A stretch of DNA of 45,561 nucleotides, taken from IMG/VR virus record IMGVR_UViG_3300010370_005917, positions 1 to 45,561 of that record; one strand, written 5' to 3'. The translations under genes were made by a program, and so were the position numbers. Below, piece by piece: positions 1-45,561 of the stretch; positions within the stretch are counted from its first letter, which is position 1; each line of letters starts with the position of its first letter. Source of the DNA: a virus. The notes beneath the pieces were generated by a model. It was not told where the DNA came from. It made no database searches and saw only the letters and a program-made list of their open reading frames with translations.

Positions 1-1338
1 GAAGGTTTATTCCCGACAAAACCCGAAGGTAATTTAAACCAAGAACCAAATAAAACAAAACAAGTAACATTTCGTTGGCGTGAAAAAGCAATGGATTTTA
101 ATCCTTGGGAAGTTTTGCATTTTCGTCTATTAGGTGATGATAGAAGATTACCTTACGGTACTTCTATGTTAGAAAAAGCAAGACGTATTTGGAAACAACT
201 ATTATTGTCAGAAGACGCAATGTTAGTTTATCGTGTTGTTAGAGCACCAGAAAGAAGGGTTTTTAAAATTTATGTCGGTAATATCGATGATAAAGATGTT
301 GATGCATACGTACAAAAAATAGCAAATAAATTTAAAAGACAACAATTAGTGGACCAAAAAACAGGTCAAGTTGATTTACGTTACAATACATTAGCAGTTG
401 ACCAGGATTATTTTGTTCCTGTTCGTGACCCAAATGCACCAAACCCCATAGACACTTTGGCTGGTGCGTCTAATTTAGGTGATATTGCCGATATTGAATA
501 TATTCAGAAAAAACTTTTAACAGCTTTAAGAGTTCCTAAAGCTTTTTTAGGTTTTGAGGAATCTGTTGGTGAGGGTAAAACTCTTTCTTTATTAGATATT
601 CGTTTTGCTAGAACAATCAATAAGATTCAACAATCTATGATTCAGGAGTTAAATAAAGTAGCTATTATTCATCTTTATATTCTCGGTCTTATTGATGATT
701 TAAATAATTTCCAACTTAATTTAACTAATCCTTCAACCCAAGGTGAGGTCTTGAAAATTGAACAATGGAAAGAAAAAGTTACACTTTATAAAGATTTGGT
801 TTCACAAATCGATGCAGGATTTGCACCAACTTCACATATGTGGGCAAAGAAAAATATTTTCCATTGGACAGATGAAGAAATACAAATTGATATTGAACGT
901 CAAAGATTAGAACGTGCCGCAGCTAAGGAACTTGAAACTAGTAATGAAATTATTAAAACAACTGGTTTATTTAAACGTGTTGATAAAATATACGGAGAAA
1001 TTAAACCAACAGGAGGGGGTGAAGCTGCCACAACAACTGGTGGAGGTGGCGGCGCTGAATTAGGTGGAGCTCTTGGTGGCGGTGCTGAATTAGGTGGGTT
1101 TGGTGGCGGAGGTGGTGAAGCACCAGCCGAAGAAACCCCAGCGGCTGAAGCTCCAGGAACTGAAGCTGGATTTGGTGAAGGTTTCCGTAATCAAGATAAA
1201 AATATCATTGACAAATTATTATTGGAAGGCATCAGCAAAAATGAAGATATTATGATGATGACAGAAGGTATTAAAGATTTGATTGGTGAACAAGATGAAG
1301 AAAACAATGATGAAGATGAATTATTGTTAAATTCATAA
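1..1338 (+). CDS. 20: Portal vertex protein, T4 gp20-like (5' end missing)
   Basis: This is the C-terminal part of a T4-type portal protein, the dodecameric ring at the capsid vertex through which DNA is packaged and to which the neck attaches. The frame is open to the left edge, so the true start lies outside; the first ATG in the window (91) is internal. Family-typical stretches include PYGTSMLEKARRIWKQL, the run EDAMLVYRVVRAPERRVF, VDTL-like PIDTLAGASNLGDIADIEY, and LTALRVPKAFLG. The last third departs from T4: a Gly-rich low-complexity segment around residues 310-360 of the visible ORF carries two GGGAELGG-like units and is followed by an acidic tail. A late-promoter-like motif and a hypothetical gene follow directly. 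Confidence 0.95.
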   Translation, partial: EGLFPTKPEGNLNQEPNKTKQVTFRWREKAMDFNPWEVLHFRLLGDDRRLPYGTSMLEKARRIWKQLLLSEDAMLVYRVVRAPERRVFKIYVGNIDDKDVDAYVQKIANKFKRQQLVDQKTGQVDLRYNTLAVDQDYFVPVRDPNAPNPIDTLAGASNLGDIADIEYIQKKLLTALRVPKAFLGFEESVGEGKTLSLLDIRFARTINKIQQSMIQELNKVAIIHLYILGLIDDLNNFQLNLTNPSTQGEVLKIEQWKEKVTLYKDLVSQIDAGFAPTSHMWAKKNIFHWTDEEIQIDIERQRLERAAAKELETSNEIIKTTGLFKRVDKIYGEIKPTGGGEAATTTGGGGGAELGGALGGGAELGGFGGGGGEAPAEETPAAEAPGTEAGFGEGFRNQDKNIIDKLLLEGISKNEDIMMMTEGIKDLIGEQDEENNDEDELLLNS

Positions 1339-1346
1339 TATTTATA
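1337..1346 (+). promoter_or_regulatory. Candidate late promoter motif AATATTTATA
   Basis: This sense-strand AATATTTATA lies between the portal gene and the gene starting at 1362, ending 15 bases before the ATG. The same motif in the same orientation precedes many other late-type genes here. A promoter role is inferred from this recurrence and from the gp55-like sigma factor in the window. Confidence 0.45.
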
Positions 1347-1361
1347 TAGTAAAAAATAATT

Positions 1362-2123
1362 ATGAATTTCGGAACCATAAAAGATACTTACGCAAAAATT
1401 TTAATTGATTCTTATGTTAATGAATCTAAAAAAGAAAAATTAACATATAGAAATTTTATTAAAATGATTTCTGAGAATGAAATCTTAAAAACACAATTTG
1501 TTGTTTATAAAAATATTGAGAATGGTTATTTCACTTCTGAAGTTAGTGCAACAGAATACCTCAAAGAAAATATTTCTCTTTTTGATAAATTTAATAAAAA
1601 ACAAATTATCGAAGAAAACATTAAATTACGTAAAAGTTTAGGTAAAAAATCTTTAGTAGAAACTAAAGATTTACATGAAGCTTTACATAATTTGATTACT
1701 TTGGATAAAGACGTTACAACTATCAACACTTTAACTGAATCTTTTGAGGTGGTAAAAAATTGGTTGGTTACACCTAAAAAAATAGAAGAATCTAAAAAAG
1801 AAAAAAACAATGTTGATGTTAATAAATTTTTAGATGTTGTAACTAAAAAGTACAATGAAAAATATTCTGACATTTCAGAAGGGGAGAAAAAAATTGTAAA
1901 AGCAATTTTATCTGAAAGCAACAAAGAAAAAGAAAGTGTACTTAATGAAATCAAAACTGAAACTATTGACCTTTTAACTAAATCAATAAAGGAACATAGT
2001 AGTAATATAGATATTAAAGTTAAATTACTAGAGGCTAAAGATTTATTATACAATACTAATTTTAACCCAGAAACATTTAAAACAGATATCTTAAAAATTT
2101 ATGACTTAAAAAATAGTCTCTAA
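1362..2123 (+). CDS. Hypothetical protein between portal and glutamine synthetase
   Basis: I do not recognise this 253-residue protein. It is Lys/Glu/Asn-rich, predicted mostly helical, with no cysteine pattern, signal peptide or membrane segment. Its position next to the portal, its likely late promoter at 1337-1346 and the strong terminator right after its stop suggest a head or head-assembly protein. In T4 the genes between 20 and 23 include small core proteins, but I see no sequence resemblance that would allow a name. The start follows an A-rich leader (taaaaaataatt) without a Shine-Dalgarno, like its neighbours. Function is unknown. Confidence 0.85.
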   Translation: MNFGTIKDTYAKILIDSYVNESKKEKLTYRNFIKMISENEILKTQFVVYKNIENGYFTSEVSATEYLKENISLFDKFNKKQIIEENIKLRKSLGKKSLVETKDLHEALHNLITLDKDVTTINTLTESFEVVKNWLVTPKKIEESKKEKNNVDVNKFLDVVTKKYNEKYSDISEGEKKIVKAILSESNKEKESVLNEIKTETIDLLTKSIKEHSSNIDIKVKLLEAKDLLYNTNFNPETFKTDILKIYDLKNSL

Positions 2124-2124
2124 G

Positions 2125-2148
2125 AAAAACCCCTCACGGGGTTTTTTT
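2125..2148 (+). terminator. Rho-independent terminator
   Basis: The stem AAAAACCCC / GGGGTTTTT closes on a TCAC loop and continues into a T run immediately after the stop of the gene ending at 2123. It separates the portal-side transcript from the glutamine synthetase gene. Confidence 0.85.
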
Positions 2149-2157
2149 CTTTATGGC

Positions 2158-2172
2158 TGGTTTTCAAAACCA
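2158..2172. promoter_or_regulatory. Small inverted repeat upstream of glutamine synthetase
   Basis: TGGTTTTCAAAACCA is a 15-base near-palindrome with 7-base arms and one central base. It lies about 55 bases before the glutamine synthetase start, in the only stretch that could hold that gene's own promoter. It could be an operator, but in A+T-rich DNA it could also be chance. No late-type ATATTTAT motif is present in this leader. Confidence 0.25.
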
Positions 2173-2226
2173 AAAATTATTATTACTATTGAAACATATA
2201 ACAAATTTTTAAAAATAAACAAATTT

Positions 2227-3369
2227 ATGAGTAAAGTTTTTTTGGAGTATATCTGGTTAGACGGTAACAACCCACAAAATTTAAGAAGTAAAACCAAAGT
2301 TGTAGAAGACATCGAAACTTTGGAATCAAAAGGAAATTCAAAACAAGGTTATCCTGAATCATATCCACTTTGGAGTTTTGATGGTAGTTCCACAAAACAA
2401 GCTGGTGATGAAGAATACGGTTTTAAAGGTACTGACTGTATATTAAAACCAGTTTACGTTGTGGATGACCCATTTAGAGGTGGTAAACATAAATTAGTTT
2501 TTTGTGAGGTTTTTAACCCTGATGGTATTACCCCACATAAATCAAACACTAGAAATAAATTAAGAGAATTATTATCCGAACTTAAATTTAAAGAGTTTGA
2601 TGCGAACCATTCTGAAGTACCTTGGTTTGGTTGGGAACAAGAGTATGTTATAACACATGCAGTTGACCCTACTAATAGATTTAAATTTGGTGGTGGTATT
2701 CCTTTGGGTTTCAATAGTACACAAGAAGGAAAACCAAGACCACAGGGTGATTATTACTGTGGTGTTGGTGGACTTAATGTTATTGGTCGTGAAATAGTGG
2801 AAGAACACCTTCAAAAATGTGCCGAAATTGGTTTGAATATTGGTGGTATTAACGCAGAAGTTCTTATTGGTCAATGGGAATATCAAATTGGCCCTGTAAC
2901 CGCACTTAATGGTTCCGACCAACTTTGGGTTTCTCGTTACATTTTGGAAAGAGTTGCTGAGAAAAAAGGGTTCGGTATTTCTTATCACCCAAAACCAATT
3001 AATGGTGATTGGAATGGTAGTGGTTGTCATGTTAATTTCTCAACCAAAGAAATGCGTGAAAAGGGTGGTCTTAAAAAGATTTTAGAAGCTTGTGAAAAAT
3101 TAGAATCACGCCATTTGGAACATATTAAAAATTATGGTGAATCAAATGAAAAACGATTAACTGGTAAACACGAAACCTCCAGCATGGAGAAATTCAGTTT
3201 TGGTAATTCTGATAGAGGTTCAAGTATTCGTATTCCAGTTCATACTTATACAAACGAAAGAGGTTATTTTGAAGATAGAAGGCCAGCTGCCAATTGTGAC
3301 CCTTATAAAGTTTCATATATGATGGTTGAAACTGTATTTGACAAGGCTGGAATAACTATCGAAGAATAA
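2227..3369 (+). CDS. glnA: Glutamine synthetase, type II (eukaryote-like GSII)
   Basis: It should make glutamine from glutamate, ammonia and ATP in the infected cell. At 380 residues it matches the short GSII class rather than the roughly 470-residue GSI or the much longer GSIII. In order it shows WSFDGSS (49-55), the catalytic-face GWEQEY (135-140), NAEVLIGQWEYQIGP (209-223), NGSGCHVNFSTKEMR (263-277), ENEKRLTG-like SNEKRLTGKHETSS (306-319), NSDRGSSIRIP (327-337) and EDRRPAANCDPY (349-360). These are the main GSII signature blocks, so the enzyme looks intact. It lies between head genes on the same strand but is preceded by a terminator and followed 8 bases later by a small gene and another terminator. 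It also lacks the late-promoter motif, so it reads as an independently expressed cassette. The family call is secure; the benefit to the phage is inference. Confidence 0.95.
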   Translation: MSKVFLEYIWLDGNNPQNLRSKTKVVEDIETLESKGNSKQGYPESYPLWSFDGSSTKQAGDEEYGFKGTDCILKPVYVVDDPFRGGKHKLVFCEVFNPDGITPHKSNTRNKLRELLSELKFKEFDANHSEVPWFGWEQEYVITHAVDPTNRFKFGGGIPLGFNSTQEGKPRPQGDYYCGVGGLNVIGREIVEEHLQKCAEIGLNIGGINAEVLIGQWEYQIGPVTALNGSDQLWVSRYILERVAEKKGFGISYHPKPINGDWNGSGCHVNFSTKEMREKGGLKKILEACEKLESRHLEHIKNYGESNEKRLTGKHETSSMEKFSFGNSDRGSSIRIPVHTYTNERGYFEDRRPAANCDPYKVSYMMVETVFDKAGITIEE

Positions 3370-3377
3370 TCTTATGT

Positions 3378-3809
3378 ATGAAAAAAGGAAAAGAAATTAA
3401 ACTTAATCTGCCCTATAATTATAATATAATATCAGGTACTGTAGATAATAAAAACCCAGAATCAATTTACATTCAAATATCGGCTTGGGGTCAACCAAAA
3501 AATAATGAAGAAGAAAATTTTGATTCTGTTATTAAACAAAAATCCAAAAAAGTTAAAAAAGTTTTACACGAATCTTTAGATATAGAACAATTTTTTCCTA
3601 AAGTAATTGTTGATTTTAACATGGCTTCTTCTGGAATTAGTTTCAAAAAAAGAAGTTATATGTCTGTTGAAATGACACTTTTTCAGAAAAATCCACTACC
3701 CATAAATTCAGATAAACTCTTACCAAGTTTAAACAAAATATCGGAAAAAATAATAACTGATGTTTTTGAAAGAGACGAAGATTTTAAGTTTTATAAACGT
3801 AAAAATTAA
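3378..3809 (+). CDS. Hypothetical protein downstream of glutamine synthetase
   Basis: This 143-residue protein starts 8 bases after the glutamine synthetase stop and ends at a strong terminator, so the two genes probably share a transcript. It is Lys- and Ser-rich, with alternating hydrophobic segments suggesting a beta-rich fold (NIISGTVDN, IYIQISAWG, KVIVDFNMASSGISF, YMSVEMTLF). I see no catalytic motif, cysteines or membrane segment, and I do not recognise the family. It could be a virion accessory protein as easily as a partner of the synthetase; I found no evidence for either. Confidence 0.8.
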   Translation: MKKGKEIKLNLPYNYNIISGTVDNKNPESIYIQISAWGQPKNNEEENFDSVIKQKSKKVKKVLHESLDIEQFFPKVIVDFNMASSGISFKKRSYMSVEMTLFQKNPLPINSDKLLPSLNKISEKIITDVFERDEDFKFYKRKN

Positions 3810-3810
3810 A

Positions 3811-3837
3811 AAAATCCCCGATAACTTCGGGGATTTT
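3811..3837. terminator. Terminator hairpin after the glutamine synthetase cassette
   Basis: TCCCCGA and TCGGGGA pair around a TAACT loop. A runs precede and T runs follow, so the hairpin could act on either strand; here it ends the rightward transcript carrying the genes at 2227 and 3378. Confidence 0.8.
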
Positions 3838-3846
3838 CATTTTATC

Positions 3847-3867
3847 AATATTTATCGCATATTTATA
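3847..3867 (+). promoter_or_regulatory. Two tandem candidate late promoter motifs before gp21
   Basis: Two sense-strand copies of ATATTTAT lie 12 bases apart (3847-3855 and 3859-3867) just before the prohead protease gene. The second ends 7 or 13 bases before the two possible ATG starts. Confidence 0.45.
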
Positions 3868-3874
3868 AAGAAAT

Positions 3875-4669
3875 ATGCATATGAAAATAATAAAACCAGG
3901 AGAATCAGGAAGAGGAATTCTTGTTGAATACGACGCAGGATATCTTTCCCCTGAATTATCATATAAAGGAATTAGTAACAAAGATTTAATTAGAGAATTT
4001 AAATCAGGTACTAATATCGGTAAAGATGGTTCATTACCAGAAGTAATTACCATGTATGCCGTACTTCAAAAGTGGGGTGTTGAAAATAAAAACGGTAGAG
4101 TTTACCCCAAAGAAATTCTAGAAAGAGAAAATATTAGATATCAAGAATACATTAAAATGGGTACTTCTTTGGGTGAATTAAACCATCCGGAATCTTCCAT
4201 TATTGATGCTGACCGTGTTTCACATAGAATTACCAGAACTTGGTGGGAAGGTAGAACACTTATGGGTGAAATGGAAATTGATACCACACCTGGTTATCAC
4301 AAACTTGGAATTATTAGTTCAGTTGGTGATAAAGTGGTTAATATGGTTAGAAAAGGTTGGACAGTAGGTATCTCTTCTCGTGGTGTCGGTTCTTTAAAAC
4401 AAGAAGATGGCAAAAATGTCGTTCAAGATGATTTTGAATTAATTTGTTGGGATATTGTAACCTCACCATCAACCCCAGGTTCTTGGATTTCAACTGATTC
4501 TGGTGATTTAAAAACATTTACTGAATCAGAATCAAAAGGTTGTAACGGATATTCTTGTCAATGGAATTTAATGGAAGATTCTGAATCTACCACAACAATT
4601 TCTTTAAGTAATTTTCATTCTGAAAAAGACAAAAAGATAATAGATGGTTTAAATAAATTTTTAAAATGA
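3875..4669 (+). CDS. 21: Prohead core protease, T4 gp21-like
   Basis: This serine protease matures the prohead by cutting scaffold, capsid and internal proteins after (L/I)-x-E. The 264-residue length and the blocks around ENKNGRVYPKEILERENI (70-87), the His in ELNHPESS (101-108) and the Ser in VGISSRGVGS (164-173) match the T4 gp21 family (peptidase U9/S77 group). DFELICWDIVTSPS (186-199) is the usual block after the serine. Two in-frame ATGs (3875 and 3881) are possible; both fit the leader. Its stop overlaps the next ATG (ATGA), so the tagged protein at 4666 is translationally coupled to it. That coupling is meaningful because the tag of the next protein ends in a gp21-type cleavage site. 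Confidence 0.92.
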   Translation: MHMKIIKPGESGRGILVEYDAGYLSPELSYKGISNKDLIREFKSGTNIGKDGSLPEVITMYAVLQKWGVENKNGRVYPKEILERENIRYQEYIKMGTSLGELNHPESSIIDADRVSHRITRTWWEGRTLMGEMEIDTTPGYHKLGIISSVGDKVVNMVRKGWTVGISSRGVGSLKQEDGKNVVQDDFELICWDIVTSPSTPGSWISTDSGDLKTFTESESKGCNGYSCQWNLMEDSESTTTISLSNFHSEKDKKIIDGLNKFLK

Positions 4670-4950
4670 GTAAAGTAATTAGATTAAACGAAAGTGATAT
4701 CGAAAAATTAGTTGTTAAAATCTTAAATGAGGCAACACCAAAAAAAGAGTTGGAAAGAAAGGCTACTAAATATCGTAAATCAGACTTTGAACCTTATAAA
4801 AGAGAAGAAGAAATAAAATCTGTTTTCGGTCCTTATGGCGAAGATATTCCACCTCAAGCTCTTGAATACATGAGAAAGAATCCTGCATCGGTAATTAAAA
4901 AATTAACCAAAATTTATGGTGCTGATAAAATAAAATCATATTTAGAATAA
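4666..4950 (+). CDS. Small tagged protein, candidate internal capsid protein
   Basis: It is 94 residues, starts by ATGA overlap with the prohead protease gene, and has no recognisable domain. Residues 1-22 form an amphipathic segment (VIRLNESDIEKLVVKILNE) ending L20-N21-E22 before Ala23, which fits the T4 gp21 cleavage rule. The same segment begins the next gene (4955) and the gene at 11541. By analogy with T4 internal proteins I infer that the N-terminus targets the protein into the prohead and is then removed. The remaining part is charged, Lys/Glu/Pro-rich, and could bind DNA or core proteins. The mature function is unknown. Confidence 0.8.
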   Translation: MSKVIRLNESDIEKLVVKILNEATPKKELERKATKYRKSDFEPYKREEEIKSVFGPYGEDIPPQALEYMRKNPASVIKKLTKIYGADKIKSYLE

Positions 4951-4954
4951 AAAA

Positions 4955-5290
4955 ATGGCAAAAGTAATTAGATTAACAGAAAAAGATATTGAAAAATTGG
5001 TATCAAAAATTATTCGTGAAGAAAAAAGAATCGCCGAAACTTATAATATGGATGATTTAATTTTTGAAAAATGGGAAGGTGATGTAGAAGTAGAGAAAAC
5101 TGGTGAATTTGCTGGTATGACAATTGGTGAATTAAACAAAGAGATTATCAAGATTAAAAAAGAAAACGAAAAATACAAAGAAGAAGGTAAAAAAGTACCT
5201 GATGAAAATAGAGAAAGAATTGGTAAATTGTATTTTGCTAAAAGGTCAAAACAAGGTTGGCCAGGAAAGGGTAAATCCAAAGCAAAATAA
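4955..5290 (+). CDS. Small tagged protein, candidate internal capsid protein
   Basis: This 111-residue protein lies four bases after the previous tagged gene. Its N-terminus is a close copy of that protein's (VIRLTEKDIEKLVSKIIRE), ending I20-R21-E22 before Glu23, while the rest differs. That points to a mobile or duplicated targeting module on different cargos. The body is very rich in Lys and Glu, with a basic C-terminus (SKQGWPGKGKSKAK) that could bind nucleic acid. I recognise no family. The gene is followed by an unusual repeat-rich spacer and a terminator. Confidence 0.8.
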   Translation: MAKVIRLTEKDIEKLVSKIIREEKRIAETYNMDDLIFEKWEGDVEVEKTGEFAGMTIGELNKEIIKIKKENEKYKEEGKKVPDENRERIGKLYFAKRSKQGWPGKGKSKAK

Positions 5291-5314
5291 TTTTTCGGCT
5301 TTTATGCTTTTTTA

Positions 5315-5323
5315 AATATTTAT
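5315..5323 (+). promoter_or_regulatory. Possible late promoter motif AATATTTAT in the repeat-rich spacer
   Basis: A sense-strand AATATTTAT lies about 125 bases before the next start (5449) and directly before the palindrome and direct repeats. It is much farther from a start codon than the other copies, and a terminator lies between, so a transcript from here may be a short untranslated RNA, or the match may be chance. Confidence 0.25.
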
Positions 5324-5330
5324 TTGGCGC

Positions 5331-5370
5331 GCTTTTGCAAAAGCAGCAAGCAGCAAAAAGCAAGCAGCAA
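5331..5370. repeat. Palindrome plus two 12-base direct repeats
   Basis: GCTTTTGCAAAAGC (5331-5344) is a perfect 14-base palindrome. It is followed by two exact copies of AGCAAGCAGCAA (5345-5356 and 5359-5370) separated by AA. The stretch is visibly richer in G+C than its surroundings and lies in a non-coding gap of about 158 bases between 5290 and 5449. It could be a protein-binding site or recombination scar; two copies without regular spacers do not make a CRISPR. Confidence 0.6.
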
Positions 5371-5384
5371 TAGAAAAAATTTTT

Positions 5385-5421
5385 ATAAGGAATTATGGTT
5401 GACATAGTTCCTTATTTTTTT
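5385..5421 (+). terminator. Long hairpin with T run
   Basis: ATAAGGAA (5385-5392) pairs with TTCCTTAT (5408-5415). Inside, TATG pairs with CATA around a GTTGA loop, and a T run follows. It would end rightward transcription from the tagged genes or from the possible motif at 5315. Confidence 0.65.
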
Positions 5422-5448
5422 TAATATTGGTTTATAAAAATAAAAATT

Positions 5449-5691
5449 ATGAATGAAATTACCAACAAATACTACTTGGTTAAAGTAGAATTCGAAACCA
5501 TTAATGAAACAAATGGTAAACCTAAAAAAATTAAAACCCAATATTTGGTTGATGCAATGTCTTGTACTGAAGCTGAAGCACGTGCAAGAACTTACCTAAG
5601 TGATTCTGTTATGGATTATGAAATTGTTAATGTAAGTAAAAGTCCTATTGAAGATGTTATTGAAATGTCAGTAACAGAAACAAAAGCTTAA
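5449..5691 (+). CDS. DUF4494-like small protein
   Basis: It is 80 residues. A beta-hairpin-like start (YYLVKVEFETI), a run ending in TQYLVDAMSCTEAEARARTYL and a final YEIVNVSKS resemble DUF4494, a small domain known mainly from Bacteroidota and their phages and of unknown function. The match is from memory of the pattern (YLVDA followed by TEAEAR), so the name is tentative. It supports a Bacteroidota host. The gene follows a hairpin terminator and has an A-rich leader. Its end overlaps by four bases the end of the leftward metallopeptidase gene. Confidence 0.75.
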   Translation: MNEITNKYYLVKVEFETINETNGKPKKIKTQYLVDAMSCTEAEARARTYLSDSVMDYEIVNVSKSPIEDVIEMSVTETKA

Positions 5692-6164
5692 TGTCTATAT
5701 TTTTTAGGTAGACCAACCTTATCGGCAACTTTTTGAAATACACCTCCGTGTTTTCTTGCCGTTTCATTCTCTACTCCATGAGCAGCGTGAATAAGCTCAT
5801 GTTTAATTATATCCTCAACATATTCTTTGTCTTCTAAGGCATCGGGATGGACTTTCATTATCCCGATGTCTTTTTCGTTTTCAGGATGTACAAAAGAACC
5901 AATTTTTCCTTTTTTAATATTATCATCAACTTTAACAATAATATTATCATCACTTACAGGTTCCTCACCTGTAACACTCATATAGGCAGTTTTAACTCTT
6001 TTTTGTAACTTATCTTTTAATTTATCCAGTTTTTTTGTTTCTTCTGGGTAATTAGAATTTTTTATTGCCTTTTTTTGTGTGTAATCAACGTACATCATAA
6101 AATCGTCTTTTTCAGTACGATTTTCAACGTATTCTCTTAAAATTTTTTTAATAATTGGTTTCAT
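5688..6164 (-). CDS. Tagged zinc metallopeptidase (HELIH), candidate ejected protease
   Basis: It is 158 residues from the chosen start; the frame stays open 25 codons upstream. I chose 6164 because the late-type motif ATATTTATT lies four bases before it and because the protein then begins MKPIIKKILRE, the short form of the tag seen at 9746 and 12008. L9-R10-E11 is a predicted gp21 site. The C-terminal half holds the zinc motif H122-E-L-I-H126 followed by HGGVFQKVADKVGLP, whose His139 is a plausible third ligand, as in SprT/WLM-type peptidases. It is read opposite to its head-gene neighbours. I infer a small protease packed in the capsid; the substrate, in the prohead or in the host after injection, is unknown. 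Confidence 0.8.
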   Translation of the reverse strand: MKPIIKKILREYVENRTEKDDFMMYVDYTQKKAIKNSNYPEETKKLDKLKDKLQKRVKTAYMSVTGEEPVSDDNIIVKVDDNIKKGKIGSFVHPENEKDIGIMKVHPDALEDKEYVEDIIKHELIHAAHGVENETARKHGGVFQKVADKVGLPKKYRH

Positions 6165-6168
6165 CAAT

Positions 6169-6177
6169 AATAAATAT
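6169..6177 (-). promoter_or_regulatory. Candidate late promoter motif for the metallopeptidase
   Basis: On the minus strand this reads ATATTTATT and ends four bases before the chosen ATG at 6164. If it is a -10 element, the transcript would be almost leaderless. Confidence 0.4.
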
Positions 6178-6241
6178 TTGCTCTTTTTGAAAAAAAAATT
6201 ATATTTTTTTATTGACTTTCTGATTTTTTGTAAAAACATAC

Positions 6242-6250
6242 ATATTTATT
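6242..6250 (+). promoter_or_regulatory. Candidate late promoter motif for scaffold and capsid genes
   Basis: Sense-strand ATATTTATT lies about 55 bases before the scaffold start. It is the only such motif upstream of the scaffold-major capsid pair, so it may drive both. Confidence 0.45.
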
Positions 6251-6258
6251 AAAAAAAA

Positions 6259-6275
6259 TCCGCATAACATGCGGA
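6259..6275 (+). promoter_or_regulatory. 5' leader hairpin before the scaffold gene
   Basis: TCCGCAT and ATGCGGA form a perfect 7-base stem around AAC, 9 bases downstream of the motif at 6242. The hairpin would sit close to the 5' end of the scaffold-capsid transcript and might stabilise it. No T run follows, so a terminator is unlikely. Confidence 0.45.
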
Positions 6276-6304
6276 AATAATTACGCAATAATAAAAAATT
6301 GAAA

Positions 6305-7852
6305 ATGGCAAACGAAAAAAAATCAATTATTGAGGAAGCTCTTCTCGAAGCAGAAAAAATCGACGCTACTTTCAAATCGAACGCAAAAGAAATACTGGCT
6401 CAAACAATGAGTTCAGAAATTGAAGAAATGGTAAAGGAATCTCTTACAGGTTCAAAACAAAGATTGAAAGAAGAAGATGAAGAGGAAATGGAACTAACTT
6501 CTGATGTTGACACTGATGAAGAAGACATTGAATTGTCTGACGAGTCTGATGAAGACGAAGAAGACATGGATATGGATTTAAGTGATGAGTCTGATGAAGA
6601 TATCGATATGGAAATGGATTTGGAAGACGAATCTGATGACGATGAAGATATGGAATTAGACTTAGATTTAGGTGATGAAACCGAAGGTGAGGAAATGATG
6701 GAACCAGAAATGGTAGACACTGTTGACCTTACTGACAGTTCTGACGCTGATGTAATCTCTGTATTTAAGAAAATGGGTCCAGAGGATGAAATCGAAGTTG
6801 TGAACGACAACGGCATGGTTACTCTAAAAGACAAAAAATCAGGTTCCGAATATAGAATTGAACTTAATTCTCAAACCGGTGAAGTAGGTGATGTGGAAAT
6901 GTCAACTATGGAAGAAGGTTTAGAGGATTCAAACCAAGTTATATATGAAGTTGTTATCGAAGATGATTATATGGACGAGGATTACATGGATGAAGACTAT
7001 ATGGACGAGGATTACATGGATAACAAAGATGAAATGTCAATGCCAATGTACATGAAACGTAAAAAAGAAATGAGTTATGAAAAAAGTGGTTTAAAACACC
7101 CTGAAAAGGCTGATTTAAATGACAACAAAAGAATTTCTTCTTACGAAAAAACTAGAGGTATGGCCATCGAGAAATCTATGGAAGATAACGAAGATGAAAT
7201 GTCTTCTTACATGAAGTCTTACATGAAACATGGTGATGAAGATCACATGGGTGGTATGAAGTCTTACATGAAGAAAAAACATGAAGAAGATTACGCTAGT
7301 AGAACAAAATCCACAAAAGGTAGATATTACACAGGTAACAGAACTAATCCAAATGCAATTGCAAGAATGGGTAGTTCAGAATACATGGGTGAATCTAAAT
7401 CTCCACAAATCTCTAAACTCATCAACGAAAACACAAATTTAAATGAATCTGTATCAACTCTTAGAAAAGAAAATGAAGAATTGAAAGGAAACCAAGAAAA
7501 AATGGTTGACGCATTAAAACAATTCAGAAACAAACTTCAAGAGGTAGCAGTTTTCAACAGCAATCTTACTTACGCAGTTAGATTATTCACTGAACAGAGT
7601 ACTACAAAAGAAGAGAAACAAGAAATTTTGAAAAGATTAGATGAGGCAAAATCTTTAAAAGAATCTCAATCAATCTACAAACAACTTGTAAAAGAATTAT
7701 CAAATTCTAAAACTCCAATTAAAGAATCTGTTGAGGAAAAACTTAATAAAACTGCATCAAGTGGATCAGTTCAAATTAGTGAACAAACAGTTTTTGTACA
7801 CCCAGAATTACAAAACATGAAAAAACTTTGGGAGTACGGTTACAAAAAATAA
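6305..7852 (+). CDS. Prohead scaffold (core) protein, T4 gp22-like by position
   Basis: It probably forms the internal scaffold on which the capsid assembles and is later degraded by gp21. The call rests on position directly before the major capsid gene and on composition rather than residue-level homology. The N-terminal part is helical and charged. Residues about 50-130 are an extreme Asp/Glu/Met-rich run, then a small beta-like segment (DEIEVVNDNGMVTLKDKKSG). Four tandem DYMDE-type units follow, then Met/Lys repeats (SYMKSYMK) and a long coiled-coil C-terminal third. An upstream TTG (6299) extends the frame by two codons; the ATG at 6305 fits the leader better. It shares a transcript with the capsid gene 34 bases downstream. 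Confidence 0.8.
   Translation: MANEKKSIIEEALLEAEKIDATFKSNAKEILAQTMSSEIEEMVKESLTGSKQRLKEEDEEEMELTSDVDTDEEDIELSDESDEDEEDMDMDLSDESDEDIDMEMDLEDESDDDEDMELDLDLGDETEGEEMMEPEMVDTVDLTDSSDADVISVFKKMGPEDEIEVVNDNGMVTLKDKKSGSEYRIELNSQTGEVGDVEMSTMEEGLEDSNQVIYEVVIEDDYMDEDYMDEDYMDEDYMDNKDEMSMPMYMKRKKEMSYEKSGLKHPEKADLNDNKRISSYEKTRGMAIEKSMEDNEDEMSSYMKSYMKHGDEDHMGGMKSYMKKKHEEDYASRTKSTKGRYYTGNRTNPNAIARMGSSEYMGESKSPQISKLINENTNLNESVSTLRKENEELKGNQEKMVDALKQFRNKLQEVAVFNSNLTYAVRLFTEQSTTKEEKQEILKRLDEAKSLKESQSIYKQLVKELSNSKTPIKESVEEKLNKTASSGSVQISEQTVFVHPELQNMKKLWEYGYKK
6964..7023 (+). repeat. Tandem 15-base repeat within the scaffold gene
   Basis: Four in-frame units of the GATTATATGGACGAG type encode DYMDE, DYMDE, DYMDE, DYMDN. 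Units 1 and 3 are nearly identical, as are 2 and 4, so a 30-base unit may have been doubled. Copy number could vary between relatives by slippage. Confidence 0.75.
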
Positions 7853-7886
7853 TAATAACAAATAACAAATCCAAAAAACAACTAAA

Positions 7887-9659
7887 ATGGGATATTTATT
7901 AAAATCAGGTGAAGTTGGAAACATCGGACTTAAACATCAAAAAGCTGTCCGTGAAGCAACTATCAACAAATGGGAATCTTTAGGATTCTTGGAAGGTCTT
8001 GAAGGCCACATCAAAGAAAACATCGCTTTGTTATACGAAAACCAAGCGTCTGTTCTTATCAACGAAACTACTGAAGCTACTGGTGGTGCATCTACTGGTT
8101 CTTTCGAAACTGTAGTTTTCCCAATCGTAAGACGTGTTTTCTCTAAATTATTAGCGAATGACATCGTGTCTGTACAAGCTTTGAACTTACCAATTGGTAA
8201 ATTGTTCTACTTCGTACCTAAAACTTCTGACAGAATTGAAGCTGGTGGTTTCGCAAGTAACACTAACGGTGGTACATCTAGTAATCCTCAGATGCCAATC
8301 GCAACTTGTATCAACTGTGCTTCTGCAGCTACTTTCTCTGCATGTGCTAAAAACCTTTACGATAGATTCTACAACGATGGTATGTTCGATCAATCAAAAG
8401 GTCAAATCACATTGAAAGCGGTTACAGGTACTGCATATGTATTAACAGCTTGTACTTCAGGTTCTGAATGGGCAGCAGGTAAAACTCCAGCAGCTTCTGA
8501 CGGTTCATTACGTTACCAAGTTGTTCAGGTGGCTGGATTTAACACCACATCAGCTGGTCGTCTTTCTGGTCCAGATGGTAATGAAATGGATACTGAAGCT
8601 TTCTTAGCATCTTTAACTGTTGTTGCTACTAACACAATTTCAACATTAACAGGAAGAGTTATCTTCAACGTAGGTGATTCAATTCCTTTCCGTGTGGTAA
8701 CACAAAAATATGGTACAGGTATTATTAATTACGGTGATATTTGTACTCCAAGTGGAAACCTTTACATCGAACTTGACCTTACAACTCCAACTTGTATAAC
8801 ATGTTCTGAAAACACTTTCGATGGTTATATTGGAGCTAATTACACTGGTACAACTATTAACGGTGGTAGTACTTTAGTGTTCTGGAGACAGTACGCTGAC
8901 CTTGAGGCTGAATCAGCACTTGCTGAAGTAAGTTTTGAACTTGATTCTGTAACAGTTTCTGTGACTGAAAGAAAGTTGAGAGCTTCTTGGACTCCTGAAT
9001 TAGCACAAGACGTTAGTGCATTCCACAACATCGACGCTGAAGCTGAATTGACAGCATTGTTGTCAGAGCAGGTTGCAGCTGAGATTGACCGTGAAATCCT
9101 TATCGACTTGAGAAAAGGTGCAGCATGGCAATTACGTTGGGATTACAACGGATGGAAGCGTCTACCTAACAACAATGGTTACACTCAAAAAGATTGGAAC
9201 CAGACGTTGATTACCGCTATCAACCAAATCTCAGCACAAATTCACAAATCAACCCTTCGTGGTGGTGCTAACTTCGTTGTTGTATCTTCTGAGGTATCAG
9301 CAGTATTTGATGACTTGGAATACTTCCACGTATCTAACGCATCTCCTGAACAAGATCAGTATAACATGGGTATCGAGAGAATTGGTACATTAGGTGGACG
9401 TTACCAAGTTTACCGTGATCCTTACGCTCCAGCTTACTCTGTAATTATTGGTCACAAAGGTAAGTCATTGTTAGACACTGGTTACATCTACGCTCCATAC
9501 GTACCGATGCAGTTAACTCCAACAATGTATAACCCATTCAACTTTGTACCTGTAAAAGGTATCATGACTCGTTACGCAAAGAAATTTGTTAACAACAGAT
9601 TCTACGGTCATATCAGAGTTGATGGTCTACGTACATTTGACGTTAGAGAATTACGTTAA
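7887..9659 (+). CDS. 23: Major capsid protein, T4 gp23-like
   Basis: It builds the capsid hexamers. The block RKLRASWTPELAQDVSAFHN (363-382) followed by IDAEAELTALLSEQ, and the C-terminal YIYAPYVPMQLTPTMYNPFN then PVKGIMTRYAKK, are hallmark gp23 stretches; 590 residues is somewhat long for the family. A likely maturation site is I58-N59-E60 before Thr61, close to the T4 cut after residue 65. Between about 130 and 330 lies an insertion with seven cysteines, including C141-x-x-C144 and C303-x-x-C306, absent from T4. Codons are visibly biased toward C-ending forms (AAC, TTC, TAC) compared with the glycan genes, as expected for the most expressed phage protein. A strong terminator follows. Confidence 0.95.
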   Translation: MGYLLKSGEVGNIGLKHQKAVREATINKWESLGFLEGLEGHIKENIALLYENQASVLINETTEATGGASTGSFETVVFPIVRRVFSKLLANDIVSVQALNLPIGKLFYFVPKTSDRIEAGGFASNTNGGTSSNPQMPIATCINCASAATFSACAKNLYDRFYNDGMFDQSKGQITLKAVTGTAYVLTACTSGSEWAAGKTPAASDGSLRYQVVQVAGFNTTSAGRLSGPDGNEMDTEAFLASLTVVATNTISTLTGRVIFNVGDSIPFRVVTQKYGTGIINYGDICTPSGNLYIELDLTTPTCITCSENTFDGYIGANYTGTTINGGSTLVFWRQYADLEAESALAEVSFELDSVTVSVTERKLRASWTPELAQDVSAFHNIDAEAELTALLSEQVAAEIDREILIDLRKGAAWQLRWDYNGWKRLPNNNGYTQKDWNQTLITAINQISAQIHKSTLRGGANFVVVSSEVSAVFDDLEYFHVSNASPEQDQYNMGIERIGTLGGRYQVYRDPYAPAYSVIIGHKGKSLLDTGYIYAPYVPMQLTPTMYNPFNFVPVKGIMTRYAKKFVNNRFYGHIRVDGLRTFDVRELR

Positions 9660-9680
9660 TCGTATCAAACTCTATAAATT

Positions 9681-9713
9681 AAAAAGGTGGTTCAAAAGAC
9701 CACCTTTTTTTTT
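9681..9713 (+). terminator. Strong terminator after the major capsid gene
   Basis: AAAGGTGGT (9683-9691) and ACCACCTTT (9699-9707) form a perfect 9-base stem around TCAAAAG and run into a long T tract. Confidence 0.9.
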
Positions 9714-9731
9714 ATTTTATACCAACTAAAG

Positions 9732-9740
9732 ATATTTATA
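9732..9740 (+). promoter_or_regulatory. Candidate late promoter motif ATATTTATA
   Basis: The sense-strand motif (preceded by G) ends only five bases before the ATG at 9746. It is isolated from the capsid transcript by the terminator at 9681-9713, so the gene at 9746 needs its own promoter nearby. Confidence 0.5.
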
Positions 9741-9745
9741 TTAAT

Positions 9746-10405
9746 ATGAAAGATTTAATTCGTAAAATATTAAAAGAAACCGAGGAATTTGATTGGGCAA
9801 AAGATATTATAAATAAACCAATTAACAGTGAGGCTGAATTATTATATTTAGAACTTAAAAAATTCTTAGAACCCAAAAAAGCAAAAAATGGTAGTAACTA
9901 TAGAGTAAATGTTGATAGGGATAAAAATTTTTCAGAACAAGATATATATTATATTGGTGACCGTGCTGGTGTTTATGAAAGTTGGTTTGCACGAGATTTT
10001 AATATTAAATCTTTAAAAGATACAATTGAACGTACCGTTAATCAAACAAGAAGTGAATATGTTCGAGAAGAATATGGAAACTTACTTAAAGATTTAGAAC
10101 CTTTTTTAAAAAAAACAATGTTAAGAGAGGCTGAGGAATTTGATTGGGTACCAAAAGATATTTTTCGAACTGAAGATTCTATTATTTCTTATTTAGAAGA
10201 CAACTATCCTGTACAACGTTTGACAGTTCCCAATTTATATTCAGATAAACTTTTCCTTATGATAGATGAAAAAATTTATTTTATTGAAAATAATAAATCT
10301 TTAATAACAAATATGTTATATAATAATTTATCTGAAATTTTTCCTGGTATTGAAACTGGTATTCTTCGTCGTTCAATTAGAAAATTTTTAAACCAAATAG
10401 TTTAA
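9746..10405 (+). CDS. Protein with two tag-plus-EEFDW modules, candidate internal capsid protein
   Basis: It is 219 residues. It starts MKDLIRKILKE followed by TEEFDW, and the same pattern recurs inside: KKTMLRE followed by AEEFDWVPKDI at about 122-139. Both copies end in an (I/L)-x-E gp21-type site (L9-K10-E11 and L126-R127-E128). The gene thus looks like a fusion or tandem duplication of two tagged proteins, and gp21 could split it into two mature polypeptides. The two bodies are not obviously alike beyond the tag. DDFNW follows the tag in the gene at 12008, so the aromatic-acidic box may belong to the module. The mature function is unknown. Its stop overlaps by four bases the end of the next, convergent gene. 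Confidence 0.85.
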   Translation: MKDLIRKILKETEEFDWAKDIINKPINSEAELLYLELKKFLEPKKAKNGSNYRVNVDRDKNFSEQDIYYIGDRAGVYESWFARDFNIKSLKDTIERTVNQTRSEYVREEYGNLLKDLEPFLKKTMLREAEEFDWVPKDIFRTEDSIISYLEDNYPVQRLTVPNLYSDKLFLMIDEKIYFIENNKSLITNMLYNNLSEIFPGIETGILRRSIRKFLNQIV

Positions 10406-10668
10406 AAATCATCACCATAATCATCAACATCCCCGTAATCATTACTATAGTAGTTTTTATTATCTTTATAGGCTTTCATATTAGCCAAATCAAGAGAAAC
10501 TCTACGTAATTCTTTTTGTAATATTTCGATATCATCTAATTTTTCCATAAACAAATTATAACCGATATCAATTATCGTTTCTTCAGTTTCGGTTAAATCT
10601 TCTTTACTAATAGATAATTTACTAGTAACTAAATCAAAATATTTTTCTCTGAGTGTTTTAAATTCCAT
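10402..10668 (-). CDS. Hypothetical small protein with acidic tail
   Basis: From the ATG at 10668 it is 88 residues; a TTG six bases upstream is possible but less likely. It is helical, with a central IDIGYNLFMEKLDDIEILQKEL-type region suggestive of a coiled coil, and ends in a Tyr/Asp-rich tail (NDYGDVDDYGDDF). I do not recognise it. It lies 15 bases downstream of the gene at 10684 on the same strand and probably shares its transcript. Confidence 0.7.
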   Translation of the reverse strand: MEFKTLREKYFDLVTSKLSISKEDLTETEETIIDIGYNLFMEKLDDIEILQKELRRVSLDLANMKAYKDNKNYYSNDYGDVDDYGDDF

Positions 10669-10683
10669 ACACAAATATAGTGA

Positions 10684-11439
10684 TTATTTTTGGAATTCTT
10701 CTTTTTTGATACCTTTTTCTTCTGCTATTTTTCTGTTACTTTTACCTTTTGTTGTTTCCATAATGATTTTCATTATGTCAGCCGGAATAACCTCCATCAG
10801 TTCTAATAAATTTTGTGCCGATAATTGAGCGTCTTTACTATCCCAAATAGTTAAACCGTTTTTTTCTTTTGTTAAATCGTTGTGAAATGCAACTTTTGCA
10901 TAAATATTATCCCTAATTTCTTCTTCTTTAAAAGATTTATCAATGTAAAAAATCAGTGGACCAGTTTCTGTATATTGATTAAAATATTTTTTGAAATCAT
11001 TTTGTTCTGAAGAAACACACCATTTAGTTGATTTGCCGTACATATTAGAACTTCTACTCGTTAAAGGTTGTAAAACCAAATAACGGTCATCTTCATAAAC
11101 AACTAAAGTTTCGTTCTTTTTAACCTGACTTTTGGTTATTTTTTCTTTTGCTTTTTTAATGGAATCAACAATTTCTTGATTACTGGAATAAGAGTAGATA
11201 TCTTTATTTACCAATAAATTTTTTGAAGATAAGTCTTCAAACTCTTTAATAGTGTCAAACATATCTTTAAAGGTATTATTATTAAGTTCATTAATTAACC
11301 AATCCACCCAGGTTTCTGCCTGTTTAACCATAAAAGGTAAATACTTATTAGTACTAGTGGGGTCATTTTTTGCCAAAACATCTATCAAGTCAATGATAAA
11401 TTTTGAGTTCTGATCTTTGATATCTTTCTTTTTTGCCAT
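10684..11439 (-). CDS. Hypothetical protein with a YGKSTKWC motif
   Basis: It is 251 residues. The N-terminal half is helical. The centre holds LVVYEDDRYLVLQPLTSRSS followed at 134-141 by YGKSTKWC, then FKKYFNQY and a hydrophobic strand PLIFYID. The Tyr-Gly, Lys-Trp-Cys and aromatic spacing look like a conserved catalytic or binding core, and I have the impression of similar stretches in other phage hypothetical proteins, but I cannot name the family. A late-type motif lies five bases upstream of the ATG. It lacks the (I/L)-x-E tag of its neighbours. The C-terminus contains a helix-turn-helix-like SNRKIAEEKGIKKEEF. Confidence 0.8.
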   Translation of the reverse strand: MAKKKDIKDQNSKFIIDLIDVLAKNDPTSTNKYLPFMVKQAETWVDWLINELNNNTFKDMFDTIKEFEDLSSKNLLVNKDIYSYSSNQEIVDSIKKAKEKITKSQVKKNETLVVYEDDRYLVLQPLTSRSSNMYGKSTKWCVSSEQNDFKKYFNQYTETGPLIFYIDKSFKEEEIRDNIYAKVAFHNDLTKEKNGLTIWDSKDAQLSAQNLLELMEVIPADIMKIIMETTKGKSNRKIAEEKGIKKEEFQK

Positions 11440-11444
11440 TTTTC

Positions 11445-11453
11445 AATAAATAT
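11445..11453 (-). promoter_or_regulatory. Candidate late promoter motif, leftward
   Basis: The minus strand reads ATATTTATT, ending five bases before the ATG at 11439. With the rightward copy at 11516 it makes this 101-base gap a divergent promoter region. Confidence 0.45.
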
Positions 11454-11515
11454 ATAATTAAAACTATAAAATTTATTTGAAAACGTCAAATTTTTTTACT
11501 TTTATTTTTTTAGTG

Positions 11516-11524
11516 ATATTTATA
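11516..11524 (+). promoter_or_regulatory. Candidate late promoter motif ATATTTATA, rightward
   Basis: The sense-strand motif preceded by G ends 16 bases before the ATG at 11541. Confidence 0.5.
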
Positions 11525-11540
11525 TAAATAAAATATTAAT

Positions 11541-11963
11541 ATGAAAAAGGTAATTAGATTAAACGAAAACGATATAGAAAATTTGATTAAAAAAATCATT
11601 CGTGAAGAAGACGAGATGATGTCATCAAACCCAAAAGGGGAAAAAAAGATCGAATTATTACAAACAAACAACGGTGAATTATCTTCTGTAGAAGATATCA
11701 TACAAATGGTTAGTGGGGCTGGTCAGAAATTTGGTGATTTATGTCAACAAGTAACTGGTAATGATGGTTTCGCTAAAGAAATTGATGGTATGAGAAGACA
11801 ATTTTTGGCACTTCAAAATAAACTTTTAGATTCCAAAGAAAAGATAGCTAAATTTGTACAACAAAAAAATATGATGCAACAAGCTGATTATATGAAAAGG
11901 AAAAAAATGGAACATGAAAAGAAAAAAGAAGATGCAATACGAGTAGGAAAATATTACGCTTAG
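11541..11963 (+). CDS. Tagged helical protein, candidate internal capsid protein
   Basis: It is 140 residues. Its first 22 residues (KVIRLNENDIENLIKKIIRE) match the long tag at 4666 and 4955 and end I20-R21-E22 before Glu23. The rest contains a long helical region with heptad-like hydrophobics (QFLALQNKLLDSKEKIAKFV) and a strongly basic Lys/Met-rich C-terminus (MKRKKMEHEKKKEDA) that could bind packaged DNA. It stands alone between a divergent promoter region and a bidirectional terminator. An internal capsid protein is inferred from the tag and late-type promoter; no family was recognised. Confidence 0.82.
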   Translation: MKKVIRLNENDIENLIKKIIREEDEMMSSNPKGEKKIELLQTNNGELSSVEDIIQMVSGAGQKFGDLCQQVTGNDGFAKEIDGMRRQFLALQNKLLDSKEKIAKFVQQKNMMQQADYMKRKKMEHEKKKEDAIRVGKYYA

Positions 11964-11980
11964 TAATAAAAACTAAATAA

Positions 11981-12007
11981 AAAAACCCCGACAAAATCGG
12001 GGTTTTT
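11981..12007. terminator. Bidirectional terminator
   Basis: AAAAACCCCGA and TCGGGGTTTTT form a perfect 11-base stem around CAAAA, flanked by A and T runs. It separates the convergent genes ending at 11963 (+) and 12008 (-). Confidence 0.9.
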
Positions 12008-12424
12008 TTATTTTTTATTCATAGGTGTGGGTTTCGTAGTTACCCAATCGTTAATTAATTTAGACGGATATACTTTTTTAACTTTTCTTTTATGAGTCAT
12101 GGCTAACATAGTTATACATAAATTTACTATCTCATCATGTGTAAGACCAAAATCGTTTTTTAGTTTTTCCCAAATTTCATTTTGATCAACATCCAAAAAT
12201 GGATATTTGTTATTATCTAAATTAATATTATCTACCATTAAAAACTTACCACTTTCATCTTTGTATCCAACCAAATTAGGGTGGTATTTTAAATCTTCAC
12301 GTGTTAAATTTGACATTAATTCATATAAAAATTCTTCAGCAGGGGTGAATTCTTTAACATATTCACCAACCCAATTAAAATCATCAAATGATTCTTTTAA
12401 AATTTTTTTAATTAAATTTTTCAT
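12008..12424 (-). CDS. Tagged small protein, candidate internal capsid protein
   Basis: It is 138 residues and starts MKNLIKKILKE, the short tag, with a predicted gp21 site L9-K10-E11 before Ser12. The tag is followed by DDFNWV, similar to EEFDW in the protein at 9746. The body has a segment LVGYKDESGKFLMVDNINL and a helical region HDEIVNLCITMLAM but no motif I can name; the C-terminus is basic. Its ATG overlaps the stop of the virion gene at 12421 (ATGA), so it is translated from the baseplate-block transcript. That places a predicted internal protein in a late structural operon. Confidence 0.8.
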   Translation of the reverse strand: MKNLIKKILKESFDDFNWVGEYVKEFTPAEEFLYELMSNLTREDLKYHPNLVGYKDESGKFLMVDNINLDNNKYPFLDVDQNEIWEKLKNDFGLTHDEIVNLCITMLAMTHKRKVKKVYPSKLINDWVTTKPTPMNKK

Positions 12425-13956
12425 ACACTTTTTTCTGATACTATTGTAAATGGAATTGTTTGTGGGAATGTTCTAACTTCATTACCAGATTCAATTTTTA
12501 TTTCTATAAAATAATCATTTGGTATAAACCAAGAAGTATCTACAATAAAGAAGTTACCGTCAGGTGTTCTACTTACTTCTTGCCAATCAATATATTCCAC
12601 TTGTGTATGTGCGTTTTCTAAAGTGTACATACGATAATAAACTTTATCTAAAGCAACTGTAGAGTCAAAAGTGTAAGGTATACGAATATCTATATTTATT
12701 CTTCTGGTATCACCTCTTTTAATTTTTTCTTTAAACTTTATTCCTCTGATATTAACTTCATATTCATATATAGAAAGATTAGTTGCTTTACCAACACCTA
12801 AACCGTTTGCTCCCGCACTGTTACTTGAACCGATTCTATAATAATCATCCGCTTCTAGAACAATAAAACTAAGTTCAACATCACCTAAGTTTTTATTACC
12901 AATCGTAACATCTTGCCACACATCGTTAAATTGAATATTACCACAATAACCAGAAGTAGGGTTATCATCGACAGCAAAATTAACACAATAAACACCTGTT
13001 GTTACTTGTGTAATACCAGAAGGTGGTATCTCTTTAAAAATATTCCCTAGTTGGTCATAGATTGTGACCCCTGAAAAAGTTGCATTAGTTGCTTGTCCAC
13101 CCGCATTAACGTAAAGACATATGTTGTTGTCTTTATTTAAATAAAAGTTATCTCTGTCGTCTTTTATGGTGTCATCCCATTTAGTTTCTAAGAAAGGTTC
13201 ATAGACAGTATTTGTTTGTCTACTAAAAAAGCCAACATATTCCGCATCTTCTAACGGAGCAATCTCTAAAGCATTAGCGTAAGCCAGACCTAAACCATAA
13301 GTTAATCCAGTGTAACCACTTGTAATTAAACCATTAATATAAGAAGTTATGTCTATATTGACATTTTCATCACCATAATCAAAATGTTGAGTTGCAATAA
13401 TTAAATTAGTACCACCTGAACAAGTACTACCAGAAGTTGCTCCAGATGTACTTCCCGAACACCAATTTGTTGGGTCATCGTAAATACCAGGAATAGACCA
13501 ACAATTAATTAAACTATTTCTTTGAAACCAGTTTGAGGGTCCTTCACAATAATTTCTATCACTATCAGTACAACTTATTTTTACGTCAGTATAATCATAA
13601 CCATCACCTTCTGCCCAAGCTTCAGGTACTTCAAAAAGAATCAAATCAAAACAAGTTGACCTTTTAATATCACCAATACATGAATTAACACTTTTACAAA
13701 ATTGTTCCTGGTCAAAAGTTGAGGTATTTGTAATTTTTAAAGTATGAGTCATCTTATCCAAAGTTGTTTGTTTTGTATTCAATCTTTGAATGATATCGGT
13801 AAAATCAAAACTAAATATATATCTTGAATAAGTTACTTGGTCTGCATTTAAAGAACCACCATGAAATAATTCGACTACAGGGTTTTTACCCGTGTTAACG
13901 TAAGAATTTCTAACTATTGTATTATCTTTTGTGAAATATGTATGTAAAATACCCAT
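12421..13956 (-). CDS. Virion protein with DNRLRE-like N-terminal region, probable baseplate or tail
   Basis: At 511 residues it is beta-rich and Thr/Ser/Gly-rich. The first 230 residues, with paired-strand segments such as YSRYIFSFDFTDI and ending in ITSYINGLITSGYTG, resemble DNRLRE-type domains found in extracellular and phage structural proteins. That region also has several cysteines in a Gly/Ser-rich loop (NWCSGSTSGATSGSTCSGG). The C-terminal part looks like further beta-sandwich repeats. It lies directly downstream of the gp5-like gene and upstream of a tagged protein, with its own late-type motif. A baseplate, tail or receptor-contact role is inferred from context; the exact T4 counterpart is unclear. 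Confidence 0.7.
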   Translation of the reverse strand: MGILHTYFTKDNTIVRNSYVNTGKNPVVELFHGGSLNADQVTYSRYIFSFDFTDIIQRLNTKQTTLDKMTHTLKITNTSTFDQEQFCKSVNSCIGDIKRSTCFDLILFEVPEAWAEGDGYDYTDVKISCTDSDRNYCEGPSNWFQRNSLINCWSIPGIYDDPTNWCSGSTSGATSGSTCSGGTNLIIATQHFDYGDENVNIDITSYINGLITSGYTGLTYGLGLAYANALEIAPLEDAEYVGFFSRQTNTVYEPFLETKWDDTIKDDRDNFYLNKDNNICLYVNAGGQATNATFSGVTIYDQLGNIFKEIPPSGITQVTTGVYCVNFAVDDNPTSGYCGNIQFNDVWQDVTIGNKNLGDVELSFIVLEADDYYRIGSSNSAGANGLGVGKATNLSIYEYEVNIRGIKFKEKIKRGDTRRINIDIRIPYTFDSTVALDKVYYRMYTLENAHTQVEYIDWQEVSRTPDGNFFIVDTSWFIPNDYFIEIKIESGNEVRTFPQTIPFTIVSEKSV

Positions 13957-13969
13957 TAAATCTTTTTAC

Positions 13970-13978
13970 TATAAATAT
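13970..13978 (-). promoter_or_regulatory. Candidate late promoter motif for the gene at 12421
   Basis: The minus strand reads CATATTTATA, ending 13 bases before the ATG at 13956, in the 30-base gap after the gp5-like gene. Confidence 0.45.
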
Positions 13979-13986
13979 GCCAAGAT

Positions 13987-15075
13987 TTAATTAGTTTTTA
14001 CTCCTTTACTTAAGAAAGTACAATTTTCTACTTCAAGATAAGAGGAAGAACCATCAGAAGTTGGTTTATTTGTACCTGTACCCATATTTTGATTAAACCA
14101 ATCAGTTAATTGTTTAGTCGGTCCACTTGGGTCGGGTGCAAGATTGGCGTACGGATGAGTATGACCTTCAATGTATTCTCTAATAATTGTTAAAAATTCC
14201 CACAATACGTCACCATAAACAAGCGGGTGTAGTTTTTCATTTTCTGTATTTATTTGTTTAGTAACTTCTATTCCTTCTAAAATAGCAGGTGGAATTCCTT
14301 TTATATTTGAACCTTCATGACTTATTAAATTAATTTTATCGGCCACTAAATTTATATGTGACCTATCTTTTTGTATATTTAAAGATTGATAAACGTCAGT
14401 TATACCTTCTTGTTGGAAAGCTGATGCCTCAGTAAAATTAATTGTTATATAACCAGGATTTACGAAATTTAAAGAAGGTAAATCTGAACTTAATGTATTA
14501 GGATTTATTTTACCCGCTCTTAATTGAATTTCATCAAAAAAAGTTTCTCTATTACCACGTATTATAAAATCAGCATTTTTTCTACCTAAAAATGCTATAT
14601 CATTTTTATTGGGGTAAACTTTCCAATCACCTTTTGAGAGACCAAAAGTGGTATACGAATCGGCATTTATTTCCCAATTAGGTGTATAATTATCAACTTT
14701 TTGTTGTATTTTTACATCTGAATTAGGTGAACCACTATCAACTTTTAATCTTGCATTAAAATCATCTGAATATAATAAGTCTTTTGGTGATTGTTGTGGT
14801 ATAACAGGGCCTACATAAAGTCTTCTATAATATTGATTTTCTAAATCATAAGTAGTTATTCTAACTAAAGTACCTACTTCAGGAATAACATTTAAATATT
14901 TAGGTAGTAGTGGTTCACACCATAATAAACCTGTGTCATTGTTATTTTCCTCTAAAACATCTATATCGTTATCGATAAAAGTCAACCTTACTTTAATTCT
15001 ACCTGCATTATAAGGGTCGTCAATTGAGGTCACTTTACCCCAACGCCAAGCTTGTTTTTCATACTTTGACACCAT
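13987..15075 (-). CDS. Baseplate hub protein with gp5-type OB fold, no lysozyme domain
   Basis: It is 362 residues. The N-terminal GKVTSIDDPYNAGRIKVRL (13-31) is the classic start of the gp5/VgrG OB fold, which joins the central baseplate hub. A GHTHPYANLAPDPSGP block (304-319) is another common feature of baseplate puncturing proteins. In contrast to T4 gp5 I see no lysozyme domain between them; the middle is beta-rich, and the C-terminus is short, without a long triple-helix repeat. Either the phage lacks cell-wall hydrolysis at the hub or another protein supplies it. The stop of the small gene at 15075 overlaps its start by one base (TAATG). Confidence 0.8.
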   Translation of the reverse strand: MVSKYEKQAWRWGKVTSIDDPYNAGRIKVRLTFIDNDIDVLEENNNDTGLLWCEPLLPKYLNVIPEVGTLVRITTYDLENQYYRRLYVGPVIPQQSPKDLLYSDDFNARLKVDSGSPNSDVKIQQKVDNYTPNWEINADSYTTFGLSKGDWKVYPNKNDIAFLGRKNADFIIRGNRETFFDEIQLRAGKINPNTLSSDLPSLNFVNPGYITINFTEASAFQQEGITDVYQSLNIQKDRSHINLVADKINLISHEGSNIKGIPPAILEGIEVTKQINTENEKLHPLVYGDVLWEFLTIIREYIEGHTHPYANLAPDPSGPTKQLTDWFNQNMGTGTNKPTSDGSSSYLEVENCTFLSKGVKTN

Positions 15076-15257
15076 TATTTATTATTAACCCCAAATCTGT
15101 TATTTAATTCCAACACAACTTTGTTATATTCTTTTTCAAGTAATATCCAATAATTATATTTTTTTATTAATTCTATTCTTGTTTTTTCATATTCATCAGC
15201 TAATTCTTTTTGTATTTTAGCTAAATCAGAGTTAGATTTATTTTTAATGTCTTTCAT
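15075..15257 (-). CDS. Small coiled-coil protein in the baseplate operon
   Basis: This 60-residue protein is almost entirely helical and charged, with heptad-like spacing (IQKELADEYEKTRIELIKKY), so a coiled coil is likely. It is tightly packed between two virion genes and overlaps the gp5-like start by one base, which supports it being real. I recognise no family; a small baseplate or tail assembly factor is a guess from location. Confidence 0.7.
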   Translation of the reverse strand: MKDIKNKSNSDLAKIQKELADEYEKTRIELIKKYNYWILLEKEYNKVVLELNNRFGVNNK

Positions 15258-15263
15258 AAAACT

Positions 15264-15695
15264 TTAACGAATTATAGCGTTTCCTCTAATAGAATTAGTT
15301 GTGTTTCCTTGTGACACAATAGGACCAAGTGGACTTAATCCTGTTGAGGTGACTGGTGCACCAGGTAATACCGCTACCTCAGTTACTGCGTCAGAAACTA
15401 TTGCGTTTACAATTTCTTGTACCCTTATTAATTCCATTATTTCAGAAGGATTATCACCACCAGAGGCTAGAGGACCTACTGGAATACCTGCTTCTGCTTG
15501 TCTTCTAATTATATTTGCGGCAATTTTACTAGGTGACAAACCAGGTCTAGCTGCTGAAGCTAAGATAGTTTCTTTAGCTATTGGTACAGTAGCTTGAATT
15601 CCCACTTTAAATAATGAAAGTAAACTATTTAAAACTTGATTTGGGTTTTTAAAATCAGGATTTTTAGGGTCCCCAGTTTCTTTACATTTAGACAT
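15264..15695 (-). CDS. Hypothetical virion-block protein
   Basis: It is 143 residues, rich in Ala, Ile, Pro and Gly. A hydrophobic helical part (LSLFKVGIQATVPIAKETIL) is followed by a proline/glycine-rich C-terminus (VLPGAPVTSTGLSPLGPIVS). The hydrophobicity is reminiscent of the larger neighbour at 15722, and the two may interact. No catalytic motif or clear transmembrane segment is present. A baseplate or tail role is inferred from neighbours only. Confidence 0.75.
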   Translation of the reverse strand: MSKCKETGDPKNPDFKNPNQVLNSLLSLFKVGIQATVPIAKETILASAARPGLSPSKIAANIIRRQAEAGIPVGPLASGGDNPSEIMELIRVQEIVNAIVSDAVTEVAVLPGAPVTSTGLSPLGPIVSQGNTTNSIRGNAIIR

Positions 15696-15721
15696 AATTA
15701 TTATTTTGTTATTTTATTATT

Positions 15722-17209
15722 TTACAAATCAAAATTTTCTACAATACCAGAAGCTTTAGTAGATAATCCGTTAACAACACCAGTTAGAACGCTACTTACA
15801 GCTTTATATCTAAGGTCAGCTAATTCTTTTATAATTCTTTCTGCTGCCCCTTGAATTATTGATAATATTTCTTTTTTTAATTGTTCATATACTATTTTTA
15901 ACAATGCCGCACCCACTTCTCTTGAAACGTATTCAAAAAAAACTTTTTCAGCTCTTGTGTAATCAAAACTATTTCTAAAAGTTAAATTTGGTGTTGTCGT
16001 TGTTATAGGACCATTAACTATTTTATTGGCTATTTGTTGTAAAATCATGAATTTTGGTTCAAAAATAACATTTGTTAATGTTTGAGCCATTAATTCTGTT
16101 AAAAAAGCGTTGACAGCAAAATTTGCAGTAGTAGAATCACTAGCTGGGACATTTTCCGTTAATTTTCTATTTATCGTTTGAACACTTTCTTCTATTACTA
16201 GATTAACTTTATCTGGTGGTGCGTTTTGTATATTATCATAAATTTCTGTAACTGTAAGTAAATCAATAGAAACAGGTACAACACCACAACCTAAATCTAA
16301 ATTAGCCGCACCGTTAGACCTTTCAGTTGCTCTTTTTTCTATTTCTAAAAGTTCATCATTTGTAAATTCAAAAAAGTTATCTTGAAATTTATAATCATCA
16401 ACACATGGGTCGGAATTTCTAATTTTCCTTTGAACCTCATTAGTTTTTTCTTCGGCTATTATTTTATCTAAACTGTTGATTGAATTTACTATTAGGACAC
16501 CTGTTAAACTATCTAATAATCTGGGAATTGCATTTTCTCTATTTATTAACTCATAAGAATTAATAAAATTTGCCAAAAAATCGTCAAATTTTATATTTTG
16601 TTGTGCATTTTGGGTTAATTCAATTCTTAATTCCTCATCAGCAGGAATATATGTTAATTTCATTAAATTTTTCCAGACAACAGTACCACCATTTTGTAAT
16701 AAATTAACTAGAAATAAATTAAAATCTTCTGTTGGACTTTTACCAAATAATAAACGACCAACTTCACTATAAGGATTTTGTTTTAATAAACCAGAATAAT
16801 CTATTTCTTGTAATTTTACAACAAGTACTATTGGTGTATTTGGTAAAGTAAAGTCGTCCCCACAGAATAAACCCGCTTTTATTGCTTGTATTATTCCTCT
16901 TTTTAGTATTCGCATTAATTCTGGCCAGAATTTAACTAAAATTTCTATTAAAATTCTTGAAGCTTCACATTTAAAACTTGAAACTTTTGGTGACCCGTCT
17001 GAACCACCTGTAGTTGTATTTTCACCAGTTCTCGGAGTCTTTTCTTTACAAGTTGCACTTAATAAATCAATCATATAAGGCAATAAGTTTTTAGACTTCG
17101 ATCTTACAGAAGCAATTTTAGAAACGGTTTTACTTTGTTTAATTCCATTTAAAACCTCATAAAGACCAACTTTTTCAATTAATTCCTGCTTATCTTCAAC
17201 AAATCCCAT
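15722..17209 (-). CDS. Large hypothetical virion-block protein
   Basis: This 495-residue protein is mostly helical with hydrophobic stretches near the C-terminus (VGAALLKIVYEQLKKEILSI), though none is a convincing membrane anchor. A Gly/Thr/Ser linker with cysteines occurs near residues 55-85. Its size and position upstream of the gp5-like hub suggest a baseplate wedge, hub or tail protein. I could not match it to a named T4 gene product. The start overlaps the stop of the gene at 17209 by one base. Confidence 0.78.
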   Translation of the reverse strand: MGFVEDKQELIEKVGLYEVLNGIKQSKTVSKIASVRSKSKNLLPYMIDLLSATCKEKTPRTGENTTTGGSDGSPKVSSFKCEASRILIEILVKFWPELMRILKRGIIQAIKAGLFCGDDFTLPNTPIVLVVKLQEIDYSGLLKQNPYSEVGRLLFGKSPTEDFNLFLVNLLQNGGTVVWKNLMKLTYIPADEELRIELTQNAQQNIKFDDFLANFINSYELINRENAIPRLLDSLTGVLIVNSINSLDKIIAEEKTNEVQRKIRNSDPCVDDYKFQDNFFEFTNDELLEIEKRATERSNGAANLDLGCGVVPVSIDLLTVTEIYDNIQNAPPDKVNLVIEESVQTINRKLTENVPASDSTTANFAVNAFLTELMAQTLTNVIFEPKFMILQQIANKIVNGPITTTTPNLTFRNSFDYTRAEKVFFEYVSREVGAALLKIVYEQLKKEILSIIQGAAERIIKELADLRYKAVSSVLTGVVNGLSTKASGIVENFDL

Positions 17210-17613
17210 TACTTTAAGTCAAATTCTCTTTTATCACCATCAGAGGAATTATTGGTTTTGACATCTTCTCTAAAAATGTCTCTTAATAAAGCCATGTCTT
17301 CTGGTGTTATTGCACTATCTGTGGCACTATCTTTACCTGTTTCGGATTTAAATAACAATTGACTAAATAATTTTACCATCGTTATTTTTTTGTCGATGGT
17401 GGAATCTACTATTTTTAATAAATCAGTATTTGCTTTGTTTAAGTTTGTTAAATCATGAACATCTTCAACAACTACTTTATTTTTGTTTTCGTTAATGGTA
17501 CGAATACAAGTACTTCTTTGTTCTACAAGTTCATTGTATGCTTCTTGTGCCAAAGATAAAAAACTATCTGTAGTTAATTTAATTTCTTTTTTTTTAGGTC
17601 TACCCATATTCAT
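17209..17613 (-). CDS. Hypothetical protein with AT-hook-like N-terminus
   Basis: It is 134 residues, or 132 from the second ATG at 17607, which gives MGRPKKKEIKL. The GRPKKK core looks like an AT-hook, a short minor-groove DNA-binding motif; the rest is helical and charged with an acidic tail. A late-type motif lies 15 bases before the first ATG, making this the first gene of the leftward baseplate block. The sigma-factor gene upstream shows a similar RRGRKPSK N-terminus. The function is unknown. Confidence 0.72.
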   Translation of the reverse strand: MNMGRPKKKEIKLTTDSFLSLAQEAYNELVEQRSTCIRTINENKNKVVVEDVHDLTNLNKANTDLLKIVDSTIDKKITMVKLFSQLLFKSETGKDSATDSAITPEDMALLRDIFREDVKTNNSSDGDKREFDLK

Positions 17614-17628
17614 AGTCTTTTTTTATTA

Positions 17629-17637
17629 TATAAATAT
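17629..17637 (-). promoter_or_regulatory. Candidate late promoter for the leftward baseplate block
   Basis: The minus strand reads GATATTTATA, identical to the copies before 9746 and 11541, ending 15 bases before the ATG at 17613. It immediately follows the hairpin that ends the sigma-factor gene. Confidence 0.5.
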
Positions 17638-17640
17638 CAA

Positions 17641-17668
17641 AAGTGATGATTTTTAAAAATCACCACTT
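17641..17668 (-). terminator. Hairpin containing the sigma-factor stop codon
   Basis: On the minus strand AAGTGGTGATTTTT pairs with AAAAATCATCACTT, with one G-U pair, followed by TTTT. The TAA stop of the sigma gene lies at the tip of the hairpin. It is placed to end the upstream transcript just before the late-type motif at 17629. Confidence 0.55.
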
Positions 17669-18429
17669 CTGACTAACTTATAAATTGATTTGTACCTTTT
17701 CATTGCGTTTCTAATTTCTTTTGTTTCTAAAGAAGTCATTTCACGCATGTAGTATAAAATTAAATTTTTGTTGTATTTGTTTGTTGAATTTTGTTTTTCA
17801 AAAATACTTTCCCAATTTTCTAAAATAGAAACTAAAGCGTTACCTATTTTTATCTCATTTTCTGTTAATATTTGGGTTTCTAACTCTTTTTTAATGGACT
17901 CTGATATTGTACCTATCGTTGACCAAACATCCATATCTCGATTATCTATTTCATATGAATATTCTTCATTCTCTTCGATATCAGAAGAAACATCTTCATA
18001 GGAAATTAAAGTTTTCATTTTTTTGTCATCTTTAATTAATTTTCCTAATAAATAATGTTTACAGATAGTACCATAATAAGAATATGATTTTTTACCTTTT
18101 GATGGTTTAAATTTATGAAATTTGACCATTAAAAAAGACAAAGTATCAGAATGTAAATCCTCAAAAGACATATTTTTTGAATATAATTTATATCTTCTGA
18201 TGATACTTTCTATCATTTTATCTAAAGGAGCTCGTAAGAACTCCTTGTAGATTTCATTTCTTCTATGTATTTCTGAGGTACTACCTGTCCAAACAAAACC
18301 CTCGGAAGAACTTTTGTCTTCTACTAAAGACCCTAGTGTTAAAAATTCTTTTACTGCTGATTCTTCTGTGGAACCAAAATAAGGATCTTTACTCGGTTTT
18401 CTTCCTCTCCTTTTTTGATTTTCCGTCAT
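17653..18429 (-). CDS. 55: Late-transcription sigma factor, T4 gp55-like
   Basis: It is 258 residues. Residues about 69-135 look like sigma-70 region 2: LDKMIESIIRRYKLY, then SFEDLHSDTLSFLMVKFHKF, then SYSYYGTICKHYLLGKLI. This is the pattern in T4 gp55 (helix, DD/EDL turn, KFxP, aromatic-rich helix). Region 4 is not apparent, again as in gp55. The N-terminus has a basic RRGRKPSK segment. It should direct host RNA polymerase to late promoters; the recurrent ATATTTATA motif in this window is the natural candidate target. It sits upstream of the baseplate block and overlaps the glycosyltransferase gene at 18429 by one base. Confidence 0.82.
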   Translation of the reverse strand: MTENQKRRGRKPSKDPYFGSTEESAVKEFLTLGSLVEDKSSSEGFVWTGSTSEIHRRNEIYKEFLRAPLDKMIESIIRRYKLYSKNMSFEDLHSDTLSFLMVKFHKFKPSKGKKSYSYYGTICKHYLLGKLIKDDKKMKTLISYEDVSSDIEENEEYSYEIDNRDMDVWSTIGTISESIKKELETQILTENEIKIGNALVSILENWESIFEKQNSTNKYNKNLILYYMREMTSLETKEIRNAMKRYKSIYKLVRSGDF

Positions 18430-19229
18430 TACACTATAGTCGCAGTTTCTCTATCAAATTTTATTTTTCTATCGTTTTTAAAATAACATTCTTTACGAGC
18501 GGTATTGTACCAAAATCTAGCTTCAATAATATCAATCTTTTCTGGACCTTCAGTATAGTAGTTAAAAAATAAAGAATCTTGACGCATATTAGTCTTTTTA
18601 TAACCTAATTTTGGTATTGTCATGATTTTTCTATCGTAATAAGTCATACGTAACATAAATTCATAAACAAAATGTAAACGAATAGAAGGCTTCAACCCAC
18701 CAACCGCATTAAAGGCCTCTTTTTTGATTACAGCTCCAGTTAACTGGAAATTAGGAAAATTTAATAAAGAATCATTATCTAGAAATCCTAATTTATCAGA
18801 AAATTCTTTTGCCCAAACTGGTTCGTTAGTGAAATGAAGAAAACGGTTTTCAGTGTTAACATCTAAAACAATAGGTAAAAACATATCAACCTCTTCGTAA
18901 ACTGGTGTGTATTTAGCAACGTTATCAAACCAAATTTTAGAATATTCATCATCAAATTCTAAAATACTAAAGAACTCTGTGTTAACATTCTCAACACCAA
19001 AATTAACTTGGGAACAAAAATCTGTTTCGCCTTCGTTTACGATAACTCTGTGTTTAACATTTTTTAAAACTGTTTCATCTATTTTAACATCTTTTGCAAT
19101 AACAACCAATAATTCTTCTGGTTTTGTTTTTTGTGATTCAATGCTTTTAACCGCATTTTCAAAATAAGTTTTAACAGATTCGTCCATTTTATGGACTGGT
19201 ATAATAACTGTGGTTTTTGTGTTACTCAT
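18429..19229 (-). CDS. Glycosyltransferase, GT-A fold (family 2-like)
   Basis: From the ATG at 19229 it is 266 residues; an upstream ATG at 19241 is an alternative. It begins with the strand TVIIPVHKMDESVKTYFEN. ILEFDDEYS supplies the acidic DxD-type metal/nucleotide site and FQLTGAVIKKEAFNAVGGL the acceptor-side block, typical of family 2 enzymes. It is coupled to the GT-B gene upstream and overlaps the sigma factor downstream by one base, which would link early/middle glycan genes with the late switch. Donor and acceptor are unknown. Confidence 0.82.
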   Translation of the reverse strand: MSNTKTTVIIPVHKMDESVKTYFENAVKSIESQKTKPEELLVVIAKDVKIDETVLKNVKHRVIVNEGETDFCSQVNFGVENVNTEFFSILEFDDEYSKIWFDNVAKYTPVYEEVDMFLPIVLDVNTENRFLHFTNEPVWAKEFSDKLGFLDNDSLLNFPNFQLTGAVIKKEAFNAVGGLKPSIRLHFVYEFMLRMTYYDRKIMTIPKLGYKKTNMRQDSLFFNYYTEGPEKIDIIEARFWYNTARKECYFKNDRKIKFDRETATIV

Positions 19230-19233
19230 ATTT

Positions 19234-20316
19234 TTATTCATTTTCAATTTCTACATTATTTACAACCTCAACTTCGTTTGGTATTACTCTTTCTAATTCA
19301 TTTATTCTATTTTTTATAATTTTATCATAAACTTCTTTAATTTTTTCTTTTTGTTTTTCAACAGTATAGAAATTTTTAAGTTTTGTCATTTCACTATAAA
19401 GTTCTTGGGGTTCGGAATCTTCCAACCAAGCTTGGAAATAGTTGGCCGCTAAATCAGCTATTTTAAGTTTATCATGTGTCCAGAGACCGTTTTTATCTCC
19501 CATCCACTCAGGTGTTAAATTTGGTACGAAACCTAAAACTGGAACATCACATTGCATTGCCTCAATTGGGAATGTTCCAAATCCGGCGATATCGTCAACC
19601 CAAATAGCTAAACAACATTCAGCTAGTGAAGAAGCAAAAGCTTCTCTAGAAAATCCTTTCATATCACGGAAAGAAACCCATTTAAGATGTGGGTATTTCA
19701 AATAAAACTTTTTGTAAATTTTTGTTAAATCTCTTTGGTCACGTGCTGATATAGCAATAATTGGTTTTTTCGGTTTAGTAGATGGTTTAAAATATTCAGG
19801 GATACTCACAGGTACTACCTCAACATTTAATTTATTTAAAAATAAATCATCAATATATTCTTTTTGTTTTTCACCTGTGGTAATAACATCCGTAATACCA
19901 TATTCTGACCAATGTTTGCCAGGCATTAACATTTCAAAAATATAGTCATAAGCATGTACAAAAACAATTCTTTTACTAGGTAATTTTGAGGTTTGTTCCA
20001 TAACATTAGAAAAAATTTCTGGAATTACAATAAAATCATGTGTACCTACTTTTAATTGTTGGTTCTCTGCCGAAACATGCGGTATTTCAGCGTAAACTTC
20101 ACCTAAAATTGGTGCTACTGATGCGTAATCATTTTTTTCATGTAAGATTTGTGCATCATACCCTAATTCACGCAAAATTCTAGCGTGTTCATAAATGTTT
20201 GCTAAACTTGCAATTGCATTTCCTTTAGTGTCCATTGTAAAGAAAAAAATTCTAAAATCTTTTTTCTCTAGTCTTTGAATGGCATCTTTAATTAATTCTT
20301 GTGCGTTAGTTTCCAT
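19234..20316 (-). CDS. Glycosyltransferase, GT-B fold (family 1/4-like)
   Basis: It is 360 residues. The N-terminal domain contains NIYEHARILRELGYDAQIL, the usual acceptor-domain opening of GT4-like enzymes. The C-terminal Rossmann domain contains KKPIIAISARDQRDLTKIY and then GFGTFPIEAMQCDVPVLGF, whose E-A-M-x-C-x-x-P pattern is the nucleotide-sugar site. No membrane segment or signal peptide is visible. With the next gene it forms a glycosyltransferase pair separated from the main glycan island by PhoH and two other genes. The substrate cannot be predicted from sequence. Confidence 0.85.
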   Translation of the reverse strand: METNAQELIKDAIQRLEKKDFRIFFFTMDTKGNAIASLANIYEHARILRELGYDAQILHEKNDYASVAPILGEVYAEIPHVSAENQQLKVGTHDFIVIPEIFSNVMEQTSKLPSKRIVFVHAYDYIFEMLMPGKHWSEYGITDVITTGEKQKEYIDDLFLNKLNVEVVPVSIPEYFKPSTKPKKPIIAISARDQRDLTKIYKKFYLKYPHLKWVSFRDMKGFSREAFASSLAECCLAIWVDDIAGFGTFPIEAMQCDVPVLGFVPNLTPEWMGDKNGLWTHDKLKIADLAANYFQAWLEDSEPQELYSEMTKLKNFYTVEKQKEKIKEVYDKIIKNRINELERVIPNEVEVVNNVEIENE

Positions 20317-20683
20317 ATTGTTGTTTTATTATTTTATTTTTTAATAATGTGTTAAAAGAAAGTTTAAAAGGTATTGGTAATTGGTCCGAAAGTTTTTGAA
20401 AACCCATAGCCTCATCAATAGGTCCGTGATCATTTAAAACACATTCAATCATCACTTTCAAAGTTTCCCATTTAGTAACGTCAACTATTTGAGTGTTGGG
20501 GTCTATTTCTTCCACATTCTCAGGGTTATCTGACATTTCTTTTTTTGCCTCTTTAAGAATATCTTCAACACTTTCAGTTCTTTCTACTCTTATATATTGA
20601 CTAAGTTCGTCTAAATCGAAGTAGTAGTTACTACCTGCAATATCAAACATTTCTGGTGTCTGTTCTTTTTTAAATTTACTCAT
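20306..20683 (-). CDS. Hypothetical acidic protein
   Basis: This 125-residue protein has an acidic Glu/Asp-rich middle and a C-terminal helical part (LSDQLPIPFKLSFNTLLKNK). It overlaps the glycosyltransferase gene downstream by 11 bases, so the two are probably cotranscribed. I see no conserved motif and do not recognise it. Confidence 0.72.
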   Translation of the reverse strand: MSKFKKEQTPEMFDIAGSNYYFDLDELSQYIRVERTESVEDILKEAKKEMSDNPENVEEIDPNTQIVDVTKWETLKVMIECVLNDHGPIDEAMGFQKLSDQLPIPFKLSFNTLLKNKIIKQQYGN

Positions 20684-20719
20684 ACAACTAATTTATGATA
20701 TATTTTCTATAAGTAAACT

Positions 20720-21385
20720 TTAATTAAAAATATCTAAACCCACAAGTTCTTTCACACTTCTAATTGTGTAATCAGAACTTATTTTTTGATTAAATGGTTT
20801 TTCAACTTTAATAACCATTTTATCTTCTGGTTTTGTAACTAAAATTTCTGGGTGGTCGGTTATCATACAATCAACATATTCCCAACAATCAGTAGTACCC
20901 ATAGTAAATTTAATATTTTGAATCATACATCCTGTTTTAGATAGGAAAAAAAGTGTTGCAGGAACACTTCGACCTGCTTCTCTACTGGTAATAATTATTT
21001 CATGATTTTTTCCCAACATTTTTAAATGAAGTTCAAAATCGTTTAAAGCTTGAACAACGCCATCCATTTCTTCTTCCGCATAACCGAAAATTTCAAGACA
21101 ACATTTATCATAAACAAAATCTTCAATTGTTATTTTGTCTTCCTTAACTTCTTGAATTGCAAAAGAAGCGTCACTTTTAATAAATTCCTTTTCATCGAAG
21201 TTTGGTTGAAATTCTATTTCTTTTCTAACAACTTCTTCTTCTGGAAAATGAATCCATTTTTCTAAATTATAATCATTAATCTTTATTTCTTGACCATCCT
21301 CTGGATTAAAATATTTGGTATGTGTAGTTTCAATTCTACCAAAAAAATCTCTTAGAACACCATTGACTGAAACACCTATTTTCAT
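20720..21385 (-). CDS. HAD-superfamily-like protein without the nucleophile aspartate
   Basis: It is 221 residues and has the outline of a small HAD phosphatase of the 5'(3')-deoxynucleotidase sort. Motif I would be the N-terminal strand KIGVSVNGVLRDF, motif II IITSREAG (131-138) and motif IV CMITDHPEIL (173-182). In active HAD enzymes motif I reads DxDG; here the aligned residues are Ser, Val and Asn, so the nucleophile and the acid/base aspartate are both missing. It may be a regulatory or binding pseudo-enzyme, or my fold assignment may be wrong. It lies immediately downstream of PhoH on the same strand. Confidence 0.65.
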   Translation of the reverse strand: MKIGVSVNGVLRDFFGRIETTHTKYFNPEDGQEIKINDYNLEKWIHFPEEEVVRKEIEFQPNFDEKEFIKSDASFAIQEVKEDKITIEDFVYDKCCLEIFGYAEEEMDGVVQALNDFELHLKMLGKNHEIIITSREAGRSVPATLFFLSKTGCMIQNIKFTMGTTDCWEYVDCMITDHPEILVTKPEDKMVIKVEKPFNQKISSDYTIRSVKELVGLDIFN

Positions 21386-21386
21386 T

Positions 21387-22181
21387 TTAGTCTTTTAAAA
21401 TTTGTTTTTTATTGTTGTTATTTACCTTTTCATCATCTATTTGGTCAAAAATCTCTTCAATTACTTTAATAATTGGATTCCTAACAATATCCTCTTCATT
21501 TCTAAGTTCAACAACACCAAATTTATCTTTTTCTTTAAATTTATCAAGGACAATTTCAAGAGAACTTTCTTTTTTATTTCTAATATCTTTTTGTTTAATA
21601 TCACCTAAAATTATAATCTTTGAATTATCACCAATCCTAGTCATAAGAGTACGCATATTATCTAAAGATATGTTTTGTGCCTCATCGATAATAATAACCG
21701 AATTGTCTATACTTCTACCTCTTACGTAGGCTATTGGTTTTATTTCAATAACTTTTTGTTCACGTAATCTACCAGTTAAATACTCACCAACAATCTTATT
21801 AAAATTATCCAAAAATGAATCCATAAAAGGTTCCATTTTTTCTTCCATAGTCCCCTTTAAAAAACCAATTTCTTCATCTTTTAAAGTGGTAACAGATTTA
21901 ACGAGAATGATTTTTTTATAAGGTGTTTGGGGGTTTTTAACTAATTTAAGAGCTTCAGCACAACTAAGAAAAGTCTTACCACTTCCAGGGAAACCTGATG
22001 CTATGATAACTTCTTTTTCTTTAATAGCTTGTATTAATTTTCTTTGATTTTCAGTTTTAGGTTTAACTTCAACTCGTATTTGATTTAAAGTTTTATCTTC
22101 TTCCGGATGTCTACCGATAAATGATTCAATTTCTTGAATTTCATCTTCGGTTAGTTTTTTATTTCTCCTTCTGTTTGTCAT
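21387..22181 (-). CDS. phoH: PhoH-like ATPase
   Basis: It is 264 residues. KPKTENQRKLIQAIKEKEV leads into Walker A GFPGSGKT (63-70), and SVIIIDEAQN (161-170) is Walker B. KIIILGDIKQKD is the sensor-like block of PhoH proteins. These ATPases are very common in T4-like phages, where their exact role, possibly in RNA metabolism or phosphate stress, is unsettled. Its start overlaps the end of the reductase gene at 22159 by 23 bases, so it is expressed as the last part of the glycan transcript. Confidence 0.92.
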   Translation of the reverse strand: MTNRRRNKKLTEDEIQEIESFIGRHPEEDKTLNQIRVEVKPKTENQRKLIQAIKEKEVIIASGFPGSGKTFLSCAEALKLVKNPQTPYKKIILVKSVTTLKDEEIGFLKGTMEEKMEPFMDSFLDNFNKIVGEYLTGRLREQKVIEIKPIAYVRGRSIDNSVIIIDEAQNISLDNMRTLMTRIGDNSKIIILGDIKQKDIRNKKESSLEIVLDKFKEKDKFGVVELRNEEDIVRNPIIKVIEEIFDQIDDEKVNNNNKKQILKD

Positions 22182-23004
22182 TTAAATAAAGTTTTTCAGA
22201 AAAATTTTTCATTTCAATTATTTGTTCTTTTAATGTCGGTATCTGGAAATTTTTATAGAATTCTGTTTCAGAAGATAATGTTCTATCACATTTTTCAGGT
22301 GTTTCTTTTGGGTTTACAGTAATGTTCAAACCATAAACATCACTGATTGTTGATACTAGTTCAAGTTTATTCAGTGAATTAGAAAAAACGTGTTTTACAC
22401 CTTCCCAATAAAGTTTGTTATCAATAATTTGCTTACAAATTTTGGCTAATTGTAGACATGTAACACCGTTCCAGTGGTGATTGGTAAAACCAAAAACTGA
22501 TTTATCTTTATTAGATTTAACCCATTCTACTAATGATCTACCTTGACCTACTTCTTCACCTATAATAGAAGTACGTATTACGTTACAATTTTTTGGTTCC
22601 CCTAATGATTTTGTTCTACCATATATGTCACTAATATCATGAATATCATTTTCAGTATATTGACCCTTAATACCTGTGAAAACACAGTCAGAAGTTGGGT
22701 GTATCATCTTAACCCCTATGTCTTCACAAACATTAGCTAAAATTCTAGGAAAAACAGAATTAACCTGTATAGCATTTAAATCACCCAATGAGTCAACCAT
22801 TGGTTTAATTGTGCCGATACAGTTTATAACTACATCACCCTCTTTTAATCCTAAGTGGTATAATTTCGTGTGTAATTCTTCTTGACGAACATTCGCTGCG
22901 TCAACTTCATTTCTTGTTACATCAACAACATTGAAGTAACTACTTAAGTAGGTACTCATATATCTACCTAACATTCCTTTTGAACCTAAAACAAATACTT
23001 TCAT
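22159..23004 (-). CDS. RmlD-like sugar-nucleotide reductase (short-chain dehydrogenase)
   Basis: From the chosen ATG it is 281 residues. The NAD(P)-binding strand is MKVFVLGSKGMLGRYMSTYL at the very N-terminus, followed by INCIGTIKPM, SDCVFTGIKGQYTE and the active-site YGRTKSLGE (YxxxK). This is the order seen in dTDP-4-dehydrorhamnose reductases. The frame is open 20 codons further, but the start at 23004 places the dinucleotide-binding strand at the N-terminus and leaves one base after the epimerase stop. It should perform the final reduction of a deoxysugar nucleotide, with the epimerase at 23006 as its partner. Confidence 0.82.
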   Translation of the reverse strand: MKVFVLGSKGMLGRYMSTYLSSYFNVVDVTRNEVDAANVRQEELHTKLYHLGLKEGDVVINCIGTIKPMVDSLGDLNAIQVNSVFPRILANVCEDIGVKMIHPTSDCVFTGIKGQYTENDIHDISDIYGRTKSLGEPKNCNVIRTSIIGEEVGQGRSLVEWVKSNKDKSVFGFTNHHWNGVTCLQLAKICKQIIDNKLYWEGVKHVFSNSLNKLELVSTISDVYGLNITVNPKETPEKCDRTLSSETEFYKNFQIPTLKEQIIEMKNFSEKLYLNDKQKEK

Positions 23005-23005
23005 A

Positions 23006-23422
23006 TTATCTAAAATTTTCATCCCATATGTTCCATTTATTATGTTCTTCCCTAATATCATCACCTAAACCTTCTTCTAAAGTTGATGTTGAGAAGAATA
23101 TTATTTTCGTATTTTCCTCTAACGATTTGAAACCGTTATAATTACCTGGTGGTATCCATAGTATTTTTGGTGACTTGTCACTCAATACGTATTTTGAAAT
23201 CTCTTCTGTTTCCATATTAACCACACCTAATAAAGCTGAACCACTAACTACGTAGACATATTTACCTTCTTTTTTATGTCCATGCCATGCCCTAATAAAC
23301 CCTCTTCTATGGTTTTCTACTTGATAAAATCTCTTAACTCCATCAAAATTAAAGTCGTTTACAAACCTAACAGAACCTCTGTCATCTATGGCTATACCGC
23401 CATTTAAAATTTTTGTACTCAT
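23006..23422 (-). CDS. RmlC-like cupin, probable sugar-nucleotide 3,5-epimerase or isomerase
   Basis: It is 138 residues. RGFIRAWHGHKKEGKYVYVV is the cupin strand of dTDP-4-dehydrorhamnose 3,5-epimerase relatives (usual RGLHYQ...QGKLV pattern), and ILWIPPGNYNGFKSLEE is the second cupin block. It is shorter than typical RmlC (about 180) and closer to WxcM/FdtA-type ketoisomerases, so the precise reaction is open. Its stop is one base from the reductase ATG and its start overlaps the SDR stop upstream by one base. Confidence 0.8.
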   Translation of the reverse strand: MSTKILNGGIAIDDRGSVRFVNDFNFDGVKRFYQVENHRRGFIRAWHGHKKEGKYVYVVSGSALLGVVNMETEEISKYVLSDKSPKILWIPPGNYNGFKSLEENTKIIFFSTSTLEEGLGDDIREEHNKWNIWDENFR

Positions 23423-24408
23423 TAAACTAATTGTTTTTTTTCTTTTTTATTTTTTAAATAAGCTCCATTATGATATACTTTATCTTCAGGATTTAAAATA
23501 CGTCCTTCTTTAAACATTTTCACCATCCTATAAACTTCTTCTTCTACCGTTACTTTAGCTTTATATTTAAAGGTACTCAAAGATTTGGTACTGTCAACTT
23601 TATAGTTTCTTGCATCTTGAAAAGAAATTTCTGTGTAATTAATTTTAGTTCCCGGTATTAAGTTAACTATTCTTTCACCCAGTTCACGGATTACCACATT
23701 TTCTTTTGAGAGTATGTAAATGCCGTTATATTTGTTTTCACAAGCCTCTGTAACATATTCAGCAATATCTTTAACGGCTATAATTGGTCTCCATTGTTCA
23801 CCACCATTAATTGTTATCTCACCTTCTTTAATAGCTTTCATAGTCAAAACGTTAACAACTAAATCCATTCTAATTCTAGAGTAAGTATCCCCTAAACCAA
23901 AAACAGTACCTAACCTAAATACTGTACCACCTAGGTTTAATACATGTTTTTCGGCCTGTAATTTTGTTGAGGCATAAGATGAGAGTGGGTTTGTTTTACT
24001 TTCCTCATTTAATATACCGTCTTGTGCACCATAAACTGAACACGTTGACATAAAAATTAAATGTCTATTTGGTTCTACGACTTCACAAAAATCTTTAATA
24101 GCTTTGTAGTTTATTTCTTCAGTAAGTTTATGGTCTACACTACAAGCTGGATCACCAACTAATGCGGCCATTAAAACTATTATATCAAAATTTTTGGACA
24201 CCTGATAAAGTTTTTCAGTATCTCTAATATCACCATATACGAAATTAATAGGTTTTAAAAACCTATCCTCATATAACAAACTATCATATACTGTTACATC
24301 AAAACCTCTAGCCTGTAATATGTCACAAGTGAGACCACCTATATATCCGGCACCACCTACTAGTAAAACTTTTCTACCAGTTAAATCCACCCAAGGTTTA
24401 TTTTTCAT
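23422..24408 (-). CDS. NAD-dependent sugar-nucleotide epimerase/dehydratase (extended SDR)
   Basis: It is 328 residues from the ATG at 24408. The N-terminal GRKVLLVGGAGYIGG carries the GxxGxxG dinucleotide site, MSTCSVYGAQ the serine/threonine site, YASTKLQAEK the YxxxK pair, and EQWRPIIAVKDIAEYV the sugar-nucleotide C-domain. I cannot tell a 4-epimerase from a 4,6-dehydratase by eye; the reductase and RmlC-like genes downstream make a dehydratase-type step attractive. The ATG overlaps the end of the small gene upstream by 11 bases. In-frame ATGs farther upstream would lengthen the overlap. Confidence 0.83.
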   Translation of the reverse strand: MKNKPWVDLTGRKVLLVGGAGYIGGLTCDILQARGFDVTVYDSLLYEDRFLKPINFVYGDIRDTEKLYQVSKNFDIIVLMAALVGDPACSVDHKLTEEINYKAIKDFCEVVEPNRHLIFMSTCSVYGAQDGILNEESKTNPLSSYASTKLQAEKHVLNLGGTVFRLGTVFGLGDTYSRIRMDLVVNVLTMKAIKEGEITINGGEQWRPIIAVKDIAEYVTEACENKYNGIYILSKENVVIRELGERIVNLIPGTKINYTEISFQDARNYKVDSTKSLSTFKYKAKVTVEEEVYRMVKMFKEGRILNPEDKVYHNGAYLKNKKEKKQLV

Positions 24409-24766
24409 AATTACCATATTTTTTAACTTCTGGATTAAAACCTCCTGTTTTATCACCATTATTTATTCTATTAATAGTATAGATTAATTTTTCATCTATA
24501 CATTTTTTTAATCTAGATCTCTCTTTAACTAATTTAACGTCTTCAATTGAAGCCCAAGATTTGAACTTTTCATCTTCTGGTCTATTCATAACTTCGTCTT
24601 TAAGTTTATATAATTTAAAATTGACAATTGATAACCTATCAATTAATTCTCCCATTGAAATGAGTTCTTCAAATGGGTTATTTAATTCATAAGAATTATC
24701 GTATTTTTTAATTGATGTTAATATAACATCATCAATCAAATCACTTATATTTTTTTCTTTTAACAT
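24398..24766 (-). CDS. Small helical protein in the glycan island
   Basis: It is 122 residues and helical. The segment GELIDRLSIVNFKLYKLKDE is distinctive; I have the impression that similar short proteins accompany glycosyltransferase genes in other phage and bacterial clusters, but I cannot name the family or give a function. It overlaps the epimerase start downstream and lies one base from the methyltransferase stop upstream, so it is part of the same transcript. Confidence 0.7.
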   Translation of the reverse strand: MLKEKNISDLIDDVILTSIKKYDNSYELNNPFEELISMGELIDRLSIVNFKLYKLKDEVMNRPEDEKFKSWASIEDVKLVKERSRLKKCIDEKLIYTINRINNGDKTGGFNPEVKKYGNYEK

Positions 24767-24767
24767 T

Positions 24768-25424
24768 TTATTGATTTATTATAACCTCATATTTATTACC
24801 AAAATTAATTAAACCAGTACCATCAGCACCATTACCACAAAAACTTAAATTCCATTTAGGTTCAGGCACTTCATTCCATATTGGCAACATTGTACCCCAA
24901 TGTATGTCGTCCAATAATGCCAACCCGTTCCAATTATTTTTTCTCAAAAAATCTAAAATTTGTTTTTCAACAATACCACTATGATCTATATCAATAAAAA
25001 TTAAAGAAGAATTTAATAATAATTCAGGGTATTTAAGACAATCACCTATAATGTATTCAATATTAGGTGCATTATTTTTGGCTAGTTTTTGGTCTTCACT
25101 TTCATAAACAAACATGTCAGTCCCTGGTACTCCGTTATGAAATGTTTGTTTGGGTAAATCAAACGAATAAACTTTAATATTTTTATTATATGATAAAGCT
25201 AGACTTGAAGCCCCTGTAAGTGTACCTAGATCTATTAATATTTGATTTGATTCAAAAAAAGTCGATAGGTAAGCTAATAATTTGTAATATTTTTGGCCTG
25301 CTTTAGCATTGACAAATTGAGACCATCCATCTACCCATCTACCTCCAGTATCTACTTGATTAAAAATTTTTGTTAAATCTATTTGATTTATTTTAGATAT
25401 GTCTATTTCTATTTTATTTTTCAT
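24768..25424 (-). CDS. Class I SAM-dependent methyltransferase
   Basis: It is 218 residues. ILIDLGTLTGASSLAL is motif I of the Rossmann methyltransferase fold, KVYSFDLPK the acidic strand-2 end, YIIGDCLKYP motif II, and LIFIDIDHSG motif III with Asp/His residues that could bind a metal, as in cephalosporin-hydroxylase-like (CmcI) sugar and polyketide O-methyltransferases. Within a glycan cluster it probably methylates a sugar hydroxyl. Substrate unknown. Confidence 0.78.
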   Translation of the reverse strand: MKNKIEIDISKINQIDLTKIFNQVDTGGRWVDGWSQFVNAKAGQKYYKLLAYLSTFFESNQILIDLGTLTGASSLALSYNKNIKVYSFDLPKQTFHNGVPGTDMFVYESEDQKLAKNNAPNIEYIIGDCLKYPELLLNSSLIFIDIDHSGIVEKQILDFLRKNNWNGLALLDDIHWGTMLPIWNEVPEPKWNLSFCGNGADGTGLINFGNKYEVIINQ

Positions 25425-25436
25425 TTAATAATTTTT

Positions 25437-26447
25437 TTAATTATTTTTATTTTTCATATAGTTAATAACTTCTTCAACTGATTCTTTAAGTGATATTTTA
25501 GCTTCAAAATTTAAAATTTCTTTAGCTTTAGTTGTATCAGGTAATCTTTTTTGTACATCATATTCAAAACCCACATCACATACATATTTAAAACTATCAT
25601 CAGGTCTTAATATAGACCAAATAATTTCTGCAAGTTCTAAAACTGTTGTAGCTACTGGTGTTGATATATTAAAGTCATTGTTTATTGCTTTATCTGATTC
25701 CATAACTAATCTAATACCTCTAGCTAGATCTAGACCATTTGTGTAACATCTTACTTGATCTCCACAACCTAAAATGTGTAGAGGATTTTGACCTTTTAAA
25801 ATTTTATTAACTAAATCTGGTAAAACATGGGACATCATTAATTTTATATTACCTGATGTTATTTCATGTTCAGTAATAGAATCTTCTTCACCTACACCCA
25901 CACAATTAAATGGTCTAACAATACTAAAAGGTAAACCATATTGTTCTAAAGCGCCTTTTGCAAAATATTCAGAAGCTAATTTTTGAAAACCGTATGTTGA
26001 TGAAGGTGGTGGACAATTTTTAATTTCAGTTTCAGGTGTCGGGTATACGGTAGTCTCTTCAAAGACCATCGAACTAGATAAAACAATTATTCTTTTTAAC
26101 CAACCCTCTTTATAACCTTTAATTGCTGCATCAAAAGTTTGTGCTAATATTCTTTCGTTTGTGGCTAATAAATCATACGCGTATTTATGGAAATAAGAGA
26201 TACCACCAATCATTGCAGCACCAGCTATAATCATATCAGGTTTTTCTTTATCCACAATATCAAAAAAATTGTTAGATAACACATCCTCTATATATAATGT
26301 GAAATTTTCGTGTTTATCTTGTGGTCTTTTTACCACTCCGTACTTGGAGTAATTATCTATACCAATAACTTTATAGTTATTATTTAATAACTCTTGACAA
26401 ATGTAACTACCAATAAAGCCTTGACTACCTGTTAATAATATTTTCAT
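25437..26447 (-). CDS. NAD-dependent sugar-nucleotide epimerase (extended SDR)
   Basis: It is 336 residues. MKILLTGSQGFIGSYICQEL provides the NAD-binding site, LSSSMVFEETTVYPT the serine region, STYGFQKLASEYFAKG the YxxxK pair and IVRPFNCVGVGEE the usual RPFN strand. This is a complete extended SDR of the UDP-glucose 4-epimerase / GDP-fucose synthase type. With the gene at 23422 it makes two such enzymes in the island, suggesting that more than one rare sugar is made. Specificity cannot be read by eye. Confidence 0.83.
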   Translation of the reverse strand: MKILLTGSQGFIGSYICQELLNNNYKVIGIDNYSKYGVVKRPQDKHENFTLYIEDVLSNNFFDIVDKEKPDMIIAGAAMIGGISYFHKYAYDLLATNERILAQTFDAAIKGYKEGWLKRIIVLSSSMVFEETTVYPTPETEIKNCPPPSSTYGFQKLASEYFAKGALEQYGLPFSIVRPFNCVGVGEEDSITEHEITSGNIKLMMSHVLPDLVNKILKGQNPLHILGCGDQVRCYTNGLDLARGIRLVMESDKAINNDFNISTPVATTVLELAEIIWSILRPDDSFKYVCDVGFEYDVQKRLPDTTKAKEILNFEAKISLKESVEEVINYMKNKNN

Positions 26448-26450
26448 TTT

Positions 26451-27245
26451 TTATTCTGTTCTCATTCCGTTAAAAACGGTTTTTTTAAATTTATTATTTT
26501 CACTATTAATCATTTCAAAAAACTTTAAATCTAAATTTAATTCTTTTACGAAAGAATCTAAAGCTTTAGTATCTTTTGGTAGACATACCCCAGCATAACC
26601 TCTAAAATTTTCATTAACATCTAAGTACATATCTTTTGAAGTACCTCTTTTAACAAAAGCATCTTTAATTCTAGAATAGTCTGCTCCTATTTTTTGACAT
26701 ATTTCATACATTTCGTTAGCAAATATTATTTTTGTGGCATTATATATATTAGAATAATACTTCAATAATTCAGCTTCTGTTGGTTTTAATTTATCTATTT
26801 TTTTAGGATAATGTCCGTGACATTTTTTTACCAATTCAAAAACATAGTTAGATTCTGTACCTACAGCTAATAAGTCGTGATTTTCAGTAAAATCAGATAT
26901 CGCACATCTTTCTCTTAAAAATTCTGGCACAAAACATATTTCTAAATCGGTTTCTTTTTTTAATCTCTCAGTAGTAGTAGGTTTTACTGTAGATTTTATT
27001 GCAACAACACCTTTATAATCATAATATTTTAATTCTTTAACAACACTGTCAACAATAGATGTGTCACAACTACCGTCGATATTTGAAGGTGTTGGGACAC
27101 ATACATAACAAATATCGGTATCTAATACATCTATTATTTTAGTATCTAATTTAATATCATGTATTTTAACGGTATGACCCAATTTTTCAAAACCATACTT
27201 ACAGGCCGAACCAATAATACCTAAACCTATTATACCAATTTTCAT
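26451..27245 (-). CDS. UDP-sugar 6-dehydrogenase family, lacking the C-terminal domain
   Basis: It is 264 residues. GLGIIG (7-12) binds NAD, CVPTPSNIDGSCD (49-61) and KSTVKPTTTE (84-93) are family signatures, VPEFLRE (106-112) is the substrate loop, and YAGVCLPKDTKAL (218-229) carries the catalytic Cys221. Classical UDP-glucose dehydrogenases are about 430 residues and continue into a C-terminal UDP-binding domain, which is absent. The protein therefore has the NAD-binding and central domains only. It may still make a uronic acid by borrowing a site from the dimer partner or use another donor. Its start overlaps the upstream glycosyltransferase stop by four bases. Confidence 0.82.
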   Translation of the reverse strand: MKIGIIGLGIIGSACKYGFEKLGHTVKIHDIKLDTKIIDVLDTDICYVCVPTPSNIDGSCDTSIVDSVVKELKYYDYKGVVAIKSTVKPTTTERLKKETDLEICFVPEFLRERCAISDFTENHDLLAVGTESNYVFELVKKCHGHYPKKIDKLKPTEAELLKYYSNIYNATKIIFANEMYEICQKIGADYSRIKDAFVKRGTSKDMYLDVNENFRGYAGVCLPKDTKALDSFVKELNLDLKFFEMINSENNKFKKTVFNGMRTE

Positions 27246-28237
27246 ATTTTTATTTTATTTAATATTTTTTGTAACCTATGTTTAGGTAGGTGATGTTGTT
27301 TGATAAATTCTTTTACTTTTTTCCTGTTTTCGATCACTTCTTCATCAGTGATATTAATTAATTTAATAATTTTATTAGATAAATCAATGTTATCTTCCCA
27401 AAAAATAACATTATTAGGTAATGGTATATTATTTTCTCTATAATAACTTCTAGGTGTACATAAAACATAATTTCCTGTACATATGGATTCCCAAAATCTA
27501 TAAGTTTCTACACCAGTACCTCTTTCAATTATTATTATTTTACTTTTTTCTAATGTATCCCACCATTTATCAAATGAAGTGTGAGAATGATTACCGACTA
27601 ATTGTGGTAATTCGTGATTTCCATATCTGGTTATCTTAGATTTTTCAAGTAAATTTAAAGATTTAATTGTTTCATAAACATGATTTACTGTGTTAATTCT
27701 AGTTGGGTGTGTACTTCCCATTTGACAGTTTAGTACATAATCCAACGGTTTATTATTCTCTTTTAACAATAAATCACTTGGGCAGGCATATGGCATAGAC
27801 ATACCATTTTCCCAATCAGAATCAATAATGTTTGTGTGATAAATTAGATCATTTTTTATTCTAATATTAACATCAGCACCTCGACCATTATCACATCCGT
27901 CAATTAAAACAACTTTACCGTTTTCATTTAAACAATTTTCTATTTCTAAAAATTTATTTTGATTTTGATCCCATATTGAACCTAATATTATTAAATCATA
28001 TTTTTTTTCTGGACTAAATTTACCTAATAGTTTAGCTGTTTTTAACCAATCGTATTTAAAATCAAATAACCCTATTTCGTGCCTCCTTTCAATTGTAGCC
28101 ACATCCGACTCATAAAATTGACACCCACTTAAGACAAAATCTATTTCGTATTGATCTAAAAAGTCTCTTAAACCACAGAAAATACTATCATCACAAAAAT
28201 CTTGTGAACCATGTGCAATGTATAAAATTTTTTTCAT
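27242..28237 (-). CDS. Glycosyltransferase-like protein, GT-B C-terminal type
   Basis: It is 331 residues. The N-terminal half is a Rossmann-like domain with GKVVLIDGCDNGRGADVN. The C-terminal half contains KIIIIERGTGVETYRFWESI followed by GNYVLCTPRS, matching the ExxR/E-x-C-G-P-like nucleotide-sugar region of exostosin and GT1-like enzymes. No signal or membrane segment is visible, so it should act in the cytoplasm. It overlaps both neighbours by four bases (ATGA), a sign of tight translational coupling. Confidence 0.72.
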   Translation of the reverse strand: MKKILYIAHGSQDFCDDSIFCGLRDFLDQYEIDFVLSGCQFYESDVATIERRHEIGLFDFKYDWLKTAKLLGKFSPEKKYDLIILGSIWDQNQNKFLEIENCLNENGKVVLIDGCDNGRGADVNIRIKNDLIYHTNIIDSDWENGMSMPYACPSDLLLKENNKPLDYVLNCQMGSTHPTRINTVNHVYETIKSLNLLEKSKITRYGNHELPQLVGNHSHTSFDKWWDTLEKSKIIIIERGTGVETYRFWESICTGNYVLCTPRSYYRENNIPLPNNVIFWEDNIDLSNKIIKLINITDEEVIENRKKVKEFIKQHHLPKHRLQKILNKIKI

Positions 28238-29040
28238 TTTTTTATATAATTTATTTTTTTTAAATCTAAACCACCTAAATAACCCCCTTGATTTGGGTCT
28301 AGTAATTTATAAAATTTACACCCTTCCATCATTATGTCAGCATCATGTACTGGTAGATTTCTATTTTTATTTAAATAATCCATAACTTCTAATATTTTAT
28401 CATAACACATACATTGTTTAAAATAATAATTATGATAATTGTTTGAAAAGTATCTAGAACTTAGATTTAATTCTATATTTTGATTGTCTATCTGTGGTCC
28501 AGACAGTAAATTTTTTATTATATCATTATGTATAAACATGGCCGGAAATTCAACAAAAAAATTATTTTTTTTATTTATATCCCTAATAAAAGATATTTCA
28601 TTATCTTTTTTATATACTATTCTTTCTTCTATTGAATCCATGTCACCAAAAGCATGTGGATATCTTAATAAACTACCACCTAAATTAAAAGATAAAATAC
28701 CACATTTTTTATTATTAAAATCTATTTTTAAAATATCATTAATATTTTCAGGTATATAATCAATTATTATATCGTCTTCAGTATAAAAAATATATTCGGA
28801 TTTAGAAATTTCCAAAGCGTGTTTAAAACTTAAATGTTTACTCTTAAAAGAAACTACATCAACAATCCATCCTTTATTTTTAAAATATTCAACAACACTA
28901 TCTTCTATCCAGTCTTGATCTATTATATCTACGGATATAATTTTTTTATTAAATTTAAAATTTAATAAATCAATACTGTCTACTGATTTTTTTAACCACT
29001 CAATCCTTTTTGGGGTGGATAATAGAATACAATCAATCAT
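28234..29040 (-). CDS. Glycosyltransferase-like protein, GT-A type
   Basis: It is 268 residues. After the opening strand DCILLSTPKRIEWLKKSV, the segment SEYIFYTEDDIIID supplies the acidic DxD-type site expected of GT-A enzymes, with an internal NLGGSLLRYPHAFG and a His/Asp-rich C-terminal region (VHDADIMMEG). Similarity to family 2 is weaker than for its neighbours. It lies in the coupled run of the island. Confidence 0.7.
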   Translation of the reverse strand: MIDCILLSTPKRIEWLKKSVDSIDLLNFKFNKKIISVDIIDQDWIEDSVVEYFKNKGWIVDVVSFKSKHLSFKHALEISKSEYIFYTEDDIIIDYIPENINDILKIDFNNKKCGILSFNLGGSLLRYPHAFGDMDSIEERIVYKKDNEISFIRDINKKNNFFVEFPAMFIHNDIIKNLLSGPQIDNQNIELNLSSRYFSNNYHNYYFKQCMCYDKILEVMDYLNKNRNLPVHDADIMMEGCKFYKLLDPNQGGYLGGLDLKKINYIKK

Positions 29041-29051
29041 TTTATATATAT

Positions 29052-29684
29052 TTATTTTATTATAATAGATTTAACAAAATCTTGTGATGACCCTAAAATA
29101 GATTTATCCCAGGTTAAAAAAGTATCATTAGTTTTTTTACCTAAATTGTAGTCATAATTTTCTTCTGGTAATAATCGTTTTACATAACCATTTACTTCAT
29201 TCCATTTTTTAAGAAAATGTGACCTAGTTCTAGAAGTATCCCAACGAGATTTAATATCTTCTCTGTATGATATTTCAAAAACATTGTACATAGCAATATT
29301 TGCTTCTAACATTCTTCTCATGTAATCACTATCTTCATAATTACCCCCTATAAATCTCTCATCCATAAAACCTACACTTCTGAAAAGTTCTTTTTTAAAA
29401 CCAAAAAATCCCCAAGCATATAGTCCAACGAAACCAAATCCCTCATCAATTAATTTTAAAGTTCTTTCTATATCGTTTTTTGTGGGTCTTGCTCTATCAT
29501 TACATATGATAACTATTTCTGTAGGACATTCTATGACAGAATCATTTATTAATTTGGAAAATGATGGGTAACCTGTACCGTCTTTTACTACATAATTTTC
29601 ACCTATAGTAGTTAAATTATTTTTTGTTTCTTCTATTAAATCTGGTTGATTTGATGGGATTATTATAGTGTATGTTTTTTTCAT
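29052..29684 (-). CDS. Glycosyltransferase family 2-like
   Basis: At 210 residues it is short. TYTIIIPSNQPDLIEETKNN is a typical opening, EIVIICNDRARP holds the acidic site in modified form (ND rather than DD), and LFRSVGFMDERFIGGNYEDS matches the acceptor-side GxFDExF pattern of family 2 enzymes. The short length suggests a minimal catalytic domain without a membrane or accessory domain. Confidence 0.75.
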   Translation of the reverse strand: MKKTYTIIIPSNQPDLIEETKNNLTTIGENYVVKDGTGYPSFSKLINDSVIECPTEIVIICNDRARPTKNDIERTLKLIDEGFGFVGLYAWGFFGFKKELFRSVGFMDERFIGGNYEDSDYMRRMLEANIAMYNVFEISYREDIKSRWDTSRTRSHFLKKWNEVNGYVKRLLPEENYDYNLGKKTNDTFLTWDKSILGSSQDFVKSIIIK

Positions 29685-29687
29685 TTT

Positions 29688-30326
29688 TTATTTTAAAAAT
29701 AAATTATTAACCCAAATTGAATCGTGTTGTTTATGTTTATCCACAATAAAGACTTCACTTAATTTAATTAATGTAAAATTATTTCTAGTTAAAAAATCAC
29801 AAACTTCATCATGTAATTTTTGACCAATAAAAAATGGGTATGTTTCAGTTTCAATATGCATTATTTTTATGGTATGTAATAAATTACCCATACCTTCTAA
29901 AACTTCATATGTTGCACCTTCCACATCGATTTTCATTAAATCAATTTTGTTTATATTTTCATTTTTACAAAAAGTTTTTAATGAAAGACATTTTTGATTT
30001 TCTAATATAATATTACCGTATGTGGTTCCTCTGTCAAAAATACTATGTATCCCATTAATATTTTTTTTGTGAAAATTTATTTGTCCATCAAAGTTGGTGA
30101 TGATTGTATTATAATGTTTTATTGTAGTTAGATCTTTTATGTAATTTTGATAATTATCAGGTAAGCCTTCAATACAATAAACATTTGCGTTAGAAAATAT
30201 TTCTTTAAAATATAGTGAATCTTTACAATCCATAGCTCCAACTTCTATTATTGTATTAATTTCATCGTCATTAAAATATTTTTTTACTACTTCAATAAAA
30301 GTAGGCATTGTAATTTCTCTTTCCAT
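29688..30326 (-). CDS. FkbM family methyltransferase
   Basis: It is 212 residues. TIIEVGAMDCKDSLYF is SAM motif I, NVYCIEGLPDNYQN motif II, and IDLMKIDVEGATYEVLEGMG the hallmark FkbM block. These enzymes O-methylate sugars and polyketides. The start is coupled to the upstream stop (TAATG). With the genes at 24768 and 31230 it makes three methyltransferases in the island, so the final glycan is probably heavily methylated. Confidence 0.88.
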   Translation of the reverse strand: MEREITMPTFIEVVKKYFNDDEINTIIEVGAMDCKDSLYFKEIFSNANVYCIEGLPDNYQNYIKDLTTIKHYNTIITNFDGQINFHKKNINGIHSIFDRGTTYGNIILENQKCLSLKTFCKNENINKIDLMKIDVEGATYEVLEGMGNLLHTIKIMHIETETYPFFIGQKLHDEVCDFLTRNNFTLIKLSEVFIVDKHKQHDSIWVNNLFLK

Positions 30327-31222
30327 TATAAAATATTAATTAACTCATTCCATTTTTTCATACAATCTTTTTTGTCATAACCATTTTCTAAAAAAAACTT
30401 TCTTGGTGAAAAAATTTTTTTGTTATTTAACACGTAATCTATTTTAGTTTTAAAATCACCGTCTAGTACTTTTAACCCCCACTCACCATCTTGCTTATCA
30501 TAATAAACACCCACATTTGTAACTACTAACGGTATGTCACAAGCTGCCGCCTCTAATCCAGATAAATGTTGTGTTTCCACTACTGATGTACAGATCAATA
30601 AAGAACAAGAATTTATTACTTTTATTAATGTATCGTGATTAATTTTATTAAAAACTCTTACTCTTGGGTGGTCTATTTTAAAATCATCTTTCATTACCAA
30701 ACAAAAATTGTGATTAGTAGTGTTTATTAAATCTAAAACAGTATTAAATCCTTTTGGGTGGTTTTCTGATGACCCTATGTATAAAATAGAATTATCTAAT
30801 ATACCTAATTCTTCTTTATATGTTTTAGTTGGTTTAAAATAATCAAAATCTACACCTAAAGGTATTATTGTAGTAGCTCTAGTTATTACTCCCCTATAAT
30901 TAATTTCAGTATAAGGTGAATTAAAAACTACAATTGTTGAATTATTACAAACATCTATTCTACCATGACCTAAATCCTGTAATAATGTGATTGTCGGTAC
31001 ATTTAAATTTATCTTACCAAAAAAAGATCCGTTTCTAATTATATAATCGGGATTTCCTTCATTTCTTGCATAACCCTCTATTTTATTGGCTAAATCTGGA
31101 AAACTAGTATAACCACCAGTTTTATCAATTAATCCTGGAACGTTTTCTAATAAATCATGCCAAAATGTTTTAGTACCAGGTATACCAGTTAACATATCAT
31201 TTACTAACCAACCTACTTTCAT
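30326..31222 (-). CDS. Glycosyltransferase family 4-like (GT-B)
   Basis: From the chosen ATG it is 298 residues, beginning MKVGWLVNDMLTGIPGTK. The frame extends 7 codons upstream into the preceding gene's end, and I prefer the internal ATG for its spacing. In the C-terminal domain, ILYIGSSENHPKGFNTVLD and ETQHLSGLEAAACDIPLVVT show the donor-binding E-A-A-x-x-x-P pattern. It is cytoplasmic with no membrane segment. Substrate unknown. Confidence 0.82.
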   Translation of the reverse strand: MKVGWLVNDMLTGIPGTKTFWHDLLENVPGLIDKTGGYTSFPDLANKIEGYARNEGNPDYIIRNGSFFGKINLNVPTITLLQDLGHGRIDVCNNSTIVVFNSPYTEINYRGVITRATTIIPLGVDFDYFKPTKTYKEELGILDNSILYIGSSENHPKGFNTVLDLINTTNHNFCLVMKDDFKIDHPRVRVFNKINHDTLIKVINSCSLLICTSVVETQHLSGLEAAACDIPLVVTNVGVYYDKQDGEWGLKVLDGDFKTKIDYVLNNKKIFSPRKFFLENGYDKKDCMKKWNELINIL

Positions 31223-31229
31223 AAAATTT

Positions 31230-32483
31230 TTATATTGATACAATGTTTTTTATTTCGGAATAATCCTCAACTATTTGTAGTTCAGGAAAACCAATTATAT
31301 ATTTAAAACCATTCCCTTCTAATTTTTTAATTATCATTTTACTAAAATTCCAAGCAAAAATCATTATATAATCGGGCTTATCATTTAATAAATGTTCTTT
31401 ATTTACTATTGGTATATGTTTACCCGCTATATATCTACCACATCTTTCAGGTGACTCATCAACAATATAATCAATTAAATCAGAATCAATATTGGCTAAA
31501 TTACACAACATATTTGCTCTACCACTTGCACCATATCCAACGATTTTAAATCCACTGTTTTTTATATTAATTAATTCTTTTTTTATTGTTTTTATGTGAT
31601 CATATACATTTTTTGAAAAATCTTTAAAATATGATAATGATGTTAACCCTTGTGAAGATTCCAGATTTAATCTATCAGTAACTTTAGTTGAGTAGTCCAC
31701 TCTATCATTCAATACAGTTATTCTTATACTACCACTGTGGATTGGTATGTCTTGGAAATCAACTATTGTCATACCATATTCTTTAAATAAATTGTTTAAA
31801 GAATTTAATGAATAATAGTATATGTGTTCGTGATATATGTTATCATATTGTAACTGTTCAATTAAATTTTTAACATAATGAACCTCAATTACAAAATGAC
31901 CTTCTTTTTTCAGTATTTTATTGACACCTCTAACAATACTGTGAATATCATCAATATGTGCAAAACAATTATTTGCCACAATCAAATCAAATTTGGTGTC
32001 ACCAAAATATTTTAAACTATTTTCTTCACTAAAATAATCGTTAATAACATTACAATTATTTTCAATGGCTACTTTACTAATATTGATTGCTGGTTCTATA
32101 CCAATAGGGTTTAAACCCAGATCTTGTAAAGGTTTTAATAATACACCGTCATTACTACCTATTTCTAATATTTTTGATTCAGATTTTAAATTAAAATTTT
32201 CTTTTAAAAAAAATGCCACATCAGTAAAATGTTTAGATAATCCAATTGATGACATATATCTATAATCTTTGAACAAAGTGTCCGCGTCTATTACACTATC
32301 TGTTTGTAACAATGAACATTGTTCACAAAACAATAAATCCATATTGAATTTTCTTTCTATTTTGAGTTCTTCCTTGGAAGGAAAATCACCAGCTAGTGGT
32401 ACTTCACCATATTTAATTATTGTTTCTAAATTTTTATTAGCACAAATAGCACATTTATTTCTTTTTACGTGTTGATTTTTCAT
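31230..32483 (-). CDS. Sugar C-methyltransferase with zinc-binding N-terminus
   Basis: It is 417 residues, matching the family of TylC3/NovU-like C-methyltransferases. The N-terminal zinc knuckle has C11-x-x-C14 and C53-x-x-C56. ILEIGSNDGVLL (105-116) is SAM motif I; YHEHIYYYSLNSL is the active-site His segment; HSGSIRI follows; and a C-terminal Rossmann-like domain begins GYGASGRANML. It would add a methyl to a ring carbon of a 4-keto-deoxysugar nucleotide, making a branched-chain sugar. It fits well with the RmlC-like and RmlD-like enzymes at 22-23.4 kb. Confidence 0.9.
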   Translation of the reverse strand: MKNQHVKRNKCAICANKNLETIIKYGEVPLAGDFPSKEELKIERKFNMDLLFCEQCSLLQTDSVIDADTLFKDYRYMSSIGLSKHFTDVAFFLKENFNLKSESKILEIGSNDGVLLKPLQDLGLNPIGIEPAINISKVAIENNCNVINDYFSEENSLKYFGDTKFDLIVANNCFAHIDDIHSIVRGVNKILKKEGHFVIEVHYVKNLIEQLQYDNIYHEHIYYYSLNSLNNLFKEYGMTIVDFQDIPIHSGSIRITVLNDRVDYSTKVTDRLNLESSQGLTSLSYFKDFSKNVYDHIKTIKKELINIKNSGFKIVGYGASGRANMLCNLANIDSDLIDYIVDESPERCGRYIAGKHIPIVNKEHLLNDKPDYIMIFAWNFSKMIIKKLEGNGFKYIIGFPELQIVEDYSEIKNIVSI

Positions 32484-32509
32484 ATTAAATTATTTTTTTA
32501 TATATTTTA

Positions 32510-33250
32510 TTAACTATCTTTTTCACCTTCTATTATATGGTAAACTAAAGAATCAAAAACTGTTATGTGTTTCATACCATATTTGTTTTCTAACACATCA
32601 TGAAAATAATAATCATCACTTGATTTTATTGGGTGCCCACTTAAGGTACCAATACCATCAGTGTAAATATTACCTTCAGGGTAACCTCCAGATTCTAAAA
32701 ATCTACTAACTTCAAAAACACACGCCCCATATAATCCTTTTTCTTTTATTATAGGTACTTTTGCATTTTCAGCAAAATAATTCCACTCATCAAAATTTAT
32801 AGTTTTAGCATGTCTACCAAAATGGTTAGGCCCTAAATTAATAGCGTGTAGACCACTATTCATTTTTCCACTCTCAACCAATCTACCACACGGTATATTA
32901 ATACCATCATGGTGTACTAATAAATTTTTTAACCAGTCTTTAGACAACACATTATCGGAATTTAATAAACAAACATTATCATATTTACTAGTTTTTACCG
33001 AATAATTATAAGCTCTATAAACTCTATTTAAGTAATATTCTTTAGGATTAGGGTCGTTATAAATAGTGTAAGGAATTCCTGAGTTTTTTAAAGCTTCTAA
33101 TACCTCATCTGTAGCGTCATTAGCTACAATTCTAACACCCACATCCCAATCCTCTAATTTAACCAGATCACTTTTAAATTGATTCACCATTAAGTTAAGA
33201 TAATCAATTGATTTATAGATTAAAGTAATAATTTCTATATTTTTTTTCAT
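32510..33250 (-). CDS. Glycosyltransferase family 2-like
   Basis: It is 246 residues. IEIITLIYKSIDYLNLMVNQ opens the fold, VCLLNSDNVLSKDWL carries the NSDN-type donor site (Asp in place of the second acidic residue), and GLYGACVFEVSRFLESGGYP matches the acceptor-side GG[FY] block. A C-terminal DDYYFHDVLENK segment supplies the catalytic base region. Substrate unknown. Confidence 0.78.
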   Translation of the reverse strand: MKKNIEIITLIYKSIDYLNLMVNQFKSDLVKLEDWDVGVRIVANDATDEVLEALKNSGIPYTIYNDPNPKEYYLNRVYRAYNYSVKTSKYDNVCLLNSDNVLSKDWLKNLLVHHDGINIPCGRLVESGKMNSGLHAINLGPNHFGRHAKTINFDEWNYFAENAKVPIIKEKGLYGACVFEVSRFLESGGYPEGNIYTDGIGTLSGHPIKSSDDYYFHDVLENKYGMKHITVFDSLVYHIIEGEKDS

Positions 33251-33251
33251 T

Positions 33252-34037
33252 TTAATTAGATTTATAACAAAAATTAGGATATTTTTCTAAAAATTTATCC
33301 ATCATTTTAGGTTTATTATTTGAAATATCGACAATTTTCTTTTGTGCATAATCTTCAGTTCTATTCCACAAATCTTTTTGTGATTCCATTTTTTCTTTTA
33401 TATCATCAACAGAACCAACATCATTTATAATATAATGAGACTCAGCAATACTTTCCACTTTTAATTTAACCCTCTCAGGTCCACCCATAAAAGAATAGTG
33501 CCAACCACCATTTTGTTGGGAATTAAAACCACTTCTTGCCGCATTTCTTAAATGTTGTGGTTGATTAAAGGTCCCATAGGTTGCCATTATAGGACCGTCC
33601 CAATGACAATTTTGTTCACAATTGACGTAGTAATAATACAGTTTTTGTCTAAAAGTTACCCAATTGGGGTTATTTAAATTGGCTTTTATGGTTTCAGTAT
33701 TAGGTATCTCATCAATATCTGAAATTATAATTTTATCACCAGGACCAGCGTAATCAACTAATCCCCTCATAATACAATTTCTTTGAAAATTCTCTGCAGT
33801 CCATATATCATTTTGAGAATATGGTGGCATATCATCTACTTTGATATGAATAATTTTATCGAGATATTCTTTAAATTTATTTTTATTATTTTCAAAAATA
33901 TAGTCTTTGGGTTTACCAGTGTGTGTTTTATTAGCTTCAACCAATACAAAATAATCTACAGTATCGTAGAGTTCCATAAGTCTAAGTTCTAATAACTCTA
34001 GTTCATTAAAAAATTTAAAACAATCAAATACTTTCAT
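33252..34037 (-). CDS. Glycosyltransferase family 17 (GlcNAc-transferase III type)
   Basis: It is 261 residues. The opening FDCFKFFNELELLELRLMEL continues to DYFVLVEANKTHTGKPK, then the Asp-rich GDKIIISDIDEIPN and the aromatic WVTFRQKLYYYYVNCE. This is the signature order of GT17, the family of eukaryotic N-acetylglucosaminyltransferase III, also found in bacteria and viruses. A GlcNAc-type donor is suggested by family and is consistent with the UDP-GlcNAc 2-epimerase nearby, though the latter makes ManNAc. No membrane anchor is present, unlike the Golgi enzymes. Confidence 0.87.
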   Translation of the reverse strand: MKVFDCFKFFNELELLELRLMELYDTVDYFVLVEANKTHTGKPKDYIFENNKNKFKEYLDKIIHIKVDDMPPYSQNDIWTAENFQRNCIMRGLVDYAGPGDKIIISDIDEIPNTETIKANLNNPNWVTFRQKLYYYYVNCEQNCHWDGPIMATYGTFNQPQHLRNAARSGFNSQQNGGWHYSFMGGPERVKLKVESIAESHYIINDVGSVDDIKEKMESQKDLWNRTEDYAQKKIVDISNNKPKMMDKFLEKYPNFCYKSN

Positions 34038-34046
34038 TTTTTTATT

Positions 34047-34835
34047 TTATCTGTTAGACTGCCAATTAGGCTCTTGTTTAATTATTTCTAGTAATTTTCT
34101 ATTTTTATCTATTAATTCATGTACATTTAAATGTTGATAATTGTGAGTCGAATAATGCCATTGATGTACAACAAATGGGTTATTAACTATTTTAATGTTT
34201 AAACCTTTTTTTTGTATCCTAATTAAAATTTCATTATCATCGAAGGCGATACCATGTGCAAATCTTTCATCAAACCCACCTAAATCATCTAAATTTTTTT
34301 TAGTTATCGCTGAACAAAAATGATAACCAACAGGACGTAATAAAGAATGGTTATACCAACCATTATCACCATCATGTGTTACTGGTTTATGATTTGGTTC
34401 TATGATATTTAATATAGTATCTAAATCAAATTCTTTTTCTAAAAAATTTGTTAATATATTAGTTTTATTTTGGTCTATAGAATAACAACCAAAACTTAAA
34501 TACTCGTTTTCATTTATTTTTGATGATTTATTTATAACCTCACCCACGTGTATACATTCTGGGTTTTGTACAATAATAACATCACCTTTAGCTTCTTTAA
34601 AACCAATATTAAAAACGGCACAAGGATTTATATACCATTTATTTTCCTTTTCTATTCTAATTACTTTTAAGAAAGGAAAATCTCCTTCCAAGTCCTCTAT
34701 TCTATCTTCTTCAGAGGAACAATCATCTACTGCAATAACTTCAACTTCTTTATCACCTTTAAATTTATTAATAGTTTTTAAAGTGTTAATAAATAATTTT
34801 TTTCTGTTATGATATGCTGTTACTATAGAGATCAT
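34047..34835 (-). CDS. Glycosyltransferase family 2 / galactosyltransferase-C-like
   Basis: It is 262 residues. MISIVTAYHNRKKLFINTL, EVIAVDDCSSEED, GDVIIVQNPECIH and the C-terminal NLDDLGGFDERFAHGIAFDD follow the order of GT2 enzymes with a galactosyltransferase-like C-terminal region (GGFDERF...G..FDDNE). The late VHQWHYST segment may bind the acceptor. It overlaps the 2-epimerase gene upstream by four bases. Confidence 0.82.
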   Translation of the reverse strand: MISIVTAYHNRKKLFINTLKTINKFKGDKEVEVIAVDDCSSEEDRIEDLEGDFPFLKVIRIEKENKWYINPCAVFNIGFKEAKGDVIIVQNPECIHVGEVINKSSKINENEYLSFGCYSIDQNKTNILTNFLEKEFDLDTILNIIEPNHKPVTHDGDNGWYNHSLLRPVGYHFCSAITKKNLDDLGGFDERFAHGIAFDDNEILIRIQKKGLNIKIVNNPFVVHQWHYSTHNYQHLNVHELIDKNRKLLEIIKQEPNWQSNR

Positions 34836-35908
34836 AATTTTTCTCTCAAAATTTTAATTATATTTTCAGAAGTTTTACCGTCTCCCAACCAATTTATGTT
34901 TCTTTTATCACTATCTAATAATAACCAATTTTCTGAAGAAGCCCAGCTTATGTGGTTTTTTTCATTAACATTAATCATAAAAGAACAATTATTTTCGACA
35001 GATTCTGGTCTTTCAGTATAATCACGAGGTACAATAACTGGGGTATCTAAAATTGCTGGTTCCTCTTGTGCGGTACCAGAATCGGATATAATGAATTTAG
35101 AATGGTATACTTGGTTTAGGTAGGATTTAAATGGTAGTAAATCGACTAACTTTATATACCCATATTTAGATAAATCAATATCAAATTGTTTTATATAATC
35201 TAAAGTACGTTTAAAACCTAACATAAACACAGGTAAGTTGTGTTTATGTCCCATATCGTTACTATATTTAATAATATTTTCTAACCTGCTCTTATATTTA
35301 AAATTTTCAGGTCTATGTATATCTAAAACTATTCTATCATTTAATTTAGTTTCTGTAGGTTTAAATTTTTTAGCTACTTCTACAATGGTATTACCAACTA
35401 CAAATACTGAGTCAGGGTTGATATTTTCTTTTACGGCTTTTTGTTTGTAATTTTCGTGGTAAACAAATAGGTAATCACTACAGTGATCACAGACAACTCT
35501 ATTAATCTCCTCTAACATCCTTTTATCATAAGAACGCATACCCGCTTCAATATGACCTATTACATAACCCTCTTTTTTTAAAGGTACAGATGATGTTACA
35601 GAATTAGAGTCACCAAGGAATAGTATTATGTCTGGGTTTAAATTTTCTTTTCGAATTAATTCTATAAGTTTTACTGATAAATCCGCACTTTGATGAAAAT
35701 GCTCTTTTCCTACCCCACCAATTTCTAAGTTATAGTTAGGTTTACGGATTTCCAATTCATCAAAAAAAACGTCTGACAACAATTTATCAAAGTGTTGACC
35801 AGTATGTATTAATACGTGATTAAAATTATCATCTAATTTTTTAAAAATTTCTGACATTCTAATAAAATCGGGTCTTATACCAGTTACAGTTATTATTGTT
35901 TTATTCAT
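34832..35908 (-). CDS. wecB: UDP-N-acetylglucosamine 2-epimerase (WecB type)
   Basis: It is 358 residues, a normal length. It interconverts UDP-GlcNAc and UDP-ManNAc. ITVTGIRPDFIRMSEIFKKL is the opening (usual GTRPE), IHTGQH the UDP loop, GHIEAGMRSYDKRMLEEINR (118-137) the main signature, VLDIHRPENF the His block and FIISDSGTAQEEPAILDTPV the C-terminal nucleotide site. All key blocks are present, so it is probably active. It shows that the phage alters the host amino-sugar nucleotide pool. Confidence 0.92.
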   Translation of the reverse strand: MNKTIITVTGIRPDFIRMSEIFKKLDDNFNHVLIHTGQHFDKLLSDVFFDELEIRKPNYNLEIGGVGKEHFHQSADLSVKLIELIRKENLNPDIILFLGDSNSVTSSVPLKKEGYVIGHIEAGMRSYDKRMLEEINRVVCDHCSDYLFVYHENYKQKAVKENINPDSVFVVGNTIVEVAKKFKPTETKLNDRIVLDIHRPENFKYKSRLENIIKYSNDMGHKHNLPVFMLGFKRTLDYIKQFDIDLSKYGYIKLVDLLPFKSYLNQVYHSKFIISDSGTAQEEPAILDTPVIVPRDYTERPESVENNCSFMINVNEKNHISWASSENWLLLDSDKRNINWLGDGKTSENIIKILREKL

Positions 35909-36711
35909 TATATATTATTTTTTATTACCCAATTATTTAATAAATTTTCAAAATGTTCTGAATCTGTTAAACCATTTAAGGGTATACCATAATTATTTAT
36001 AACATTTTTACCTTTTATGTAATGATTAGTGAATCCATCAACAATGTGTATGAAATCTCTTTCAAAAAACCAAGGATCACCAATACCATTTGTATGTGGG
36101 TTGTGTAAAATTTCGTTAAAAAAGGAGTCATTGCATTTGAATATAAAATTATTTAATATATCACCTTTTATTGCAAACATAGTACCAACCAAAAAACATC
36201 TTATTGGCCTATTAATAAATTCCAAACCAAATCTTTTCAAATAAAAATCCCATTCAGAATCTACCCAACAATTAGGTAGGGGGGTTATTGTATTACCATA
36301 AGCACCTAATTTTTTATCTTTATTAAATAATTCTACTAAATCATTAAAATTTTCTAATAAAGTATTTAAATGGCTTTTTCTAACATCATGCCTACCACTT
36401 TTAGTACCTTGTGTATGTAAAAACAATACTAAATCATATTCTTTTTGACCTTTATTTTTATAAATTTTTAATGCGGTTTGATAAGCTGAGGCGTCAGAAC
36501 TAATAACTAAATTTTTAGGAGTAATCTCATAATTTAAACTATATTTTTTTACCACATCAACCCATTCTTCTACACAATTTGAGGGGTTTATACCTACAAA
36601 AATATCGGCTTCCGGTATTTGTTGTTTTATTTTATTTAAAATTTCCTCACCAACCCATAAACTATCAATATAAGGGATATGGCTAGCCATTATTACTGCA
36701 TATTTACCCAT
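35908..36711 (-). CDS. Glycosyltransferase-like protein, rhamnan-synthesis F-like features
   Basis: It is 267 residues. AVIMASHIPYIDSLWVGEE, YDLVLFLHTQGTKSGRHDVR and KKLGAYGNTITPLPNCWVD resemble the LHTQ / LGAxG blocks of RgpF-type rhamnan-synthesis proteins and related transferases. I see no clear DxD. It overlaps the next upstream gene by 19 bases and the 2-epimerase by one base. A transferase role is inferred from these blocks and from the neighbours. Confidence 0.65.
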   Translation of the reverse strand: MGKYAVIMASHIPYIDSLWVGEEILNKIKQQIPEADIFVGINPSNCVEEWVDVVKKYSLNYEITPKNLVISSDASAYQTALKIYKNKGQKEYDLVLFLHTQGTKSGRHDVRKSHLNTLLENFNDLVELFNKDKKLGAYGNTITPLPNCWVDSEWDFYLKRFGLEFINRPIRCFLVGTMFAIKGDILNNFIFKCNDSFFNEILHNPHTNGIGDPWFFERDFIHIVDGFTNHYIKGKNVINNYGIPLNGLTDSEHFENLLNNWVIKNNI

Positions 36712-37472
36712 GTATTTGTTTTTTTAACTATTAGATTTTTACTCGGTAATCCACCCCATAAAACTTTTTCAGGGTATTTCCAGTTATTATAATGTTCCAC
36801 TATCTTATCAATATCTTTATTAAAATTAATTGAAGCAGAACTGTTAGTTAATTTTGTTTTTATATCATTTCTAATATAAGAACCATGATGCATTTGAATA
36901 TCTTTTCTTTCTAAAATAATTGGGTTGGTACTTGGGTACATTCTCCTAGTAGGATCAACTAAAACTGGCGCAGGAGCACCAATAACGTAATTTGAATCGT
37001 TTTTAATTTTAAATATTAAAGAAACGTAATATTCTTCTGGTGGGTCTAAATTATACTCCCAAGTTTTATAATAAGTTTGCATTTGACAATAAGAAGAATC
37101 ATAATCACCTTCTTCCATAGTCTTTTTAAGATTTTCAAATTCTGATGTTATATAATATTCATCAGAATCCATTGACATGTGGTGTGTACAACCAACTCCT
37201 TGAGAAAGAGCTAAGCCAATATTTCTTTTTTGGATCTCATTAAAGTGACCACCTTTATTAATTTTCGGATTGTACTCAAAAATTTCATCAACTAAACCTT
37301 CTGATTTTAATCTTTCTAAAAGAGGAACTAATTCCGTATTACAAGGATTACCAAAATTAGAAATGGTTTGATAAACAACACTTATATAGTCAACATGTTG
37401 TCTTATTTGTTTTATAGAACCTTCTAAAAGTTCTTCCCCGTCAAAGATATTATAAGATATACCTAATTTCAT
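36693..37472 (-). CDS. Glycosyltransferase-like protein, GT-A type
   Basis: It is 259 residues. It starts LGISYNIFDGEELLEGSIKQ and includes QKRNIGLALSQGVGCTHHM followed by SMDSDEYYITSEFE, a good DxD-type site for a GT-A fold with two acidic residues before aromatic residues. The C-terminal part contains QMHHGSYIRNDIKTKL. I do not recognise the exact family. It is coupled at both ends. Confidence 0.7.
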   Translation of the reverse strand: MKLGISYNIFDGEELLEGSIKQIRQHVDYISVVYQTISNFGNPCNTELVPLLERLKSEGLVDEIFEYNPKINKGGHFNEIQKRNIGLALSQGVGCTHHMSMDSDEYYITSEFENLKKTMEEGDYDSSYCQMQTYYKTWEYNLDPPEEYYVSLIFKIKNDSNYVIGAPAPVLVDPTRRMYPSTNPIILERKDIQMHHGSYIRNDIKTKLTNSSASINFNKDIDKIVEHYNNWKYPEKVLWGGLPSKNLIVKKTNTWVNMQ

Positions 37473-38209
37473 TATTTTAATAAATAATTATTTTTATAAA
37501 AATCTAAAGCTAAAAAATCATCAATTTCATTACTGTTGTGTATATCCCAGTCAGTCAGATTTCTTTTTGTTGGTATATCAGCTCTACCTCTTTCTATTTT
37601 TTCTTTAAACTCTTTTAAAGTTTTACAAAAATAATGGTTTAGTTGAATAACATCTATTGTACCATTAGGATTTAAAGCACTAGTAACTTTATTAAAATTT
37701 GTATCATATAAAATGGTATTTGGATGATGTGGGTCTACCATTTTAATGTTTTCATATTTTAATTTTAATATTGTTTTTGTATGTTGATTAACACCTTCTT
37801 GTCTTTTCGTAAATCTTTCTAAAACACTGTAATTATCATCCGCAATATCATCATGACCATTGTTACCAAATAAAACCCAATTCACTGCAATACCATATTC
37901 TACATCTTCATAATCTTTAATGAAATCTTTTATATTCTTATGTTTTTTTAGAACAATAAACTCATCGACATCAATAAAAGCTGCCCAATCATAATCATAT
38001 TTAAATCTATCAATAAAAGTATTGTAGGCACTAACTTGTTTTACTTCACCATTAAATTTAATGGTTATAACTTTTTCATCTTCTAAATCGGAACTCCAGT
38101 TATTTTCAAATATAAAAATATCATCAAAACCTAATTTTTTATGATAATCAACCCATTCTTTAATGTAGTTATCTTCATTTTTGGCAATACATACTAAAGC
38201 TATTTTCAT
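37472..38209 (-). CDS. Glycosyltransferase family 92/2-like
   Basis: It is 245 residues. LVCIAKNEDNYIKEWVDYHK followed by LGFDDIFIFENN, and DWAAFIDVDEFIVL with the DxD site, are the hallmark of the GT92-like/Glyco_tranf_2_4 group. LNHYFCKTLKEFKEKIERGR near the C-terminus completes the pattern. These enzymes often transfer galactose or related sugars, but the donor is not predictable here. Confidence 0.85.
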   Translation of the reverse strand: MKIALVCIAKNEDNYIKEWVDYHKKLGFDDIFIFENNWSSDLEDEKVITIKFNGEVKQVSAYNTFIDRFKYDYDWAAFIDVDEFIVLKKHKNIKDFIKDYEDVEYGIAVNWVLFGNNGHDDIADDNYSVLERFTKRQEGVNQHTKTILKLKYENIKMVDPHHPNTILYDTNFNKVTSALNPNGTIDVIQLNHYFCKTLKEFKEKIERGRADIPTKRNLTDWDIHNSNEIDDFLALDFYKNNYLLK

Positions 38210-38214
38210 ACCAT

Positions 38215-39780
38215 TTATCTTAAAAACTGTTTTAATTCATCAGATATTTTAATAATATGATCTAAGGTTTTGTTATCAACATTATCAAAATAATTATAGG
38301 TTTTTTTATTGTTAACAATAAAAGGTATTAAATATCTTGAGTAATCTTCGTATTCTCTTTTCATTTTCTTATCATCTTTATTTCTAGTTTGACTTTCATA
38401 GTGGTAACACACTGCTTCACCACAAAAAATATTTTCTTTATTTAGATTTAAACATTGAATGTTCAATTCAACATCTTCGAAACATTCTCTATAGTTTGTA
38501 TTAAATCCACCTATTTTTTGAAATAGTTCTTTATTAATTAATAAAAAGGCCCCAGTATTACCAAATATTTTTTGATTGTTAGCATAGTAAGAATAATAAC
38601 TTTTAAAACCCTTATGTGTTAATATTATTCTATACATACCATTTGGTTCTCTGTTTAAATAAACCCTTATCCCAGAATGTTGGACGGTATTATCATCAAA
38701 ATGCAAACGTGCACCAATAGTCCCAACTGTTTTTTTATTTTTAAGATAAACAGCGACCATACGTGTAATGGCGTTATTTAATAATTTAATGTCGTTGTTA
38801 CAAAAAAGAATAAGTTCAGTATCTTTATCTACATGATTTTCAACAACATCGTTATTTATAACAGCAAAATTGTAAAAATCATATTCAATAAGGTTGATAT
38901 GTGACATTTTTGAAATAAAATCTTTTATTTCTGTTTTTTCTTCAGGTGTTGACCCAGTATCTGCGATATATATTTTAAAATTACTGTACCCATCATGGTC
39001 ATGTATTGAATTAATACATTGTTTTAATAAATGAACGTTACCCTTTGTTGGGATGATAATTCCAATTTTTGGGGTTTCTTTTAATTTTTTATTAGGGTCT
39101 TCGATTTCAAATCTAACTTCAGGTTTTATTTTATAAGGTAATTTTTCTTTATATTTTTCAACAAATTCTTGTCTATTTTTTTCCCATTCCTCATTTGTAA
39201 TCCCAATAGATTTATGTGTGATTTTAATATCAAACATAACACCTACTTTAACACCTGAAAGATGGTTATTAAAAGTAAAATCAACATCATATAAATGAAA
39301 ACCCTTTATATTTTCATCAAACCTTTCTTTAATTCTATCTTTATGTACAGTAAAAAACAAACCGTCCAGAATTACGGTTTCAATAATTTCTTCACCAAAA
39401 TTTTCAGAATATCTATTTTCCCATGTTTTACCTTCATGTGAATGGGATACAATACCAATCATTTTTGTTTGGTCCTCCCACCAACGACCAGTTTCCGACA
39501 TATCAGTTGTACCTGCCACACCTAATATACCGTATTCTGTATTTTGAAAATGTTTTATTATTTTTTTACCCCAACCTTCTTTTAAAAGAATATCATCATG
39601 ACTAAAAACAACTATTTTGTTTTTACTTTTATTTAAACCTTCGTTATAACATTGAGTTAAGGACTTTTCACCATTATTAACAATTTCAATAATTTCAAAT
39701 TCCTTTAAACCTATTGTTTTTGTAATATAAGATTGAAAATCTTTATTTGGTTTCCTGGTGGAATAAACTATTGTTACCAT
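38215..39780 (-). CDS. Two-domain glycosyltransferase
   Basis: It is 521 residues with two GT-A-like domains. The first (about 1-210) has KNKIVVFSHDDILLKEGWGK and a C-terminal YDVDFTFNNHLSG region. The second (about 230-480) starts PKIGIIIPTKGNVHLLKQCI, has ELILFCNNDIKLL and FGNTGAFLLINKELFQKIGG, and ends with an ECFEDVELNIQCLN block, a standard family 2 layout. Such bifunctional enzymes can add two different sugars in turn. Its ATG overlaps by one base the stop of a 57-residue ORF upstream. Confidence 0.85.
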   Translation of the reverse strand: MVTIVYSTRKPNKDFQSYITKTIGLKEFEIIEIVNNGEKSLTQCYNEGLNKSKNKIVVFSHDDILLKEGWGKKIIKHFQNTEYGILGVAGTTDMSETGRWWEDQTKMIGIVSHSHEGKTWENRYSENFGEEIIETVILDGLFFTVHKDRIKERFDENIKGFHLYDVDFTFNNHLSGVKVGVMFDIKITHKSIGITNEEWEKNRQEFVEKYKEKLPYKIKPEVRFEIEDPNKKLKETPKIGIIIPTKGNVHLLKQCINSIHDHDGYSNFKIYIADTGSTPEEKTEIKDFISKMSHINLIEYDFYNFAVINNDVVENHVDKDTELILFCNNDIKLLNNAITRMVAVYLKNKKTVGTIGARLHFDDNTVQHSGIRVYLNREPNGMYRIILTHKGFKSYYSYYANNQKIFGNTGAFLLINKELFQKIGGFNTNYRECFEDVELNIQCLNLNKENIFCGEAVCYHYESQTRNKDDKKMKREYEDYSRYLIPFIVNNKKTYNYFDNVDNKTLDHIIKISDELKQFLR

Positions 39781-39953
39781 TAAGATAATACTTTTTCTAT
39801 TTTTTTAATTTTTTTAATCAAATTATTAATGTTTACATCACTAATAACTTTAGTTTCACCATTCATGTATTTTGAGGATTCATTTCTTAGAAATGCGTTC
39901 CATTTTTTAGTGTAAATGTTGTAGTGAATGTAATAATCGTATAAATTTTCCAT
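39780..39953 (-). CDS. Small hypothetical protein, 57 residues
   Basis: This short ORF fills the gap between the two-domain glycosyltransferase and the proteasome-like gene. Its TAA overlaps the next ATG by one base (TAATG), the same coupling seen elsewhere in this run. The product begins MENLYDYYIHYNIYTKKWNA and ends in a Lys/Ile-rich helix. I recognise no family; the coupling is the main evidence that it is a gene. Confidence 0.6.
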   Translation of the reverse strand: MENLYDYYIHYNIYTKKWNAFLRNESSKYMNGETKVISDVNINNLIKKIKKIEKVLS

Positions 39954-39959
39954 CTTATT

Positions 39960-40451
39960 TTATTTTTTAATTTCTATAATGTTAACTGGTTCTTCACAAA
40001 GTATTGATAAATGACAAGCGGTTTTAATGGCATCTTGTACTGAAGAACCTAAATATAAGGCAGCTAAAGCAAAATCCATACCTGCCCCAATAGCCGCATA
40101 GTCCATAACTTCTTTAACATAAAAACCTTCAATTAGAAAAGCTTTTTTGTTAAAGATAATAATATAACTATTTTCCAAACTATCAGAATCAGTTTTTTCT
40201 CTTTTCCAGGAAAAAAAATCAAAAAGATATTCTGTCATAGCATCAACAGAAGATTCTCTTGGTTTTCTAGTTTTTGAAAATATTTGAAAAAGAGCCCCTT
40301 CCTGTGCTTCACCGACATCACCCACAACCATCCATTCATTTTGGAATAGTTTTGCCATTTTATCTTTTTCCTGGGTATACCCTGAAACCAAAATACTATC
40401 GGCACCAATGGTAATTTTATCTTTTTCTACTCTAACTGCTACAACTGACAT
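39960..40451 (-). CDS. Proteasome beta / HslV-like Ntn hydrolase with Ser1
   Basis: It is 163 residues. After Met removal the N-terminus is S1-V-V-A-V-R, and an ungapped comparison with HslV puts Asp at position 17 (ITIGADS) and Lys at 33 (KMAKLF), the T1-D17-K33 catalytic arrangement of proteasome-type peptidases with Ser in place of Thr. The C-terminal half, AIGAGMDFALAALYLGSSVQ, has the typical GxGxxxAxAA helix. The protein is close to HslV length. It may form a small proteolytic ring, with a host or phage unfoldase as partner, or a non-proteolytic relative. It lies next to a SET-domain protein and dUTPase. The start at 40451 is one base after the SET gene stop. Confidence 0.78.
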   Translation of the reverse strand: MSVVAVRVEKDKITIGADSILVSGYTQEKDKMAKLFQNEWMVVGDVGEAQEGALFQIFSKTRKPRESSVDAMTEYLFDFFSWKREKTDSDSLENSYIIIFNKKAFLIEGFYVKEVMDYAAIGAGMDFALAALYLGSSVQDAIKTACHLSILCEEPVNIIEIKK

Positions 40452-40452
40452 A

Positions 40453-40758
40453 TCATTCTTTTATTGGGTTATATAATGTATATTTTGCGGTTAATTCTTC
40501 ACCAGCTTTTATCTCTCTAATTGTTCTTAATTTGATTAAATTTTTTTCATAAAAAACTTCACAATTCGGTGTTTCTGAATGGTTAAAAAAACCACCTAAA
40601 GGTGTTCTAATATAACCATCTTCAAAACCATGACTTTGTACGTGTGTAATACCTATTATAAAATTATTGTCTATATTTACATTTGTAAATAATCCAAGAC
40701 CTTCTATTTTTGAATCTTTTATTGTTAAATAATATGGTAAAGGTCTGTAATGTGACAT
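40453..40758 (-). CDS. Minimal SET-domain protein, putative lysine methyltransferase
   Basis: It is 101 residues, hardly larger than the catalytic SET core. KIEGLGLFTNVNI (17-29) is the N-terminal SET block, LGGFFNHSETPNCEV (54-68) contains the NHSxxPNC knot motif, and IKAGEELTAKYTLYN (83-97) holds the GEELTxxY end. The order and spacing are canonical, and it resembles in size the small viral SET proteins known from chlorella viruses. It would methylate lysines on a host or phage protein using SAM. The 47-residue gene before it and the proteasome-like gene after it are on the same transcript. Confidence 0.8.
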   Translation of the reverse strand: MSHYRPLPYYLTIKDSKIEGLGLFTNVNIDNNFIIGITHVQSHGFEDGYIRTPLGGFFNHSETPNCEVFYEKNLIKLRTIREIKAGEELTAKYTLYNPIKE

Positions 40759-40762
40759 ATAT

Positions 40763-40906
40763 TTAATTTAAACTAAATGGGTTATATAATTTAATATTTT
40801 TCATTTTTACCAATTCTTTAGGTTCTTTTTTACCGAAAGGTCTTCTATATACGGTTTTCCCATTATCAGGGCTTTCATAAATCCATATTATTTTTTTATT
40901 TTTCAT
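40763..40906 (-). CDS. Small hypothetical protein, 47 residues
   Basis: This short ORF lies exactly between the dUTPase stop (TAA then ATG) and the SET gene, leaving a four-base gap. The product begins MKNKKIIWIYESPDNGKTVY and is basic in the middle (RRPFGKKEPK). It resembles in style the very small proteins of T4-like phages of unknown function. The tight packing supports a real gene. Confidence 0.6.
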   Translation of the reverse strand: MKNKKIIWIYESPDNGKTVYRRPFGKKEPKELVKMKNIKLYNPFSLN

Positions 40907-41566
40907 TTAATTTTTACCTGTTGAACCAAATCCACCAGAACCACGTTCAGTTTCTGAAAGTTCTTCTACGGATTCTATTTTAATTAATGAACCAAAATCG
41001 TTACTAATTCTTGAAGTTACAACACCTTGCGCTATTCTTTCACCGTGTTCAATTTTTTGTGGTGTCGTATTAAGATTTATCATAATAACTTTTATTTCAC
41101 CACGATAACCAGTATCCACAGTTCCTAATATAACCATAAGACCTGTTTTATAAGAATGACCACTTCTTGGTCTGATTTGCATTTCAAAACCTTCAGGTAA
41201 TTCAAAATAAAGTCCTGTTGGGATTAGCATTCTTTCAAAAGGTTGTAGAATAACTTCTTTTTCACCATCTGGAATATTAGCCCGTAAATCAAAACCAGAA
41301 TCGCCATCTTTTGCCCAGGTAGGGTCTTGGTTATCTGATGTATTAACAAATTTAATTTTAATACTATGGTCTATTTCATCTTCCTCATAAAAATCTTCAT
41401 TTTTATTATCATCTTCTTTTTTGTCTTCTAAATCTTCTTGAACCTCTTCTAACATATTTTGTAATTTTAGAATTGCGTCCAAGTTTTTACTTTCAGCATC
41501 AGAAATAAGACCTAAAGTTTTTAGGTGTATTAATTCTTTTATGTAATTTTTTACACTATCATCCAT
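40907..41566 (-). CDS. dut: dUTPase with acidic N-terminal extension
   Basis: It is 219 residues. All five trimeric dUTPase motifs are present: DSGFDLRA (89-96), PRSGHSYKTG (133-142), GTVDTGYRGEIKV (148-160), RIAQGV (177-182) and RGSGGFGSTG (208-217). It removes dUTP to dUMP and PPi, protecting phage DNA from uracil and supplying dTMP synthesis. The first 65 residues are an extra helical, very acidic extension not found in ordinary dUTPases; it may mediate an interaction. It overlaps the exonuclease gene upstream by one base. Confidence 0.95.
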   Translation of the reverse strand: MDDSVKNYIKELIHLKTLGLISDAESKNLDAILKLQNMLEEVQEDLEDKKEDDNKNEDFYEEDEIDHSIKIKFVNTSDNQDPTWAKDGDSGFDLRANIPDGEKEVILQPFERMLIPTGLYFELPEGFEMQIRPRSGHSYKTGLMVILGTVDTGYRGEIKVIMINLNTTPQKIEHGERIAQGVVTSRISNDFGSLIKIESVEELSETERGSGGFGSTGKN

Positions 41567-42273
41567 TATTTTAAATTATTAAATTTTGTTATTATATCAA
41601 TTAAAGCCTTAACATCTTTTTGACAATAAGTCTTTATATCTTCATATTTACGGTTCCAAAAATTGGAGGTTACGTTATCACCTTTGACATTACCGTTTTT
41701 AGGTGAATCGATTTTTAGAACATCACAAATCAAATCTAAAGAACCAATACTTTTACCACCAAAATTCCAAATATCTCTTGTGTCAACAACTTTTAATTCC
41801 CAAGGTTTGGTGTTATAAGTTGGGAATATTTTTGGTGTTTTTAAACCATTAATGACGAATCTTTTTGCTAAAAAAGGTATGTCAAAATTCTTTATATTAT
41901 GACCACAAAGTTCAAAACCCAAAGATTCTATTTTATCAAAAATTTTTCTTGTATTTAATAAAATTTCTTTTTCATCCTCACCACAAAAAGATTCAAACTT
42001 TGTTTGTCCATCTCTAGTTACAAAAGCCATCGAAATACAAGCTACTTTACCAAACTCAGGGAAGAATGCCGCAGTTTGTCGATAAACTTCTTGTTTAACT
42101 TCATCTTCAGACATTTTTTTAGTAATCCTACTTTCATCTGTTACACGTTCTCTAAAATTATCGTAATAAGATAACCATTGTTTTGTTTCCTCATTTGATA
42201 GTTCAGTTAAAGATTCATATTGACTTACACTTTCGATATCAAAAAAAAGTAACTTTTCAAGGTTAAATTGCAT
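41566..42273 (-). CDS. 3'-5' exonuclease, DEDDy type, PolB-exonuclease-like
   Basis: It is 235 residues. LLFFDIES (8-15) is ExoI, CGHNIKNFDIPFL (123-135) ExoII, and TYCQKDVKAL (215-224) ExoIII with the Tyr four residues before the Asp (Y216-x-x-x-D220), which defines DEDDy. It resembles the stand-alone exonucleases related to the PolB proofreading domain. A role in DNA repair, recombination or end processing is likely. It overlaps the GT-B gene upstream by 11 bases and dUTPase by one. Confidence 0.85.
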   Translation of the reverse strand: MQFNLEKLLFFDIESVSQYESLTELSNEETKQWLSYYDNFRERVTDESRITKKMSEDEVKQEVYRQTAAFFPEFGKVACISMAFVTRDGQTKFESFCGEDEKEILLNTRKIFDKIESLGFELCGHNIKNFDIPFLAKRFVINGLKTPKIFPTYNTKPWELKVVDTRDIWNFGGKSIGSLDLICDVLKIDSPKNGNVKGDNVTSNFWNRKYEDIKTYCQKDVKALIDIITKFNNLK

Positions 42274-43582
42274 TGCTTTCGATTATTAATTCTTTGGTTT
42301 CTTTTTGGTTTCTTTTTACAATTTCAGAATAAAAATCAGCACGTGTTTTAGTAACAACATCAATGTGATATTTTTCCTTAACACAATTATACAAATTTTC
42401 TCCCATAATTTCAATAAGATGTGGGTTTTTGTGTAATAATTTAATTGCTTTTAACCAATCACTATGATTTTTACCTGAATCAATTAAAATGGCATTACCT
42501 TTTTCATTAATTTTACCACCAAATTCCATAACACTTACTAAGTCAATTGTGTAAGGACCATAATTTTGTGCAATTAAAGCTTTTTTATGGAAACCACCTT
42601 CAATAACTTTTAATTGAGATTTTACTTTATTAAACATATGTTCTTTCAATGGAGCCAAAGAAACCTCAAAAGAGTTGTAATTGGAAGCATAAGTTGTAAT
42701 TGGTTTTGTCCAAACTCGACGATAAGGTTCGTTAATATCTTTAAATTCGTCGTCTTGGGAGTATTTTAATAAATGTTTTTTATATTCTGGAGTTAAAATT
42801 TTATAGTTATCAGTAAACAATTCTTCATAACGAGCCCAAACACTTTCGTGTGGTAAAATTTTTCTAGTTCTTTGTTCTCCTGTTTGTGGGTTGGTTTCTG
42901 TCATACTACCACGAGTATCAAAACCACAAAGCACTAATTGAGTATCTTTTGCTTCAGATGAATTCATCCAAATATTTAAACCTTGTTTCATTAGACGTAA
43001 ATCCTCTAAATGTGAACTACCACCTAACCAACCAATACGTAATTTTTTATCACTTTTAATTTCTTTTTTATGAAACTGAGGTTCTTCAGGGTTAATAGCA
43101 TTTGGTAATACCATTACGTTTTTATTGTATTTTCTGATTTCTTCAGCAAAGATCTTGGTTGTGGTCGTAACATAATCAACCAAAGGGAAATTACTTTTAA
43201 TAAGTTCATCCAATTTCGCTTGTTTTAACATTGGGTATGCTGGATGGTCGGCTGACGGCATCCAATAGTCATCAATATCCATTACAGAAACAATTCCAAA
43301 TTTTTTAAATTTCTCAAAAATTCTTTTTGCATTTTCACCGTATACTGGTTGTAATTGACCGTTAATATTATCAGTAATAGTCCTGTGAAAATGAACAACA
43401 TCAAATTGTTTTAAATAGCTATCATCATCCCAATTAATACTATCAACACCCGCTGTAATAATATCCACAAAAAATTCATCAGAATACATTTCTTGTAGTC
43501 TTAAATGTGGATCTAAAGACCTGAATTTTGCAACACCTGAGCGGTCGGAACAGATAACTAAAACTTTAACTTTTTCTTTCAT
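42263..43582 (-). CDS. Large GT-B glycosyltransferase, family 4-like
   Basis: It is 439 residues. The N-terminal domain has DVVHFHRTITDNINGQ and VSVMDIDDYWM; the C-terminal domain starts KLRIGWLGGSSHLEDLRLMK and includes FNKVKSQLKVIEGGFHKKAL with a Lys/Glu pair at the donor site. It also has an inserted TNPQTGEQRTRK loop. It is separated from the glycan island by the nucleotide genes and preceded by its own terminator-bounded leader, so it may be regulated separately and use another acceptor. Confidence 0.82.
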   Translation of the reverse strand: MKEKVKVLVICSDRSGVAKFRSLDPHLRLQEMYSDEFFVDIITAGVDSINWDDDSYLKQFDVVHFHRTITDNINGQLQPVYGENAKRIFEKFKKFGIVSVMDIDDYWMPSADHPAYPMLKQAKLDELIKSNFPLVDYVTTTTKIFAEEIRKYNKNVMVLPNAINPEEPQFHKKEIKSDKKLRIGWLGGSSHLEDLRLMKQGLNIWMNSSEAKDTQLVLCGFDTRGSMTETNPQTGEQRTRKILPHESVWARYEELFTDNYKILTPEYKKHLLKYSQDDEFKDINEPYRRVWTKPITTYASNYNSFEVSLAPLKEHMFNKVKSQLKVIEGGFHKKALIAQNYGPYTIDLVSVMEFGGKINEKGNAILIDSGKNHSDWLKAIKLLHKNPHLIEIMGENLYNCVKEKYHIDVVTKTRADFYSEIVKRNQKETKELIIESNAI

Positions 43583-43611
43583 ATTTATTTTTTAATTTAA
43601 TTTTATGCAAT

Positions 43612-43637
43612 AAAAAACCCCACATAATAGTGGGGTT
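43612..43637 (-). terminator. Terminator, leftward
   Basis: On the minus strand AACCCCAC and GTGGGGTT pair around TATTAT, followed by a T run. It ends the leftward transcript from the right-end structural genes before the glycosyltransferase gene at 42263. Confidence 0.85.
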
Positions 43638-43657
43638 ATTTTTTCTTTTTGTAAAGG

Positions 43658-43717
43658 TTATTTTTTTCCTTTTGGTGTACCTTTGTTCCCTTTACAACCA
43701 CATCCTTTAGTTGTCAT
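43658..43717 (-). CDS. Possible 19-residue Cys/Gly/Lys-rich microprotein
   Basis: A short ORF with an A-rich leader encodes MTTKGCGCKGNKGTPKGKK. It lies in the 153-base gap between the structural gene at 43736 and the terminator. The C-x-C pair and basic composition look non-random, and nothing else explains this stretch, but at this length it may be chance. Confidence 0.35.
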   Translation of the reverse strand: MTTKGCGCKGNKGTPKGKK

Positions 43718-43735
43718 AGTTTTGTTTTTTTTTTG

Positions 43736-44371
43736 TTATTCGTTATTTTTTCTTTTCATTTTCGGCATTGGCATTACACTTCCAGAGAAAATTGTATTAC
43801 CTGCTTTAAATTGAACGTTTTCTTTAACTAATCTAGAATCAAAATAATTCTCAATAATTTTAGGTAAAGCTTTTGAAATCTCGGAAGCAATTAATTTTCT
43901 TAAATAAGCTTCGTCAACGTTAATAGATGGTTGTCCAATATTTTCATTTACAGTTCTTCTTTTTTTAACTTCTGGTTTTTTTGTGGAATTTGCAAACATG
44001 TCAATTTCATCATCCTCACTATAAACTGGTTGTCTAACTGATTCCCTAACTGGCGTCCCACGTAATTCTCTAATTGCGTCTTCATCGACATCACTCATAG
44101 GGTTTATTTGAGGTATTGGGTTCTCCAACATTGCTCTTTGAATTGCAGGTGGTAATTTTGAATTCTGAACCCTTTCTTTATAGACTTCAGAACCAGCTTC
44201 AACACTTTCGGTCATTGTTGGGGTGTAATCAGAAAACCCCTCACTCATTACACTTCTGTCATTTGTTAGTCCAGGTGTTTGTGATTTTTTAACAGCACCA
44301 GTATCGTATTTTTCTGCGGCTTTATCAATTGCTTTCGCTTTCTTTAATATTGCCAGTAATTTAGGATCCAT
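43736..44371 (-). CDS. Hypothetical protein, probably virion or assembly
   Basis: It is 211 residues: a basic helical N-terminus (KLLAILKKAKAIDKAAEKY), a long low-complexity Ser/Thr/Glu/Pro-rich middle, then a helical block EAYLRKLIASEISKALPKII and a C-terminal VQFKAGNTIFSGSVMPMPKM. The helix-plus-C-terminal arrangement suggests a structural or scaffolding adaptor, but no family is recognised. Its start overlaps the stop of the WYL-like gene by one base. Confidence 0.72.
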   Translation of the reverse strand: MDPKLLAILKKAKAIDKAAEKYDTGAVKKSQTPGLTNDRSVMSEGFSDYTPTMTESVEAGSEVYKERVQNSKLPPAIQRAMLENPIPQINPMSDVDEDAIRELRGTPVRESVRQPVYSEDDEIDMFANSTKKPEVKKRRTVNENIGQPSINVDEAYLRKLIASEISKALPKIIENYFDSRLVKENVQFKAGNTIFSGSVMPMPKMKRKNNE

Positions 44372-44751
44372 TAGAATCTAGCTTGTTTATTTATTGTTAT
44401 CATACTCCCATCACCAAAACGGTTATATTTAGGTATTCCAGATATTCTATCAGAAATTGGTGTTGAATAAGGTCTTTCACCCAATTCTTCCCAATCTAGA
44501 ATTCTGTCCAATCTAAAAGTTTTCCAACCAACTTCAGTTGTGGTATCACCTGCATATTGGTAAGCTCTCACAATTGGATTACCAGCTTTTGATGTACCTA
44601 AAACATATGCTTCCAAATATCTAGTACTAGTATTACCATTTGGCTCTTGATACCTAATTCGGATTCTATTATGTTTTACAATAGCATCACCAACTTCAGT
44701 GCTGGAAGCTACTTCTAAAATAACCTCTTTTAAAAGAGAGTAAAGTTTCAT
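44371..44751 (-). CDS. WYL-like domain protein with a possible capsid tag
   Basis: It is 126 residues. It starts MKLYSLLKEVILEVASS, which contains two (I/L)-x-E sites, L7-K8-E9 and I11-L12-E13, and so resembles the tag of the internal-protein candidates. The body (about 24-92) follows the WYL fold: RIRIRYQEPNG, RYLEAYVLGTS, IVRAYQYAGD, then WKTFRLDRILDWEEL, the characteristic end strand-helix. WYL domains bind nucleic acids or ligands and control defence systems and transcription. A WYL-like protein delivered with phage DNA would be notable, but the tag is weaker here than in other genes. It is coupled to neighbours by short overlaps. Confidence 0.65.
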   Translation of the reverse strand: MKLYSLLKEVILEVASSTEVGDAIVKHNRIRIRYQEPNGNTSTRYLEAYVLGTSKAGNPIVRAYQYAGDTTTEVGWKTFRLDRILDWEELGERPYSTPISDRISGIPKYNRFGDGSMITINKQARF

Positions 44752-45102
44752 TTACCAGTATTGTTGTGGGTAGTTAAAATTATCATAACCCATACCTGGT
44801 TTATATTTGTTACCAGAAGAGTAGGTTAATTGTGTTTGGGTTATTCTATCGGTTAAACCACCTACTTGACCACCGTTTTCACCTTTACCCCATTCATCAC
44901 CATCACTTAATGCATTTGGGTGTGAGGCACTATACCTATCTGAAGGTGTGTCTTTAAAATCGTTTAAAACGGTTAGGTTTAAACGCTCAATATCACCTGT
45001 TTGTTTTAATCCTGGTAATTGGTTTAGGATACCACCTGGTCCGAAACTTTGAACACTAGCAGCATCTGTTAATACTGGTGAGATTTGTTGTCCGTTTGGC
45101 AT
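44752..45102 (-). CDS. Hypothetical structural-block protein
   Basis: It is 116 residues, rich in Gly, Asn, Ser and Gln, mostly loop-like (ENGGQVGGLTDRITQTQLTY) with a C-terminal YDNFNYPQQYW. The composition suits a small virion component. It overlaps the gene upstream by 34 bases and is adjacent to the WYL-like gene. I do not recognise it. Confidence 0.65.
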   Translation of the reverse strand: MPNGQQISPVLTDAASVQSFGPGGILNQLPGLKQTGDIERLNLTVLNDFKDTPSDRYSASHPNALSDGDEWGKGENGGQVGGLTDRITQTQLTYSSGNKYKPGMGYDNFNYPQQYW

Positions 45103-45557
45103 AATTCTTTGTTTTTAGTAAAAATATTTATGATGTTTTCCATCTTCTTTATCTCATAAATATATTGAGATTCCGAAATTCTTTTCTGATGTGAAGTTTT
45201 GATTTTCACATCATCAGTTTTAATTTTATTGTCAAAAGACATATCATCATTTCTATAATGACTGCCTACCATACTTGTATCTGTTTTTGCTTTTTTATAG
45301 GCTTCTATACTGTCTCTTGCGTTTTCTAAAGTTGAGTTAACCCAGTACTTCATTTTTCTACCACCATTAAGTATAAAAGGTGTTGTTTGCTTTCTATCAT
45401 CCATGTAATCAGTGTTAGATGATTGGGAATCAAAAAAGTTTTTGATTCTTTTTAATTCAGGATATGATAGTTGTTGTGTGTTTTGTAAACGGACATTACG
45501 ATTATAACCCTCAGTATTTTGATCGGCACCTTTTACTTTTGCAAAACAAATTTTCAT
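45069..45557 (-). CDS. Hypothetical protein at the right edge, possibly partial
   Basis: It has 162 residues within the window; the codon before the first ATG is not a stop, so the start could lie beyond the edge. YPELKRIKNFFDSQS, then TPFILNGGRKMKYWVNSTLE and DSIEAYKKAKTDTS, suggest a helical virion protein with a compact conserved core. It is Asn/Lys/Tyr-rich, with a basic C-terminus. The function is unknown. Confidence 0.6.
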   Translation of the reverse strand: MKICFAKVKGADQNTEGYNRNVRLQNTQQLSYPELKRIKNFFDSQSSNTDYMDDRKQTTPFILNGGRKMKYWVNSTLENARDSIEAYKKAKTDTSMVGSHYRNDDMSFDNKIKTDDVKIKTSHQKRISESQYIYEIKKMENIINIFTKNKELCQTDNKSHQY

Positions 45558-45561
45558 ATGA

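Follow-up and report, generated by a model that had tools for sequence, protein, structure and literature searches.

The window analyzed here, a 45,561-nucleotide stretch of viral DNA (IMG/VR record IMGVR_UViG_3300010370_005917), encodes a complete type II glutamine synthetase (GSII) within the head-gene cluster of a T4-like phage. Homology, active-site residues, and the predicted fold together confirm this assignment. It is quite likely that the phage GSII is active, that it is expressed as a non-late gene from an older insulated unit built around the phage gene g143, and that it tops up host glutamine during infection.

The synthetase and its place among the head genes

Pfam matches identify the window as a fragment of a T4-like phage with consecutive genes for the portal, the prohead protease, a scaffold-like protein, and the MCP (Gp23). 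The pair formed by GSII and g143 sits between g253 and the prohead protease (Table 1), with g143 starting 8 nt past GSII. Relatives were gathered by IMG/VR scans, from which the best 80 loci per scan were taken, and their records are mostly fragments. Many GSII-less relatives came from the scans that used the protease and g143. Among them, the spacing between GSII and g143 is mostly 4–11 nt, with few overlaps. Wherever this stretch is present, portal, g253, g143, and protease follow one another in that order, in some cases with small genes interspersed. In relatives, such small variable genes (roughly 75–205 aa and 90–130 aa) often lie between g253 and g143. They are absent from the window and from two further records (L002 and L090). 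Elsewhere in the window, a large glycan island on the minus strand (18429–39780) encodes glycosyltransferases, sugar epimerases, and UDP-GlcNAc 2-epimerase and UDP-sugar dehydrogenase domains. A PhoH gene lies within the same region (21387–22181).

Table 1. Features of the GSII–g143 unit and its neighbors in the window.
Feature	Position	Strand	Evidence
Portal (gp20-like), partial at the window edge	91..1338	+	Pfam Portal_T4, 7.6e-66
g253, head-cluster protein without assigned function, 253 aa	1362..2123	+	Order conserved in relatives; late motif at 1338
Intrinsic terminator, upstream side of the unit	2123..2148	+	-13.6 kcal/mol; position conserved in 29/29 relatives
Leader with putative promoter, without late motif	2149..2226	+	Leader alignment of 13 near relatives
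Small inverted repeat TGGTTTTCAAAACCA	2158..2172	.	Present in the window, not conserved in relatives
GSII, 380 aa, catalytic residues all intact	2227..3369	+	NCBIfam GlnII, PDB GSII, AF2, maize mapping
g143, conserved phage-specific protein, 143 aa	3378..3809	+	Sits between g253 and protease in relatives, whether GSII is there or not
Intrinsic terminator after g143, terminator-like on both strands	3811..3837	+	-16.6 kcal/mol; 25/25 GSII-carrying relatives
Two late motifs ATATTTAT before the protease	3848..3866 (3848 and 3859)	+	Upstream of the protease in 22/25 GSII-carrying relatives
Prohead protease (gp21-like)	3875..4669	+	Pfam Peptidase_S77, 1.4e-27

The GSII product matches the NCBIfam GlnII model (NF041605) over residues 6–371 with 393 bits (E 1e-117), a score below the strict equivalog cut-off of 500 bits set for that model. 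Solved GSIIs among the PDB sequences match it at up to E 1e-95. The sequence is identical to maize glutamine synthetase at D56, E129, E131, E192, E199, G245, H249, N251, R291, E297, R311, R316, Y328, E330, and R332. We take all of these positions to be the metal, glutamate, ammonia, and ATP active-site set of the GSII family. The catalytic set is invariant across 65 distinct phage GSIIs and in a 33-row alignment of phage and cellular sequences. An AF2 model computed from an alignment of homologues has a pLDDT of 80 and a pTM of 0.86, and its TM to solved GSIIs is about 0.8–0.9. Full-length homology, catalytic residues, and predicted fold are therefore features that the phage protein has in common with the GlnII/GSII family (NF041605; 3fky, 4bax, and 2d3a), and the sequence points to a catalytically active enzyme. 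The initial annotation had placed a complete GSII between the portal and the prohead protease. The GlnII and PDB matches, the identical residues, and the Portal_T4 and Peptidase_S77 neighbors bear this out.

Expression signals and the older g143 unit

All promoter and terminator calls in this analysis are computational. The upstream terminator ends 78 nt before GSII, and the downstream one lies directly 3′ of g143. Both are present in every relative scored at the respective side (Table 1), with stem sequences that vary and pairing that is kept. None was found at three control sites in GSII-carrying phages (upstream of g253, the scaffold gene, and the MCP gene), and shuffled sequences likewise gave none. 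The strong terminators that had been proposed on each side of GSII and the 143-residue gene are thus well supported. The upstream one is predicted to insulate the unit from the upstream head genes.

The motif ATATTTAT probably serves this phage group as its late promoter element. In GSII-carrying phages, it precedes g253 in 24/24 cases and, in most cases, the protease (Table 1). It occurs upstream of GSII in none of 25 GSII-carrying relatives, which upholds the earlier claim that the unit lacks the late motif. Late transcription is predicted to resume 3′ of the unit at the ATATTTAT pair. In the window, ATATTTAT recurs before head genes at 1338, 3848, 3859, 5316, 6242, 9732, and 11516.

The leader of GSII contains a putative promoter composed of GGTTTTC (2159–2165), an 18-nt spacer, and TACTAT (2184–2189), at which several relatives have TATAAT. 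This TATAAT-like box holds a near-constant place across relatives. Judged from these features, the leader promoter would be active and used apart from its neighbors. The timing of GSII expression is unsure because the promoter of the GSII clade deviates from the sigma70 consensus. The initial annotation had also described a leader of the unit's own with a small inverted repeat. The repeat TGGTTTTCAAAACCA is indeed present in the window. However, near relatives do not conserve it and its RNA fold is no better than chance, and a role as a conserved regulator was rejected for lack of conservation. An Rfam search of window positions 1–12000 returned no riboswitch or other element above the gathering score.

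Relatives carry g143 at the same place whether GSII is present or absent, and the gene was found in 493 IMG/VR stretches, reaching phages far outside the GSII clade. In an older clade without GSII, a promoter of the type TTGACT-N16/17-TATAAT precedes g143 in 29 of 34 phages, a set in which L132 is listed although it belongs to the other clade. Promoters matching at 10 or more of 12 positions occur at a fraction of 0.83 in this clade versus 0.10 in shuffles, and the late motif never precedes g143 there. In some members of the GSII clade that lack GSII, a terminator and leader like those of the GSII unit stand directly before g143. On this sequence evidence, the non-late g143 unit within the head cluster is older than GSII, which was added inside it.

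The AF2 model of the g143 product has a pLDDT of 90. Fold comparison gave no confident PDB match, only generic ones with Z under 8, and returned one uncharacterised phage protein (A0A8S5L9A5) with a TM of 0.89. Searches for g143 found no clear Pfam family, no PDB-sequence match, and no match in a named phage. In GSII-less phages, this widespread gene (the window copy and relatives L097–L099 and L140–L174) has a host-type promoter and no late motif, although late head genes surround it.

Inheritance, loss, and apparent transfer of the phage GSII

A quick, midpoint-rooted tree of portal, protease, MCP, and g143, of modest depth like the other trees, has 34 phages without GSII on one side and 35 on the other, 24 with the gene and 11 without. 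The presence of GSII on this tree requires five changes, which is compatible with a single gain followed by several losses. GSII identity tracks that of the portal (Mantel r 0.81) and of g143 (r 0.80; p 0.001), and dN/dS is about 0.105 for GSII versus 0.111 for the portal. The clade as a whole shares the gene, and the lowest identities are 57%. By these comparisons, GSII is an old resident that has been inherited vertically with the head genes under purifying selection. The notion of a recent accidental insertion, which the initial annotation had favored, does not agree with this history.

Several relatives that retain the head genes have deleted GSII, as judged from the scars left behind. Both ends of the gene are fused in L117, the 3′ end is left in L126, and a weaker trace, a short stretch of GSII, is found in L113/L115. 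No GSII was detected elsewhere in the searched records of GSII-less members, which are mostly fragments and include one of 380 kb. Repeated loss implies that GSII is conditional rather than essential. A phage of the older, otherwise GSII-less clade (L145/L157) carries a C-terminal glutamine synthetase remnant (LDGKGYFGDIRPASNVNPYR...) just upstream of g143, and this remnant is closer to the phage GSIIs of the head slot than to cellular GSIIs. The slot may already have held GSII when the two clades diverged, or the gene may have reached L145/L157 by recombination. The number of gains is uncertain because of the L145 remnant.

A phylogeny against cellular GSIIs, which had been proposed as a check on the initial annotation, places 43 phage GSIIs in one clade (SH-aLRT 99), and the sister group is dominated by Bacteroidota-type cellular GSII. 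Among the matches listed, the best cellular one, from a Bacteroidetes MAG, is 52% identical to the window GSII, and most phage GSIIs of both genomic contexts are 56% or more identical to it. The phage members differ from cellular GSIIs in forming a clade of their own, in having longer loops, and, in the window, in being encoded within a head cluster. The host of the window phage is inferred from phylogeny and literature alone. The hosts predicted for moraphages, mostly Bacteroidota, agree with the sister group of the phage clade (PMC12619734).

The second genomic context is that of huge phages, including records of 642 and 635 kb. In the careful tree, 22 GSIIs of this group form one clade (100/98) inside the head-slot GSIIs (99/97, 96/86), and in no bootstrap tree do the head-slot GSIIs form a single clade. 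In these huge phages, GSII stands alone and is encoded on the other strand from its neighbors, with a terminator after it in 17 of 22 cases. It adjoins a late-sigma-like gene, and genes for the portal, head closure, clamp loader, and baseplate lie in the same neighborhood. The lone position on the opposite strand and the terminator argue for a stand-alone rather than a head role. In the L019–L081 group (e.g., L032, 10001–11086), this second conserved slot lies beside a gp55-like late sigma gene, and GSII is preceded by a recurring element that resembles AACAAAGTTTA. Portals of the huge phages are about 20% identical to that of the window where they are detected, whereas the GSIIs are about 60% identical. 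This difference is most simply read as the result of sideways transfer from one phage lineage to another. The GSIIs of LR756501 (L084, 735 kb), L294, and L295 do not belong to the main phage clade and are probably separate acquisitions from cells.

Proposed role and alternative readings

Nitrogen enters biosynthesis through glutamine synthetase. In the proposed mechanism, a T4-like lineage would have captured GSII long ago from a donor related to the cellular GSIIs of Bacteroidota type. The gene would have been inserted just before g143, inside an existing non-late, terminator-insulated unit of the late head cluster. During infection, GSII would be made from the non-late promoter, separately from the late head genes, and would convert ATP, glutamate, and NH3 to glutamine. 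The larger glutamine pool would feed host rather than phage amidotransferases in purine, pyrimidine, and amino-acid synthesis, with a benefit mainly when nitrogen assimilation limits phage yield. A benefit limited to nitrogen shortage would account for the long persistence of GSII under purifying selection as well as for its repeated loss. We infer the timing of expression and the benefit of the phage enzyme along these lines.

The genes examined in the window and in window-like records offer no partner for the enzyme. No glutamine amidotransferase domain was found in the Pfam-scanned window genes, which cover most of the glycan island. PF00117 was absent from all four sampled GSII-carrying window-like records and, among the sampled records, matched only in G021, G024, and LR756501. 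PF13522 and P-II were absent from all 14 records searched, and no glutamine consumer, PII, or other nitrogen gene of the tested families was found in the sampled window-like records. Glutamine amidotransferase partners were rejected on these counts for PF00117 and PF13522. Since the tested records lack PII and PF13522, and the four window-like ones also lack PF00117, the glutamine would serve host enzymes. The initial annotation had linked GSII to amino-sugar synthesis in view of the glycan island. With no amidotransferase among the scanned glycan genes of the window or, for the two families, in the four window-like records, a special link of this kind is not supported.

The absence of linked glutamine consumers from window-like records would also suit a signaling role, in which GSII lowers glutamate/2-oxoglutarate or free ammonium and so reports nitrogen sufficiency rather than feeding biosynthesis. 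The apparent uncoupling of GSII expression from the late genes fits such a role as well. However, the sampled records have no phage PII gene, and we regard signaling as unlikely.

Structural co-option, in which the decameric ring of GSII would serve as a head-assembly or virion protein and its position would be functional, is very improbable. Its constant location close to portal and protease, within the head cluster of the GSII clade, would accord with it, as would the huge-phage copies among portal, head-closure, and baseplate genes. However, the head-slot gene lacks the late motif and is insulated by terminators, its catalytic residues are invariant, several relatives have deleted it yet keep their head genes, and the older clade keeps its head order intact without it. 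The initial annotation had itself raised the prospect of an ancient, fixed head-associated gene devoid of metabolic activity. GSII is ancient, but its deletion in several relatives and its intact active site do not fit an essential head protein.

A changed substrate is less credible still. Alignments reveal several phage-specific insertions or longer loops relative to solved GSIIs, which could suit a ligase of the glutamine synthetase fold that makes another gamma-glutamyl compound, like the gamma-glutamylpolyamine ligases. However, the GlnII score of the protein (393 bits) far exceeds its score for gamma-glutamylputrescine synthetase (30 bits), and D52, E316, R310, and R330 are the same as in GSII.

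Morons are insulated foreign phage genes with their own promoter and terminator. The initial annotation had described GSII and g143 as such an insertion, and the likeness would hold in that an insulated unit, predicted to be non-late, lies inside a late gene cluster. It fails for joint acquisition, as the unit is not foreign as a whole nor absent from close relatives: g143 occurs throughout, GSII alone varies, and the co-acquired cassette was rejected because GSII-less relatives also carry g143. Here the core gene g143 is ancestral, and the foreign enzyme entered later, alone, and was long-lived. Least credible of all is a recent moron cassette acquired jointly by the ancestor of the window phage, for which the insulated two-gene unit and its short spacing could be cited, given that g143 extends far beyond the GSII clade, keeps its place without GSII, and that GSII itself is shared clade-wide at identities as low as 57%.

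The preferred reading, an active GSII that supplements host glutamine, accords with auxiliary metabolic genes in general. GSII is a host-type enzyme under purifying selection with sporadic loss, and the virion does not need it, as GSII-less relatives keep their head genes and some bear scars of the deleted copy. It differs from these genes in its fixed, clade-wide slot in the head cluster and in its apparent transfer from phage to phage into huge phages. Phage glutamine synthetase has been read as an auxiliary metabolic gene in two reports (PMC12619734, PMC13037316). Nine of 25 moraphages, with hosts predicted to be mostly Bacteroidota, carry the enzyme (PMC12619734), and glnA has been reported in jumbo phages and viromes (PMC13037316, PMC11944383). 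The passages on the moraphage and jumbo-phage enzymes give no synthetase type, phylogeny, position, insulation, or losses (PMC12619734, PMC13037316). In the literature searched, which falls short of most subscription journals, the phrases "phage-encoded glutamine synthetase" and "viral glutamine synthetase" were not found, nor did any paper mention "type II glutamine synthetase" alongside "phage". New features appear to be the constant, insulated position within an older unit, the scars of deletion, and a phage-specific GSII clade that was passed on to huge phages.

Phage copies of glutamine synthetase have so far been mostly entries in lists of auxiliary genes. The GSII described here has a defined place, an expression unit, a selection test, scars, and a phylogeny that separates the phage clade from cells. 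Attention is also drawn to g143, a common phage gene with a host-type promoter in the middle of a head cluster. On balance, we think that a long-lived, insulated, non-late g143 slot in a widespread group of T4-like phages was invaded by GSII, which gave rise to a phage-specific clade and from there reached phages of several hundred kb, and that nitrogen assimilation would thus be a lasting phage function. Viral nitrogen assimilation can now be tested through related phages that have kept or deleted GSII.

Follow-up and report, generated by a model that had tools for sequence, protein, structure and literature searches.

What does a large T4-like phage do with a densely packed block of sugar genes, and to which acceptor is their product attached? 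The stretch of DNA analysed here (the window; 45,561 nucleotides) is a 45.6-kb piece of such a phage genome with 56 genes and, since it is only a fragment, the absence of a gene within it proves little. The block at positions 22159-39780 comprises 21 genes, all leftward, with 99.6% of its length coding, and no more than 12 nt separate the genes at 19 of the 20 junctions, with overlap at 11, which agrees with the single-strand, tightly coupled island reported in a preliminary description of this DNA. Most of the block falls into the following features:

22159-36711, minus strand: main part of the variable cassette, g27-g44 (Pfam; DNA similarity to the nearest relative, L082, is lost)
within 22159-36711, minus strand: g27, RmlD-like, and g28, RmlC/FdtA-like (Pfam)
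within 22159-36711, minus strand: g29 and g32, extended SDRs (Pfam)
within 22159-36711, minus strand: g30, DUF4254 (Pfam)
within 22159-36711, minus strand: g33, UDP-sugar dehydrogenase (Pfam)
within 22159-36711, minus strand: g43, UDP-GlcNAc 2-epimerase, WecB-like (Pfam)
within 22159-36711, minus strand: g31, g37 and g39, methyltransferases (Pfam)
within 22159-36711, minus strand: g34, g35, g36, g38, g40, g41, g42 and g44, glycosyltransferase (GT) candidates
36693-37472, minus strand: g45, GT-like, at the cassette border, kept in close relatives at 78-85%
37472-38209, minus strand: g46, GT2/GT92-type transferase (Pfam)

The sugar-nucleotide enzymes named previously (g27, g28, g29, g32, g33 and g43) are thus borne out by Pfam, and two of the three methyltransferases are solid assignments (g37, FkbM; g39, C-methyltransferase), the third, g31, being weak (FtsJ, E 0.008). 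The earlier count of at least eleven GTs divides into eight supported and three likely ones. Eight have Pfam support, i.e., five above the curated cut-off (g38, g41 (GT17), g42, g46 and g47, the last with two domains) and three more weakly below it (g34, g36 and g40; E 0.0003-0.005). The remaining three, g35, g44 and g45, are likely GTs without usable Pfam support; g45 had no Pfam or PDB match, and profiles of g45 and of g44 homologues did not match any solved structure, while two g44 homologues weakly match GT-like families (RgpF, E 0.0015; BT_3535-like, E 0.0018).

Comparison with relatives reveals what the earlier, single-sequence description missed: the block is a hypervariable cassette that is replaced at one fixed site, the interval between the genes for dUTPase and PhoH:

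40907-41566, minus strand: g50, dUTPase, upstream anchor of the fixed site
21387-22181, minus strand: g26, PhoH, downstream anchor of the fixed site

Both anchors were present in 33 of the 68 sequences examined (window included), and removal of identical copies (L084, L100, L114, L135, L137 and L138) and of L134 (= L136) left 26 distinct cassette versions, including that of the window. These measure 3.5-20 kb and contain 359 ORFs in 125 families, 71 of which occur once. The border is sharp, similarity among relatives returning ca. 10-15 bp ahead of the PhoH gene. The window and its nearest relative, L082, are 80% identical in the phage core and have 3 cassette genes in common, whereas L109, with a core identity of 41%, has 10 in common with the window (median 68%); in general, distant phages (core 41-48%) have 6-10 cassette genes in common with it at 61-73%. 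Core identity is no predictor of common cassette genes (rho 0.06, 306 pairs). DNA similarity between the window and L082 is gone from ca. 36720 to 22196, save one non-syntenic match of 214 bp, and g46 was not found in L082, so that the part swapped between these two is about 22196-36720 (ca. 14.5 kb) plus g46. Not every record has this arrangement, the anchors being absent in several distant loci, which counts against the reading preferred below. Pfam was run on 118 of the 122 cluster representatives that reach 80 aa, and the families listed for the relatives' cassettes include GT6, GT10, GT7-type and sulfotransferase families.

Four GTs stay constant around this variable cassette:

18429-19247, minus strand: g22, conserved GT2-type transferase (Pfam; relatives)
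19234-20316, minus strand: g23, conserved GT4-type transferase (Pfam below cut-off; profile matches AmGGT, 8xsg)
38215-39780, minus strand: g47, conserved two-domain GT-A/GT2 transferase (Pfam, fold, clustering)
42263-43582, minus strand: g52, conserved GT-B/GT4-type transferase (phrog_7162; fold)

The outlying transferases that the preliminary description had added to the island (g22 and g23 at 18.4-20.3 kb, g52 at 42.3 kb) are hereby confirmed as the conserved part of the system; the island itself, drawn at 22159-39780, loses g47 to this conserved set. Clustering places g47 in 25 of the 26 cassettes. Among 21 capsid-anchored records, g47 was matched in 12 and g52 in 11, and all 11 with g52 also have g47.

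The virus-encoded soluble GTs are split into a conserved and a variable set, as would be expected of autonomous virion glycosylation. In our preferred reading, to which we assign a probability of roughly one half, this is a hypervariable, export-free glycan locus in which a linkage core is laid down on a virion protein by the conserved GTs, and the outer glycan is the work of the swapped cassette. The organisation would be that of a bacterial capsule or O-antigen locus minus export: the cassette would make unusual nucleotide sugars and add and methylate outer residues, g22, g23, g47 and g52 would start and extend the linkage core, and the oligosaccharide would be assembled in the cytoplasm, since all enzymes are soluble. 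Replacement of the cassettes may then reflect diversifying selection on the outer glycan. A precedent is the chlorovirus PBCV-1, where, according to the available part of PMC7826918, capsid glycans have a conserved core made independently of organelles by enzymes that the virus encodes, one of them a conserved GT with several domains; PBCV-1, however, is a eukaryotic virus of which the glycan and its acceptor are established. Capsid and tail-tube glycans of mycobacteriophages, cited in PMC12619734, are another precedent.

Several observations count against this virion-protein reading. The g47 match is absent in 9 of the 21 capsid-anchored records (fragments or true absence), and in five loci g47 is inverted and lies ca. 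9 kb from g45. The window's cassette holds no structural protein. The relative of g23 with a solved structure is AmGGT; it does not act on glycopeptides, which weighs against a virion-protein role of g23, although Agt, a homologue of AmGGT, does use them. A fold search for the acceptor was of no help, as the folds of g52 (generic GT4) and g47 (generic tandem GT-A) name none.

The absence of export genes, on which the earlier case for cytoplasmic assembly rested, now extends beyond the fragment. None of the 56 window proteins is membrane-like (19-residue Kyte-Doolittle mean >1.6), as claimed before for the island, only 11 of the 359 cassette ORFs contain even one weak hydrophobic stretch, and predicted spans per ORF in three large contigs number four at most. 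The search for export genes outside the window that had been proposed was run on relatives, of which 0/27 records contained a flippase (PF01943) or Wzy_C (PF04932), both with positive controls. Initiating transferases of the WecA type (PF00953; control 12/14) and Bac_transf type (PF02397; control 9/14) had no match in the window or in 27 and 37 relatives, respectively. Assembly in the cytoplasm without phage-encoded export is thereby supported. The conclusion drawn from this, that the product is not destined for the host surface, is weaker than claimed, because a phage could borrow the lipid carrier and flippase of its host.

Modification of the host surface is a serious rival, albeit a less probable one: phage enzymes would use the lipid carrier of the host to build or alter an O-unit or capsule repeat, and the flippase, polymerase and ligase of the host would display it, excluding competing phages or releasing progeny from receptor-bearing debris. 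The set of RmlC/D-like, WecB-like, UDP-sugar dehydrogenase and FkbM genes is typical of O-antigen loci, and cassette swapping would suit a variety of hosts. Such a role has been proposed, in the accessible sections of PMC7029224, for the pelagimyophages, also T4-like, whose GTs lie in a hypervariable host-recognition cluster; that region has tail-fibre genes and is read as modifying the host O-chain, whereas the window's cassette, bordered by dUTPase and PhoH, contains no tail-fibre gene recognised by Pfam or PHROG, and no fibre family is among the 25 of 86 Pfam families listed for the 118 scanned cassette representatives of relatives. Also, the initiating or membrane component is missing in window and relatives, four GTs remain constant while the remainder varies, and the BASEL authors consider that for a lytic phage to modify the O-antigen completely during infection would probably be futile (PMC11990801, in the portion available). 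If the product were displayed on the host surface, the locus would be the lytic-phage counterpart of temperate O-antigen conversion.

The preliminary description had proposed protein or DNA as the acceptor, and of these two protein stays the better hypothesis, as far as can be inferred. Decoration of hydroxymethylated bases against restriction is improbable. Thirty window proteins were scanned, and at E 0.01 none matched AGT, BGT or TAGT; the GTs among them matched no known (T4-type) DNA-GT family, and TAGT exceeded the cut-off in 0/27 relatives, with one weak match. Thymidylate synthase is a single gene in each matching record (15 of 20 relatives' records) and carries, in 12/12 loci checked of these 15, the Asn of the dUMP enzyme, with which a dUMP hydroxymethylase is still compatible. 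Tet/JBP was over cut-off in 0/20 relatives, again with one weak match, but this test is weak, its control being silent in all. The phi92-like phages, which include distant g52 relatives, are described as restriction-sensitive in the part of PMC8594841 consulted. Distant relatives of g52 in phage PsgM04F adjoin primase and polymerase I, which favours DNA as the acceptor, as do the neighbours of the unit (dUTPase, PolB-type exonuclease and PhoH), its lack of a late-type motif, and the naming of DNA glucosylation as a possible role by the moraphage authors (PMC12619734, as far as available).

The transcription signals concerned are:

43616-43637, minus strand: terminator-like hairpin before g52; similar hairpins precede g52 in relatives
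17653-18429, minus strand: g21, putative sigma factor, end of the unit (Sigma70_r2, E 0.0066, below cut-off; conserved in relatives)
17636-17673, minus strand: terminator-like hairpin of 17 pairs after g21; TATTTATA comes next, before g20

In deduplicated upstream regions the T4 late motif TATAAATA is not clearly enriched before any of ten genes (top g20, 5/23 vs. 1.6 expected). For TATTTATA, the motif of the lineage itself, there is enrichment upstream of structural genes (g5 31/54, g16 24/43, g20 17/23, g1 7/44) and none before g52 (1/26), g47 (1/35), g26 (2/24), g23 (0/24) or g56 (0/13); g11 has 3/70. A late promoter grouping the glycan genes with the virion genes was thus looked for and the opposite found, so that the timing of the unit fits DNA modification or host takeover equally well. 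The stricter Bacteroides consensus precedes g52 in 0/26 regions; a loose host-type promoter, TTG-N18-22-TANNTTT, does so in 9/26 vs. 2.1 expected, which is suggestive only.

Least probable of all would be another product that acts inside the cell, be it a glycan (free or linked to lipid) or a small molecule that has been glycosylated. The GT4 relatives of g52 by fold include the small-molecule enzymes BshA and MshA, but at 10-13% identity such likeness says little on the acceptor, and some ten GTs and several methyltransferases suggest a long oligosaccharide.

Wholesale replacement of the cassette among phages resembles the swapping of bacterial capsule-type loci, where sugar-nucleotide and GT genes are likewise exchangeable within conserved borders; the initiating transferase, flippase and polymerase of those loci are missing in the phage locus. 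It suggests that a phage may itself make, and diversify, the sugars with which it is decorated, the particles being the most likely place for them. It is quite conceivable, if tentative, that tailed phages, probably of Bacteroidota, possess 'serotype' loci, near-identical phages bearing different phage-encoded, cytoplasmically built virion glycans, with whole cassettes traded across cores that differ by half and a four-transferase linkage core that would anchor any cassette. Few cases of phage virion glycosylation are known and its purpose is debated. Freeman et al. in 2023 reportedly described it for mycobacteriophages, in which the phage-encoded glycans are on the capsid and the tail tube; we know of no large swapped glycan cassette in these phages. 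Phages that are alike in core and unlike in a whole glycan cassette would offer a direct probe of purpose, be it antigenic escape, adsorption, protection or defence evasion, and the cassettes are a source of glycan pathways that are soluble and involve no export.

By shared genes only, not by trees, the window is comparable to the moraphages, large aquatic T4-related phages with T4-type head genes, PhoH, dUTPase, glutamine synthetase in some, likely Bacteroidota hosts, four core GT orthogroups and unexplored variable islands; the accessible part of PMC12619734 describes for them neither a glycan cassette nor a fixed site or replacement. Nor did we find fixed-site glycan cassettes of phages described in the open-access literature. 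A recent bacterial origin of the cassette is unsupported for g43, the one gene tried: a pattern-based search of genome contigs returned one relative at 29% identity, hence no recent donor is seen for this gene. Among cultured phages, no record matched g23 and 10 matched g47, at <60% identity and each over less than 80% of the query; g46 matched 21 records, g39 8, g43 19 and g52 133, all at <60% identity.

The sugar-gene block at 22159-39780 reported in the preliminary description is real: its 21 genes lie on a single strand, 99.6% of it is coding and 19 of the 20 gene junctions are separated by at most 12 nt. The stronger finding is that it belongs to a glycan cassette whose content can be exchanged and which occupies a fixed site, between the genes for dUTPase (g50) and PhoH (g26), with a conserved frame of four glycosyltransferases (GTs; g22, g23, g47 and g52). 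Virus-encoded glycosylation as such is already known; no account of this arrangement was found in the open-access literature searched. With such a cassette the function of phage glycans becomes testable.

Relatives were gathered with the capsid and two island genes (g36 and g45, a GT-like gene at the cassette border) as baits, yielding 68 sequences including the window, in which dUTPase and PhoH were sought as anchors, g47 or g25 substituting where one was absent. Both anchors occur in 33 of the 68, giving 26 distinct cassettes once copies are removed, of 3.5-20 kb and 4-23 ORFs, in one orientation throughout. Their 359 ORFs, 11 of which have a weak hydrophobic stretch, form 125 families, 71 of them seen once. 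The two-domain transferase g47, present in 25 of the 26 by clustering, is the sole near-universal family. A scan of 118 representatives gave 86 Pfam families, and the 25 commonest include glycosyltransferase, methyltransferase, sulfotransferase, aminotransferase, hexapeptide and epimerase families. A g45-family gene is present in 19 of the 26 cassettes, partly since g45 served as bait; where the capsid alone led to the cassette (six cases), g47 is always present and a g45 match never. At five loci g47 is inverted, ~9 kb away from g45, and several distant records miss the anchors. Among 21 capsid-anchored records g47 was found in 12 and g52 in 11, all 11 also with g47; the remainder are fragments, or truly lack these genes. 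The cassettes of contigs L082-L136 hold numerous methyltransferase families as well as GT6, GT10, GT7-type and sulfotransferase ones; some of all these are best known from animals.

Across 306 (non-independent) pairs, the fraction of shared cassette genes (at least 50% identity, g47-sized genes excluded) does not rise with the identity of the core, i.e., the conserved phage proteins outside the cassette (Spearman 0.06, p 0.26). The window and L082 (core 80%, median of nine proteins) have 3 cassette genes in common, of 23 and 21; with L109 (core 41%) the window has 10 in common, at a median of 68%, and with L097, L101, L119 and L136 it has 8, 9, 6 and 7 (medians 61-73%, cores 44-48%, that of L101 from three core genes). 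L090 and L093 (core 96%, six genes) have 3 in common, of 21 and 17, and L119 and L133 (core 73%) none, although close pairs are not all so different (L099 and L128, core 98%, 4 in common of 9 and 8). DNA similarity between the window and L082 stops at ~36720, close to where g45 ends, and is back at ~22196, 15 bp before PhoH (positions converted from the reverse strand), with a single, non-syntenic 214-bp match in between; for L090 and L093 it returns 10 bp before the PhoH match. Similarity ends abruptly in these alignments; this is non-homologous replacement between conserved borders.

That the island lacks membrane segments was borne out, as none of the 56 window proteins has a membrane-like segment. 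Because the window is a fragment, the proposed search for flippase and polymerase genes outside it was carried out in relatives: flippase PF01943 and Wzy_C PF04932 were each found in 0 of 27 records (controls 13/14 and 9/14), as was WecA-type PF00953 (controls 12/14), and Bac_transf PF02397 in 0 of 37 (controls 9/14). Read ORF by ORF, contigs of 345, 294 and 100 kb hold no ORF with more than four predicted membrane spans; none of the ORFs with three or four exceeds 411 aa, except one 1875-aa protein with three. The absence of export families is strong but not final, because the relatives' records may be incomplete.

Three further genes deserve mention. The UDP-sugar dehydrogenase g33 (26451-27245, minus strand) has only 264 aa and matches only the NAD-binding and central domains; a 263-aa homologue in L109 (75%) indicates that this is not a local truncation. 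The SET-domain match of g49 (40453-40758, minus; PF00856, E 4.5e-10), a gene some close relatives have, is unexpected in a phage. In several relatives HslV-peptidase-like g48 (39960-40451, minus; phrog_1040) immediately precedes g47.

In relatives, g22 and g23 adjoin tail-side genes, g52 lies at the opposite end and g47 heads the cassette. Moraphages have four core GT orthogroups (PMC12619734, in excerpt), and our guess is that these are g22, g23, g47 and g52. The predicted structure of g52 is a GT-B enzyme (pLDDT 89.6; top matches varied GT4 enzymes) and that of g47 a tandem GT-A enzyme (pLDDT 91.9), best matched by chondroitin and heparosan synthases and, lower down, by polypeptide GalNAc-transferases and mimivirus R699. 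A profile of g23 matched AmGGT (E 2.8e-18); AmGGT itself does not take glycopeptides, but Agt, a homologue of it, elongates the glucose of N-glucosylated peptides (PMC12159676, in part). None of these models and matches fixes the acceptor.

The phage could possibly modify the host surface via host carriers, as was proposed for pelagimyophages (PMC7029224, in excerpt), but this leaves unexplained why four transferases stay constant while the remainder changes, and the BASEL authors, in the portion cited, consider it doubtful that a lytic phage could alter the O-antigen completely (PMC11990801). For the glycosylation of virion proteins chloroviruses offer a precedent (PMC7826918, in excerpt). 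We give a virion protein as acceptor roughly an even chance (~0.5); it would explain why the core is conserved, why the enzymes are soluble and why there is diversification. Mycobacteriophages reportedly provide a second precedent. The preliminary description was right in its observation and half right in its hypothesis of assembly on a phage protein or DNA.

As for DNA, the T4 DNA-glucosyltransferase and TAGT families have no Pfam match among the scanned window proteins, and TAGT none above the cut-off in 27 relatives (one weak match). Tet/JBP was above the cut-off in 0 of 20 records (one weak match), a search weakened by a control that rang nowhere. One thymidylate synthase gene each was found in 15 of 20 relatives' records; its base-recognition motif, where Asn is the mark of dUMP enzymes and Asp that of dCMP hydroxymethylase, has Asn in all 12 checked. 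Distant g52 relatives occur in Pseudomonas phage PsgM04F, in a four-GT cluster adjoining primase and polymerase, and in Escherichia phages, among them Phapecoctavirus and Justusliebigvirus records. Vequintavirinae and relatives, including phi92-like phages, are described as exceptionally susceptible to restriction, the latter despite putative dTDP glycosylation machinery (PMC8594841, in part).

Timing was considered from the following features:

17653-43582: unit g52-g21
43637-43616, minus: terminator-like hairpin before g52
17673-17636, minus: terminator-like hairpin of 17 pairs after g21
1339, 3860, 9733 and 11517, plus: TATTTATA sites
13977 and 17636, minus: TATTTATA sites

The octamer TATTTATA lies 13-24 nt before g2, g5, g12, g14, g16 and g20, and never within 45 nt of a gene start of the unit (6/24 genes vs 0/32, Fisher p 0.004). 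In relatives the regions upstream of g5, g16 and g20 show strong enrichment for it, those upstream of g52, g47, g26 and g23 none. Judged from sequence, it is likely the late promoter of the lineage; its absence before the genes of the unit would imply that the glycan genes are not late, and timing would then not favour the virion over DNA. Last in the unit comes g21, putatively a sigma gene (a Sigma70_r2 match below the cut-off, E 0.0066).

The window, a linear IMG/VR virus record, has a G+C of mostly 25-31% and no tRNA genes in its 45,561 bases. Portal g1, protease g5 and capsid g11 match phage head PHROGs and T4-type gp23 proteins. Nearest in capsid among annotated records are Microcystis phage Mel-JY01, uncultured huge phages, Rhodothermus phage RM378 and Flavobacterium phages vB_FspM_immuto. 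Capsid relatives are encoded on at least 600 viral contig stretches, the closest among the matches listed at 77% identity, and the best 80 of these at least 600 matches include contigs up to 345 kb. In gene set (glutamine synthetase, PhoH, dUTPase, putative sigma factor, several conserved GTs) the window resembles moraphages, which were described in 2025 (PMC12619734, in excerpt). The glutamine synthetase gene (2227-3369, plus; PF00120, E 1.6e-17) lies within the head-gene block; its neighbour order is kept in L002 and L004 (61-63% identity), and in the 294-kb contig it is located differently (47%).

Seven small proteins (g6, g7, g9, g12, g14, g15 and g54) have, by eye, common N-termini of the type (V)IRL..DIE.LIKKI(I/L)(R/K)E near the start:

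4666-5290, 9746-10405 and 11541-11963, plus: small proteins with common N-termini
5688-6239, 12008-12424 and 44371-44751, minus: small proteins with common N-termini

By eye, and by analogy, these look like a capsid-targeting peptide cut by a T4-type protease; a regex test was uninformative. One of them, g54 (44371-44751, minus), has a WYL domain (E 1.3e-07) and is kept at 34-39% in three relatives.
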